A DNA stretch of 64,000 bases from Styela clava (Eukaryota; Chordata; Ascidiacea; Stolidobranchia; Styelidae). How positions within the stretch are numbered: the first letter of the stretch is position 1; each line of letters starts with the position of its first letter. Shown here in pieces: positions 1-64,000 of the stretch. The notes beneath the pieces are model-generated. The model worked only from the letters and a program-made list of their open reading frames with translations, was not told where the DNA came from and searched no databases. The stretch is from assembly GCF_964204865.1 (NCBI RefSeq), contig NC_135263.1, positions 17,839,426 through 17,903,425 of the forward strand, in the 5' to 3' direction. A program made the translations under genes and the position numbers.

Positions 1-390
1 TTTTTTTCATATTTCAGTGAATACGCTGCTTTGGTTTTATTGTTCCCCCAAAACCAACTTTCGGTGATTAATATTTTGCCGATATTGAGAGTTTACTTTT
101 TTCTTAACTCTCAATTTCTTGTATGTTTTTGATTATTGGCCCTGTCTTTTATATTCAATTGTTTGTCTCATTTGAAGAACAGTTCATTGGAAATACTCAG
201 TAGGCCTAGTGCTTTTGTTGAATTGTAACAAAAATGATTCGGCTGTGTGGATATTGCGATTCTAATTAGTAATCAAAACCAGAGAATCAAATTGTTTTTG
301 TTTATTAGGATTGAAAACAATAGACAATTAATAGCTTCCAAAGCCATAAATATAAATTTAATCTACCTGTACCGATTTTGCTATTAGTTA
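1..390. other. Intergenic, no gene seen
   Basis: AT-rich sequence up to the left target-site copy of the first mobile element. I see no coding region, RNA gene or clear repeat here. Confidence 0.5.
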
Positions 391-399
391 TTTCAGGTA

Positions 400-1188
400 G
401 GGTCTTACTACTTACTGAATACAGCGCGAAACACCGCAAAGAGCGCAAAACAGCGCGAAACAGCGCAAAAGAGCGCGAAACAGCGCAAAATAGCGCGAAA
501 CAGCGCAAAAGAGAGGAAAACAGCGCGAAACAGAAGGAAACCAGCGCAAAACAGAGGGAAACAGCGCAAAACAGGAGACGTAGTCATTACCACCTCCTGC
601 CACGAAAGAACCACGGCGCCTCTCGCCATGGTTTTATGGCGCTATTTCCGGCATATTTACAAGGTTATGTACCGGATTATAGGTCACCATGCGAAATTTT
701 ATCTACCTTTTTGGTGCTCCAGAAGTATGTGCAGCAATATGTCGCACAACCTGAATCCGCTACACACACACATACTCTTTTCAGGTTGTGCGCCATCTTG
801 GTGCACATACTTCTGGAGGTCCCTTTTACCTAACCCTAACCCTAAAGCCAACCATATCCATATGGAAAATGTTCTTAATTATGGTACCCAAAATGTGTCA
901 CCAGCAGGGGCAGACCTGTCATTACAGCATTACTGGCTACATACGTTGGTTTGTGTTTTTAATTTGCTGGCGTGGTACTCCAACTCAAAACAAGGTGCCC
1001 CGAACTCATTGCAAAAAATTTTTCTGCTTCACACTGTTTCCCTCTGTTTTGCGCACTTTCGCGCTGTTTCCACACTGTTTTGCGCTGTTTCCCTCTGTTT
1101 TGCGCTGTTTCGCGCTGTTTTGCGCTGTTTCGCACTGTTTTGCGCTCTTTGCGGTGTTTCGCGCTGTATTCAGTAAGTAGTAAGACCG
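400..1188. mobile_element. Non-autonomous foldback DNA transposon with GCGC-type subterminal arrays
   Basis: The ends are near-identical inverted repeats starting GGTCTTACTACTTACTGAAT. Inside each end is an array of short units alternating GCGCAAAACA and GCGCGAAACA, in opposite orientation at the two ends. The element is flanked by a perfect 9-bp direct repeat, TTTCAGGTA, at 391-399 and 1189-1197, so it is one insertion of 789 bp. Nine-bp duplications are typical of Mutator-like elements, but no transposase is present, so the superfamily is inference. The open frames across it come from the low-complexity arrays and are not genes. A second copy of the core lies near 55.3 kb and a related right end near 54.8 kb. 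Confidence 0.85.
713..822. mobile_element. Short MITE (GGTRCTCC family) nested in the 400-1188 element
   Basis: A 110-bp hairpin-forming element with ends GGTGCTCC and GGAGGTCC. The inner arms read AGAAGTATGTGCAGCAATATG and their complement, meeting at AACCTGAA/TTCAGGTT. The related core at 55.3-55.6 kb lacks it, giving an empty-site comparison. The target duplication is not clean at this copy. Confidence 0.75.
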
Positions 1189-1197
1189 TTTCAGGTA

Positions 1198-1960
1198 TAC
1201 AGAAACAATCAGACTTACAACTTTCTTCTAATTTTACTATAACTGTATAATAAAATTGAAGACTAATATTGTAAATAGACCAAAAATTTTCATGTTCCAA
1301 TTTATGGTTAATAAATTCTTCCATATCGAAGGAAATTCACTTTATTCTATTGCATATTGAAGACAAAAAGCCTTCATTGCTTTAATTCCTTTCACCAGAT
1401 GACACATCCATTTTTCTATCCTTTATTTTATATTTCCACTATAGTACGGTACAGTATTTGTCAAATCAATAAATTGGGTGTATCTTTATTATATATTCTT
1501 CCAAATTATTGGAAATTGCTGTATAACGGGATATGACCTATATTATGTTGTGCTTGAGGTTATCGGAAAATCTGTAAATAATTGATCATGATTTATGACC
1601 CTTCTGTAGCATCAGTGTAAGGTGATGTTTAAGTATAAATTATTTTGCAAAACTCAGATAAATTCCCGAATTGAATCAAAGCACTAGTTAAATGTTATCA
1701 TTTGATTAAATAACAATTATCAAGAATATCAGATGATATCTGAGATTCATTTATTGAAATAATATATTTGTGGATGATGAATTTCGATGGAGAATATAAT
1801 ATGTTTCTACCAACAAACCAAATATACCCAGTTATTATCATTATCATATTATAGTATCAACAGCTTATTTCTTATAACGTTTGATTAACCAACGTGATTT
1901 TGAATACATATTTCGATAATTTTTAATTCATTTTAACTATTCCTTGTTCATAATATACTT
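1198..1960. other. Intergenic upstream of the kinase gene
   Basis: AT-rich sequence without a recognisable repeat or open frame. It should hold the promoter of the kinase gene, but I cannot pick a core promoter with confidence. Confidence 0.4.
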
Positions 1961-1967
1961 ATTACAG
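1961..1967 (+). promoter_or_regulatory. Candidate 5'-leader splice acceptor (cis or trans)
   Basis: A pyrimidine-rich tract ends in ATTACAG about 34 bases before the kinase ATG. It could accept a 5'-UTR exon or, if the organism trans-splices, a spliced leader. Which of these applies is inference. Confidence 0.35.
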
Positions 1968-2001
1968 TATTTAGGAACTTGTATAGGTATATATAAGTTT
2001 G

Positions 2002-3954
2002 ATGGAGAATTACAGAGTTCTACAAAGACTGGGGAAAGGAGCTCAAGGTTCAGTATACCTTGTGGAAAGCAAAATGGATAAAGGCTCATATGTGCTCAAA
2101 AAGGTAGAATGCAATGATGAAGGGGAAGCGAATAAAGCTTTCAAAGAAGCCATGGCACTACAGGAGCTGAAACATCCATTTATTTGTGGATACAAAGAAT
2201 TCTTTGTGACATGGGATAAAGAAGAATCTGCTATGTTCGTCTGCATAGTGATGAATTTTTATGAAATGGGAGATTTGGCAAAAGTCATCAAAACAAAACG
2301 ACAGAAGCAAGAACCGATTGAAGAAATGATTATCAAAAAATGGACAGGACAGATGATTGAAGGTTTGGTCTTTGTTCACAATAAACAAGTCATTCATCGA
2401 GATCTGAAGCCGAGCAACATATTCATGACCAAGCAATTAAATATTACTATCGGAGATTTTGGAGTGGCAACCGTGATGGGTGACGCACGAACTCGCACAA
2501 GAACAACTGTTGGATCAATGAATTGGATGGCTCCTGAGGTTATGGATAGGCCATATGATGAGAGGAGTGACGTTTGGTCTCTCGGATGCATTATTTTAGA
2601 AATGGCCACTTGTTCTACCATGGACACAGTGCAGATTTCAAGTTCTTTGTTTGAGATAAAACAAAACCCACAATGTCTGGAAGATGCTCTTGTCGATGTT
2701 GGGAAAGCAGGATATTCTGCTAATCTTTGTCAACTTATTCGTACTATGCTGAGAAGGAATTTTCAACAAAGACCTACCATGACTGAATTGGTGGTATATC
2801 CTTATGTTCAAGAATGTTTGTCGCTGAATCCTGAAACAACACTTGTGAAAAAGAAGACTTCTTCCTCAGCTGTAACCGATCCTCTTCCAAAAAATCAGGG
2901 AATACCGGCTGTCATAGCATATATGTCAAAAAATTCAGATAACGAAGAAGCCCAAAAGCAATCATTGGAATATCTTGATGAATTATCACAGTTGCCTGGC
3001 AACTCTTTTACTGATAACGTAAAGAAACAAGTTGTTAAAGCTATGTCAGACCATATAGCTGAGATAAATATCCAGATACACGGGTGCAATATTCTTTCCA
3101 ATATTCTTGGATCTGTTGGCGATGGAGATATTTTGTATTCAAAACAAATAATGCAGCCAATACTTTTAGCTATGCGATCGCATCCATCCAGTTCAGATCT
3201 CCAAACTGTGGCATGTTCGGTCATTATGGCTCTTTCAGCAGACGAATGTGCTGCTGATGTCATTGGGGAGATTGGTGGCATTCAAGATATTCTAGCTGCT
3301 ATGCGACAGTTTCCTGATAATGCAACTATTTGTGCAAATTGTTGTGGTGCACTCTGGAGCTTGGCAGTCAATGAAACCAATACTAGCATCGTGACCAAAG
3401 AGCAAGGCCTTGGCGATGTATGTAAAGCTATGGAGCAGCACAGCAAAGTTCCTGAAGTTGTTGAAACAGCTTGTTCTGCAATCTGGTCATTATCTCTCGA
3501 AGATGATAATATTGAAATGCTGTCTGATATTGCTATTTCATTAATTGTGGAAGCACTTCAAACACACATGAAAGATGCCAGAGTAATTAAAAATGCATTT
3601 ATGGCTCTTGCAAGTATAATCACATGTGATGAAGTATGTGCATTTAGAGTGATTGTTCCGGGTTCAGATATGCTTGGCTTACGAACCATGCTAGATGCAT
3701 TCAAGAAACATGAAGATAATGCCGACATTGCTGAGAATTTCTGTACAGTGATCGCTGAATTATCAGAATATGATGATGTCGCAAAAGAAATTAAATCTCC
3801 GGCTTTCAAACTGCCAGAAGTTTTTGCCAAGATACGAGACAATTACAAGTCAAATGATGAGATAGTTTCAGCCATCTCTACAATACAAAAAAAGCTTGGA
3901 TTCAAGGCAAATCAGCCTAGTAAGCCAGCTCAAAAGTCAAAGCAGAAAAAATAA
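2002..3954 (+). CDS. STKLD1: STKLD1-like protein kinase with C-terminal ARM-like repeats, single exon
   Basis: The 650-residue product is probably a Ser/Thr kinase of the NEK-like/STKLD1 type. Residues 4-275 form a kinase domain: Gly loop GKGAQGSV at 11-18, the presumed VAIK lysine K33, HRDLKPSN at 132-139, DFG at 152-154 and APE at 177-179. Residues about 300-630 are helical repeats rich in Leu, Ala and Cys (for example 'ANCCGALWSLA' and 'ETACSAIWSLS'), which look like armadillo repeats. The tail is Lys-rich. Kinase followed by ARM repeats is the STKLD1 layout; NEK10 is another ARM-containing relative but differs in order. The ATG at 2002 is used because the in-frame triplet before it is TTG. 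As I recall, vertebrate STKLD1 is listed as a likely pseudokinase, yet here the catalytic motifs are intact. The lack of introns stands out beside the 29-exon and 5-exon neighbours and could mean a retrogene. Confidence 0.85.
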   Translation: MENYRVLQRLGKGAQGSVYLVESKMDKGSYVLKKVECNDEGEANKAFKEAMALQELKHPFICGYKEFFVTWDKEESAMFVCIVMNFYEMGDLAKVIKTKRQKQEPIEEMIIKKWTGQMIEGLVFVHNKQVIHRDLKPSNIFMTKQLNITIGDFGVATVMGDARTRTRTTVGSMNWMAPEVMDRPYDERSDVWSLGCIILEMATCSTMDTVQISSSLFEIKQNPQCLEDALVDVGKAGYSANLCQLIRTMLRRNFQQRPTMTELVVYPYVQECLSLNPETTLVKKKTSSSAVTDPLPKNQGIPAVIAYMSKNSDNEEAQKQSLEYLDELSQLPGNSFTDNVKKQVVKAMSDHIAEINIQIHGCNILSNILGSVGDGDILYSKQIMQPILLAMRSHPSSSDLQTVACSVIMALSADECAADVIGEIGGIQDILAAMRQFPDNATICANCCGALWSLAVNETNTSIVTKEQGLGDVCKAMEQHSKVPEVVETACSAIWSLSLEDDNIEMLSDIAISLIVEALQTHMKDARVIKNAFMALASIITCDEVCAFRVIVPGSDMLGLRTMLDAFKKHEDNADIAENFCTVIAELSEYDDVAKEIKSPAFKLPEVFAKIRDNYKSNDEIVSAISTIQKKLGFKANQPSKPAQKSKQKK

Positions 3955-5098
3955 GACAACTGTTCCATAAGGCCATTTGGTGATTTTTCTAATTGAAGAA
4001 AGTCATGTATTCTGTGCTCTTTAAATGCCCAGAATAGAAGCAATGAGAAGCTGTATCTGGAAATATTTGTTGGACTTGTACTGTGCATGTGCAGAACTAG
4101 AATTCATATAAATTTTCTCTATAATTTGCCCTCCTTGTTGAGTTACTTTTAATGGAAAACTATTTTTGTTACCAATTAATTTTGGTTGATTCTTACTTCT
4201 ATTTGAGCCTTTTTTTCATGGCGAATGGTACCTAACTTGAGTGGTACTTATATGGTCGTTACTGTATTGTATAGTCTTGCTATCATAGAATTATCATGTG
4301 TTTATTGATAGTAATGACTTATCAAAATCACTGTTGATTTTGATAATCAAATATTACACTTCTTTACGTTTACTTTGCCCAATGCCAGACGATGATAGGG
4401 TAATGTGTATTGATATATTGGTTTGCGCAACGCAAGGTCAACATCCTTACCGTTGTCTGTAAGTGGTAGAACCATTCTGGTGTAATCAGCATCTGCTAGA
4501 TTTGAGATTATTATATATTATTGATTTAATCCGTCTATATTCAAAACATTTATGTTACATCTCAAAATTGAATGAATACTGAAAAGTTTGATCATTTTGA
4601 AATATGAAGATTGTATTTGACCGAAAGAAATGCTTACAGTTAGCTACCAATAACACATAATTAAACATTAATTTTAAATCTCATTTAATCATATTCTGTG
4701 CGTGATCTAATGAGATACAGAGATGTGCTATGCAGTTTATATTTTGCGTAGTGTTTTTTATATTTGCCGTAAGAAGCTGTCTTCATTTATGCCTCACTAT
4801 GTTAGTCTCCACTGTTTGTTATTACACATTAGTATTCTTGCACTTGATATTTCATATATACCGTTAATTTTACCAAGGTTTACTCATTGGTCATATAATT
4901 TTGTGCACTGATATGCACTATGCGCAATAAAATATATTGAATTATTTGTTTTGTAATCGGATTATTTAGTTTTATTTCAGGCAAAATTTGATACAAAACA
5001 ATAAATCAAGGGCAGCTGTATGTTTAGATATGTAGTAGACCTTGGAACCGCGTTTCGTGGTTTTCCATATAATTCAGTCGTCTCTGCCAAATTGTGTA
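3955..5098. other. 3' UTR and intergenic
   Basis: This stretch follows the kinase stop codon. It is AT-rich with no supported gene. The small open frame at 4723-4911 has no codon or motif support. Confidence 0.4.
4926..4931 (+). terminator. Candidate poly(A) signal AATAAA for the kinase gene
   Basis: AATAAA lies about 970 bases after the kinase stop. The base composition is AT-rich, so chance occurrence is possible. Confidence 0.3.
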
Positions 5099-5106
5099 AA
5101 AAGTAC

Positions 5107-6328
5107 GGCGCCCCAGAGGTATGTGTACCAATATGGAAGTAACTAATTTTGTTCGCCTATTCTACATGGGGCTACCAACCGTCCCGGAATTGACGTATGG
5201 CGTCCCGGACCCGGGCTGGGCTACCGTTGTCCCGGAATTTACTGACAACCAAGTCGTTCCGAAATGGAAGGCCATGTAATCGTGTCGGCTTTGTTCAAAA
5301 CTGGAAACGGATGTAATAAACGCAAATATTTTTTTTGAAATTTAAATAGAAGTGAGTTGAAACTTGTGGATAAGACATGTTTCGTCAACGGTGATTTAGA
5401 TTTATTAGTTTTTTTTAAACTAAAACTGATATTTAGCCTAGTACTTATTAATATCTTCCATATGAAAAAGGAGTTGAAGTGTAAGTATTTAGGTCTCCCT
5501 AAATATCACATAGAGAAAGAGCTTTGGAGAAAAGCTATACCGAGAGAAAATGGTACTAGTGAGCCTTTTTTATCCTTATAATATATATGTGATAACCTAT
5601 ATTTTACTGTAAAGAATTATTTAATTATAAAATAAAACTGAAAAGAGTTTAAAAGCTAATTTTTTAAAATAGTACAGTAAGTTAGACCGTGAATAAATAT
5701 TAATGCGTTAGAGTCTAACGTATTAATATTGTCTAACGGTTACCAAAGCTTTAAAAAACTTAATCCAGTGAGATTTGGAGATTTGTTGAAAAATTTAGTC
5801 ATTATGATTGCGGTGTGTAACAATATTTTGTGTTTCTTGTTTTTATTAGTATATAAGGCACTGCTAGCGTGATATACTTGAGATACTGAGATACTCTACT
5901 TGGCACAAATTGTACATTTTCCCTGTTTTAGTTTTTTGCGTTTATGCCTCAAAGAGCCAACATTTCACAAGTTTCTCTAATTATGATAAAATTATTTACA
6001 GGCTTGGTGTTTGTGAGAATAACGCTGCACAATCATCACTCTTTGGCGCGCGGCGCGCATTGTTGCTATTGATGTCTTTTGTGTCTCATAAGCTTTTGTT
6101 GCATCAATTTTCAAATTATAGACATTGAGGTGTCCCGGAATGGCTTAACACAAAGTTGGCAACCCTAACTTAATATCAAGCTGTGTAAAGAGACTGAAAC
6201 CTATGGGCAGGGGGTATATTCACTTGGCTAAAACAGACATTTCCCGAACTCGTAATAGAACTAAAATAGGAAAATCGGAGTAAAATTGAGGTCTTACCTG
6301 GTACACATACTACCGGTACGGGAGTACC
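5107..6328. mobile_element. Long-form GGYRCTCC MITE, interrupted by a hAT-like element
   Basis: The left end is GGCGCCCC followed by the family's ATATGGAAGTAACTAATTTT segment. The right end carries the matching GGTACACATACT...GGGAGTACC. The flanks AAAAGTAC (5099-5106) and AAAGGTAC (6329-6336) match at 7 of 8 bases, an 8-bp target duplication. About 1 kb of unrelated DNA (5168 to about 6168) splits the family segment TTACATCAAG, so the MITE is older than that insertion. Confidence 0.8.
5168..6168. mobile_element. hAT-like non-autonomous element nested in a MITE
   Basis: The ends GGGGCTACCAAC and GTTGGCAACCCT are imperfect inverted repeats of the hAT type, with CCCGGAAT blocks just inside both ends. 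The flanking 8-mers TTCTACAT and CTTAATAT both resemble the expected uninterrupted CTTTACAT, which fits a decayed 8-bp duplication. It holds a near-perfect 15-bp palindrome pair around 5700-5730 (TATTAATGCGTTAGA and its complement with one mismatch). No transposase is recognisable; the open frames at 5357 and 5910 show no known motif. Confidence 0.65.
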
Positions 6329-6336
6329 AAAGGTAC

Positions 6337-6785
6337 AATGGCAAATACCACATTAATGCTTATATTCATTGCAGGAGTTATCGGTACTCATTTTAAAAAC
6401 AAATAAACTTCATAGGCTGCATCTACTTCACCTTGACGCCATGTATTCCTGCGCATAATAGGACACCGGTATAATTTCGTTAGCTTAGATTCTACATAAC
6501 GTTATAACTTTTGTGTTTTAGCAATTTGGCTTTCACTTGACTTGTACAGGAGGAATCATCTTCAACTTTTATCTGATGGCGAAGTGCGCATTATTTACCT
6601 AATAAGTTATCTATGTGTACGCCTGTACGGTATCTCCTACCTCCGCCTTTTGAGGATTGTAATGATAGTTAGTTATATTTCATCATTATTATAGTATAGA
6701 TTAGAACTTCTGTATAAGATTTGTACCGTATCCTGTGTCGACGCCGTCTCGCGAAAATTTTACGAACTGTTGACTCATACAATCT
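6337..6785. other. Intergenic
   Basis: No gene or repeat recognised between the MITE and the 3' end of the minus-strand gene. Confidence 0.4.
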
Positions 6786-6790
6786 TACTG

Positions 6791-6796
6791 TTTATT
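6791..6796 (-). terminator. Candidate poly(A) signal AATAAA for the tail-anchored protein gene
   Basis: TTTATT on the plus strand gives AATAAA on the minus strand about 110 bases after the stop codon at 6907. An AT microsatellite (6853-6868) lies between them. Confidence 0.35.
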
Positions 6797-6906
6797 TCTC
6801 GCCCAATGTTTAGAAAATAAAGCCTTCTTTCACCTGTTTAGTTCATTTTATAATATATATATATATATTCAAACTGTTTCACATATATATAAAAAGTACA
6901 ACTATT

Positions 6907-9900
6907 TCACGTAAGGATGATGATGTAAGCAAGCACGGCTGGTATTATGATTAGCGGCAGTGCAAATATACAGAACTTGACGATTGTCTCGTTTGTTGAG
7001 CTTGGGTTATAATCCAAAGAAATAACTTGGATAATATTTCGAAATATGGCTGCCATTACTTCGGAAACATCTTCGCTTTCGATGTCATCATTCTGATTCT
7101 GCTTTGATTGATTTTGATCTGTAAAAATAATTACTGCATTTATGTTGTCGTCAAGGGTGATTGCTGATCTGTGTAGCCGCCCACTACTGGGTCTGGACAT
7201 CATGTTCAACTAGTTAAAAAAAATTATTTCGATGGGTATATGACAACCCAATAGTCCAGCAAGTTAAGAAGAAAATGGTAAAAATACACGAAACCTCTCC
7301 TTCATTACATATTATGATGGAATTTTACAATCATGAGATGTTTTATCGAGTGAGTAATGTTTACTCTGGTGTTGCCGACTAGTAAAAATGTCAACAATGG
7401 GACATTAACATCGTTTTATGTTTGCTAACATAGAAATATTTAGCATTTTTATTCTGGTAATAGACAAGTTACTATATAAAATAGATTATTGAAGTCTGTG
7501 AGTGAAACTATTGTGGAATAATATCCAAGATTCAAATTTATGATAATAAGTATTTCTTTGTATTTGTCATCATTACCTAGTTAGGATTCAGTATAATGTT
7601 TGAATTATAAAAAATGTCATACCCAGGAATGAGTAAGTTCTTTATAACATGCATTATTATGAAGACAATTGCAGTTGTATAATAATCGAATTACCGTTGC
7701 AAATTTGCAAATACTATGCTAACGTAACACAAGTGAGCAGCGGGACTCTTGAATTGCATAGTATAATCATGTTTATTCTTGCTACCGTATCCTTCAATAT
7801 ACGGCATTGAGGTAGGGAGTGATAGGGAAATAGTTTTGCGTAAACTCAACTGAATATTTGCAATGTTCTTAACTTCATATTTGGGAAGCAATACATGAAT
7901 TACATTAGGGTATAAACTAGATCCAATTAATCCAAACAACAACAATGATCAGTCGATAATATTTATTTTGCCCTCTTCTCTTGTATGTCTATAAAGCTAG
8001 TAGTGTTAGGGCTATATTAAAATCAAATTTGGCACTCATCTAATAAGAAAGTCAAGTTTTGTTGCAATTCATAGAATTCTACAACAGAATATTCTGAACA
8101 TTTCCATTGTTAATTAATATATATACATTTTCACTTGGGTAATGCCTTACCTTGATCTTGCTGATTTCCTTCTTCCTTGATGATTGGTTGATCATCTTTA
8201 TTAAAAGTCATACCAAATTTTCTTCGCTTTTGCCTCCATACTGTCCTGCGATTGACAACTGAAGCGACTGTTTGAAAGGACATTCGTTGTGGAACGTTCT
8301 CATCTTTTTCTGCCTCTACTGCCTCGGCTTCTGTTATTAACGATTGAGATCGATTTTTCATTCTTCGCCTTCTGAGGCTGACAGTGTCGTTCGAATATAT
8401 AGGAAGACCACTGTGCAGTATATCTGAAACTTTATCACGTTCTTCGTCGTAATCATGTACCGATTTCATAAACGGCGTTGGTGAATCTGTAAGTTCTGCT
8501 ACGTCGGTATCGGTTTCAGTAGTCGGTGTCGAACTACCGCTTTCATTAATGTCGGCTTTTGATCCATGTAATTCTGTGTAGAGATCATCTTTGGAAGTTT
8601 TACCACTGCGTAATCCTTCAAACATGTCTGTTGGATTTGTCGCTTCAGTAAATTCCTCATTTTGAAAACCTGGTATATTTGTAATTGGTTTATCGTCTTT
8701 GGCAATAGGATAATCTCCAACTTCCATTGCATACTTCTCGGAAATGTTGTCGGCACCTTGACATTTCACTTGGCTCTGACACTCGTGGCTTTCTTGGGCA
8801 ATATCTGCGTGTTTTGGATTGATATTGGGATCATATTTTTTGTGAAAATCTACAATTTCATTAACAATGTTTTGAGGGGTTTCTTCGCAGTCATCTTTCG
8901 GGATGACGTCTTCCTGTTGCCCTTTCTCTGGCAATACAGGACCACGAATTGGATCAAAAACTTCAGGGATAATCCTTTCATCGTTACAATTTTTCACCAT
9001 TTGTGCTTCAGGTTCCTCAACCTTATCTATATCAGGCCCGTTTTCAGATTGCACATCGATTTTCACACCTTCTAGCTTGGTATTGTTGCGATAGGGCACG
9101 GAAATAGCCTTTCCAATTGTCTCCGTTACTATTGAACAGCCATCTCGAGAATCTGCAGACAAATTAAGTCAATTAACAAACAAATACATACATAACCCTG
9201 CAGTATTGGGTAAAACAAAGTCTTTGACAATTCGAATGGAATTGCATACAATACATGCTACTTACAACCCCAAAGTCACAAAGGGATTTTCCACGAGTTT
9301 GACCAAAACACCACAGCATTCTGGGGTTTTTGTGACACGCCTGCGCTCCCCCCCCCCCCTCCATTTTAAACTTCTAGGGTTATTATACTCTATTGATCGG
9401 ACACAAAATGACTCGGTCAGTCATTTCATGTAGTTTATGTAATACAATCACAATTTCAATTACACGTTGAAAATGAAGTCTTGTAGTCATTCATAAGCTT
9501 TTCGGCACAGTGGCAACGCATAAGTGTAACGCACGTCACAGGTTACATGTTTTGGTCCTGGGTGATGGTAAATAGCAGATAGTTTGATTATAGTGTCATA
9601 ATAATATCACACGAATATGAATGTGAGCAATATATTTTCCTTCAATTTTATATGAAAATTGATAAATTTGCACCTGGATAAACATTATCTGCTCTGAAAT
9701 CGCCCTCCTTAATTCTTTCTAATTCCATATCGGATTGTTTGAAATTACTCGTCGCCAAGTTTTCATCTAAATATAAGAGAAATTTGCGTTTTTTCAAACA
9801 ATATCACATTTTACAAATTCTAATATTTGTGTATAATAAATTTATGTGTATTTTCTAATATATATGCTTCCTGGCAACGAAATACCGTACTAAAATTTAT

Positions 9901-11533
9901 ATTTATACCAGGTATCATTTCAGCTACTTTTTCTTCTTCTTTTACATGCGATTTTTTGGTCACATGTTCAAACGAAATGTCCAACTTTTCTACTTCTTTT
10001 TTAGGTTGTAATTGAAGTGTTTCTTGGATTTGATTCTCGTCAGAGGAGAGGCTGGGTATACTTTGGTCAAACTGGTCTGGCTCAATGTCTTCTACTGATT
10101 CTTCGTGGAAATCTAATTTTGACTTTATTGCACCTGTGGAGTAGGCTTGTGTGGAATCTCTATTCCAATCAGAACGATGTTTTTGAGCAACCCCTTCTCC
10201 ATGCCAAGTTTGTGGAGTGCTTGAACAAGATAGCGCCAAGGATGACGAGCTCCCGAACAAACTGTTGTCTGCGTGGTTGCGCCCACAAAGTGTTAATAAA
10301 CTGGCAGAACGAAATCTGTGTAAATAGAATATAAAAATGATTTGAAAAAAGAGAAGTCGTTATGAATATTCGTATCTTTAAAAAAAAAGTATCTGTCAAT
10401 TCGAAATAACAAGCCTTACCCTTTATGAAACGAACGGTAATATTCATTACTGTTATCACCATCAAATGAGCTTTCATCTGAATTCATAATTTCCAAAGAA
10501 ACTAAATAACATTCCCAACAAATTCTCTGGGGTGATTGATACCTGAGAAAATAATATTAAACTTGCTTCAAAAAATATCTGTTGGTGTGGCGCAACGTGC
10601 TAAGCGTTGGGAATACGCTCTTTACCGCAACCCTGAATACTCTGCGTGGGTTTGCGGGTTCGAATTATGTGAGGGATAACTACATGCTAGAGGATTGCTG
10701 GACTCCTTGCCGCCGTGGGGTGGTTCAAGTTAATTCATCTAAAACAAATCACTGGCCAACTAATTTCATACCCGACATGAACTGGAAACCAAACGAGGGG
10801 CTGTGGTTTGCCAGCCACATGCTTCAACCGTCTTATCGGATGTCCTCTCCTTCAGCATAAATATGTAATTGTTATCTTAACCTAATATCCATCTCATTTG
10901 ATCCATATCGTTATTTATTAGCACTTGAGTGAAACATTCTATTGTTTAGTGCCAGTCCAAATATATTAGTGTTGCAGGGCAGATTCCCAATTTCATGACA
11001 TTCATAAATAAGTAGGGGCTACCTTCTTGAATTATTTATTTGTTTGTTAACTTTTGACACAGCATTGATGTGGCTTTACTGCCTGTTTAAGCCACTTGTA
11101 GTACCTTGAGTTTTTTAGATCATTTGTCTTCCAATATATACTGCCTAAATTACTTTCGTTTAAATATTATAGCCGCAATACAATGTTTTACTCACCCTTC
11201 ATTATGTGAATCAGTTCCAAAGTAAGAATTCCAGCTACGTGGAACCGATTTTGTTAATTTTCTCCGTTTTGGAGATGTCACATGGAATGGAGCACAGCAT
11301 TCCTGAAAATTTGCTCCACCGAATAGAAGACCATTTCTTAATTGTTTATAATGTGTGGAACAAAGTTTCTGATCTTTATTCAAGTTGATTCTTCTCCTCA
11401 AGCGATGTTCTGAAACTTGTTCCAAGAGTCTTTCATCATCGGGACAACAACAATTAGGCTCTAATTCATTATCATGATCACATTCACAAAGAGCACATAA
11501 GTATCTGCGCACGTGTGGTTCATCCCTTTCCAT
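6907..11533 (-). CDS. Unidentified 678-residue protein: Cys-rich N-terminus, acidic middle, C-terminal membrane anchor
   Basis: Five exons on the minus strand join in phase: 11533-11196, 10300-9909, 9766-9674, 9152-8151 and 7118-6907 (2,037 nt with stop). Donors and acceptors are good, for example TGAAGG|GTGAGT and TTTTTACAG|ATC. The N-terminus has clustered Cys/His residues (LCALCEC, NCCCPDDE, LCSTHYK, ECCAPFH) that could bind zinc. A basic patch near 'SPKRRKL' could be a nuclear signal. The middle is long, acidic and probably disordered. The last residues (about 657-676) are a hydrophobic segment followed only by a few residues, so the protein may be tail-anchored. I do not recognise the family. 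The start is the first ATG of the most upstream exon I can support; the frame stays open a little upstream to an AG at about 11567, so an extra 5' exon is possible. Confidence 0.7.
7691..7770. repeat. Fragment of the 'CTCTTGAATTGCAT' repeat family
   Basis: The segment around AGCAGCGGGACTCTTGAATTGCAT recurs near 27.72 kb and 53.77 kb. The open frame through it on the minus strand (7691-7945) is therefore probably not coding. It sits in the last intron of the tail-anchored protein gene. Confidence 0.45.
10578..10862 (+). repeat. tRNA-derived SINE, copy 1
   Basis: The head looks like a Pol III promoter: A-box-like GTGTGGCGCAACGTGCTAAG and B-box-like GGGTTCGAATTA about 80 bases later. The body and tail (CATACCCGACATGAACTGGA, then GTCTTATCGGATG) recur inverted at 60.13-60.43 kb. 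Other partial copies lie near 19.1 and 55.95 kb. It lies in the first intron of the minus-strand 678-residue gene. Confidence 0.65.
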
Positions 11534-11567
11534 GTCAAAATCTATGTGACTCAACAACGCTAAATAT

Positions 11568-12761
11568 TAACATTTATTCCAGTATTTCATTGTACATCTG
11601 CATATATATATATATATAATAAGATGCTGAATTGAGATACGCAAGATTTGCTGCATAGTTTAATTATTACAAGTTGGATTAGTCATTCTTGAACGCAAAG
11701 TTCACAGCCAATAAAAAGCTTCATAATCATAACTGCAAATATGTTAAATACCCATAGACAGTGATTTCATAATAAACAATTCGATAACGAGATTTTAATA
11801 GCGAGCGATAACAGTGTTTGGAACGCTCTTCATACTCACCTTACTACATATGCACTGAATATACTGCTATACAGTTACCCTTCACAATTGAATTCTCGTT
11901 CAGCAAAAAATGCGAAAATGTAAATTGCGACGAGGCATATCGCTTTTGTTAAAGATTAATCTTCAATGAGTTGTGTAAATATTTGCACCGCCTCGACGCA
12001 GTAGCCTGTAGTGCGATCACGATAAAACGGTTGGGCGTTTGCTGAAACAGTACCACCTGTGACGTGGCTGTAATTGTTCTCTAACGTCCCTGACCCTGTC
12101 TAGAAATTATTTAGTCTTTGTTTCCGTTATTGTGTTTAAAACATTTACAAACAAGAAGTTATCTAAACACGACCCTTTAGGTTAGTCTCGCTCTATCGAT
12201 TCCCCCTTTTGTAGATTAAAATGTATATTGATCTATGCTATCTACCATATCCGAATAAATAGCGCTCAGTCGCAGTACACTAAACTGGAAAAATAATTGC
12301 TGTTCCAAGAATCATGCTGCTTCAAGCGCATCAACAGCTGATTATTATCTACACCAGTATTTCTGCGGAATATAATTTGCTATTAAAAAACTCATTGTCT
12401 GTGTAGACCCAAATTCATCCAAAATTTCGTCTACCAAAAATCGAGAGAAAAACATATCCACCTTCCTAATCATCCACTTCCCACTTGCGTCATAAGCTTG
12501 ATTTAAAATTAATACTTGAGTAATTTTTATTAAGAAATAAACATGCACAAAGGTAGTTGATGACAATGAGGTGAAATTTAACTATGTACATTTCTGAACT
12601 AAAGGGATAATCGATCAAAGGCAGCCCGAACCCGATTCTGCTTATTTCTCATGAAAGTAATATTTGTCCAACTTTAAAAATAGCGCTATAAAAACTGCAT
12701 GCGAGTTGGACCAAAACAAGTCTAATCTTGAAGATATATTCCTTCGTTGTGATGATTAATC
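11568..12761. other. Intergenic between two minus-strand genes
   Basis: It holds the 3' flank of the VWA7-ITIH gene and the 5' flank of the 678-residue gene. An open stretch on the minus strand at 12345-12510 (with 'MIRKVDMFFSRFLVDEILDE') looks somewhat protein-like but could not be joined in phase to the downstream gene. A TA microsatellite lies near 11.6 kb. Confidence 0.4.
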
Positions 12762-15700
12762 TTAGTTAGGGCGAGGAGAGTCAAAAATAGATAACACTCT
12801 GTAATCTTGCTTCTTTTTCCGCATGGCTTGTGCTCCGTTTTTATGGATATACCAACAGTCGGTTTTTTCTTGAGTACCAGGCAGATCCATCGTACGCTTA
12901 GCGACGGATATAAATTTACCCCTGTAAAAAAATAAAAAATTATTTTTAGATAAAATAGTCAGAAAATAGTGTACGTAATTTAATCGGACCTCCTGAAGTA
13001 TGCGCACCAAGATGGCGCACAACCTGAAATCAGGTTGTGTAGCAGGTTAGGGTTCAGGTTGTGCGACATCTTGGTATGCATACTTCAGGAGTACCATCTG
13101 ACCCGCCTGATGCTGCCAAAACCAAACTAAAGTCAAATTTTGCTGTTTCAGCTAAAAAATGACTCAAGGAATTTGTTGAGATAGCGATTAAATTTAATTT
13201 TGGCACGAGGCTTATTGTTTTCCGCATTCGTTTTTGTAACAATGTAATTATTGTTCATAAAATGTATCTTGTACGTCACACTTACAAGGTCCAGGTGGGC
13301 AACATTTTTGGCCCCTGGTCCGAATAGGTTGCCCAACCCTGTTCTAGTAGGGCGTTGCTAGAAGTTCAGTTTAGTGTGAAATACGCATAATGGAAGAGAC
13401 GATGCTTTTGTTTAATTGATCAAATGACTGATATTTTGGGTTCGATTGAGATTCAATTGGGGATACGAGTTCTTTCCTAATTCTTTAGACGAGAAAAATA
13501 GAACAATATATTTGATAAAAGAAAAGTAATCAGTTACCTGATGTACATCTGCTGATGTTCCACCTTCTCTTCACTTGTATTTGAGTGGCCTCCGACCAAT
13601 CCTAATTTGATTGCGTGGTTAGAGTAAGATGATAAACGAGAAAATTGTCCCAAAACACCGTCCGAATGGCGGCTAATTGAACTTAGGTTGTCCGAGAGTC
13701 CAAAATCCAAATGATCTCTTTGATACATTGAATGTCTTTGTCGATGAAGTGTAACCTGATGGCAGAAAACAATGAAAGTCGAAATTGAATGTTACTACCG
13801 ACTATAACAATAGATTGGAATTATGGTACAGGCTACGTTGCTGTAAAAAATGCAAGCTCCATCTGAAGATGCATGTTTATTAGAACACATACCCAAAGAG
13901 CTGGGAATTTTCGAATACCTGATGATTCCAGAATCGAATCGAATATTTTTCTCGAATCGAATCTCGAATACTTGTATGTAATTGCACTGAATTTTTTCAT
14001 TGTAACTGGTCATGTCAACAAATGAATTATTGGAAACATAGAATACATCACTTGGACAGATTACTGAGCGTGCACACACAATGGAAAACACTTATTTAAT
14101 TCAATAATTCACTAAAGAAAATAGTCATATGTCAGAATTGCATTAAAAAAATGGACTTCAATAAAAAAAAGGGGGAATTCACCTCGACCATTGGTGGAAA
14201 GAAAAAAAACAAGAAGGCGGCAATTCGAAATTTTGCTCTCAATCGATTCGAATCATCCACTATTCGAATCGATTCGAATATTCGATTCGAAGCGCCCAGC
14301 CCTAAATAACCACATAAATTATTGATTCCAGATTAAAAATAATACATGTCAATGTAGTACTTTTCAACTTTTCCAATATTAAAAGTATTCTATTCAAAGT
14401 TATATATATATTAAGTGTCTTAGTGATTGGTAATCAAATCTTCTTAAACCAACAATGTTTCGTTATAGTGCCCATACAGTACATATATGATAGGAATTAG
14501 TGTCTGAGTGATTTCTCTTCTATTTAAAACTTTGGTAATAAAATACGGCCATCATACTTCGAATATTTAGTATGATGACTGAATAGCGAAGGCAATGTCA
14601 TATGAACTAATGATCAGGGAGTTTCCAGAACGTATTAAGTTGAACACGCAATTAAGTAACAGAAATGACATTCCATAGGGAAACTCTGGCGCTAAATTAA
14701 TCTCCAGGGGTCACCAGAGTAGACTTTGACCTCAGCAACAATACCCGAGATACTCCACATGGGAAATACTTATCGAGGCATCAGTGTCGATTGATTTATC
14801 GCCATTTTGGAAAGTTCAATCCACAAATCAGAGTGTAATATCAAAAGGCAGGGCAACCTTTATTACAAGAGGGCCAGATTTAGGTAATTGGGTGAAGTCG
14901 CGGTTAAGATATATATTATCCTTTCTAGTAGTTTCAGGCACAAAAAATGGTCTTACGGTATGTTAGGGGCCTTTGCATTGGAATTGCTCGCACGTACCAT
15001 AATAACTAAACTAAAACTCGTTTTGCGGGCACATCATTCAAAATGGGCACTTCTTTGCGGGCCGCACAATATTCTTTTGCAAGCCACATTGGGCCCGCGG
15101 GCCGCAGTTTGCACACCCCTGTCATAAGGCACAGCACCTTATTCGACACTTTGTACAATAAGAATAAAAAAATAGCATTGTTTCGCTCAGATATTTTCAC
15201 CCATATGGTTGCGTTTGTAAGTGTTGTTATGTTCGTAGTTATCTTTAATATTTCAAGAAATTGAATAACTCTGCTGTTATAGTTTTTATTTTAGATGCAT
15301 TAATTAAAACAGTAAAAATATTGAAATAAAATTATGTGAGACAAATAAGTGTTTGTGAGGACTTTTTGTTGAACAAATCTGAAGAGTTTATTTAAAAATA
15401 TGGCGATTTTGAAGAACATAACTTATTTTCAAGAGTCGAATCGCAAAATACAGCAAACCGAAACACAAATCCCTAATACATTACAGCATGAGTTTTACTG
15501 GTGCCAAAGCTTTACTTACACTTAATGACCACTTATATAAAAATTCATTAGTAATCAAATAATATTAATAATATATTATTAGTGAAGAATCAGAGTTTTA
15601 TCGGCCACTAATGCTTACTAACCCGGAATGACATTCCTTGATAACGAAGTTCAATAATTGAAGACATATGTGATACTCCGGTGATTTCTAAACTGAAATC

Positions 15701-18700
15701 ATCTCCCGATTCGATAAAAATTGGATTCATTGCAGAGATAGTCAGGTCAGCAGATCCTTTTCTACTAATGGTAACGTTCCATGGAGTGATCTGAATTCAT
15801 ATATCATTGAAATAGTATAACTTTAAACTGAATTTTCCCTAGACGATACAAATTTGAACAAATAAAGTTCGGGCAAGATCACAAATTTCTGCATGAAATC
15901 AAGAAATTTGCAAAGATACATACAAACGTCAGGATATCACTGCCCTAATAAATGTTTATATAAAGCGTAGGTACTCCTGCAGTATGCGTACCAAGATGAT
16001 TAGGGTTAGACTATAATTTTAGGTACAAATACTACGGGAGTCACTTGGCTATAGTACCCGAACTCGTAATAGAACTAAAATAAGGAAAATTGGAATGAAA
16101 TTATGGCCTAACCCTAACCTGGTACACATACTAGGCTCCGGTGTCCGCCATCGCCATCTTGGTACGTATACTTCAGGAGTACCAAAGTGTATTATACCTA
16201 TTATACTGAGAAAAAAAATGTAGTGACGAAGAAACACAAAAAAACTCATATATATATACATAAATAGTATTTACCAATATCTTCTTTGACGGTAGGATGA
16301 TTCCAATTCTTGAAACGTATGTTCTTTTAGTTCGCCCCGACGATAGGGGCGCTGGAGCATTTACCAACATTCCATTCACTATCACATTTCTTTCGGGATC
16401 GTATATGAAGTTATAGATCTGTGAAGTTTAGATACGTTTACTTATTGTTATCACAGAAAGATAAATGAAGTTTTTAAAATGAGTTGAAATTAAAAATTAT
16501 TGTTTATATACAGTTCTAGGAGAACAAAGCGTAAATTTCTCACCTCGTCTTCCTGTCCATCCCAGTTAAAGCAGATGTTGATTCCTGGTTGGATTGGAAT
16601 AATAAAGTGAGGATCACCCGAGAATCCTCCTCCACCACCCCCACCTCCTCCACGACTTCCACCCCTTGGCCTTAATTTATCCCTCCTCGGAGTAGCGATC
16701 ACACGAGATAATGCAATACGAGGAGGTGCTTCATCGAAATCTGTGCATCCGTCGCCCTCACAAGCCGCCTAAGTAAACAAAATTGAAATCTTGGTCAAAA
16801 TAAAATTGTAACAACCATGCAGAATGGAGATCAAGAAGTAAGTGCACCGCGATGTCGCACAACCTGATAACCCTAACCTGGTTAACATACTGTGTTCAGG
16901 TTGTGCTTCATCGTGGTGCACATACCACGGGAGCACTGAATACAATACTCACACTGAAACCATCAATGAAGTATTCATATTCATCAGTTTCTTCAATACG
17001 GTCTCTTTCCGCTTCTTCCTTTTCTTTCCTTAGTCTTTCCTCCTCTTTTTTCTTTTTTAGTTCTTCTATTTCTTTCTTTAATTCTTCTTCTATAGCCTTC
17101 CGTTCATCAGATCGCAGGACCACAAGTGAAGTGAGAGGAGTCACAAAATTATATCTGTAAAATAATCACGAATTAGGCATTAGTAATAAAAAAAAAGTTT
17201 GTACAAGATTAAGAACGTTGTTTCGAAAAAAGTATGAAAAACGATTGGGATTTTCTCCTAGTAATTGGGAAAATCTAGCAACATAAATAAATGAACACTT
17301 TTCATACAAGAATTGCTTTGTTAATTTTATATAACAGCAATAAGAACCATTCGACTAACTAATATTCGATTGCTCCGTTTAATGAACGATGCGATGAAAT
17401 ATAACAATCAACGATAAAAGCACAAATTTACCTTAAAGAGAAATTTTCTATGGAACGAAAACACCTAGCTAGAATCTATGATCTTAACAATCAAGATTAA
17501 CTTAAACAAATTTTTTGTTGGCACGCCCTCAATGTCTTTAACAATTGTTTCGGCGCTCCAGAAGTGTATGTACCAATATGGAGGTAACTAATTTTGTTCG
17601 CCTACTTCACATCAAGTTGTAGAGAGGGACTGAAAACTATGGGCAGGGGCATATTCACATGGCACAGGTACATACACTACGGGAGTACCTTTTTTCATTT
17701 TTTTCTTTGTGCGGCCAAACTCATTCTTCTTACAATTAAAGCAGACCGTATAGTTAAAAAAATTTCTAATAATTTCCAGTATTATTCATAAACAAAAAAA
17801 AGTTTGACCAGATAATACTCACTTCAATGACATATTTAAAGCTTTTGCATTAATTTCTTCCTTCAGTGTTTTATTATTTTCCAACGTTGCTTCGAGGAAT
17901 AATTCTTTGAGTTGTAGGAACGCCCAAAGTTTTTCAGTAAAATTTTGAATCTAAAAAAGGAAAAAATTATTGGGTTGAAAGTGTTAACTATAAGATATAG
18001 AAATTAATTTGGGTTTAAAAATGTATTGACATTGATACCTAAATCATTTTATCGAATTTTGCAAATTGAATCTTTTTATTGCATTGTATTAAATTTGGTT
18101 GGTTAGGGTTTAAAAAATGTCATGATATAAAATATCAAACTTGATTTGGAGATTCTTTGATCTCTGATTCTTTGTCTGGATCGATGTCAAAATCTATTTC
18201 CAAGTCGTTGTCGAACGATTTTCCTCGAACCTGCACAATAGTGGAAATTCATAAGATCATATTTGGTTGGAATTTTCTTGCATCGCTGTTATTCGATTAT
18301 TCGATTCGATTATTATTGGACTAGACACCATTGTGTTAATTTATTAAAACCAAATTATATTCGGCAGTATGGAAGTACAGCTGTTTGCGGTCCATAATAC
18401 TAAAAAAGAACTGCACTTCACTCACAAAACCTTATTGTACCTGTGAATTTTTGGTACTTGAAGTCGAAAGAAGTCGCTATAATGCCATTTATTCAAATTT
18501 GGCTTGTTAAATCTCTCTTAACTTTACCAGTTTTTATAATTCTTTCAGCATTTCAGATAACTTTCGGTAAATTTCTATCAAATTTAGCTGGAATTTTGCT
18601 AACACTGCGGTGATATTAGTCATTTGATCTTTTGAATCTACGAAATTGCTTTGAAGAGATTACGAGATAATTATATCTTGCGAATTTCTTATTAAAAGAT

Positions 18701-21700
18701 TACCTGCGCTTGAATGGATCGTGAAGGTCTCGCTAATTCATCATCCAACATGCCTTCCTCGCCTAGCAATTCTAAATCGTTGTCAGGTCGAACCATACCG
18801 GCAACAATCAATTCAGACCCAGCGTGAAATACACTGAATGTGTTTACCGTCAGTTTTTCAACCTTTTCTTTCGGATATTCAATGGAGACATCGCGCAGGA
18901 CTGGTTTAGTAACTTCGTCGAAGAAATTTTTAATCTATAAAATATCTTTGATGAAATGAAAAATGCAAACTTAAAGTCTTTTTTACAAGCTTTCGATCTA
19001 GTAAAGTCGTAGGCCATCTCTGAGGGACACGCTCGGAATCGCACCTATAATTGACCTGTGCTGTTTTGTAGGTTCGAATACCGTGAGAAAAAATTAATTA
19101 TGCGAGACGATTGCTGGTCGGTGGGTGGTTCACGTAATCAAGGTCGGTTACGGCTTCGTGCACCCTCAAGTTCAAGCATCGGAAATGAAGAATTGGGTAG
19201 CTATCCTATGTACACGAATTGGACAAGTAATGGGCGAGTCCCAGCGGTTTGCCGTGTGAGTAAGTAAGGTTATATAGACTTTCCTTTTTCTCAAAATATG
19301 AAAAAGGATACATAAAAGACATCAAATTTACATCTAAAGTAGAGCTCTATCGTTAGTGGGGAAATGAAAAAATAAATTTACGACGAAAACATACCAACAG
19401 TCCAAAAACACACCTGTTGGTCAGCATCCAGTCCCTCAAATACTCTTCTAGCTGTTCCACCATTTTCAGCAGCAAGTTTTGTCAAAAAATTAAAATCTGT
19501 CAAACTACCAAATCCTAGTGTATGTAAATTGAAACGTTCTTGATTGTTCTTAGTCACTGAGTCTACGATGACTTTCGTGTCAGTTTCTCCAATTGACGGT
19601 CTGAATAAAATTATTTTGCAACATATTATAAACAGTTTATAGACACTCATATAGAATATAGAAACAGTGTATATAGACGCTTTAAAAGCCGCTTGACTAC
19701 TTCACAATGGACTAAAAAAACGACACAGTAATCGAAGACAAATCACGAGTTGCATTGTCAACATAGTTAGTCTTGTAAAAATGGATTGTTTCGAAATAAG
19801 CGCTCAAAATCACATTTGGGACATTAAAAGCTAGAATACATTTGGTTGTATAGTATGGTTCTTAATTTGATTCATGTACCTTCCATCAGTCATAAAAACA
19901 ATCATTTTAGCATAGTTATCCATGTTTGGATCTAGCTCAACTGATCGTTTTGTTAATCCATCCATTCTTTCATGATGTTCTATAAAATCCTCCATTGATG
20001 GACCTTCAGATATTTCAACAACTTTGTCATCTTCTTCTATGGCAAGTCTGGGTTCTATTGGGAAAACCGGAAAAGGATCGATAATGACTGGTGGCGATGG
20101 TTCAGGCAGAAGTATCGGCGGGGTCACAATATCGGTGATATTTTCCTCAACTCCAGAACTTTCCACTTCCACTGTAGAAACATGTTCGAAAGAACGGGAA
20201 AATTAAATATGAAGTTGACAATATAAATTCAGTGAAATGTTTGAACTGTTAGTAGCTTATTGCCTGTCACTTCGTCATCGGAATTTTCGGCCATTCATAG
20301 TAATCAAATATATCTGAATAGATTTCAGAATACAGTTTCTTTGTTAAAACGCATATGCTGTTTTTATTAAAAAGCTCGAAATGGATAGTTATGTTTTTTT
20401 TAAATTTAAATTCGGTATGCGATTCCAAATATCTTGTTGTGGTGTTTTTAAATTAAAAAGGAAAGTAAGTAACATGTTGTTGACAAGAGAGATTCTATGA
20501 GAAAACAGAAGCCAATTTTGGACCAATAATATTAGTTGCAATAGCCTGGGTTAAAGGAAAATGCGGAAACAATTTCAATAATAATATCTTTAAGTTATTA
20601 AACTGTATTTCGTATAAGATAATGGCAGGCGCTCCACCAAATGCTTTTGATTTTTATTATCCATCCCATCAGTAAGAGCCAAACATAGACACCTTAGTCT
20701 GCGCTTAATAATCATAACAACCAATTTTATTTATTCTATATTCGTGTTTAAACTATCAGTGGAAGAATGACTTTTTGTGGATGTAAATTTAAAAATTTAC
20801 GAAGGCTATAATATAATATTTTCAAATGTAAAAACAAATCTTTAGACACAACAATATATTAACAACACTAACCCTCAAGTTCTGGCATGTATGGTTCCAA
20901 TAATTTAATTGCGACATCCAAGGCACTGACGACGTTTGTTCCGCCACGAGGTTTAGAATCACGTACGTAGGCGACTGCGTCTTCGACCGTCGACTCTTCT
21001 GCATAAGGCATGGATTCTTTCATCCATGGTTCGGCTTCGTCACCAAAGAGAACAAGATTGAAACGATCCTTGAGAACAAAGGTTTAGAAATATCATGTAA
21101 AATATTTTTTGCATCGTAGAGTATTGTATTAGAGTGGATGCTGCGCGTTTACAGCGTACCAGTGCTAAGATGATAGGAGGTTATGTTTTGCTTAATTGTT
21201 GTTGCTGGGTTGCAAAGAATCATATTTATCCACAGCCAATGGATTAATCGATTTCACATTTTCAATACAATTCAAAAACAAATCGTCTAACACCAAATTT
21301 TGTTGTTTTTTCAAATTCAAACACGTTCATGTGATATTCATTACAATTCTTTCAATATTTCACTGGAATTTCACTGACACTGCAGTGTGGTATTCGCTTC
21401 CATATATTCGACCATTGGTATCTTTGCGTTTTAGATACAATCGATTAATACAAAGACAACTAACACGTCTACAGAAATACATGATCTGAATATGTGCTGT
21501 CATTTAATAATCACAGTTTATCATACCTCTTTGTTTAAAGTTTGCAATGTGGAAGCAAGGGCATTCTGCATTTGTGCCATCTTATATCCATACATAGAAC
21601 CTGATGTATCGATAACAAACACGACGATCTTTGGTGTAGGCGGAAGATCAGGAGGAGCAAAGAAATGAGCAAAATATCTGAAAATGGTTATTATTTCATT

Positions 21701-24700
21701 AGGATAAAAGGTATTGGAATCCAATACGCTTACCAACGACTCAGTCTGGTGATGATGTCACCATGAAGAAATGATTGAGATCAGTACTCAATAGTTTATT
21801 TTTTCATCATACATTCATCATTACAGAATATAAAATATTCAAATCAAAAATTTCGTGTCAATGTGAAGAAAATCGTCAAAAACAATACTGGCTACCGAGC
21901 AGATACACCATTGATTAAGCATAACAGTAATTAATAACTAATTAGTAATTATTGGTATAGTATTTTAACAATAGATATTAGAAAAGCGATGCCGGAAAAA
22001 AACAAGGTGACATTTGCAACAGCGGTAGGCTGCTTAAACCATACTGTTTTCCATCAATGCATACGAGGTGGAATAAATTTGATGAATGTATATATAATGG
22101 CTTACCGATTGCATGAAATACTCACCCATTGGCGACAGATACTTGTCCAAATAATTGTGGCCTTGCGACATCATACTCCACGGTAAATATTCCGGAAATA
22201 CCCTTCGGAGACCACTTTGTTTGTGACGCCACATCAGGAGCGTAATGAATGTGTGCAGCAGTGTCATGACGACTAAAATAAAATAATCATGAAATTTAAT
22301 TTATTCAGATTGTGAAGAGATGGCATTTGCGAATATTTTCTATAAAACCATTTTCAAATAATACGTTCAAAATCAGTTAAAACTTAAATCTTTAATGTTC
22401 CTTTTTAGTGCAATTTATAGTATTAGCACTAAGTGAAATCATGATTTATTTGAGAAAAGAAAAAATTACGTTATGTAAGTGTGTGTACGAATATGGAGGT
22501 AACTAATTTTGTTCGCCTACTTTACATCAAGTTGTGAGAAAATACTGAATCCTATAGATAGGGGGTATATTCACTTGGCTAACACAGAGAGTCCCCAAAC
22601 TCGTAATAGAACTAGTATAAGGGAAATCGGAATAAAAGTATGGTTTAATCCTAACCTGGTACACACACTACGGGAGTACCCAAAATTGTACGGAGTTGAA
22701 AGTCGCAATTTTTATATTCCTTTAGTAAATAATCACTGTCGGAAATGGTAGGTCTGAGTTATCGGAGTCGAGTATTTTGAGTCTGAAATGTGGGCCTTAC
22801 TTCAATTCTCTACAATAACATTGTACACCCAAATATTTTTTTATATAATGTATTTATAAACAAACCTTGTTGTAATAAATGTTCCCTTTGGTGCCTCCTC
22901 TTCAACAATATTTGTCAGTGTTGTTTTTATCGGTAAAACACGAACAAATGACAAACGATCTTCTTCCGTTATATGAATATCTATGGTTAATCGACGAATG
23001 GGTTGGTCAGGGTTGAGAACGAGAGAGTATTCGTATCTTCCTCGAACCTTAAAAATAGTTAACAATAATATATCGATTTTTGTATTGAGAATAAAATAAT
23101 CAGAACAATTAACTAATTATGATATTGAATTAATTTTAGAAATATGTGAACATTGCATTACAGCACATATACTTCAGAATAGTTCAGGTGTTTTCGGATA
23201 TTAAGTTCCAAGATACTTCAGTCAATATTCATGATGAAGAAATAATTTTGTTTGTCACCCAATTTTTTTGCTACGACATTGCATTTAATTTAGTACAACA
23301 AACTCACCCTTCTCAAAAGTTGTTGATATGTCAGAATAAATTTAACATGTTGTCGTGGTTCAACGAACATACTAGTTCGAAACGCTCTCGTTGAAGTATC
23401 TCTTGCTGCAACATGACCGGCAACTGTACCTCGGGATTTCGCCTGAAGGGATAAATACAAAAGTCACAATCGTTATGGATGTGCATTTCTATGTGAGTTT
23501 ACTCGTTTTGTAGTCGCTCCAGAAGTGTGTGTACCAATATGTAGGTAACTAATTTTGTTCGCCTACTTTACATCAAGTTGTGTGAAGGGAATGAAACCTA
23601 TGTGCAGAGGGAATATTCACTTGGCTCGCACAGACAATCCGCGAACTCGTAATAGAACTAAAATAAGAAAATCGGAATAAAATTATGGTCTAACCCTAAC
23701 CTGGTACATACACTACGGGAGTACCGTTTTGTAGAACACAATTGATACTCTCTTAATCCCAAATGAAACGTTATCTTCCAAAAACAAAGGTCGTTAAACC
23801 AAATACATATATGGAAAAAACAAGAAACCAATATATACACTGCCTGAAGATATCTTATTATCACAACTTTTTTACATCAATAATTGACCACTTTGTGACA
23901 AAAACTTTTAATGCGGTAAATAATAGCGCATCATGGCAGATGAATCTTAAATCAAAAGTACCTTGTCGTAAACTTTTTTCGCTTTTTTCTTTTCTTCGAT
24001 TTCTCCAACTATTGTTTCATTTTGTAATTCGATTACAATTCCAGTGATAAAAGCATCATTTGGTAACAAAATGTCAAACTCGGCTTCTCGACCAATGTCT
24101 GCGTTATTTGTCACCATCGATGTAACGACGGTTTCTGCAAATCTGAGAGAAGATACAAAAGAAAAAATACTAATTATGCAAAAGCAAATGTTTATTAAAC
24201 ATAAAACTGACATCATTAAGAACGTAAAACACTGAAAATAAAGTAAAATTCTATTTTTTATGAAATATATATTCTATCTCATCGTTAATTTTTATCAAAA
24301 ACTAGAATGTCGTAACCGTTTCTACAGTCTGAAATTGTAAAAGGAGGAATCGTGACATGTAAAAGTCGTATATCATGATGGATATTTACCTTGCATTAAT
24401 GTTGGTTTTAATAGCAAAAGCATCAATTCTCGGACGTTTCTTTTGGCCGACAACAAGCGTACAAAACGTGTACTGAAAAGCCATGGGATTTTTTCCTTTT
24501 GCTGATTATGAAGAAAAAATAAAATATTTGAATGTGTAAACTATGATATCCCTAAATATGTTGGGACTTTACCTATAACTGGAAGAAAAAATGGTAACTA
24601 GGTATTAAATCTATATATTATACAATGATCGTCATCATGCGTTTGTCTATTTATTTGAGTAATGGAATCAGGGAAAATCCCAATATCATTTAATAGAGAT

Positions 24701-27700
24701 TTTTCTGTAATTCAACTATAATTCAGAAAAATTATACAATAGCAGGCACAACGCCTAAATATTATTCAAATATAGTTCTATATTATAAATCATTCTAAAA
24801 TATAAGATAACTTTATTATTTTCATGAGCTATTTCTTGTCCCAAGTCCACAAAGAAAGTTTTATAAGGTTTTAAAGCTTTGTAAAAAAGGATAGTTAACT
24901 TACCAGTTATCGTGATCTTGATAGCTGTGCCGTCTCTCACACTTTCATCGACTCGAAATCTCATTAATTTTGTTACACCCTCCCCTCTCGTCAGCTTGAT
25001 TCTCATAGTTTTCACACCACCGTGGAAAGACGAGGCATCTTTTTCATCAGAAGTCGTCACCAAGAAATGGTCCTTGATTCAACATAACAGATATATTAAA
25101 ATAATAGCAGTGGTAGGTTAGGTAACGATGAAATTTATTAGGCTCTATAACTCTATGTATTCATTTTGAACTAAAATTAGAAAACACATTAACAAAATAT
25201 CGATTCAATTGATGGTATAAAAATACTTGTTAGTAATCAAAAGTATAAGAACACTATTATTTAATATATTCTCCTGTTTTGGATATTAATCTTGTCATAT
25301 ATTCATTGCTGACGTTGTGAAGGCAACATTTTTGGCAGATATAGAATAATATTTAACAGTTTTCGCTGGGAAATTTAGACAAGAGCTTTTCTCTGACTCC
25401 ACAATCCATTAACACCATAAAGATTTAACTTAAATACCAAAATACCTCCGAGTTTTGTATGGAATTTAAGTTTCTTGTGTCTTTATACTAGAATTACAAC
25501 GCATTATCATGATAATTTCACATCCAAAAAACAATATTCAATTTAATGGCAAAGCGCCAACAGCATCAAAAACGGCAAATTTCGTCTCGCCAGACGAAAA
25601 CAAATATTTGAAATATTACTTACGTCTGGTCCAAAGTTTTCCAAAGTGATGTTAGCACTGGCTTCTTGTCCAGCAATGAAGACAAGTTTTGATAAATCGC
25701 AAGATATTTTAACATGAGACGCACTTAATAGTTTTGGCTGCATTCGTTCAAATACGTTACCTGAAAACAGATAAAAATAATGCCTGTCTTAATTTTTACA
25801 AAATTATTCATTTTACAAAAGTTTGTTCAAAACCAGATGTCATGCCGTTCATTTAAATTGGCGTTAAAAGATTGCTACAAGCCAATACTGAGGGTGGTCA
25901 TATGCATAAACCCGTGTCAAGGACCATTCATTAAATTACTTTAGGATCAGTGGTTTGAAAGTTATGAACAAAAAACTAAGCAGGATATGATGAAAATTTT
26001 CATCTAGTTTATTGGGCAATTTCATTACCAGATGTTACTGGTGACGTCATTATCAATAACATGAAATGATATCGTTTATCATCGCTGTACTCGCAGATTC
26101 ATTTTTTATTTTAAAGTTTTTAACAGTTGGAAACGAGATCGTCTAAATCCATAATTTTATCATAACGCGTTCTTATATGGCAGATAACCTACTATAATGA
26201 TTATAATAACACAGTAATGTGTTAAACATGACACTCGCGATTAAACGCGCTCAAGTAGCGTCACAAAGCAAGACTCAACATACGCTGCTTAGGAAATACA
26301 GAATTTTCACGTCGGAATTCAGTGATTTACGTTATTATTTGGAAGCGTTTACTATTATACCATCACTCTAAACAAGTCACACACAACTAATCAGTTAAAA
26401 TCAGGTGGGAACTAACAATGTTTTCCATGATTGAAATTTTTCCCGTTCGACTACGTTATCCCAATTAGCTATATGTGTGGGGACTAGACCTCTGAAATAA
26501 CCAGGGATCTTTAACATGGTATATAGGGACCACAGGCAGGCCAATGCCTTGACCACCATTCCATTTCGTCCACAACTAAGCACATAAACTATACAAGCTT
26601 ATATTTATTATTCTTTGCTGGTTGATAGTGGTCAGTAGATGAGCATCGACTTGAAGAAATTATTACAGTATGGATATAGGAACATTTGGTATTATTATTT
26701 TTATACTTGCCAGTGTTGAACAAATGTTTTTTTTATCGATGAAGGTTTTATATTTTGTGTTTGAAAAGTTAAATTTACCTTTCCCTAACTGTATTCGCGA
26801 TCACTGAAATTTATATAATCCGACTCGGGCTTGTATAGCTGCTAACTTAAATTTCTGCTTGATGTCTATTGCTACAAAATTTCACACCACGCCAAGACAC
26901 TCTCGTCAGTCGATTAGGTATCGATGTCGTATAACTGATATATATGCAGGCAAACTTAAGATTGAAATTTCATCAATTCGGCGCACATATGCTGTGCATT
27001 AGGTACTCCCGTAGTGTGTGTGCCATGTTAGGGTTAGGACATAATTTTATTCCGAATTTCCTTACTTTAGTTCTATTACGAGTTCGGGGACTGTATGTGT
27101 TAGCCAAGTAAAAATTCTCCTGTCATAGATTTCAGTTCATTCACACAACTTGATGTAAAATAAGCGAACAAAATTAGTTACCTCCATATTGGTACACATA
27201 CTTCTGGAGCGCCGTGCATTGTTTATGTATGTGCCTATTATTAAAAATCTAGGTAATATTAATATTCGATACCCAAGCCCCACTTCCAGAAAACATTAGG
27301 ATCCAAAAGTTAAAAAAGTTATATTTATAATATTATGTGGCACGCGGATCTCAAGTGTGTAACGCCAGCAGCCTTGTAAATCTTGCAGTATTTTCCATTT
27401 TTGTACAATCAAGCGTGAAATTCCTATTGAAAAGCGGTGACTAAAAACAAGGGCATGGTTTCAGTTCCATGAAGCGTAGTCATGCAAATCAATCATATTT
27501 TTCTGGTTAATATTAATCAATATACTTTAAGATTACTATCAGTAGAATTGCGCGAGACTAACTCCCAATCCATTCTCAATGCCTTTGCGCTAGTGGATCC
27601 GTATGCGTATAATGCAAGGATGCTGTAGCAGGAATAAAAATAACATAATATGCAATACAAGATTTCTGCTGCACACTAACACAAATATATTTCTGTTATA

Positions 27701-30700
27701 TCATAATATATTTGTGTTAGTACAGCAGGACTCTTGAATTGCATATTAATCCAAGGTTACTTGGTTCTATCAATTTTTAATTCTTTTTGTATTTATATAT
27801 CGATTTGTTTGCATTTTTGATAAGGACCTTAACGGCATTGGAGAAATGAACGAATCGAATACACATATTTTACAAGTTAGGGTACAACTTATGAAATATT
27901 GTTGAGGTATATGACCATACTATATTTGAGATCTACCGTTATCGGAACCGATTATAGATATCGTCAATATAACGGTTTCTGAAGAGAATTTGAAAAGCAA
28001 ATGCACGGAATGAAATTTTTCATCGTATCTTATTCAATTCATTATAACTGATACGAGTTTTGAATTTGAACGGAGATTTAATTTTTATATTAATTGAAAA
28101 ATAGAGAACTCATTTCATCAACTGGGTACATCATACTGTTTTTAATTAAGTTTATTTTTTCAAAAATACGGACACGAAAAACAGCAATAGCGGTCATTTC
28201 GACCAAGTATCGAAATATTTGCATCGGTTAACTTATTCTTGGCAATACTAATGCATGAACTAATACTATTCCATTCTATTAAACATATAATATCAGATCT
28301 TCAAATTTATACATAGTACCTTATATAACTGATGAATATTTTATTTTCATAAAGTTTAATTTTTATCTCTTTTTTTTTTTGAGAAACAAATAAATATAGA
28401 AAAACAAGGTTTTATTCAGATTTTGGAAAAAAATTCTTAGAATTGCATTATATACCGCGAAATCAGAATCGGCATTTTTAAAGAAGAATTATAGTAAATG
28501 GTAAAGACCAAAAGCTCATTAATCTTATAATAATTGTTATATAGATATGTGATTGCAAATTAATAATATAAATTTAAACACGATAAATCAACATTGCTAA
28601 GGAACCAATGTGGGTATTTTTATCAAATATATATACATGGCAATTTAACCTATTTAATATTAATATATATAAGCTGTATAAACAGGTATTTTACTTTATG
28701 CAAAAAGCTTTCTGTCGAAAAAAAAACAAAAAAAAAAAACAGTGTGCACATACTATTTGCAGCAGTAGAATAGTTTAAATTTGTATATTTAAATCCCCAC
28801 AAATATCTTTAAATGTTGGCTAATTTTGATTCCTCTTGACATATGTTACAAGGGCTCTCGGTTATGTAGAGCAGACTGCATGTAGTTTTCAACACGGTTC
28901 GGGTTCCGCCTCGCTGAAGATGAAAGGCAAATCTAGTTTTCAATCTCAAGGCGGTATTATTGAAAACATACCAAGTCGGAACTTAACTACAGCCTGTGGG
29001 AATATTATGCCGGTTCATGTGATCACTACCGCGTATTATTTTGCAGTTTATCAAGATTTGCGCAAAACATCGTACAGAGTAATGCGTGGGCAGTCTCGCC
29101 GACGAACGACAGGTTTCCGGTAAACTATGGGGATTTCCGTAAACATCTCATCGGAAGGAAGTTCTCCCAGAGGCAAACATGTTATCAGTGCAGCAGTTTG
29201 GGTTAAGTCCACAAAAAAACTGTCAACATAATCAATGCAATCGGTTGTTTTGTTTAAAAATGCACCAGGTTTAAAAGATGTTAAAAGTGCAGAGGCGGGT
29301 TAACATCACCATCGATTATTATTATTGAATCTGTTTGGACGATTTTCTATTTGATTAGCCGACTTTGGTGAGAATGCGGGGGTTTTCAAACATAGCAATA
29401 ATACCGTTGCAAGCGACGATTGCTGAACTTCAACCACGCAAGCGCACATTTTCAGAGCTGTGGAAAATTAATAAAAAAAAAATAATATGAATCTTAGTTA
29501 TTAATCAACAAAGAATTTTTTTATAGCATTTCAGATTTATCATCCATTTTTATCCTTACTACATAGTATCAGAACAAACCTTTGCTGTCATATCCTTTGA
29601 CAACCACGCGGAATGAACCAAGCTCCGAGATTCCTTCCTTAAATATATGAGGTATTGTATTTCCTACATCGTGAGCAACAGGTATTGTCTTTGTAACGCG
29701 TCCTTCTTCGTTGACAAGTTTTAGTGCCGTAGCCTGAACACGTTCGTCATCATATCCATAAGCGTCCAACACAAGACCTACCGATTCCTCAACAAACGGA
29801 TCGTGATCGGAGATCTGAATTATATATATAACAAAAACGAAAACTCAATTTAGAGTTAGTGACTTTGTAATAATGCGACAGTGAACTTTTGCACCGAGAC
29901 GAACGAACGAAATCGCCAACACAATAGTTAGGATTGCATCCCTCATCCAACAAAAACCAGAATTAGATATTTTTTTAAAGCAAAAAATCTCTTCTAAATC
30001 AATTTAATAGTTGAGTGAAAGTTTGGTAATTGCCAGCACAAACATAAATTTAATTCTGTAAAGCTGTAGGTTATGGAACTATGACCAGAGACACCAAGGA
30101 TGGTTTGGAAATTGTCACACTAGTGCTCTCCTGAGAGCCTTTCGAAATTCGAGCGAAGTCATTGTAACACTGTTCGATAGATATTGACAATTGGCATTGA
30201 AATAAGGGTAACTAATCGTTTGTTCACACTGGATTTTGTCTCTAGTATTTTTCCCCATTTGTCATGGATGTTTGAAAATAAACGGTTTTTATTTATCTCT
30301 CGCAACGTTCCTGACTTTTCAGAAAATTCACACGACCTCGAAGAGAATCTTAAGCAAAAGCTTGTTATTAAACTCATTTTCACGCTTGATAATCTAATAA
30401 TAGTAGATAAAAAACTAAGACGAGCAATTTTTTGCAATTTACTACCGGATAGAAATCCCGCAATCCCCTAACACTTGAAGATCACTCACTTATCAACTCA
30501 ATGGTCCGTGTCGATGACGCGAAACGTGTAATCGATACTTTTTATATGTTTAATCATTTTTGTAAATTGAGGTCGAGAAATATGAAATTTAGTGGTCGGA
30601 AGTCAGCAGTGTGATAAATTTATTGCAATTCATTACATGCTTCAACAATTCCAAAAAAATTGCTTCAGTGAAATTGTAGAATATTGAAATTTAAATGATT

Positions 30701-33700
30701 TTTCAAAAATGATCAAGTCGAATATCAACGCAATTCAAAAAACATATGAAATAAAAATGGATAAGTAAAAAGTGCGTGTGAATGATGTCGCAGAATACTC
30801 TTGAAGATCTGTTTTTTTAAACGCAACCCTAAACAAATTAACTATAAAGCAGTCCCAATCGCTGTATTATTGGCCTTCAAAATTGTAAAAAAATAATTCA
30901 TAACACGGGGAATTTCATCATTTGATTATTCTTTCAGTATTTTTCCGCACTGCATATCAACCGTTTTTCCCTGAGGATGATTTGCCGAAAAATATTGGGA
31001 TATCAAGTTTCTTTAACTGCGATCAACCATCAATCTCATCACCGGTAATCGTGGTTATTCGCCTGATAACAATCTCACAATGGAATAATATTTAGCTTTG
31101 TACGCAGACTGATGAGCATAACATTACATGAGATGACTGAAACACCTTTATATATCTGAATTTTGGCAATTGATATTTTCGTTGTCAATAAAAGGAATAC
31201 ATCATATAATACATTAATAATGAAGTATTGATCCTTGTTTTTGACAGGCTACACCGCATTTCAAAAACAAATGTAATCTAACGAAATACGGAAGTGCGAT
31301 TTTGTTGCAATACCATAGCCATTTCAAGTAATTTCAAAAAAATACATTATTTCAGCCAACAAGTATATGTAAAGTAAAAAGTATTGATGCTATTTTGACG
31401 TTGAGTTTTGATGGTATTTTGACGATGATAGTAGTCACCTCGGCCGCTGAAAACCGTGATCATTTTCTAACTTTTCACCAACATAACAAAAACTCGAGCG
31501 CCGCTAAAATAGCCAGTTTTATGTACGACAAACAAAGTAGGAATATTACCTTGTAAGCATCATCGGGTTCTGACCTTCCCTTAGTAAAAACATTGAGAAC
31601 GAATCCCAAAGATGTTTTTGCTTGAATTTTTACTGAACAGTTTATTGTCTCCACATCCATTCCAATGGACCATTCACCAAGAGAAGATGACTCATTTCCT
31701 GCAATTTTGATGTTAGTCGCCCATACATCACCATACCTGATATTCAAAGGGTTCAAAGTTTGAACGTTAAATAGGAATATGCAAATCATGTCGCATTAAA
31801 CTTTGACACTTGAAATGAATAAACTTCGTTAAAGGTTGACCTTCCTTATAATTCATTCCCTTTCGTTGAGGACTCAATACCACCTTCTGTTCGAAATTGT
31901 ATAAAATAAAAAAAATGATCAACCAAGGTAAATTCCAACCAAATAATTCAACAGCGGCGGATGATCGGAAACTGCAGAGGATACCCGAAAGTGTATTAAT
32001 GGGGCATTTCAAACTTGTTTTTGTTTGAATTGCCGCTTGCGCCGTAAACAACATCATAAAAAGGGGGTAGTTTCGATGATATCAACTATTGACAATCTAT
32101 TTCAATATTATGCACCTTTGGCAGCTCGGCATAAGAATCTTAGTTTAATGACATTCCTTGTAAATAAAAGTCAGATTAACATGGTGGGCGGTGGCATATC
32201 TGTTTATCTATTACAAATGTTAAATGGTTTTCGCGTACTTCATACACCATGACCTCGTTAAGGATTCAAGTTGAAATCAAATGGTAGTTAGTTAAAACAA
32301 GTGCGGCTGAGCAAGATAGGCCATTTAGTTGATTATACATGCTTTCGGCACGCAAATTGCAACCTCTAATCACAAGTTTTGTATGGATTGCTTCCTGAAA
32401 GGCAAATTACTATCGTAGGCCTTTATGTGGGAAAGATACATTGTAATATTCTTCTAAGTGTGTACAACGTAAAGTACCTTTGCGACAATTGTAAAAAAAG
32501 TCAATTAGATGAGAGGTAAATGTTTTCATCGACAACAAGTATGGCCCATATGCGATCAACATATAAAAGTACCTATTTAAAATATGACGTCAGTATCTCC
32601 AGAATCAACAAGATAAGGACTAAAAAATGCAATGTAAATATCGAGGAATGCCGCCAGGTCCAAACGTTCTCATTTATTTTGGTTCTTTCGTGTTTTTTTA
32701 TTGAATAATGTACACATTCTACAATGTTTACTCAAATCTTGAGAACTTTTGTGTGATACGACGGGGCGCTTGTACAGTTCTCTCTTTTTATCACACCATA
32801 TTGGCGTGACTGTCAAATATATATTTTTTACAAAATGGCAGGTGGTGTTTTAAACACGCTATGATTACATTAATATGATCAGAACAGTAAAAATTAAACC
32901 GAAGTTTAAAAAATTATAATATTTTACATATAATATCACAATATACATAACGCCTAGGATATTGATCTCAACTGAATGTCGACTTTCATTTGACATTCTT
33001 ATGAATCATATCTTATAGGTGATTTTCGGAAATATTCTCAGAATTTTGATCAGAATTGATTGCTGCATAATCACTCAATTTAAATACAATAACATTTACT
33101 ACATTTGAGCAATTGCGTCTGTGTGGCCTAAGCAAGACTCAATGAGTTTCTCAATAAATTTTAATCAAATCATTATAGGAAATGACATAACTGGCATCTA
33201 TTTACCACTGATTCGAATGGTATTTTGAAGCAGAAGAGAACGTTTGTATCGATATTTCCACTCAAACTTTCCTCTTAGTGTTACTTAGTGTTGAATATAT
33301 TTATAGACTGTCTGATAGGCATGTGACGACTGACAATAACTTCGAGTGAAGGCAGTTTATATCCCTATGGATTTGGGGACGAAAATATTTGAGGTTCATC
33401 TCATTTTTGGATATGTAGGCAACACTGTACCGCTACTAAAATAAATCCTCTATTCAATTTTGACCTTTAAGGTGATTTACAAATTGGAACTTATTATCAT
33501 AAGCAAATTTGGAAATTGACATTAATTAGTTTTGATGAATTTCAGAAATGCACTATGAACTATAGTGGGGTGGCCAACCTGCTTTCGACCGCGATCGACT
33601 GAAATCTTCAAATAGCTCGCGATCGACTGATCGATAATAAGGTCATACACAAAAACGAATTAGAACTGAATATGCTGATAGCTGTACTTAATGTAGTGTA

Positions 33701-33821
33701 AAATTTGTATTTTTTATGTTCCATTTAATTTGATCACGTAATTGTACCCGGAGTAAATGTTTTATCATTCATTACTTATCGATTTTAATATAAGTAATTA
33801 ATAAGTATGTTGATAGGTATT

Positions 33822-33856
<35 letters not shown>

Positions 33857-36800
33857 TAGATGCACGCGATATCTCACGAAAGCGAGGTTGAATCTGCTTC
33901 AAATTTTGCATGTGCATTTATCATAGCTCTGATGATAAGCCTATCGATTCTCGATGAATTATGTCGTATAATTAGCGAGTTATTAATTAATTAGTGATAG
34001 GACACACGGTGTCACTATGAAGTAAGAGCGATGTTTTGGGGGATCCCCTAACCTTCGATCGATAAGTCTTCGGTCTCCGACCGATATTCTCGTTTAAGAT
34101 TTATTCGGATCACCGATCATACAATTCAAGCCTTGCCTAATTTTTAGTCGTAAGTGTCGAAAATTCCTTTAAAAACTCTGCCAAGTATTCATGTTCAGTA
34201 CTGTGTTTGTCCTGTTCTAAAACACACAACAGGCGCTGCATGAAACTGGTTTGACGCTTTTTTTCGGGGTATGCTATTGAATTCACTCAACATCAGACGC
34301 GATCGACTACTCGAGACGTGGCGATCGACGTGTTGGCCACTCCTGAACTATACGATCCACCCATTCCCATTGTAAAATAAATTAATTACCTACAAAATGA
34401 TTTGTTTTCTTTAAAATTTCCGTATTGAACAATAAAAAATCATTTTTGATACCCTTGATATATGTATAGTATTCTTAAATTTCACATCAAAAAATATCAA
34501 AATTGTACAATATCATATAGAAATCTTAAATTTGTGAGTATTAATAAAACTATTATTTGCAAAGCAAAGCCGGTCTGTCAAACTTGAACCATTCATTTTA
34601 TAATATAAATACATATGTGTCTCATTCCCTTACAATTGAAAATTCTAACCTGTCTCCATCTATCTTTATATGCTTGTCGGACCCTGGCTTCATAACGTGG
34701 GTGTGCTCGCAATGACCTTGAGTTTCCAATAGTATTTCTTGCACCGAGCTATCAACGTAAAAAGGTATCACATTGCTGGGTTCTGAATAAAATAAATCAA
34801 GAAACTAGACAACGAAAGATATAAATTTTAGGTATTTCATTTGTTGGTGAAACTAAAAATCGATAGTTGTAGTAAATCAGTTGCAAATTCAAACTTGGCC
34901 GGGATCGCAATGTTGATTTCTGAAGCCAATGGCAATCTGTTATTTTATTTTCACATTGTTCTTAACAAAATACACTGTTTTCGTTTGACATTATTGTGAA
35001 ATCGCCAAAAGAAGTTACCGAAAAATTAAACTTAAAGGGGGATTCATAACCGTGTTGGTAAATATTATTAGTTTCGTTATGACAACATAAAAACAAAATG
35101 TCTAACATATACATAGTATGGTATATTACAAGAAACAAACTTTTAGTTTTCTAGACATTGGCAACTTATCGAAAGTGAAACCGTTGCAAAACAACGAAAG
35201 TTTCAACGAGTAACTCAATAATAGGAAAAAAAAACGCGTTATTAGTTTGTGGTTGGTAATCGGCGGTACAAAGTCCCAAGCGGCATCAGTTATTTCAACA
35301 TCAAGCCGATTCGAAACTGAAACCAAATGGCCCAATAACAATTTTCTCCTTTAGCGTTATCTCCTTGAGCGGTCGAAAAAAAGAAAAAGGAAATATCAAA
35401 AATTCCCCATTGATGAAGTCCAGCAATTGATTGTATTAATGGAGACTCAAAAAGTATGGGTTTACGGGTTTCCTTTTTTTTCAGCTCAATTCACAACCAA
35501 GCCCAAACATATCCCTCTTGCATCTCTCGGACACAAAGAACAAACTCAGTTCATGATCAACTAAAACGCTTCCGCACTTTATATTGGAAAAGCTATTTAC
35601 ACGCCATGTGAGAATATCAATTTCACGCATTTTATGTCAGTAAGTTATCAAAATGAAAATGTGTCCTGGAGATGCATATATATCTATGATTCATAAATAT
35701 TCCCCTTCGTAAGATAAAAGAAAAAAGTACTCGATTTCGTTTGATATTGGTATTTAATATACCTTGAGCATTCGATACCACTGTAACTTGCTTCAGCAAA
35801 ATGACTCCTTGTTTAGCATTCGATTGAACAATATCTGTTGTACGGAAAATGTCGCTTCGACTTATTACGAGAACCTGACAAATAATAGAAGAAAAATTGA
35901 TTATAATGGATTTGTTGAGAACTGATATGGCGTAAATTGTAAAATATTATTCGTGCATAAAACAGCATTGATTTTAGTGAAAATACATTTTTTTGGTAAA
36001 TATTATCCTACTAACGGTAACCGGAACTTATCTGATACGACACTAACTAGAAATTACAGTTGAAAATGACCAACTACTTGTCAAAAGCAAATAAGAGGAT
36101 TGTGAATGAAGAACGATACTCACTTTTCCTCCAGTTTGCTTTGCAATGTGCTTATACAATGGCATGCATTTTTTATATTCTCCATCATTAGCACAATTAC
36201 TAATGCTGTTAGTGAGCATAAACGTTACCACGATTGATTTTTGACGAGCCTGGGCAACGACAGTATCCTGGAAGTGAACATATATTTTTTTTAATCATTG
36301 GTGAAACACTGGCTATGCCACACTGTATAGAAATTGAGCATAATCCAAATTACTTAGCAATCAGAATAAATGAACAACCAATGCAAATACCGATAAAGTA
36401 TCGCCATCCGTATATAAGTGGATTAGTGGTTAACGCGCTGGTGGTAGGATGTGAAAATTTGACTTGACTACTTCAACCGAGAAAATTTTCAAGAAAATTT
36501 ATCTCGGTACTTATTTGGTCGCGGCTGCTTGTCCGGAATCTTGTTCTAAGCCAATATGTATGAGCCCTCGAAATTTCGACAAGTTTGGGATTTGTGTCAT
36601 AGAGTTCAAATGTTAAATAATGTCCATACCTGCAACATGTAATCTTTGGCATCCACGTCGGATATGACATAAATAGTAGATCCAGGTCTACTGTTTTCAA
36701 TCGCAAGTTGAATTCCCCGCATTGCAAGTTCTGGGGCATCTCCACCTCCATGAGCGTATAATCTGAATTAATGTAAAATTTTAATCTCAAGTCTCGTGAT

Positions 36801-38846
36801 TACAATACATTTTATTTGATTCGTTCTAATGGCCATCGTCACAGATATAGCATTGTTTTATGTCATTTTTTGTATTTATTTGAAGCTAATGCATATTGCT
36901 GAGCTATATTCTTCTTCCCAGTTTTAGTTTCAGTAGATCTTGGAATTTCAGCAGCAGGAGATTAATTTCCCTTACTGTTAAGCAGTGTTGGTGACCTTGC
37001 TTTATGCGAGTTACCATTACAATTATATATAATAAATCTCATGAAACTAAGAGTGATTATTTTTTTTTCAAAATTTTAAATAGCTGCTTGCATTGCGTCT
37101 TGCTGGGGTCAAAGGTGAAAAATACGAATAAGTGAGATCGACATATCTTACTTTTCCAAAGCTTGGTGATATTCTTCAGCATTGTTTGTTACAGTTACAG
37201 GACCGACACCAGGATCATTAAAAGGAACAAGAACAAAATCTTGTGGTGCATCAAGTGTACCTTTTGTAAATCGGACGATTTCCTTAAACGAAGATATTGG
37301 CTCTTTTGAAAAATAAATTCATTACACTGGATCCGTGGTGCAGTGCTTAATATTTCATAAATATTTTTGGAGCTGCAAATCTTTTAATTTGAAAATGCAT
37401 TTCGAGCTCATGTACAATGAAATTACGGAAAAAGGTCCGGCGAGCGAAAAGCCGGGCTTCAATCTCTATCATAGCGGGTTGAAGAAGAAGCAAAATGCTT
37501 TTCTAAGATCAAGTAAAATCTATCTGTTTTAATCTTCTCTCTTTGAAATGAAAATTATTAAAAATGACTGACCAAATACATGGCACAGTATTGAAAATTC
37601 CAGTCGATATTAAAAAGTTTGGAAATGACATTAAAAACAGATATCGCATTTCTATATGATCACTGCTTGAAACTACTGATCATTCTTCACATTCCACAAA
37701 AATTAGACTATGGTGTATGAAATGTTATTTAATGTGCTTCCTGCGAAAAAACTGAAATAGAATTTGCGGCCCCAGAATACATTTAAGTTGTCCATGGCCA
37801 CATGGCTACACTGGATAAAACTTTCTCGTTTTAAATAAATAGTATTCGTGTTAGAGCTAATGTCTGTACCTGAGCACGCCGTTTCGCTGCATCAATTTCA
37901 CCACTCATACTTCCGGTATCATCAATTGCGAATGCCAGAGTCGATCCGACACCAAAGGCAAAAAATTGGCTGAATGCGGTGTCTCCAACCTCATTTCTGA
38001 TTCTGTAATTTAGACATGAAAATACCATTTAATGTTGCATATTAACCTGCGACTAATTGGAATTTAGGCTGCTCATAAGTGTATGAATGATAATCATGTC
38101 GTTAATTAAAAACATTTGGTGACTATTTTGTAGTATAATATATGAAAGTTCGCTTTTTGCTGATATCGAATCGTTTTTTGATGACTGGCTTTTCATTGTA
38201 TTTTATTCTATACTTCTTATTTCCAGTAAATTTTGGAAAGCATTTCTGTAAATCGAAGTTTCGAGTATTCTGATAACATACTACATAATTATACAAGTCG
38301 CAGTATTTATTACCTGTAACACTCAACTTCGATAGCCTCCAATACATCATTCAAGATGTATTCTTCAACACATAAATCATTCTTCCAAGATTCCGTTTCC
38401 CCATATTCGTCGATGATAATTCTCAATAGTTGTCCTGCTTTGTTCCGGGCATATTCTCTACTGCCTGCCGAAATATACGAATACAAATTCCTGCGCAATG
38501 TATCGCGATCTATCGGTCCTATCACCGGTTCTGCTGTCGAATATATGAGTTGCAAAAGTGCTTTTTTGAGTTCGACAGTTGAAGCTTCATCTCCATAGTA
38601 ATGCTTGAAAAGTCCACTCGGGGAAAATGGTTTTACTTTGTTCGGATCGAAAGTTTCATTTCCCCGCGGGTGGTCAGCATAAAATGAAATTGCCGCAGCT
38701 GTGACTGCATTTGTTATAACATCATTCAGTGGAGTACAGGTTGGATTTATCTTCTGCCAAAGCGAGTCATATTTTCCGCCAAGCCTAATGGCTTCCAGAG
38801 AAATAACCGCTGCGCAAAAACTAATCACCACAAAGAAAAATTTCAT
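12762..38846 (-). CDS. VWA7-like/ITIH fusion: secreted protein with two vWA domains, 29 exons, 1,731 residues
   Basis: Coding exons on the minus strand: 38846-38314, 38002-37870, 37282-37152, 36762-36630, 36267-36124, 35874-35763, 34782-34650, 31736-31550, 29814-29580, 25760-25624, 25072-24904, 24501-24390, 24142-23962, 23442-23308, 23047-22866, 22272-22126, 21677-21527, 21068-20873, 20171-19880, 19600-19414, 18934-18704, 18230-18141, 17950-17823, 17154-16953, 16768-16544, 16418-16275, 15790-15623, 13755-13538 and 12921-12762. All 28 junctions keep phase and use GT-AG; the total is 5,196 nt with the TAA stop. The ATG is at 38846, because the frame's upstream opening triplet is TTG. A signal peptide (MKFFFVVISFCAAVIS) precedes a VWA7-like part (to about residue 695) and then a complete ITIH heavy chain. 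Exon 12 alone encodes both the end of the first part and the start of the VIT domain, so the fusion does not rest on one guessed splice. It should be secreted to the matrix or body fluid. Whether one transcript spans it needs RNA evidence. Confidence 0.85.
12986..13095. mobile_element. Short MITE (GGTRCTCC family), 110 bp
   Basis: Ends GGACCTCC and GGAGTACC; arms CTGAAGTATGCGCACCAAGA and its complement meet at AACCTGAA/TTCAGGTT. The flanks ATTTAATC and ATCTGACC differ by three transitions, so the 8-bp duplication is decayed. It lies in the last intron of the fusion gene. Confidence 0.75.
13275..13345. repeat. Remnant of hAT termini
   Basis: CAGGTGGGCAACATTTTTGG and, 25 bases on, GGTTGCCCAACCCTG are facing hAT-type ends with almost no interior, probably a deleted element. 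Confidence 0.4.
13896..14304. mobile_element. hAT-like element with AATCGATTCGAAT-rich ends, copy 1
   Basis: Ends AAGAGCTGGGAATTTTCGAA and CGCCCAGCCCTA match the better-preserved copy at 44667-45059 (TAGGGCTGGGCATTTT type). The subterminal regions are made of ATTCGAATCGATT repeats. The flanks CATACCCA and AATAACCA match at 6 of 8 bases, fitting an old hAT duplication. Confidence 0.7.
14305..15622. other. Remainder of intron 27, with a hAT end
   Basis: This lies between the last exons of the fusion gene. At about 15055-15125 it carries GGGCCCGCGGGCCGCAGTTTG followed by CACACCCCTG, a typical right end of a hAT element; I could not find its left end. The rest is AT-rich and unremarkable. Confidence 0.45.
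15970..16183. mobile_element. GGYRCTCC-family MITE, 214 bp
   Basis: Ends GGTACTCC and GGAGTACC with flanks AAAGCGTA and AAAGTGTA (7 of 8 identical). Inside are GATTAGGGTTAGAC and CCTAACCCTAACC, telomere-like runs in opposite orientation. It sits in intron 26 of the fusion gene. Confidence 0.8.
16826..16937. mobile_element. GGYRCTCC-family short MITE next to an exon
   Basis: A decayed copy with arms GTCGCACAACCTGA and TTCAGGTTGTGCTTC and a CCTAACC run inside. It ends only 15 bases from the splice donor of exon 24, so it is among the closest insertions to coding sequence in the window. Confidence 0.65.
16953..17154 (-). other. Exon 24 of the fusion: charged helix inserted in the ITIH linker
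   Basis: After 'YNFVTPLTSLVV' the exon encodes about 45 residues made almost only of Glu, Lys, Arg and Leu/Ile (residues about 1374-1418, for example 'EEELKKEIEELKKKK'). This looks like a single alpha-helix or coiled coil. In vertebrate ITIH chains I know this place as a flexible, often O-glycosylated linker, so the helix is unusual. Confidence 0.7.
17552..17689. mobile_element. GGYRCTCC-family MITE, internally deleted
   Basis: Begins GGCGCTCCAGAAGTGTATGT, carries ATATGGAGGTAACTAATTTT and ends ACTACGGGAGTACC. It is shorter than the ~212-bp copies at 23.5 and 27.0 kb. The target duplication is unclear. Confidence 0.7.
19054..19268 (+). repeat. tRNA-derived SINE, copy 2 (5'-truncated)
   Basis: Starts near the B-box-like AGGTTCGAATACC and shares ATGCGAGACGATTGCTGG and the GGTTACGGC...CAAGTTCAAGCAT...GAAA body with the copy at 60.1-60.4 kb. 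The A-box head is missing. It lies in intron 20 of the fusion gene. Confidence 0.55.
19880..20171 (-). other. Exon 19 of the fusion: acidic, Pro-rich insertion inside the second vWA domain
   Basis: The exon adds about 85 residues (1051-1138) between the 'GGTNVVSALDVAIKLL' helix of exon 18 and the core strand 'MIVFMTDGR'. It is acidic with a Pro stretch ('PPILLPEPSPPVIIDP'). In ITIH proteins these core elements are separated by only about 20 residues. The frame and both splice sites are intact, so it looks like a real loop insertion. Confidence 0.7.
22469..22680. mobile_element. GGYRCTCC-family MITE, left end decayed
   Basis: Shares GTAACTAATTTTGTTCGCC and the right end ACTACGGGAGTACC. The flanks AAAAATTA and CAAAATTG match at 6 of 8 bases. 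Lies in intron 15 of the fusion gene. Confidence 0.65.
23513..23725. mobile_element. GGYRCTCC-family MITE with perfect 8-bp target duplication
   Basis: The element runs from GTCGCTCC to GGAGTACC and is flanked on both sides by GTTTTGTA (23505-23512 and 23726-23733). It contains CCTAACCCTAACC near the right end. It lies in intron 13 of the fusion gene. Confidence 0.9.
26400..26580 (-). repeat. Possible tRNA-derived repeat
   Basis: On the minus strand GGAATGGTGGTCAAGGCATTGG resembles a Pol III A box. The segment is more GC-rich than its surroundings. No second copy was seen in this window, so the call is weak. Confidence 0.25.
27002..27213. mobile_element. GGYRCTCC-family MITE, inverse orientation, 212 bp
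   Basis: Ends GGTACTCC and GGAGCGCC with flanks GTGCATTA and GTGCATTG (7 of 8). Contains GTTAGGGTTAGG near the left end. This is one of the most complete copies and can serve as a family reference. It lies in intron 9 of the fusion gene. Confidence 0.85.
27648..27746. repeat. Short foldback repeat
   Basis: ATGCAATACAAG...CTAACACAAATATATT and AATATATTTGTGTTAG...CTTGAATTGCAT form an imperfect hairpin of about 40-bp arms. The right arm matches segments near 7.73 kb and 53.77 kb. Confidence 0.6.
28836..29175. other. GC-richer island inside intron 9
   Basis: About 340 bases differ in composition from the surrounding very AT-rich intron and hold a 95-codon open frame on the plus strand (28836-29123). 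The frame shows no motif I know and no splice context. It may be an old inserted repeat or an unrecognised exon. Confidence 0.3.
29815..31549. other. Intron 8 of the fusion gene
   Basis: AT-rich. The overlapping open frames on both strands at 30159-30471 mirror one another and have no support. No repeat family from elsewhere in the window is evident. Confidence 0.4.
33565..34344. mobile_element. hAT-like element with GATCGACT-rich ends, 780 bp
   Basis: The ends GTGGGGTGGCCAAC and GTTGGCCACTCCT are inverted repeats, and both subterminal regions are rich in CGCGATCGACT. A perfect 8-bp duplication GAACTATA flanks it (33557-33564 and 34345-34352). There is no transposase frame. A (GTCT)n microsatellite occupies 33822-33857 inside it. 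It lies in intron 7 of the fusion gene. Confidence 0.9.
33822..33857. repeat. GTCT tetranucleotide microsatellite
   Basis: Roughly eight consecutive GTCT/CTGT units, one of them imperfect, inside the hAT-like element. Confidence 0.9.
36405..36450 (+). repeat. Possible SINE head
   Basis: GTGGATTAGTGGTTAACGCG followed by CTGGTGG resembles a tRNA A-box region. No B box or tail was identified. It lies in intron 4 of the fusion gene. Confidence 0.25.
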
Positions 38847-39640
38847 AATCAGTCTAAACAAAGAAATGGAACATGTATGAAATTCGTATAAATTTTAATG
38901 GCGCTTCCAATGAAATTGACTCAGAACGATGACTTAGTTTATTAGTTCAAGACGCCTTACTAATCATGCTATAGGATATGTGCAGTATTCCGTCAAAAAA
39001 TTAATATGGCACAGGAAATATCTCAAACTTTCAATTGAATATTTATTCGTAGGAACTTATTCAGAAAATTAAAGTATAATACATGAAACGAGATATGAAC
39101 CAAACCACCTCAGTTGAAACTCCTTAATTTGAGGATAAATTGGCCGAAAATGATAAGTCAGAAAGAGTATGATCTACTATTTTGTAGGTTTAATCTATTT
39201 ATGGTCGTCGGTTCCAAGAGAAAAAAATAATTTTGACAAATCTTACGATACGGCGGTGAAAAACGCACTTTGCACCGACATTGAAAGATAAATAGCCAAA
39301 AAAAGCTCACTCGAGAAAAGCGATTACGTAAGATTAAGCTAATATTCCGATATTATGCTTCTAATAGTAAAAACTAGTTTATTCGAAAATTTTTATTTTA
39401 TATTGCTTGAAAATCATTACTTTGGCAAGGTAAAAATACGAAAAAAATATAAATAAAACGAAAATTTAACAGGAATATGAACGCAAAAATCAGTAGTTAC
39501 AAACAGAAGAAGAAATTTCCAGAGAATCACAATGTTTTATAGTTCCATGGTGAACATTGAGTGTTATCAGAAGGCTATTTTAAGCTTATAAAATAAGTAA
39601 AAATACCGACGGCTCCTGCACGAGAAAAAAAATTGAATTA
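38847..39640. other. 5' flank of the fusion gene
   Basis: On the minus strand GTTTAG ends at 38854, eight bases before the ATG, behind a pyrimidine-rich stretch. It could be the acceptor for a 5'-UTR exon or a spliced leader. The rest is AT-rich without repeats or open frames. Confidence 0.35.
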
Positions 39641-39642
39641 TA

Positions 39643-40213
39643 TTATCCATGATTTCTAATTTTACAAAAATTCAATTGAAATTTAGGTCTCGCTACAGTT
39701 CCCATACTATTTACAACTTTTCGCCACCGCGATAAAACCAACCTACAAACCAAGAACCGCGGTCTTTCGAATCCTATCGACAGTGGTTTCTGCAAAACTG
39801 ACATGTCGGAAACGTTAACGAAGTATTCTAACAGCGATCGCGCAGCAAACCCACTTGTGGTCACGCTTGACTGCGAAGTTTCTGCTCGAGCGCTTAAGCG
39901 ATAACAATTCTTTTTTCTCGGATCTCCGGTAAACACGTTATTATTTAAGTACAACCATGTTGCTATCATACAATATCGACCAGAACCATCTTTAAACTGT
40001 TCGAGAGACCCCGCCGTCGCAGCTTCCGATGGAAGTGCACCGATGTCAAAAATTTTCTGTTCCGTAATTTTTGTTTTGTTCTTGACTAGATGAAGTTCAA
40101 TCGTTTGGTGTGGCGAATAGACTATATACCCGGGGTTTGTTAGCTCGTTGTGGGGTTGATGTACATATTCTCTTGGGAATTTTGTTTTCACCTTTTTTTC
40201 GGTAAACTAATAT
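39643..40213 (-). CDS. Unidentified open frame, possible exon or gene relic
   Basis: A stop-free stretch of about 190 codons on the minus strand, long for DNA this AT-rich, with balanced amino-acid use (for example 'NPGYIVYSPHQTIELHLV' and 'GRYCMIATWLYLNNN'). It has no in-frame ATG near its start (the frame opens at GTG), but an acceptor-like TATATTAG lies just upstream at about 40214, so it could be an internal or last exon. Upstream, a short open piece around 40270-40330 ('TVLSKTAIENTLMQILKYE') also looks coding but did not join in phase. I do not recognise a family. It is either a real small gene needing its 5' exon or a decaying relic. Confidence 0.35.
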
Positions 40214-40732
40214 ACGATTTGAAAAATAGAAAATTAAACGAATTTTGGTGTTCATACTTCAAGATCTGCATGAGCGTATTTTCTATTGCAGTTTTACTTA
40301 AAACAGTCTGGCCAAATAGGCCTGCGAATTTTGTTTGTACAATGAAGTACAAAACCATAAAAGACTATTAACAATATAGAATGTTTAAAATATATATGAT
40401 TCGATTTTGATTGATATTAAACTTGCTGTAAAATCTCCATTATAGGCTTCATCTACGAAATCCTTCTGAAGTTTCATATACCAGAAATATACTTTATTAC
40501 CAAAATTATCCATTAAAAGTACCGCACACATTGTCGATGATAACAAATGAGTTAAAATGAGACGAATGTATTTTCTTTGAATATAATTCGTAATGTAACA
40601 ATGGCTGAAGTTGCATACTTCATTGGCATTCATGCCTAAAGGATATTGTTTTTCTCAACCTCCATGGCAGAAACCATACATATAAACATGACTGGCGATA
40701 ACTGCTATGAGAAATCCTTTTGCGTATACAGT

Positions 40733-42870
40733 AGGGGTGGCCAACACGTCGATCGCGATCGACCGGTCGATCGCCACGTCTCGAGTAGTCGATCGCGTCG
40801 GAAGGTGAATTTAATAACATACCCCAAAAAAATTTCCTTAAACCAGTGTTGTGTGTTTTAAAACGGGAAGAATATAGTAGCCTACGCCCTACAGTAGGCC
40901 TACATGCGCAAAATACGATATACCAACTGTGGGCAAACCGCGGCTCGCCGGAGTTTTTATGCGGCTCTTCTCGCTAGCAATAAATATATATATTATTCAA
41001 TTTACCTGTGATAAACTTTTGTATAACAGTTTTTTTTTAATTTATTAGGCGGTTGAAGAAGTTTTCATTAATGATTAAGACAATTAAGTCTTAGTATGAA
41101 AATCGTAGCGTGGAATTTAATTTAAATCAGTCAAACGACAAATCTTACATCCCAATGATCAAATGTTTCGTCACGCTAATAACCGAATTGCGTAAGTCAT
41201 TTTTGGCGATTTTGAGTTTTTTATAAAATAGGTATTTATGTAATGCTGCGCACCTGTCGGTTAATTCAGATTTTATTTTAAGAATTCCGAAACCCATAAA
41301 AATGGAGATTTAGTATGACATGCACATTTGTGCAATTGTTTCGTCATAATGAATTATCAATGTTACCGCGGGACTATTGTGACGTCACAAAGGCAAAATA
41401 ACCTCGGCGAAATATTTTCGAGTTTTTGCATCGCGGATTCTAGCTTAGCGCGTATTAATTTGAATCTATACTACAGTATAGGAAGACGTGCACTTGTGAT
41501 ATTCACTGTCCGAGTCCAATTCACCTTGGTTGGCTTTTATATTGGGTGCATTGCTGTTTTATTCTTTATATTTAATCTTAGTCCTATTTCGGTGGGTGTG
41601 CAGAACGTGTTATATTGATGAAATATATATTTTTAAACATAAAAAATAATGTAATTGAAACTGATTAGCTATTTTTGAGATTATACATTGCAGATACTGA
41701 GAATTACATTCGTTTTTGGAATGTTTAGTTTTCAGGACTGGTGCATATAGTAAAGTTGCAAAATTGCGTATGTCCCCAAGTCATAGACACATTTCTGCCT
41801 AAGTCACATTGCGCCATTATGACGTCACTTAACTGCGTCATACAAATTAAATTAAATCCGGCTACGATCAAAAGATTAAACCATGGTAAATTATTGACTC
41901 TCAATGGCATAACAATATCATTGGGAAGTTTTTTACGTTTTTTCTCAAAACTGCTAAAAATGACTTACGCAATTCGGTTATTAGCGTGACGGTTTGTTGT
42001 TGCGTTGGCGGTTTCAACTACTTCTGATATGGCCTCGCAACATATACTTTGCAATATTGGTAATATATGTTGGTGTAAAGTTCTATTCAGTTCACGGCAT
42101 TCTAATATTATTAATTTCAAAAATTATGCGGCTCTCACATATTTTTGACTTGCTGCATGCGGCTCTTATACTAAAAATTTCTGCCCACCCCCACACATAC
42201 AGTATTTGAGTCTGGGAAAGCCCGATAGAGCATATTATTACGTAACAAATGCAAGTTTCGCCACTGCCAAGGTTTAAAAATGAACTTGCCGAATATCGCG
42301 TGAATTGACTGACAAACGACCCTACAGTAATTTCTGGTTATTGTCTCCAAGAGTAGTATGACAAATTTTATTCGCAATGGTAACAGTGGCATCAGGAATG
42401 CTTTTTTCTAATTCCAAGCGAGCGTAGACTCGCGCTCGGAGGAAATTATAAATTAGACTCTGAAGTTTGAGCAGTCATGCAACATTTATGGATTGGGAAT
42501 ATTTATTTTTTCGCATTTAGGTAATAAATACATGGATACTTAGCAGGGTTTTTTGAGAAATTTTCAACACTTACGACCAGAAATTAGGCACGCCTTATAT
42601 CTGAATTGTAGGATTTGAATAAATCCTAAATAAATAATGAAACATTTACTACGGGTACATTTAAATAATCAAATTACCAACTTAAATGGAACATGAAAAA
42701 TACAAATTTTGTGTCGATTTCAGAGATTGCTCACAAAGCCGAGATTATCGGCAGCGGTGGAATTTTTTGTGGGCGTGTGTGCAGTTATCTGCATATTTAG
42801 TAGCACCCATTCGTTTTTGTGTATGAAGATTTTAGTCGATCGAGGCCGAGCACCCCTGAGTGAGCACCCC
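40733..42870. mobile_element. Second GATCGACT-type hAT copy, inverted and split by another element
   Basis: AGGGGTGGCCAACACGTCGA and the adjoining GATCGACCGGTCGATC, then ACGTCTCGAGTAGTCGATCGC, match the right end of the 33565-34344 element in reverse. The matching left-end sequence (ATACACAAAAACGAATT in reverse) reappears near 42.82 kb, after which comes GTCGATCGAGGCCGAGCACC. The two halves are separated by an unrelated hAT of about 1.26 kb. The right boundary is uncertain because CACCCCTG occurs twice. Confidence 0.6.
40928..42200. mobile_element. hAT-like element of the 'GCGGCTC' type, nested
   Basis: Left end CTGTGGGCAAACCGCGGCTC and right end ATGCGGCTCTTATACTAAAA, then TCTGCCCACCCCCACA. 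These facing ends with GCGGCTC blocks are typical of hAT elements. There is no transposase frame. It splits the older hAT copy at 40733-42870. Confidence 0.6.
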
Positions 42871-43273
42871 TGTTGTTATATTACGTAATAAATAAAAAAT
42901 CACGACATACTGGAAGGAATATTTCACTTCATAAACATTAAATTACGATTATACAATTTTATTTTATAATACAGCATATGCATATTTCATTTAATCCGAT
43001 ATATATATATAGTAGGACTGACATCTAGTGCCTTACCACTTCAAAACAAACTACTTGAGCATGATTAGAATTTGCAATTGAATATAAACCTCTTTCCGAT
43101 TGCGTAACAAGGGAGTAGCTCAACTATGGACACGAAAGCCAAATGACGACTACGATATAAAGAAGTAATTAGGAATTGTAAAAATAGGCAAAATTTCGGG
43201 AGAAATGTCGGACCCGGTGGATTAAAAGAAAAAACATTTATGAAAAAATTTAAGTATTGGTTGTTGAAAATAG

Positions 43274-43340
43274 GTTAGTCCAGTGTTTCTCAAACTTTTT
43301 TCTGTCAGCGCCCTCTTGGACGATTTTTCAACTAGCAAAC
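43274..43340. repeat. hAT terminus (CAGTGTTTCTCAAAC type)
   Basis: CAGTGTTTCTCAAACTTTTT followed by GCGCCCTCTTGGACG recurs near 63.56 kb as CAGTTCTCAAACTTTTTTGT and TGCCCTCTTACAG. The partner end was not identified. Confidence 0.5.
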
Positions 43341-43781
43341 GCCCCCCTGACAAAAAAAAGTCAAAGCAACTTTATTCTCCCTTTATTATTAGTATAATGT
43401 GAAGGTTGAGCCCAGTAAAATACCACCAGCTTGATAATATCTGGCTTCATTTCAATCAAAAACAGTCTTGAGTTTCGTCTGACACTGTGAGAATCTCTGT
43501 TGATATGTAAAAGTGCGGTCACTGCACTAAATACACGCTATACCAAGAATGAGCTGTCAATAGCAATAAAAAAATGTTTGACCCGATCTCACACTGGGGA
43601 TATTTCAATCTGATTCTGCTACCAAAAAGATGGAACACTGAACATGAGTTTGAAAATAATGGTAGTGGTGCATTTCCGCTTCTGGAAATTCAGGGTTATC
43701 CAGCTAGAAAACTTAAACCAATAATATCTTACCTATCCCCATAAAAATCTCCTATATATATCATATCCGCCGATGGTCTAG

Positions 43782-45084
43782 GGCAGGCAACCTTTTTGGG
43801 CTCGCGTGCCGAAATCGGCTAAATTTAACGACACAATTCTTCCGCGTGCCAACCAAAATTAAAAACAATGCTTTGCTACTTTTAAAACAGAAATCACAAC
43901 AATAAACGTTTCAAACATGTACAGACTCATTCACTATTCAGGAAAATATGAGTCTGACAAATAGCTTCGATTACTTTGCTTGTTTTATATCAGTGAGACT
44001 TCTGATGCTGCATAACCGCAGATAGAGATTTTACATTATGGGTTTATATTTTGTAACCTTCAAAGAAATACGCGAACTCCTGGTTTCATCTTTCGGCTAC
44101 TCCTGTTACGAGACTTGATAAAATCCATAACTGAAAACGGAGGTTCACAATCATATGTTGATGAAAACATGGAGAGTAATGTAGTTGCAAAGTTTTTAAC
44201 ACACGAAATATTTTGACAATGGCATCCTGTAAATAGTTAGTTTTCTGCACTTCTCTCTTGTATTCCCATCTCTAATTCCTTGTATTTCTTCCGAAATCAA
44301 TTTAAAAATGTAAGTTAACAAGTAACTCTAACCAACATAAGCAGGACAACTTCATGAATGAAGCAAAAACGAAGAAAAAGGGTGGCACAGACGAACTATA
44401 TTACGTAAGAATACAGTCGAATGAATGCTGCGCACTACTGGAAGAGAGCTTACTCAGTTGTTGCGTCATGATATATTTTTATTTGTAGCCATATGTCATG
44501 AAAGGACAAAAAAGACTCCAAATAAATGACGTATTGATACAAACGATAATGAATAAACGAAGACTTAGTTTCATCAGATAATTCAGAGTCTTGAAACTTT
44601 TCATCTGTAGGAGAATGATATCGTTTCCGAGGCCTCGCTCGCGTGCCGAATAAATGATCTCGCGTGTGGGGCTGGGCATTTTAAATCGAATATTCGAATC
44701 GAATAGTGAATTATTCGAATCGGTTCAGAGCAAAATTTCGAATCGCCGCTATCTCGTTTTTTCCTTACCGCCATATGGGCGACGTGAATTCCTTAATTTT
44801 TTCTTATTGTAGCCATATTTTTTCAATGCAATTCTGACATGACTATTCATAAAACGTGTTTCTTATTGTGTGTGAACGCTCAGCAATCTGTCTGAGTGAT
44901 GTATTCCACGTTTTCAGTAATTCATTCATTGAAAGGGCCAATTACAATAAAAAAAAAAATTGCATGCAATTCTATATCTCCCAAGTATTCGAGATTCGAT
45001 TCGAAAAAATATTCGATTCGATTCTGAAATCATCAGGTATTCAAAAATGCCCAGCCCTACTCGCGTGCCAGGGTTGCCCACCCC
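43782..45084. mobile_element. hAT-like element of 1.3 kb with a second hAT nested inside
   Basis: Ends GGCAGGCAACC and GGTTGCCCACCCC, each next to TCGCGTGCC blocks, flanked by a perfect 8-bp duplication TGGTCTAG (43774-43781 and 45085-45092). The nested element occupies 44667-45059. No transposase frame is recognisable. Confidence 0.9.
44667..45059. mobile_element. Nested hAT-like element with ATTCGAATCG ends, copy 2
   Basis: TGGGGCTGGGCATTTT and AAAAATGCCCAGCCCTA are inverted ends. The perfect 8-bp duplication CTCGCGTG lies at 44659-44666 and 45060-45067. Removing it restores the CTCGCGTGCCAGGG end of the host element, so the order of insertion is clear. Confidence 0.92.
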
Positions 45085-45119
45085 TGGTCTAGGGCTTACT
45101 TAGACTGTCTGATTTATCG

Positions 45120-45475
45120 AGATTCAGTGTTGATGTAGTCTAGTATGCAAACACTGCAGGACTGTAGTACATCCGATAAAATGCAATATATATGAGAAGT
45201 ATTAGTCAGTATTTAGTGGTGTTTTTATTTGTCTAAAAACACTCATGTTGTTTCGAATATGATTTTCTTCCTCCTGTTAAATACTGTTCTACAGAAGAAA
45301 GCTGCAATGTTCCACCCATTCCACTTAACGCAGACTACCATCGTTGCTGCTATCAGCGCTATACTTGTAAGAATGAAATGGATCGAAAAAGTCTTGAAGG
45401 AAAGCGTAACAGTGTATGAGAATCATAACAGTTGCAAACAGTTTAAATAGGCTACTCATATTGAAATACATGGCA
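45120..45475. repeat. Duplicated block A, copy 1
   Basis: Long stretches match 47860-48235, for example GTATTAGTCAGTATTTAGTG, TATGATTTTCTTC and ATGAGAATCATAACAGTTGC. The open frames here are not conserved between the copies. Confidence 0.7.
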
Positions 45476-45566
45476 TGCTTCTGAACTTGATGCGGACGTG
45501 TCTGCTTGAAAAGACTAGAGAATTCTACCGCTGTATGTTTCGGTATTTGTATCGCGTAATATCGAC

Positions 45567-45752
45567 AAGAGCAAAGCCCGTCCACCGGAATTAAAGAAGT
45601 CCACCGGAAATTGCGAGGTTTCGATCCTTTTATGAAACTGGTTGTGGATGATGGAACGGAGCGCAGAAAAGATTGGACCACTGGCATCTGTTGGAATGGT
45701 GGCCGTTCGTGGAAATTCGATATTGATGTTGGAAGCATTGGAACAGATATAA
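45567..45752 (+). pseudogene. SNRPG: SNRPG (Sm protein G) retropseudogene
   Basis: Three stretches match small nuclear ribonucleoprotein G in order: 'SKARPPELKK', then 'LRGFDPFMKLVVDD', then, one frame over, 'VGMVAVRGNSILMLEALEQI' followed by TAA. Sm G normally starts with Met-Ser-Lys-Ala and contains the same LRGFDPFMNLV core and RGNSI end. The copy has lost its start codon (ATG to AAG), has a deletion of roughly 15 codons after 'ELKK', and has a frameshift before the third block. No introns interrupt it, as expected for a processed copy. The 160-codon open frame on the opposite strand here is a shadow. Confidence 0.8.
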
Positions 45753-46261
45753 TGATTTTAAATTGAACTAATCGAAAACGACAAAAGAACCCGATACCCC
45801 AATCCATGACTTGTGCATAGACTGCTATGGAACATCCAATCTATTTACCAAGCTTGTTTTTTTAGTAACAATTTTTTGTCATTGTGTTGTTTTTGCAATG
45901 AAATTGAACTTGGTCTACAGCATCACCGTTTTGCGTCAGGAAGTGTATTTTTGTTCCATGTTTTTGTAGGAAAAGCACTGTTGTGTTACACATACACGTC
46001 TCACATTTTAATTTAAAAGGTAGAAGTTTATTCAATTATTTACTTCAATTTGCTGTTTTTGTTAAATTGCTTTCAAAGTACTGCCCGATTGTAAATCGCG
46101 GGTTTCTGTGTTTGTTTTATCCTTTTTTGGTGGGCGGGCACGTACATTGTACGCTTTTTAACTTTTTTAAAGTTATGCCCGTCTCCCAGGTATCTCTGCG
46201 TTTTGTTTTGTGTGTTTACTTTTTGTGTTGTTTATGTCAGAGAACCAAAATAAATGATTGA

Positions 46262-46980
46262 TTGATGAGAATGTGGATTTCGGAAGCAACTCAGAGGAAA
46301 ATGAATTAGATATTGAAGTTGATTCAATAAATATTATTTATTAGTTTTTTCTCAAATATACGTTAGTGTCGAAAATACTGTTCCTAAAATAAATTGCCTT
46401 TGTTCCAAATACACAACCACATAATTTGAGAAAAGACCAATTGTAATAATTCTGTTCACTATGTTATGTACATACTGTATTCATTTAATTTTCTTGACTA
46501 TTCCGTATAAATTTCTCAGTGAGAAATAACCGATTTATTTGTATGTTTTATGCTCACGATGTTAATTTGTGACTTAATTGCATAAAAATTGATGCATTTG
46601 ATGCCTTCTATAAAATGAATGCAACTTTTCTTGCTGTGTCGTAAAGCTATGGTTATTGATTTTTGGGGAATTCCTCCATATCTAATTTTTGCATCGGGAT
46701 TTTAACCGATTTCTTTGCGTTTTTGTGCTCAAGATGTTAATTTGCGACTTTATCGCAAAAAACTTGATGGATTCTATAAAAAGAATGCGACTTTTCATGC
46801 TGTGTCATAGTGAATCTATGGTCATTGATATTCGGGGAATCCCCTTATATCCATTTTTGCATCAGGCTTTTTGAATAATGTTTTAAAATGTGCAACTTTC
46901 GTTGGTGGGAACAAGCTGTAATGCTTTCAGTATGTTCATTTTCATAGAAAACTGAAGAATTTATTTAGTCACCAGAGGTG
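46262..46980. repeat. Duplicated block B, copy 1
   Basis: Matches 52935-53925 over most of its length: GTGGATTTCGGAAGCAACTC, ATTGCCTTTGTTCCAAATAC, TTCACTATGTTATGTA, GATGTTAATTTGTGAC. Its first 60 bases encode the same C-terminal tail ('VDFGSNSEE') as the CXC-type ORF at 52.8 kb. This copy has the uninterrupted site into which the 53057-53291 MITE jumped in the other copy. Confidence 0.75.
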
Positions 46981-47075
46981 CGCTACGAAACTCATTTTCT
47001 AGGTGTTTTTCAGGGCCTCGCCTCACGGCCTAGGCCGCAAGACGAGGCCGTTTATCTTTCAGTTTCGTAGCGCAC
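46978..47075. mobile_element. 98-bp foldback element with GTGCGCTACGAAACT ends
   Basis: Perfect 15-bp terminal inverted repeats GTGCGCTACGAAACT / AGTTTCGTAGCGCAC surround a GC-rich stem (CCTCACGGCC...GGCCGCAAGACGAGG). Left-end copies recur at 53926 and 54295. Confidence 0.7.
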
Positions 47076-47079
47076 ATAA

Positions 47080-47400
47080 GGTATCTAACTACCTGAAAAT
47101 GATTTTAAAATGTTTCTTAGAAATTTAGTAACAAATATTGCCTTGTTCCCATTTCCAAAAGTTGCACGTTTTACGAAAAAGACGCTTTTACTACATTTGT
47201 CCTATAGTCTCTTCTTTTCCGGTATCATGGGCCAATGAACGCAGACTTCTGCATGACGTAACAATTAAATTGGTCAGCTGTGGGTGGATCCCCCGTGGTC
47301 GTATGAATATCAGATGTACTACTTCTCGCTTTTGTGTTGAGTTGAGTAGCCTTTCCATAGTCTTTTTCAGTTATTATTAGTTGAGTTATTCTAAGAAGGT
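47080..47400. repeat. Duplicated block C, copy 1
   Basis: Matches 53990-54290 in inverse orientation (AAAAGTTGCACGTTTTACG, AGACGCTTTTACTAC, CTGCATGACGTAAC). It also contains a 5'-like GAGTAGCCTTTCCATAG segment shared by both. Confidence 0.6.
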
Positions 47401-47648
47401 GTTAAAAAAGTACAAGTAAGATATTAAACATAGCAATTTTAGTTGAGCACTAGCTCATAAGACGTTGTTAAATAGGTACGGTGCGGTAACTCCAATAAGG
47501 AAGGCTAACCTAGAATAATATATCACAAACAACGATATTTTCTGGCTTGCATGAAAGTTTTATGATTAATTCAATGTCTATTCTTGACTATTCAGTAGGC
47601 TTATATATACTACTATATAGGCCACGGCATATTTGAAAATATAAATTA

Positions 47649-47812
47649 ATGGCTGTTTCTGTAATGCACGGTTGTGTGGAAGAGTGGAAAATAAACAATT
47701 TTACTGATGTCGGTTGGTCTAAATCTAAATTCATAGAGTCGACAAGAACCTGGGAAGCAATGATAAGTTATGCCAGAGTGGAAAGTAAAGTAGCATTAAA
47801 AGCGATTGAGAG
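47649..47812 (+). CDS. Candidate first exon of a transposon-derived protein
   Basis: ATG at 47649 opens 54 codons ('WKINNFTDVGWSKSKFIEST', 'AMISYARVESKVALKAIER') and ends at a good donor, AG|GTGAGA, in phase 2. Residue choice looks protein-like. In invertebrate genomes I know N-terminal segments of this type ('FT..SW...') from uncharacterised multi-copy proteins that end in a CXC (tesmin/TSO1-like) motif; such a C-terminus is found on the same strand at 52.8 kb. Linking the two is inference, and intervening exons were not found. Confidence 0.35.
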
Positions 47813-47859
47813 GTGAGAAATCAAGTTGTAGACAGACAGTTGATGTTTTAAAATATAGT

Positions 47860-48235
47860 CCATAGGGCATTTCAGACTGTGATATACCGAAATTCAGTGC
47901 AAATATAGTCTAGTACCGGTATGCAAACACTACAGGACTGTATTACAACCAATGAGCATATATACGCTCATTGAGTAGTCTACATCAGATAAAATGCATA
48001 TATATTTAAGGTATTAGTCAGTATTTAGTGGTATTTTTACACTCATGCTGTTCCAAATATGATTTTCTTCATTTTAGATACTGTACTACAAAAGAAAACG
48101 GCAATGTTCTACCAATCCAACCTCTAGCTAATCCCTGCTGCTATCAGTGCTATAAAATGGATCGAACAAGAAGTCTTGAAGCGTAAAGGTATATGAGAAT
48201 CATAACAGTTGCAAACAGCTTAAATAGGCTATTCA
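47860..48235. repeat. Duplicated block A, copy 2
   Basis: Paralogous to 45120-45475. A short local duplication (AATGAGCATATATACGCTCATT) is unique to this copy. The left arm of the perfect inverted repeat begins inside it at 48206. Confidence 0.7.
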
Positions 48236-48556
48236 TAATGAAATACTATCGCACTTTTCTGCAATTGGAACTGCCCATCAAACTGATGTTGGAGACTTCA
48301 TTGAGTTTTTCAATTCATCTTTTTCTCAACTATGAAGATTTTTGAGGTTAACGAATCATTACTTCATACAGTGAACAAACATTTCCCCAGCTTTATTCAT
48401 CAATGATTCGTTAACCTCAAAAATCTTCATAGTTGAGAAAAAGATGAATTGAAAAACTCAATGAAGTCTCCAACATCAGTTTGATGGGCAGTTCCAATTG
48501 CAGAAAAGTGCGATAGTATTTCATTATGAATAGCCTATTTAAGCTGTTTGCAACTG
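48206..48556. repeat. Perfect 155-bp inverted repeat with 41-base spacer
   Basis: Bases 48206-48360 and 48402-48556 are exact reverse complements over 155 bp, checked base by base. The spacer is 48361-48401. Pairing stops with a mismatch at both ends. No other inverted repeat in the window approaches this identity. The right arm abuts the GAACCCACGTACATTTG element. It is either a very recent fold-back duplication or an assembly error; an RNA from it would form a long perfect hairpin. Confidence 0.95.
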
Positions 48557-48766
48557 GGTTCCATTACATTTGAACCCACGTACATTTGAACCCATGGCAA
48601 TTGCACCTGCATACTATTGCACCTATGGAAATTTTTTTGTTGTACGGATAGTTGAACCCATACTAACCCTAACCCATGGGTTTCAGCACCCGCATATTGA
48701 TTGAACCCGCGGATATAGACATGGGTTCAAATGTACGTGGGTTCAAATGTACGGTCACCGAAGAAT
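48557..48766. mobile_element. MITE with ACATTTGAACCCACGT ends
   Basis: TTACATTTGAACCCACGTAC plus ATTTGAACCCATGG at the left is mirrored by CATGGGTTCAAATGTACG plus TGGGTTCAAATGTACGGTC at the right. The middle has CATACTAACCCTAACCCATG. No target duplication could be assigned because the left end touches the perfect inverted repeat. Confidence 0.7.
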
Positions 48767-50077
48767 GTAAATGATACCAATGACATTAAACAACATGATA
48801 GGCAACTCTGACGTCACTCCATAAGGCTACAGGCGAAAGATTGTATTTCATGATACGCTCCAATGCACATATTTCTCATCGCCTTTCGTGACCGTTTTCC
48901 GCTCGCTTTTGCTACTCGGCGTTTTCTTTACGTGTAGTACCTTCCTATTTGCGCCTGTAACGAAAGAAAATAATCCTTATATCTAAGAAGATTTGCTCAC
49001 TTGGAAAACTGGAATCACAGACAAGCTGTGAAGAGTAATTCTGGACATCATAGACGTTTTTTTATCAGAGAAGATTACAAACGCGATAGCGTAAAGATTC
49101 GTGTGGAACATTTTGCAGATAATGACAAAGTTTAGAGTTAGTAATTTTAATGTTTGCGCTTAAACATTGAAATTTCATTTAAAGGGGGTGTCATACAAAA
49201 CAGCAAAACTGTTTTTACTTCTTTTTACGGTGCTGTGGAACAATTCCATAACACAAAGTTTGCACCTATCGAACTTGCTTTAGTAGGTGAATTTATTAGA
49301 CATATTACATATTCAGTTAATCGTAGGTAACATTTCTGGTACATAATGCCCCGTAGATAGGTTTGTGTCTAAATTTAGCTCATAGCTCACTAATTAATAT
49401 TATCTTCGATGCAGGAGGTTGCAGGGCTGAATTCAACTTTCAGCCTTACCGATCACCTGGCGATGCTCATTTAGTTTGGCTCGAGCAAGTCCTCTTGAAA
49501 GACTTGTGTGAATGGGAACTACCTATATGTTTTGCCTTCCTCCGATTTTAGAAGACAAATTTATTCTGAGGGATTTCGCATATAATTCTCATTGATTGTT
49601 GGCTGTTTATAATTTCTATTAATTGTGAATTCTGATCATAACAAAGAGTTAAAAAATATTTTACGTAATTTACTAGCACCTTTTTCTTGTCAGTACTCCA
49701 AGCTGAGGTAATAAACAAGACAATACATTTATGTCATCTGGAAGCAAAATGTGCACACTAATTAAAAGTTTGACACATTGAGATAATACACCATGACAGG
49801 AAATAAAAGTTAAAGATATATATGACCATCACATGGTAATTAAAATTAAAAAAAAATAATAGCGGCTGTGGAGTAGGAAAAGTTCAAGACAAAGAAAAGA
49901 ACAAAAGTTCATAGCTCATGAACTCTCAATTTTGCCCCCATTGCTTTGTGAAAGCCAATATATTCCAAGTGGCTGAATTGGTTTACCTTTATGATAGCAA
50001 CGATTTTGTATTCAATATAGCGAGTTTTTTTTCAATTTATTTGAAGTGATATTATTTTCCAAAGCAATGCTTTAATC
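48767..50077. other. Intergenic
   Basis: No supported gene. The open frame at 49363-49551 lacks start context or motifs. Composition is AT-rich with a more GC-rich patch around 48.8-48.95 kb. Confidence 0.4.
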
Positions 50078-50085
50078 ATCTAGAT

Positions 50086-51239
50086 CAGTGGTGTCAAACT
50101 CATGGGTTTTCGAGAGCCGCATTGCATTTTGAAAATTGTAAAAAGGGCCGCAAACAGTTTTTTATAATGTATACTTGAAAGATAATTTCAGTTTGTGACA
50201 TATATTGTGATGCAACTAAACAGTTGGATTAAGTTTTATTATTTTCTTCAATTTCAAATGCAATTACATATTAATATTTGCATTCCACTATTATTGCAAG
50301 TTACTGTATTTTTTACAAAAAATCATAAAATTCTATGTACAACCATCAAAATTATTTTCAAACAAGCTTTAGATAAGGAAAGAATATTACATACACTTAA
50401 TCTAAATATATGGACCTAAAATTGACAAAAATACTACAGTATAAACTCATTGTTTTTTTTAATTACATTTGTCCTGACGTTTGGCATCTTTTATGTGTCA
50501 CCAGCATACTAAGGCCAGGCTGAAATGATTTTATAGTACCAACTCTAACTAACGAGGCCACATGATCATGGGTTAATCTGGATCTTTGTGAATGTCTTAT
50601 TAATTCCAGTAATGCAAAAAAGTTACTTTTATCATTTCATGTATAGATCAGTAAAAGAACAAATTACAGATTTTTTCGACAAGACATTTCGCACCACATT
50701 GCGTGGCATAGGATTGCTTGAATTATTATTGATATTGATTTTAGTAACTAAGTCGTTGTATAATTATATTAATATACAAACACCTGGAAATTTTCTGTTC
50801 GAAGTTGGTTTTCGAATTTGTCATATTGACTGCTGAGCCTATTGTGTTTTTTCATTGTATTGATGGAAATATGACAAATTAAACAATGTGCTTCAGAATT
50901 TTGTGAAAAGCAGTTTGTTACAACTCTCATTTTCTTCGAAAATGCCACCTTCTTCATGTACTTTGCGTTTAATTTAATCACTCACGTGTTTTATTCAAGT
51001 ATTCTTTTGCAAGCTTGATGTGTATTCTTAATTGGGTCAGAATGTGGAAAAAAAAATTAATATTCCAAAACTACTTTCAGTAAATTGTTTTCTGTGTGAA
51101 TAATCAATTTCACTTTAAAAGGTTTGAAAAATCTGTTACATTTAGATAAAAAAAAACTTCCAAAATACTATTATAATTATTGTTAAGCGTTCGAGGGCCG
51201 CACTGGAAGTTCTCTGGGGCCGCGAGTTTGAGATCCCTG
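50086..51239. mobile_element. hAT-like element with GGGCCGC ends, 1.15 kb
   Basis: CAGTGGTGTCAAACTCATGG with GAGAGCCGCATTGC at the left faces GGGCCGCACTGG and GCGAGTTTGAGATCCCTG at the right. The flanks ATCTAGAT (50078-50085) and GTCTAGAT (51240-51247) agree at 7 of 8. Interior frames (for example 50588-50836) show no transposase motif. Confidence 0.85.
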
Positions 51240-51247
51240 GTCTAGAT

Positions 51248-52250
51248 TGAAGTTGTCCAAAAAATATATGATAGTATTTTATCATGAATGATGATTATAC
51301 CCCTTCCGGAATTTCTTCTATAGTACTACCAAAAGTTGATGAACCAAATATAACACAGGTGCAGTGAGTTACCCGTAATCCTCATTTTCCAAAGCTGTTT
51401 TAAGTATGTCTGGCGTGTTTTGTGCCTTTTTACAAATAAGACCGAGTATGCGCTTTAGTATTTAGTATTTTACGCTTTGGAATTTTTAGTTATTTTTCTC
51501 AAGCCCTGGAGGATGTGGAGGCCATACACAACTCTACCGGAGGGTCAAATGTCTTTGCATGCCTTCATAGGTTGTTTATCTATTGCAGAGTACTCCTTCT
51601 GCTATAGTTGTCCTGTGAATAAATAATAGGAAATTGAGATTAGACGAATAGTTGAAAGTTTTGCTTTATGTCGGCTTAATTTCTTGATTGATATACTTAC
51701 TATTTCTGCTATTGCCTCTTGTGCTGCAGGAGTCTCACAATGCTTAGACAGGTTTGTCCACAACTTTCACATCTGAAGAAAGAGAGGAGATTTATTAATT
51801 TTCGTTAAGAATAAATAAAGCATTCTATATGATTTAGAATGGAAAAGCTGATAAATCCAATATCTCATGTTTTATGTAAAAAATATTTCACTGAATTTAG
51901 TATATAAATCAACTAATAAAAGGGTTTAATCAGAAAATTACAAGCATTCGTGGCTCCAAATACTTAAGAGATCAGACTATACAATATAGACCGGTATGAG
52001 TGAAATGTTAGGTGAACTTGTTAACACTTTGATTCAATACGCAAATAAAAGTGAATGCGCAACAGTATGTTACAATGAGCAGCAATCAACAATGAGTATA
52101 TATCCTCACTGATTAAAAAAATCTAACTTGAGGTGCATGAACTATTTGAAACCGTAAGGGGTAAGTAAATATGTAATTTCGGCAAATGAGCAACTACGTA
52201 CCGTACTGAATTAATAACTTCGTAGTATTTGACAAAGGCTGGCTTTCCCA
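51248..52250. other. Intergenic
   Basis: AT-rich sequence without a supported gene or recognised repeat. Confidence 0.4.
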
Positions 52251-52329
52251 CATGTACTTAACAGTGCGATGCCCGGGTGTGATATACAACAATAGTATTA
52301 ACCTTACCTTTTTTCGATTTCCTTTTACC

Positions 52330-52981
52330 TTAACTTTCCAAAATATCATTAAAATCGACAACAACTGTCAAAGAAGGCACGAACACCATTCGTGCTACGC
52401 CTTGAAAGCAGCACACATCCGCTCGTTTTCGTCTCGTCAAGTATGTGCATTGGAGCGTGCTATCGAATACGATCTTCGGACAAAAATGCCGGAGTTGCGC
52501 ATCATGTTGTTAAATGTCATTGATGATACCAAGGCATGTCTTTTTAACACTGGCAAACATATGGATTATACTCTTCTACCCAACAATGATTCACTGAAGA
52601 AGCATGTGGGGCAAGAAGCAAGCAAGCTGATGGCAAATTACCAGGCAGGACTTCATCATCGTTGCCTAGAGGCCCTAGAACCAAGGCCAATTATTCTCCC
52701 ACCTATCGGCCATAGATGTGTTCTTGATAAGAGTGTTTTGCGGGTTAAATTGATAGATCTACTTCCAGCCCCCCAAATCAGTTTTTGAGTTGGCATACTG
52801 CAAGTGTAAGAAAAATATTCAAAATAATTTATGCACGTGTGCCAAAAGCGACCTAAATTGCACAGATTTTTCTTTTAGTATTGACTTCAAAAACAACAGT
52901 ACACTCATAGAGGAGAAGTCGATATCCGAGACAGTGGATTTCGGAAACAATTCAGAAGAAAGCAAATTGAAGTTGATTTAA
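52330..52981 (+). pseudogene. C-terminal part of a CXC-type transposon-like ORF, frameshifted
   Basis: The frame to 52788 encodes 'MPELRIMLLNVIDDTKACLF' and onward, through 'KHMDYTLLPNNDSLKKHVG' to 'VLRVKLIDLLPAPQISF'. After a one-base shift it continues 'LAYCKCKKNIQNNLCTCAKS' and 'DLNCTDFSF'. The spacing C-x-C-x7-C-x-C-x6-C is that of a tesmin/TSO1-like CXC tail, which occurs at the end of many multi-copy invertebrate ORFs; the expected last cysteines are gone ('TDFSFS'). The stretch looks like a decaying copy on the plus strand. Its tail 'VDFGNNSEES' is shared with the block at 46.26 kb. Confidence 0.6.
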
Positions 52982-53925
52982 TAAATATCATTTTTTTTTG
53001 GACATCTGTTAGTGTCCTTAACCTGTTTGTAGAAATAATATTGCCTTTGTTCAAATGGGGCTCCCGAAGTATGCGAACCAAGATGCCGGACATCGGAATG
53101 TAATATGTGTACTAGGTTAGGGTTAGGCCATAATTTTAGGTATAAATACTACGGGAGGCTCTTGGCTAGTCTTCGAACTGATAATAGGACTAAAATAAGG
53201 AAAATTGGAAAAAATTATCTCCTAACCCTAACCTAGTACACATATTACGTTCCGATGTCCGCCATCTTGGTTCGCATACTTCGGGAGCACCGTTCAAATA
53301 CATAACCACATGAACTAAATAAAGACAAATTGTAATATTTCTGTTCACTATGTTATGTAGGCCCTACAAATTGTACATTCATCTAATTTTCTTGACTTCT
53401 CCGGTAAATTTCTAAGTGAGAAATAACTGATTTATTTGTGTTCACGATGTTAATTTGTGACTTCATTGCTTAAAAATAAATACGTTTGATAGCTTCTATA
53501 AAATGAATGCAGTTTCTTATGCTGTTCTTGTTGTAAACTGCGTGTGGTTATTACATAAAACTTATTCGCTAATCTGAATCAGCGTTGTTGGTGTTCCTGC
53601 TTGAAGACCTTTCGAGGTCCCTCGCGACCCCTCTCACACAATTAAAGTATTTTTTTGTTGTTGGGTATATGTATGCCATATTTTTCGTAATCTACCTAAT
53701 ATATTATGATTGACTGAGGAAGTCTGATTTTGGTCAGGCAAACGTTACAGAAATACATTTGTGTTAGTGTGCTGCAGGGCTCTTGAATTGCATGGTTCTT
53801 ATGCTGTGTTGTTGTAAACCTATGGTTATTGAATTTCCGGGAACCCCTTATATTCAATTTCGCATCAGGATTGTGGAACAAGTTCATTTTCATACAAAAC
53901 TAAGATATTTATGTAGTTACCAGAT
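52935..53925. repeat. Duplicated block B, copy 2
   Basis: Paralogous to 46262-46980, interrupted by the MITE at 53057-53291 and by a segment around 53540-53790 not present in copy 1. Confidence 0.75.
53057..53291. mobile_element. GGYRCTCC-family MITE with perfect target duplication and empty site
   Basis: GGGGCTCC to GGAGCACC, flanked by GTTCAAAT on both sides (53049-53056 and 53292-53299). Block B copy 1 reads CCTTTGTTCCAAATACACAA with no insert, a direct empty-site control. It contains GGTTAGGGTTAGG and CCTAACCCTAACC. Confidence 0.92.
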
Positions 53926-53989
53926 GTGCGCTACGAAACTCATTTTGGGCGTTTTTCAAGGCCTCGATCGTCTCACGGCCCATATCCGT

Positions 53990-54290
53990 GGTAAGGATCT
54001 ACAAGTGTTTAATAACTTAATTATACTTTTTAACAACGTCTTAGCATAACTAAACAGGGCTATGGAAAGGCTACCCAACTAAACGCAAGATCGAGCAGTA
54101 ATAACTAAGATTCATCCGCCCGCTAACAGCAGATTCAATTCATTTGTTACGTCATGCAGAAGTCATTGTTCATTGCCGGAAATGTAGAGAATATAGGACA
54201 GATCGGAGCACATATTTCTTGTAGTAAAAGCGTCTTTCCGTAAAACGTGCAACTTTTGGAAAATTTTAGAATTATTTCCAGGTTGTTCTC
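53990..54290. repeat. Duplicated block C, copy 2 (inverse)
   Basis: Reverse-complement match to 47080-47400, followed at 54295 by another GTGCGCTACGAAACT end. Confidence 0.6.
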
Positions 54291-54354
54291 TTATGTGCGC
54301 TACGAAACTCATTTTCTAGGCGCTTTTCATGTTCCGCCTCACGGTCTAAGCGCA

Positions 54355-54813
54355 GAACAGAGGGAAACATTTTTCTTTCAATATTTATTAGCGTCCGTGA
54401 ATTTTTGAACAATTTGATGGGAAACAGTATACAGTGGTAGGGAATGATCACGAGTTTATATCAGTAATCTTCAACATCTTTAGATAATCCAAGTTATCCA
54501 ACATGACGCACCCTAACCTGGTACACATACTGAGTTCAGGTTGTGCGTCATCTTGGTGCACATACTTCTGGAGCTCCAAAATTTCTTTGATTTTGCTTGT
54601 TGGTGTGCTCATATTGCGTCATCTTAGGTTATTTAAAGATGTTGAAGATTACTGATATAAACTCGTGATCATTCCCTACTACTGTATACTGTTTCCAATC
54701 AAATTGTTTAAAATTTCACAGACGCTAATAAATAATGAAAGAAAAATGTTCGCTCTCTTCTGCGCTGTTTCGCGCCTTTCTGCCCTCTTCGCGCTTTATT
54801 CAGTAAGTAGTAA
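54355..54813. mobile_element. Decayed foldback element related to 400-1188, with a nested MITE
   Basis: About 140-bp arms at 54360-54505 and 54620-54770 are imperfect inverse copies (AGGGAATGATCACGAGTTTA, TCAGTAATCTTCAACATCTT). The right end finishes GCGCTTTATTCAGTAAGTAG then TAAGACC, the same terminus as the 400-1188 element. The left terminus is missing. The loop holds a short GGYRCTCC MITE remnant (54510-54577: CCTAACCTGGTACACATACT to CTTCTGGAGCTCC). Confidence 0.7.
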
Positions 54814-55314
54814 GACCTGTATAATATACATACAGTCATAGCCTACGTTCAGCACTTACTGACCTACGGTATGCCTAAGGTACAGAATTACAATGCAGCA
54901 GTGTGACAGTTGTTAAGTTTAGATAGATAGATACCGGTAACGTTAGATTTTATTTAGCAATGCTATTGCTAGGCGTATTTTAGTAGTTGTTTACGATTCC
55001 GAGTTTGTTTATGATCATTGTTTTGTTTCCAGCTAACAGCTTCCGTACCGGTACCTACTGTACCGTACCAGTACCGGTCAAGCAGTAGGTTGAGAATGTT
55101 ACATTGACTACGGTACCTACCGTACTTGGTTGGTTTGGTATCACAATTTTGTATAATTTTTCGTTAGCATTGTTTTCATTTGTTTCAGACCTTTATGAGT
55201 TATGGACCTGGTGACTAATTTTTTTTGTTATTTACAGAATAGAATATACCGTACCGGTACTAGCCTACAATCAGACAATGGTACATTTGTGCTTTGTGTG
55301 CAGTCGAAACGAGG

Positions 55315-55560
55315 CGCAGTTCTTAACGTACCACTTCATGGCAGCTCCTGCCACGAACGAACCGTGGCATCTCTTGCCATGGTTTTATTGCGCTATTGCA
55401 GTATTGAGTAATCAGTATTAACGGTATATTCACAAATTCATGTACCAGATTTTAAATGATCATACGGAATTATATCTATCCAAACCCTAACCCTAACCCC
55501 AGATCCATCAAAACTGTATCCATAAAAAAAACGTTCCAACTTACCCAATATTTGTCACCA
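55315..55560. repeat. Second copy of the core of the 400-1188 element, without the nested MITE
   Basis: CTCCTGCCACGAACGAACCG, CTTGCCATGGTTTTAT and AAACCCTAACCCTAACCCC match 593-700 and 826-905 in order. The 110 bases of the nested MITE are absent, and ATCTATCCAAACCC stands where ATCTACCTTTTT and TTTTACCTAACCC flank the insert in the other copy. Confidence 0.75.
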
Positions 55561-55944
55561 TGAGGGACAACCCTGTTTTTACGGTTTTGCTGCCGTGGTT
55601 ATGGCAGCAAAATTTTACCTGCCATTGGTTTTCAATTTGCTGTCGCGGTAACGGCAGCTCGTCATTGGTTTGTGGCAGCTAAAAGTCAGTCGCCATAGGT
55701 TTGGCTATAGCGGCCATGGTATGGAAATACCGCCATGGTTTTGCAGCAGCTGCAGACGCCACAGAATACACAAAACTGCACTTCGTCAAAACTGCAAAAC
55801 ATGACACCTTCGAACATCATCTTAAATTTTACCTAATTTCCCTTTTGTTAATCCAGTACATCATGTGTGCGCTTATAATTACTGAATTAGTATTAAATAA
55901 AAATTTCAGGATATTTTGCTGTTTTAGTAGAATGGTTAAAACAG

Positions 55945-56030
55945 CTAAATCATATGGCAAAAAAAGGCAAACCACAGCCTCTTGCCTGGTTACCAGTTCA
56001 TGTAGGCTATTCCAAAACATTATACTGTTA
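55945..56030 (-). repeat. SINE tail fragment
   Basis: GGCAAACCACAGCCTCTTGC, TGGTTACCAGTTCATGTAGG matches the tail of the SINE at 60.15-60.2 kb (GGCGAACCACGACCTCTCGT, CAGTTACCATTCCATGTCGG). Confidence 0.5.
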
Positions 56031-56059
56031 TTTGCAATGGAAAAAGAGTATATTCCTTC

Positions 56060-56285
56060 ATCTCAGCCAGGAAATCAACAAAAAGATTTGGTAAACACTG
56101 AAACATATAGACATAGATTCTGCCAGACCTAATAGTAATAATGAAAGTAGGAGTGATGTCACCTAAAGTCTGAAAGTTCAAATTATCAGATTATACAACC
56201 TTTTCCAATCGACCAACCACCTCCAAACCTAGTTCAGGTTCAGGAAGGATTAGGGAAACAAGAACGGTATTTCAAAATCTTAGCT
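56060..56285 (+). pseudogene. Broken partial copy of the TRF-like gene
   Basis: About 220 bases align with 57382-57560 inside the first exon of the TRF-like gene: TTCTGCCAGACCTA, AATAATGAAAGTAGGAGTGA, CGACCAAC, ACCTCCAAACCTA, TTCAGGTTCAGGAAGGATTA. The copy has in-frame stops (for example right after 'ARP') and an inserted stretch, so it is not coding. It ends about 260 bases before the real start codon. It represents only the linker just N-terminal to the first Myb. Confidence 0.8.
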
Positions 56286-56548
56286 TTATGTTGATTTTTT
56301 GTTATATTTATTTACCGTCCTTTTTCTGGCTTTGCTTCAAATTTAATAAATCTAGCATGTTTTGTTGTTCATAGTGGACAAGTTATTTTACTCGTGTTTT
56401 CTGGTTTGACAAGCAAAATAAATTCTCTCTCTTTGGCAGGCTAGTTGGAATGAATAGAAACACAATAATATCATGTCAGTGTATATGCGGAAATGTGTCC
56501 AATAACTATTGCAACATCATACAAATAATTTTTTGATGAGGACTTACC

Positions 56549-59500
56549 ATGATGGAGTTGGCAGAGAATTTATGGTTGTATGAATACTTTGTGTATTCTT
56601 CATTACGAAGATTTGTAAACTGTCATTCTATTCTGGAAAATGATCTTCTTACAGCATCGGATTTATTGACAAAGATTACTAAAGAATATGAGATTGAAAA
56701 ATATGATGATAAACGTGGTATTCATTTTATGTGGGGATTCGTTGCGACTGTTGTTGAAATTAAACATGAATCCACTGCAGACATTGTTAGATCCTTGCAG
56801 GACGGCCTTGCTTACTTGAATTCAGCATTGAAATGCAAATTCAGTTATTCTAAAGATGCTTCTAATAGATTTATGAAAGAATTGCGCAGGGTTAAAGCTG
56901 AGACTATAATTCAAATAATCAAAGTGCTTTTAAACAACAAGTCCGAATCAAGAATTGTGTTCAATCGATATCAAGAATCACTATCTGAATATCAGCAGGA
57001 CAGCATTAAATGTGTTCTTCTTGGTCTTCATGATACAAATGGATTGCTTTGCTCATTCACAGAATATGTAAATATTGTAGCCGCAACTGTGCAAAAAATG
57101 CTTGACATTGTTCCAGATCCTTTTATAGTCAATGTTGCGAATACCTGCCATGAAAAACTTAATGTGATGTCAGAAGAATATCAAGGAATGATTGATATTT
57201 ATGAATCAGATTCCAATGATGACCCAAATCAAGAATTATCCCATGTAGAGCAAAGTGAAAACCTTGATTTAATGCAAGATAAAAGCAATCAAGATACCAT
57301 GCCTTCGGAAACTTTTTCTGCCAGTAATACGCATGATGTTGATAATTCCAAACCATTATGTGCACCGGAAAAAAAATCACAGCCAGAAAATCAGCAAGAA
57401 GATTTGATAAAGGAAGCTTCTGCCAGACCTATTAATAATAATGAAAGTAGGAGTGACGTCACCTCAGATCGCCCTAAAGTTCCAATTATACCATTTCCCA
57501 ATCGACCAACTACCTCCAAACCTAATTCAGGTTCAGGAAGGATTAGGGGAGTAAGTATTTCAAAACATTCTCATAGTTGGACGGCATCTTCTGTTATAAG
57601 TTATTCTTCCACACATAAGCGTCAATTCAACCCAGTGCAGGACACTTATATCATTATGGGAATTCAAAAGTTTGGAACGAGCAAAAATAAATGGAAAAAA
57701 ACTTTAGACTCATTCCCTTTTCCTGAATATAGAACCGCTAGTCATTTGAAAGATCGATGGAGGACAATGTTGAATAAAAAAGAGGTGACAATTGTGGATA
57801 ACGAAGTTAAATTGTCCAACAAGTATATTACACTGTTTAAACACTTGGAATCCAAATTTGATTCGAACATTTTGAGTAATAAAAAAAAAAAAATAACTGA
57901 TTTCTTGGATGATAAGAAATCAGATAAGTCACTTGAGTTGAATTATTCTCCTCCAGAAGTTATATCAGATGCAGAAAGCTCAACATCTATGAATCCATCT
58001 GATATGGAGTGTGTGAAAAACTGGTTAGAAACTGGTACGAGGGTAAAAAAGAAAGTTGTTAAAAAAGCTCCTGCATTGTTACAAACTGGGAAAAAGAATA
58101 GAGATCTCTTTACTCCAGAATCATCTAAACCTACCAGTTCTAAAACTTTGAAGAATCTAACGAAGTCTTCAGACATATATGTTCAAAATGAATCAAATGA
58201 GAATTCGAACACGGTGCCGCCGGTGGCTTTGGGGGAGAGTGAAATCCATACCTTGGAACAAAAGAAAAGGGATGTCGCTATAAAAAGCAAGAAATATGGA
58301 ATTAACCCACAGACAAACCCAAACTCGTCAGAGGATTTCAAAAACACAAATAACAATGCAAGTATGAAAGAACAGAATGTGGAAAATAAACGTTTGAAAA
58401 AAATGTCTGATGAAGATAACGTTTCTTTCAACAAAGATATCCTGATTGATACAGAATCACAAAATATAGCGCAATCTGAGGGCCTTGATTCTGAGCCCAT
58501 TCAAGATGATAGTATGCGGCGGCATGGTCTTGATAATAAAAATGATGATCCTGGAATAAAAACACCAGTAATATCAGACGTTGAAAAAAATGTATCTAAT
58601 TCAAGGATTACAGACTCTGACATGGTAGAAGTTGAGGTTGTAGATGATATGGAAAATATTACATCAGCTAGTACATCTCAGTCGCAAAAAAAGAACTGCA
58701 CTGTAAATGCCATAACTTCAACGAATATTGACATGAGCCAATCTTCTCAAACTTTAGGAACAACATCAGGAGAAGATTCGTCTGTGAAAGAATCAATACT
58801 AACAAGCACTGATCAATCCATAACAAATATTGGGAACAAGTTTATTACTGATACCACACAAGCACAAAAAAGTTTAACTCCGCCGTCTGTACTGGTTCAA
58901 GTTGATATCACTGGGAATATTGCAGATTCAGACGGAAGAAATGATGAAAATAGTTTCCCATCACTCGTGTCAACTGATGAAAATTCAGGTAATCCATTAT
59001 TGAATTTAAAGCGGTTGCAAACTACTTGTTCGTGCGGCACCAAATTATCAAGGGAAAACTCACGACCCACTTACATGAAAAAAAAATTGCTGCTCTTAAA
59101 ATTAAATAAGACTCAATTTTGTTATCGTTATTAATGTGTACTTTACCTATTTAAAATTGGTAAACCTGTACGCAAAGTTGAAAGGTCAACACTTCTTTCT
59201 CAACTCTGCCTGGCTTTTCTTCAAAATACTAAAAAAAAATTCGGGCCGCACTTAGCAAATTGCACCCTTTGGGAACCGCTGCTATAATATATTTATTTCA
59301 CAGCGATCAAGACAGTGTTATTGAGTTCGGAGGGAATTGCAAAAAAACTGCTCTAATGTAGTTTAATTCAAAAAATGAATATAGCAATAGCACTGTTATA
59401 TTTTTTTATATAATGTGTTTCATACTTGCTCATAACAAGTTTTTCGAATGCCTATTTCCTAATCTATAGAAAAATCATCGCACTAAGTGCACACACACAC

Positions 59501-61438
59501 TACAGGTGCTAATGGAGTTCCACATCAGTAGATTCAATGAATCTCGTCCTATTCCATGTATTTTTTGTTTTAATTGCTCTCACAGGGTTGTGGAAATTTT
59601 GCTACCATGCTATGCCAAGGTATATTTAGTGTGATGGCAAGTAAAGATCACTCATCTTAAGTGGTTCAGGAATTACGCTGCGCATTTGTATTGTGTACAG
59701 ACATGACTTTTCCTGCGTCACTACCTCTTGGTCAAAACTTGTGATTATTAATAAAGTAAAAATATTATTGTTTCTTGCACGAAATTATTTATTTTTTATT
59801 CCTATTCCACTCCGGTTATCAAGTTTTGATTAATCGTCATTCATTGTACAAATTAGTTTTAGGCACGGAAAAGGGACAAAGAGAAGCACTACGACCTCAA
59901 TCACCTTCAGCATCAGAGTACATAACTGCAGAAGAAGATTCTGTCAAAAGCTCTGAAATATCTCGTGTTCCGATTGAGGAAAGCAGATATTCAAAAGAAT
60001 TAAATGTTCTGAAATGTTTAGATGTAAGTAGTTCTATTATAAGTTTCGATAGTTAACTCATTCGCAGCATTTTAGTTAAATATTTAAATATATCATTAAG
60101 GATAGGATTGACATATTTATCCTGAGGGAAAGAAAAGCCGATAAGACGGCTTACCCATATGGCGAACCACGACCTCTCGTCCAGTTACCATTCCATGTCG
60201 GGTATGGGATTAGTTAGTCATCAGTTTCCAGAAGCATGGGCTTGATGGTGGAGAAGGCCGTAACCGACCAGCGGTTACGTAAACCACAGTACGGCAGCGA
60301 GGAGTTCAGCAATCCTCTCGCACATAACTATCCCTGTATAGGGTTCGATCGAACCCACGCAGATTAATCAGAGGTGCGGTGTTGAGCGCATTACTAACGC
60401 TTAGCATGATAAGCCACACTGTCGTGCCTTGAGCCACACAGCCAGCTCTTCTAGACTTGAACTGAAGCGCTGTATTGTGTATCCTCATCCAGACACATAT
60501 AGAGCTTTTATTTTATTCCAATTTCTTTATCATTTAATAATTATCTATATAATTAGGATGCTGATATTCCCAACAATATTGAACAGTGGATGGAGAACAA
60601 TTCAATACAAAATTTTGAGGATGAAGCAGTGAACTTGACACAAGATACAGAACCCTCAATTGAACAGGAGGAGTCTTCGACCAAAATGACTATTAAAAAA
60701 GAATTTATTGCTCCAGATAACACCGATTTGAATGACAGACCTCTAGAACCTCCACCAAGTGAGATTATACTAAAAAATCATTGTACTTTCGATAACACTC
60801 CTGTTCTAGTACTTCAGAAAGTAAAGTTAGAGTCAGGGGAATTGACCACAGATGTCTGCATCCTTGTAAATAACACTGATGAGGATAGTATGTTGGAATC
60901 TGGAAATAATGAGGGTCAGAATGATCCTATTTCTTCTGATGTTGCTGATCAAGATACTTCCTCCCATGTTGATAAGACAGTTTCACCAATTGAGGGAAAG
61001 GATAAAGCATCTGTTGAAAAAGTTGTTGGCATCGACCTGACAAATAGAATGGTTTCGACTTCCGAAGTCACTGCTGCTGAAGAAACTATTACTAAAACTA
61101 ATAGTATCAAGAGTAGTCGAGATTTCCAATACAAAAGAAAGAGGAAAAGAAAAGTGATACTACATGACCAAGAAATTCCAATTAAATTATTAAAAGAAGA
61201 TGAAATGCTTTTTCCAGCAGAAACTTTCAACAAAGATCCATCTGGAATCTTTTTAATGACTGGAAAAAGTAGACAAGGACGGAGAAGGGGATGGACTGAA
61301 GAAGAAGATGGAAATTTGTTAGATGGCGTAAATAAATATGGTGAAGGAAATTGGAAAAAGATACTTGATGAATTTGATTTCTATAACAGAACTGCTGTGA
61401 ATCTAAAAGACCGGTACAGAGTATTGAAAATGCAATGA
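56549..61438 (+). CDS. TERF1/2-like: TRF-like telomere-repeat binding protein with two Myb/telobox domains, 3 exons, 1,160 residues
   Basis: Exons 56549-58988, 59863-60023 and 60557-61438 join in phase (TTCAG|GTAATC to TTTTAG|GCACG, phase 1; TTAGAT|GTAAGT to AATTAG|GATGC, phase 0), giving 3,483 nt with TGA. Residues about 5-215 are helical and resemble the TRFH dimerisation domain ('LWLYEYFVYSSLRRF' to 'PFIVNVANTCHEKL'). A first Myb lies at about 357-412 ('RTASHLKDRWRTM', a telobox). A second ends the protein at about 1105-1160 ('RRRGWTEEEDGNLLDGVNKY', 'NRTAVNLKDRYRVLKM'). Between them is a long polar, acidic linker. TRF1 and TRF2 are about 440-540 residues with one C-terminal Myb, so this is twice the size with an extra Myb. 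It should bind TTAGGG repeats as a dimer at telomeres. The ATG at 56549 is followed by a second ATG; either could start. TRF1 versus TRF2 cannot be told apart by eye. Confidence 0.85.
57617..57785 (+). other. First Myb/telobox of the TRF-like protein
   Basis: Encodes 'QDTYIIMGIQKFGTSKNKWK', then 'FPEYRTASHLKDRWRTM'. The helix-3 telobox LKDRWRTM is intact, while the first helix lacks the usual WTxEED and has FNPVQD instead. That suggests DNA recognition by helix 3 is kept but the fold is divergent. Confidence 0.75.
59225..59290 (-). repeat. hAT terminus in intron 1 of the TRF-like gene
   Basis: On the minus strand AGCAGCGGTTCCCAAAGGGT then AGTGCGGCCCG is a typical hAT end; no partner end was seen. 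Confidence 0.45.
60133..60432 (-). repeat. tRNA-derived SINE, copy 3 (most complete)
   Basis: On the minus strand it begins GGCACGACAGTGTGGCTTAT, has B-box-like GGGTTCGATCGAACCC and ends CATACCCGACATGGAATGG, then GTCTTATCGGC. It lies in the second intron of the TRF-like gene. Confidence 0.7.
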
Positions 61439-61532
61439 CTATTCTTTTGTACCATTGATGTGTTGTCCAATAACTATTACCTTCGCAAATCACAGAGACA
61501 TTGAAATATTTGTAACATGTTGTGTATTTTAA

Positions 61533-61538
61533 AATAAA
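61533..61538 (+). terminator. Candidate poly(A) signal AATAAA for the TRF-like gene
   Basis: AATAAA about 95 bases after the TGA stop. Confidence 0.5.
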
Positions 61539-61539
61539 T

Positions 61540-62105
61540 GCTGTACCTCCCAATGCAGATGATTTTTGTATAGTGCATTTTTCGTTTGTTCACTAATGTT
61601 TTCACTACATTTTGTTAGTTTATTTTTACACATGATTACTCATTTTATTTTATATTTCATTCATTTTACAATTCCTGTTACTATATGTTTGCAGATGTTG
61701 GAATACCTTCTAATATATCTATAGCCTAATTGAAATTTTTTCTGAACGATGGAAGCATTTTAATGCTGCTGAGTACTCATCTGGATCTAGTTAGAAAACC
61801 TGAAATAATGGATAGAGATTTCAAATTGAAAATCCTACTTACATCTTGGTTCCCAAGCTTCATACTACGTGCATGTACAGTTATCTGTATGCAAGAAATT
61901 TGAACACTGAGACAACATATCAAAGCTGCTCTAAGCCACTATTGTCAAAATTGTCCCTGTTAAAAGCAAAATTTTTGTTGAGATAGGCACAATGACTTCG
62001 AAGCAAGCGAAAAAAATTGCCTCTACCCGACTGTATATACATCCATGAATCAATAACACAAATTGCATTTGGTCCTTTGCATTCAAGGAATTATGAGGAA
62101 ACGAA
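61540..62105. other. Intergenic
   Basis: AT-rich, no gene or repeat recognised. Confidence 0.4.
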
Positions 62106-62108
62106 ATC

Positions 62109-62655
62109 ATGAAGAGAGATGCACAAAATATTTGTCAAATTGATGAAGCTGATTGTGTATATGAGAAAGTATCGAACATCAGAAACTTCTGTCTAGGGAA
62201 ATTCAAAGAGGTAAGTCAGTTTTTAACAACTGTATATAGTAGCTACCATGAAAATCATTTCCCCACATCACAACATATTCCACCTCTTAAAATGTAGAAA
62301 TTGGATGTTTTTAGATAGACGATTCAATTATATAAATTGAGCTTGCATCTACTTGAATGTTTTGACTGAATCGATTTGTAGAAACAAGAACTGGGAAAAA
62401 GTTCGACTGATTTTGAATCATAAATTTGCATTCAAGGCAGAAAATTTATTTCAACTTGATGGGCAGTTAGGCATCACTGAGTCGTCTTGTTTTCTGACTA
62501 TTTCTGTATTTGCTGGTAACTATAAAACAACCATTTTCCAGTAACTTGATAATGTTGTGCCATATGCTAGCTTTGTTTATTGTGAAAAGCGTAATAGATT
62601 TTAATCTACATTTTTCTTGTTTTCAGATTGGGCCCGACACAAATGTGAGAAGCTA
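62109..62655 (+). CDS. Possible two-exon micro-gene (about 43 residues)
   Basis: ATG at 62109, with an in-frame TGA four codons upstream, opens 34 codons ending at a strong donor AAAGAG|GTAAGT (exon to 62210). A strong acceptor TTGTTTTCAG|ATTGG at about 62625 continues in phase for nine codons to TAG. The product would be polar ('QNICQIDEADCVYEKVSN'). No family is recognised; it could equally be a non-coding RNA with a real intron. Confidence 0.25.
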
Positions 62656-62659
62656 GTCT

Positions 62660-64000
62660 ACCGGATTAAAAATACAGACTGTTTGAATTACAGTTAGCGC
62701 TAGGTAATTATTGAATGAAAATCAAATGCATTGGATTTACATCACTCTATCTTGGAGATAGATGTGTTTGAAAGTGGAAATAAAGTGAAGAGATTCGATG
62801 AAAATTGTTATTCACATTTGTAAGCTGCCTAGTTCAAGACCTGAATTAAATATCATTTGTTTTTCCACATGACATAGACTGCTATTGTTGATGAAAAGTA
62901 TAGCATTCGACGATGATGCTCACAAATCAATCTAATACATTTGGACATTGTGCAATCGAGTTGTTTGACTTTTATGGAATTTTTGAAAATTCTAGGTAAA
63001 TGCCAATTGTGGTACAGAATACTGATGGGGGGTGGAGAAATATTTGAAATGAAGCACAAAAATCATTTACGCATGGAATGCTTAGAGCACAGCAGATGTC
63101 ACATGCACCAGGTATTTCAATCCGAATGTGTACGTGTCAAACATGATGCAGTCATACTCTGGTTTAGGTTTCAAGGGGTAATTTCGTATATCTTCCATTC
63201 AACATGTAAAATTGAATATTCACTTAATGAAATATTAGTGAGGTTTGGCTAGCTTATGTTTCTTAATTTACAGATATAGACATAGTTTTTCATTATCAAT
63301 TTGGTATAGAGTGACTTTGCAGGACTTTTCTCATTCTAAGGATGCTGAAGACACTATATATAATAAGTGTTTCATGCGTCAATGATTTATTTAGTATTGA
63401 ACCCGTCTGATTATTTATGTAACTGTGTGGGGTGGTAACAGTCTCAGTGATCCTCCAAGGTTGCATCGTTACTCCCCAATCATAGCGAAAGCGTTCGTTT
63501 ATCATTTTTATATGTATGCGTATATGTGTTCTATCTAGTTTTGGCAAATGAAATAAACACTCAGCACCAGTTCTCAAACTTTTTTGTACCCTTGCCCTCT
63601 TACAGCACTTAATAATATGCATCGCCCTGGAGGAAATAAAAAAAAAATGTTGAGTAATAAATAATTTTACAAACTTAATAAAAATTTAGACTAATCAAAT
63701 ATATATCAAGGTGTTGTTTGATGATACATACAACCGACCTTGGGGCCTTGACACGAGTTTTTTAATATTTGAAGAAATTTTGATCAGGTACAATATTGAA
63801 TCGCCTCGTTCGCTGATGGAACTGGTCACTGATCTGTTTCACTGCTTTTATAGCAATTGGCATCATGGCTAAAAAGTCCCGACCGGGAATTCGAGGGAAA
63901 ATGCTTCAACCGCAGCGTGGCTTTTGACGTTGCAGTATAATTTAGCAAGTTACTTCCCCGTGGATCAAAAGCAATTTCGTGCGATCTTTTGCAGGTATCA
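62660..64000. other. Intergenic to window end
   Basis: AT-rich; only a hAT terminus near 63565-63625 (CAGTTCTCAAACTTTTTTGT, then TGCCCTCTTACAG) is recognisable. The open frames here have no support. Confidence 0.4.

What the first reader, a model, noticed from the sequence alone, without database searches (positions are those of the whole stretch)
12762..38846. One gene fuses a VWA7-like protein to a complete ITIH heavy chain
Twenty-nine minus-strand exons join with GT-AG splice sites and conserved phase into 1,731 codons. The first half has a signal peptide and the VWA7-type vWA (DDTGSM at 205-210) and beta-rich segments. The second half has VIT, vWA (DTSGSM at 958-963) and the ITIH C-terminus with GDPHFII. 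Exon 12 (24501-24390) encodes both the closing strand of the first protein ('FCTLVVG') and the start of the VIT domain ('IDAFAIKTNINA'), so the halves share an exon. Both families are separate genes in vertebrates as far as I know. A single chain with two MIDAS sites and a glycosaminoglycan-linking site would be a new architecture.
Basis: partly seen in the sequence, partly recalled or inferred. Interest (0 to 1): 0.88.

Follow-up and report, generated by a model that had tools for sequence, protein, structure and literature searches.

The report
Sea squirt VWA7–ITIH fusion protein
One sea-squirt gene makes a single long secreted protein that joins most of one family (VWA7) to a full blood- and matrix-protein heavy chain (ITIH), two things that are separate genes in vertebrates, and the same fusion is found in several other sea squirts.

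Summary
The 29-exon, 1,731-codon gene is there as described. Sixteen of 36 database matches have the VWA7-ITIH order: Styela, Clavelina, Phallusia, Ciona and four unnamed proteins from 4.9–5.8 kb contigs. Styela has this gene and four paralogues on another chromosome, one read only as far as VIT. In all five a phase-1 intron splits the VWA7 Ig-like domain, and the next exon holds its last strand plus the start of VIT. Trees of the two halves give the same two subfamilies, so the fusion is older than their split. The halves are trimmed: the VWA7_N core, VWA7's last domain and tail, and ITIH's own leader are missing. Unfused ITIH genes also exist in Styela. The last domain is predicted VWD-like with GDPH at its start, so Asp-Pro self-cleavage is plausible; glycosaminoglycan linkage is untested. 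No paper shown by my searches describes the fusion. New variant of a known kind.

The parts
38314..38846 (-). exon 1, residues 1-177: likely signal peptide (1-19, by eye) and remnant of the VWA7_N helical domain
   Evidence: alignment to VWA7 proteins
37870..38002 (-). exon 2, residues 178-222; first vWA begins, MIDAS DDTGS at 37923-37909
37152..37282 (-). exon 3, residues 223-265, first vWA
36630..36762 (-). exon 4, residues 266-310, first vWA
36124..36267 (-). exon 5, residues 311-358, first vWA
35763..35874 (-). exon 6, residues 359-395
34650..34782 (-). exon 7, residues 396-439, hemicentin-type galactose-binding-like domain
   Evidence: below cut-off
31550..31736 (-). exon 8, residues 440-502
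29580..29814 (-). exon 9, residues 503-580, beta-rich segment
25624..25760 (-). exon 10, residues 581-626, start of Ig_VWA7 domain
24904..25072 (-). exon 11, residues 627-682, body of Ig_VWA7 domain; ends in phase 1
24390..24501 (-). exon 12, residues 683-719: last strand of Ig_VWA7 (691-701, FQYTFCTLVVG, 24478-24446), 5-residue linker, first VIT strand (707-718)
   Evidence: same intron position in 4 of 4 Styela paralogues
23962..24142 (-). exon 13, residues 720-780, VIT
23308..23442 (-). exon 14, residues 781-825, VIT
22866..23047 (-). exon 15, residues 826-885, ITIH hybrid region
22126..22272 (-). exon 16, residues 886-934
21527..21677 (-). exon 17, residues 935-985, second vWA, MIDAS DTSGS at 21610-21596
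20873..21068 (-). exon 18, residues 986-1050, second vWA
19880..20171 (-). exon 19, residues 1051-1147, insert of about 85 residues in the second vWA, then MTDG
19414..19600 (-). exon 20, residues 1148-1210, second vWA
18704..18934 (-). exon 21, residues 1211-1287
18141..18230 (-). exon 22, residues 1288-1317
17823..17950 (-). exon 23, residues 1318-1359
16953..17154 (-). exon 24, residues 1360-1427, charged low-complexity stretch
16544..16768 (-). exon 25, residues 1428-1502; GDPH site at 16618-16607
16275..16418 (-). exon 26, residues 1503-1550, ITI_HC_C (VWD-like fold)
15623..15790 (-). exon 27, residues 1551-1606, ITI_HC_C
13538..13755 (-). exon 28, residues 1607-1678, ITI_HC_C
12762..12921 (-). 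exon 29, residues 1679-1731 and stop, end of ITI_HC_C

Best explanation
This is one Styela clava gene for one secreted chain. SHOWN: its first 701 residues are a trimmed VWA7 protein (remnant of the helical N-domain, vWA with MIDAS, beta-rich segments, Ig-like domain), and residues 702-1731 are an ITIH heavy chain (VIT, hybrid, vWA with MIDAS, GDPH, C-terminal domain). ITIH starts where VWA7's last Cys-rich domain and tail would begin, and has no leader of its own. The fusion is found in several ascidian genera and had arisen before two subfamilies (A, this gene; B) split. INFERRED: after synthesis the chain cleaves itself between Asp1479 and Pro1480 of GDPH, at the edge of a VWD-like fold, and the new C-terminal Asp can then be tied to chondroitin-type glycosaminoglycan or another matrix hydroxyl, as in vertebrate heavy chains. 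The ITIH vWA binds partners through metal, as human HC1 does with itself and with C3. The VWA7 half is a second metal-site arm on the same chain. The product would be a long, two-armed adhesive cross-linker of the extracellular matrix or tunic, which need not use hyaluronan.
Against: No RNA read was seen; the four cDNA-like JGI contigs were not read as DNA. One of the four paralogues (C13, 3.797-3.804 Mb) was seen only to the second VIT exon; its other exons did not turn up in the 7 kb fetched beyond. Polyadenylation-like signals after the read-through stop in intron 11 (24694, 24655) leave room for an extra short form. Cleavage, glycosaminoglycan linkage and matrix function are not tested. 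The Ig_VWA7 match in this protein is only just over its cut-off. In the ITIH-half tree the fused rows as one group have weak support (63/45), and two unfused Styela genes fall beside them (97/93 for the joint clade), so a loss of the VWA7 half in those, or a different order of events, is possible; several rows are long or of odd composition. P0015 has lost MIDAS2 and P0016 MIDAS1, so neither metal site is needed in every member. The proteomics passage does not say which gene its peptides came from.
Confidence: 0.65

Rival explanations
1. Two neighbouring genes, perhaps a tunicate operon: a VWA7-like gene ending after exon 11 and an ITIH gene starting at exon 12 by trans-splicing of a spliced leader.
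For: Exon 12 has an in-frame ATG (residue 689) 17 bases in. Polyadenylation-like signals lie in intron 11: AATAAA at 24817 and 24655, ATTAAA at 24694; the last two come after the read-through stop at 24757-24755.
Against: 0 alternative start exons in intron 11, the only intron scanned. Met689 is not matched in the other rows (only P0016 has a Met nearby); the matching exons of three C13 paralogues have no Met and the fourth has one only at the VIT start. An end in intron 11 would leave the Ig domain without its last strand. Two unfused Styela ITIH-type genes (C3b, C3c) have ordinary leader exons (by eye).
Confidence: 0.03
2. One precursor, later cut at the linker (QKKRPR, residues 702-707) into a VWA7-like chain and a heavy chain.
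For: The linker is basic here and in several relatives; recalled: vertebrate ITIH have a propeptide cut at a dibasic site before VIT.
Against: The basic run is not kept: Styela P0007 and P0012 read GQKETPD there. The predicted linker is only about five residues between two folded domains.
Confidence: 0.12
3. GDPH is cut but the pieces stay held together, as in VWD domains of FCGBP, and no glycosaminoglycan is attached; the protein acts as an uncoupled secreted adhesin.
For: VWD-like fold with GDPH at its start; PMC10880436 title, start of abstract and passages describe stabilisation of VWD domains by this cleavage. PMC10381214 passage states that invertebrates lack hyaluronan synthases, so the classic hyaluronan acceptor may be missing.
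Against: The stretch before GDPH is long, glycine-rich and presumably flexible; in vertebrates heavy chains are attached to chondroitin sulfate through unstructured C-terminal peptides (PMC7170535 passage).
Confidence: 0.3
4. Prediction or assembly artefact.
For: Gene models of this size are often wrongly merged; several relatives look truncated (P0012, P0014 start late; P0002, P0005 end early), and one paralogue was seen only in part.
Against: Independent agreement in three other named ascidian genera, in unnamed contigs too short for introns, and in paralogous loci read here at DNA level.
Confidence: 0.01

Closest known systems
[quoted passage not shown] solved: HC1 6FPY, H4 9C4F)
   Same: VIT, hybrid, vWA with MIDAS, GDPH/DPHF site and ITI_HC_C in order
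   Different: About 700 residues of VWA7 in front instead of a leader and propeptide; an insert of about 85 residues in the vWA; separate tree clade from vertebrate and echinoderm ITIH
VWA7 (Pfam VWA7_N, VWA_4, GBD_Hemicentin, VWA7_4, Ig_VWA7)
   Same: vWA of the VWA_4 type with DDTGSM, beta-rich segments, Ig_VWA7 in the same order
   Different: No VWA7_N match in 15 of 15 fused rows at E up to 0.01; CxHGG motif in 0 of 14 fused against 32 of 33 VWA7 rows; last Cys-rich domain and tail replaced by ITIH
VWD domains with a self-cleaving GDPH (mucins, FCGBP, RGM)
   Same: Predicted fold of residues 1475-1731 and position of GDPH at its start; a VWD-like fold of ITIH C-termini is already noted in PMC10880436 (passage)
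   Different: Low sequence identity (9-14% in the 32 VWF, mucin, FCGBP and RGM rows); cleavage not shown here
Public ascidian proteins of Styela, Ciona, Clavelina and Phallusia, 7 of the 16 fused ones named 'ITIH H3', 'H3-like' or 'H5-like'
   Same: They are the same architecture
   Different: Their names mention only the ITIH half; the other nine are unnamed, 'uncharacterized' or named for the vWA domain

Membership tests
ITIH heavy chain | VIT domain | tested here: met
   Pfam VIT 80.5 bits, cut-off 26.5; 15 of 15 rows
ITIH heavy chain | vWA with DxSxS MIDAS after VIT | tested here: met
   953-1041, DTSGS; 14 of 15 rows
ITIH heavy chain | ITI_HC_C domain | tested here: met
   82.3 bits, cut-off 27
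ITIH heavy chain | DPH site for C-terminal Asp | tested here: met
   GDPH in 15 of 15 rows
ITIH heavy chain | own signal peptide and short propeptide directly before VIT | tested here: not met
   VIT follows the VWA7 Ig domain in the same exon; unfused Styela C3b and C3c do have a leader, none was identified for C3a
ITIH heavy chain | covalent linkage to chondroitin sulfate or hyaluronan | not testable with these tools
   needs protein chemistry
VWA7 | VWA_4-type vWA | tested here: met
   186.6 bits, cut-off 27
VWA7 | Ig_VWA7 domain | tested here: met
   28 bits, cut-off 27; 13 of 15 rows at E up to 0.01
VWA7 | complete VWA7_N domain with His/Cys motifs | tested here: not met
   no Pfam match in 15 of 15; motif counts; gap in alignment
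VWA7 | galactose-binding-like domain | tested here: inconclusive
   22.6 bits, under the cut-off of 27, in this protein; 9 of 15 rows at E up to 0.01
VWA7 | VWA7_4 beta-sandwich domain (PF23610) | tested here: inconclusive
   no match in 15 of 15, but most VWA7 rows do not carry that label either; amphioxus P0021 does
VWA7 | last Cys-rich domain and C-terminal tail | tested here: not met
   replaced by VIT in the alignment
VWD fold with GDPH | VWD fold with GDPH at its first strands | tested here: met
VWD fold with GDPH | Asp-Pro self-cleavage | not testable with these tools
   needs expression and mass spectrometry

The most novel reading that the evidence does not exclude
Ascidians have a matrix-linking system of their own that works without hyaluronan: VWA7-ITIH chains cut themselves at GDPH, become esterified to sulfated glycosaminoglycan or tunic polysaccharide, and use two metal-site arms on one chain to cross-link the tunic or bind cells and complement. 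The fusion arose once in the tunicate lineage and replaced VWA7's presumed membrane tail with a covalent matrix anchor.
Probability: 0.22. Interest if true: 0.75.

Novelty: new variant of a known kind. Interest (0 to 1): 0.57.

Why it matters
Heavy chains are known as hyaluronan-matrix builders of vertebrates; how they work in relatives said to lack hyaluronan synthase is an open question. A fused family with GDPH kept in 15 of 15 aligned rows, in a group close to vertebrates, makes that directly testable in Ciona. It also ties VWA7, a little-studied family (recalled), to a well-studied one, and shows that public 'ITIH H3/H5-like' names in ascidians hide half of the protein.

Tried and rejected
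Rejected: P0038 (Caranx, 1,652 aa), listed with VWA_4, VIT and ITI_HC_C, is two ITIH copies in a row; its VWA_4 match overlaps the ITIH vWA. Two bacterial-type rows (P0053, P0113) also bear both labels but are 605 and 754 aa, too short for the fusion; not examined further. 'All ascidian ITIH are fused' is wrong: Styela has unfused ITIH-type loci on C3 at 14.614-14.620 Mb (C3a, GDPH seen, no leader identified) and 14.662-14.670 Mb (C3b, leader and GDPH seen), and VIT-vWA loci on C14, C6 and C3 near 15.7 Mb. No VWA7 exon was found in the stretch fetched before them: 20 kb (C3a), 22 kb (C3b), 13 kb (C14), 13 kb (C6), 9 kb (C3c). Of the 18 VIT matches, I assign 5 to fused genes, 11 to unfused loci (6 of them by position only, beside one examined copy on C3) and 2 to distant VIT genes on C5. 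A sequence-profile search of the C-terminal domain against solved structures gave 0 matches at E up to 0.1; only the fold comparison showed VWD. ITIH HC1 matches the junction model in Foldseek but is not among the 50 rows.

Papers. Ten searches were run. Searches listed 1, 6, 1 and 1 papers, none, 15 of 25, 15 of 67; no title or opening abstract shown describes the fusion. Passages were read in PMC7401272, PMC10381214, PMC3942024 (not used), PMC10880436 and PMC7170535; no paper was read whole. The library holds open-licence papers only.

Limits. Protein searches score only the candidates sharing most words (about 7,990 each), and one search lists 120 of 140 matches, so absence of fusions outside tunicates is not proven; no appendicularian was identified. 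One search lists no unfused Styela ITIH although the genome has them, which shows that the listing is not complete. I could not test for VWA7_N or link-domain genes in the genome, nor read the regions of the VWA_4 matches on C2, C5 and C16.

Full report
Observation. The gene model was rebuilt from the window sequence. All 29 exons are present on the minus strand from 38846 to 12762, 28 of 28 introns are GT-AG, and the join is open for 1,731 codons with the stop as last codon; the other two frames of the join hold 90 and 132 stops. [quoted passage not shown] The window is therefore taken to be Styela clava.

Domains. Pfam gives VWA_4 200-362, a weak galactose-binding-like match 386-481, Ig_VWA7 610-700 (just over its cut-off), VIT 710-819, a second vWA from 953, and ITI_HC_C 1512-1706. 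In solved structures the second half matches ITIH H4 and H1 (E 2.1e-96 and 8.1e-86).

The joint. Exon 12 codes residues 683-719, so the last strand of the Ig domain and the start of VIT are in one exon. A predicted model of residues 588-832 (mean pLDDT 79, pTM 0.49, so the angle between the two domains is not to be trusted) puts strands at 691-701 and 707-718 with a five-residue linker. In 10 of the 50 rows a solved Ig-like domain aligns alone and ends at model residue 114-116, that is residue 701-703 (rmsd 2.1-3.2); the other 40 rows span both domains with poor rmsd. So the exon-12 strand closes that domain; it does not look like a leader peptide. VIT matches human HC1 with 34% identity over 125 columns.

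A separate start at exon 12 is unlikely. The one in-frame Met of exon 12 (689) is not shared; of the other 14 rows only P0016 has a Met nearby. Four paralogues on C13 (near 3.797-3.804, 3.821-3.834, 3.838-3.853 and 4.368-4.391 Mb) have the same phase-1 intron in the Ig domain and one exon with the last strand and VIT start; in three of them this exon has no Met, in the fourth one Met only at the VIT start. The first of these four was seen only to the second VIT exon; its later exons were not in the 7 kb fetched beyond, though the public protein from it (P0012, 94-100% identical in the exons matched) goes on to GDPH. The exon's 3' end differs: in the four paralogues it runs some 13 residues further into VIT than in the window gene. 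Intron 11, the only one scanned, holds no start exon, and the AATAAA at 24817 comes before the read-through stop at 24757-24755. Against this, an ATTAAA at 24694 and an AATAAA at 24655 come after that stop, so an extra short form that ends in intron 11, without the last Ig strand, cannot be excluded.

Who else has it. Of 36 proteins, 16 carry VWA_4 and VIT: Styela (P0001, P0007, P0008, P0012), Clavelina (P0002, P0009, P0010, P0016), Phallusia (P0003, P0014), Ciona intestinalis (P0011, P0013) and four unnamed JGI proteins (P0004, P0005, P0006, P0015). Seven of the 16 have an ITIH name. The JGI proteins lie on 4.9-5.8 kb contigs that hold 1,591-1,709 codons, too short for an intron-rich gene like this one, so probably cDNA; I did not see the DNA. 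Searches with each half alone (with 120 of 140 matches listed, and 15) show no such fusion outside tunicates; P0038 looked like one and is a doubled ITIH. These searches are not exhaustive.

History. In trees of the ITIH half and the VWA7 half the fused proteins form the same two subfamilies: A (P0001-P0006, P0015) and B (P0007, P0009-P0014, P0016), each with Styela, Clavelina and Phallusia. Supports are 100/100 and 100/99 for the ITIH half, 100/98 and 99/98 for the VWA7 half. Both halves split together, so the fusion is older than the A/B split, and that split older than the parting of these genera. In the VWA7-half tree all 15 fused rows stand against 19 VWA7 proteins with 100/100. In the ITIH-half tree the fused rows alone have only 63/45, and two unfused Styela genes (C3a, C3b) join them (97/93); the unfused C3c, C14 and C6 genes go with vertebrate and echinoderm ITIH (93/93). 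Some rows are long, of odd composition, or built from joined exon pieces, so the deeper order is uncertain.

What was trimmed. Alignment of seven fused proteins with nine VWA7 proteins (its printout was cut in the middle) shows that the fused N-domain keeps its two ends but lacks the middle part with HTLQDFYSHSNW and CSHGG. In one search (14 fused rows; P0012 and P0014, which start late, left out) the CxHGG motif occurs in 0 of 14 fused and 32 of 33 VWA7 rows (P0166, the exception, is a fragment), the HTLQxFYSH-type motif in 0 of 14 and 24 of 33, the GINK-type motif in 0 of 14 and 30 of 33. VWA7_N matches 0 of 15. VIT sits where the last Cys-rich domain and tail of animal VWA7 begin. Unfused Styela C3b and C3c have their own leader; the fused ITIH half does not.

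Verdict. The finding is real. It is a new domain architecture made of known families, present in public databases partly under a half-name, and not described in any paper that my searches showed.

Noticed in passing
29457-29405 (minus strand), intron 9: A 53-base stretch flanked by cag and gt, with an open reading frame in the phase of exon 9. Its length is not a multiple of three, so using it would break the frame: a possible cryptic or regulatory exon. Read by eye.
   Followed up: no
20171-19880, residues about 1051-1135: Proline- and acid-rich insert inside the second vWA, with TKR before the next strand; longest here, shorter in P0002, P0004 and P0005, absent or very short in subfamily B.
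   Followed up: partly
24694 and 24655 (minus strand), intron 11: ATTAAA and AATAAA after the in-frame stop that would end a read-through of exon 11; a possible intronic polyadenylation giving a VWA7-only short form.
   Followed up: partly
L010-L011, C13 about 3806-3811 kb: Repeated partial copies of fused-gene exons (exons 2-3 beside a last exon, twice) between the paralogues, as if from unequal crossing-over.
   Followed up: no
C3 15.70-15.80 Mb of G000: Seven VIT matches in 0.1 Mb: a tandem cluster of unfused VIT-vWA genes; the one examined has its own leader and groups with vertebrate ITIH.
   Followed up: partly
1999-3951 (+): Open frame of 651 aa with a protein kinase domain followed by an ARM-like match.
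   Followed up: no
56549-61438 (+): Two long open frames with Myb-like DNA-binding matches, the second clear (45 bits), the first below cut-off; possibly one gene.
   Followed up: no
introns, e.g. 17690-17552, 23732-23515, 22676-22480, 16183-15980: A dispersed element with ends like TACTCCCGTAGTGTATGTACC recurs in several introns in nearly the same wording; looks like a short mobile element. Seen by eye only.
   Followed up: no
P0015 and P0016: P0015 has lost the second MIDAS and P0016 the first, while both keep GDPH, as if the GDPH domain is under stronger constraint than either metal site.
   Followed up: no
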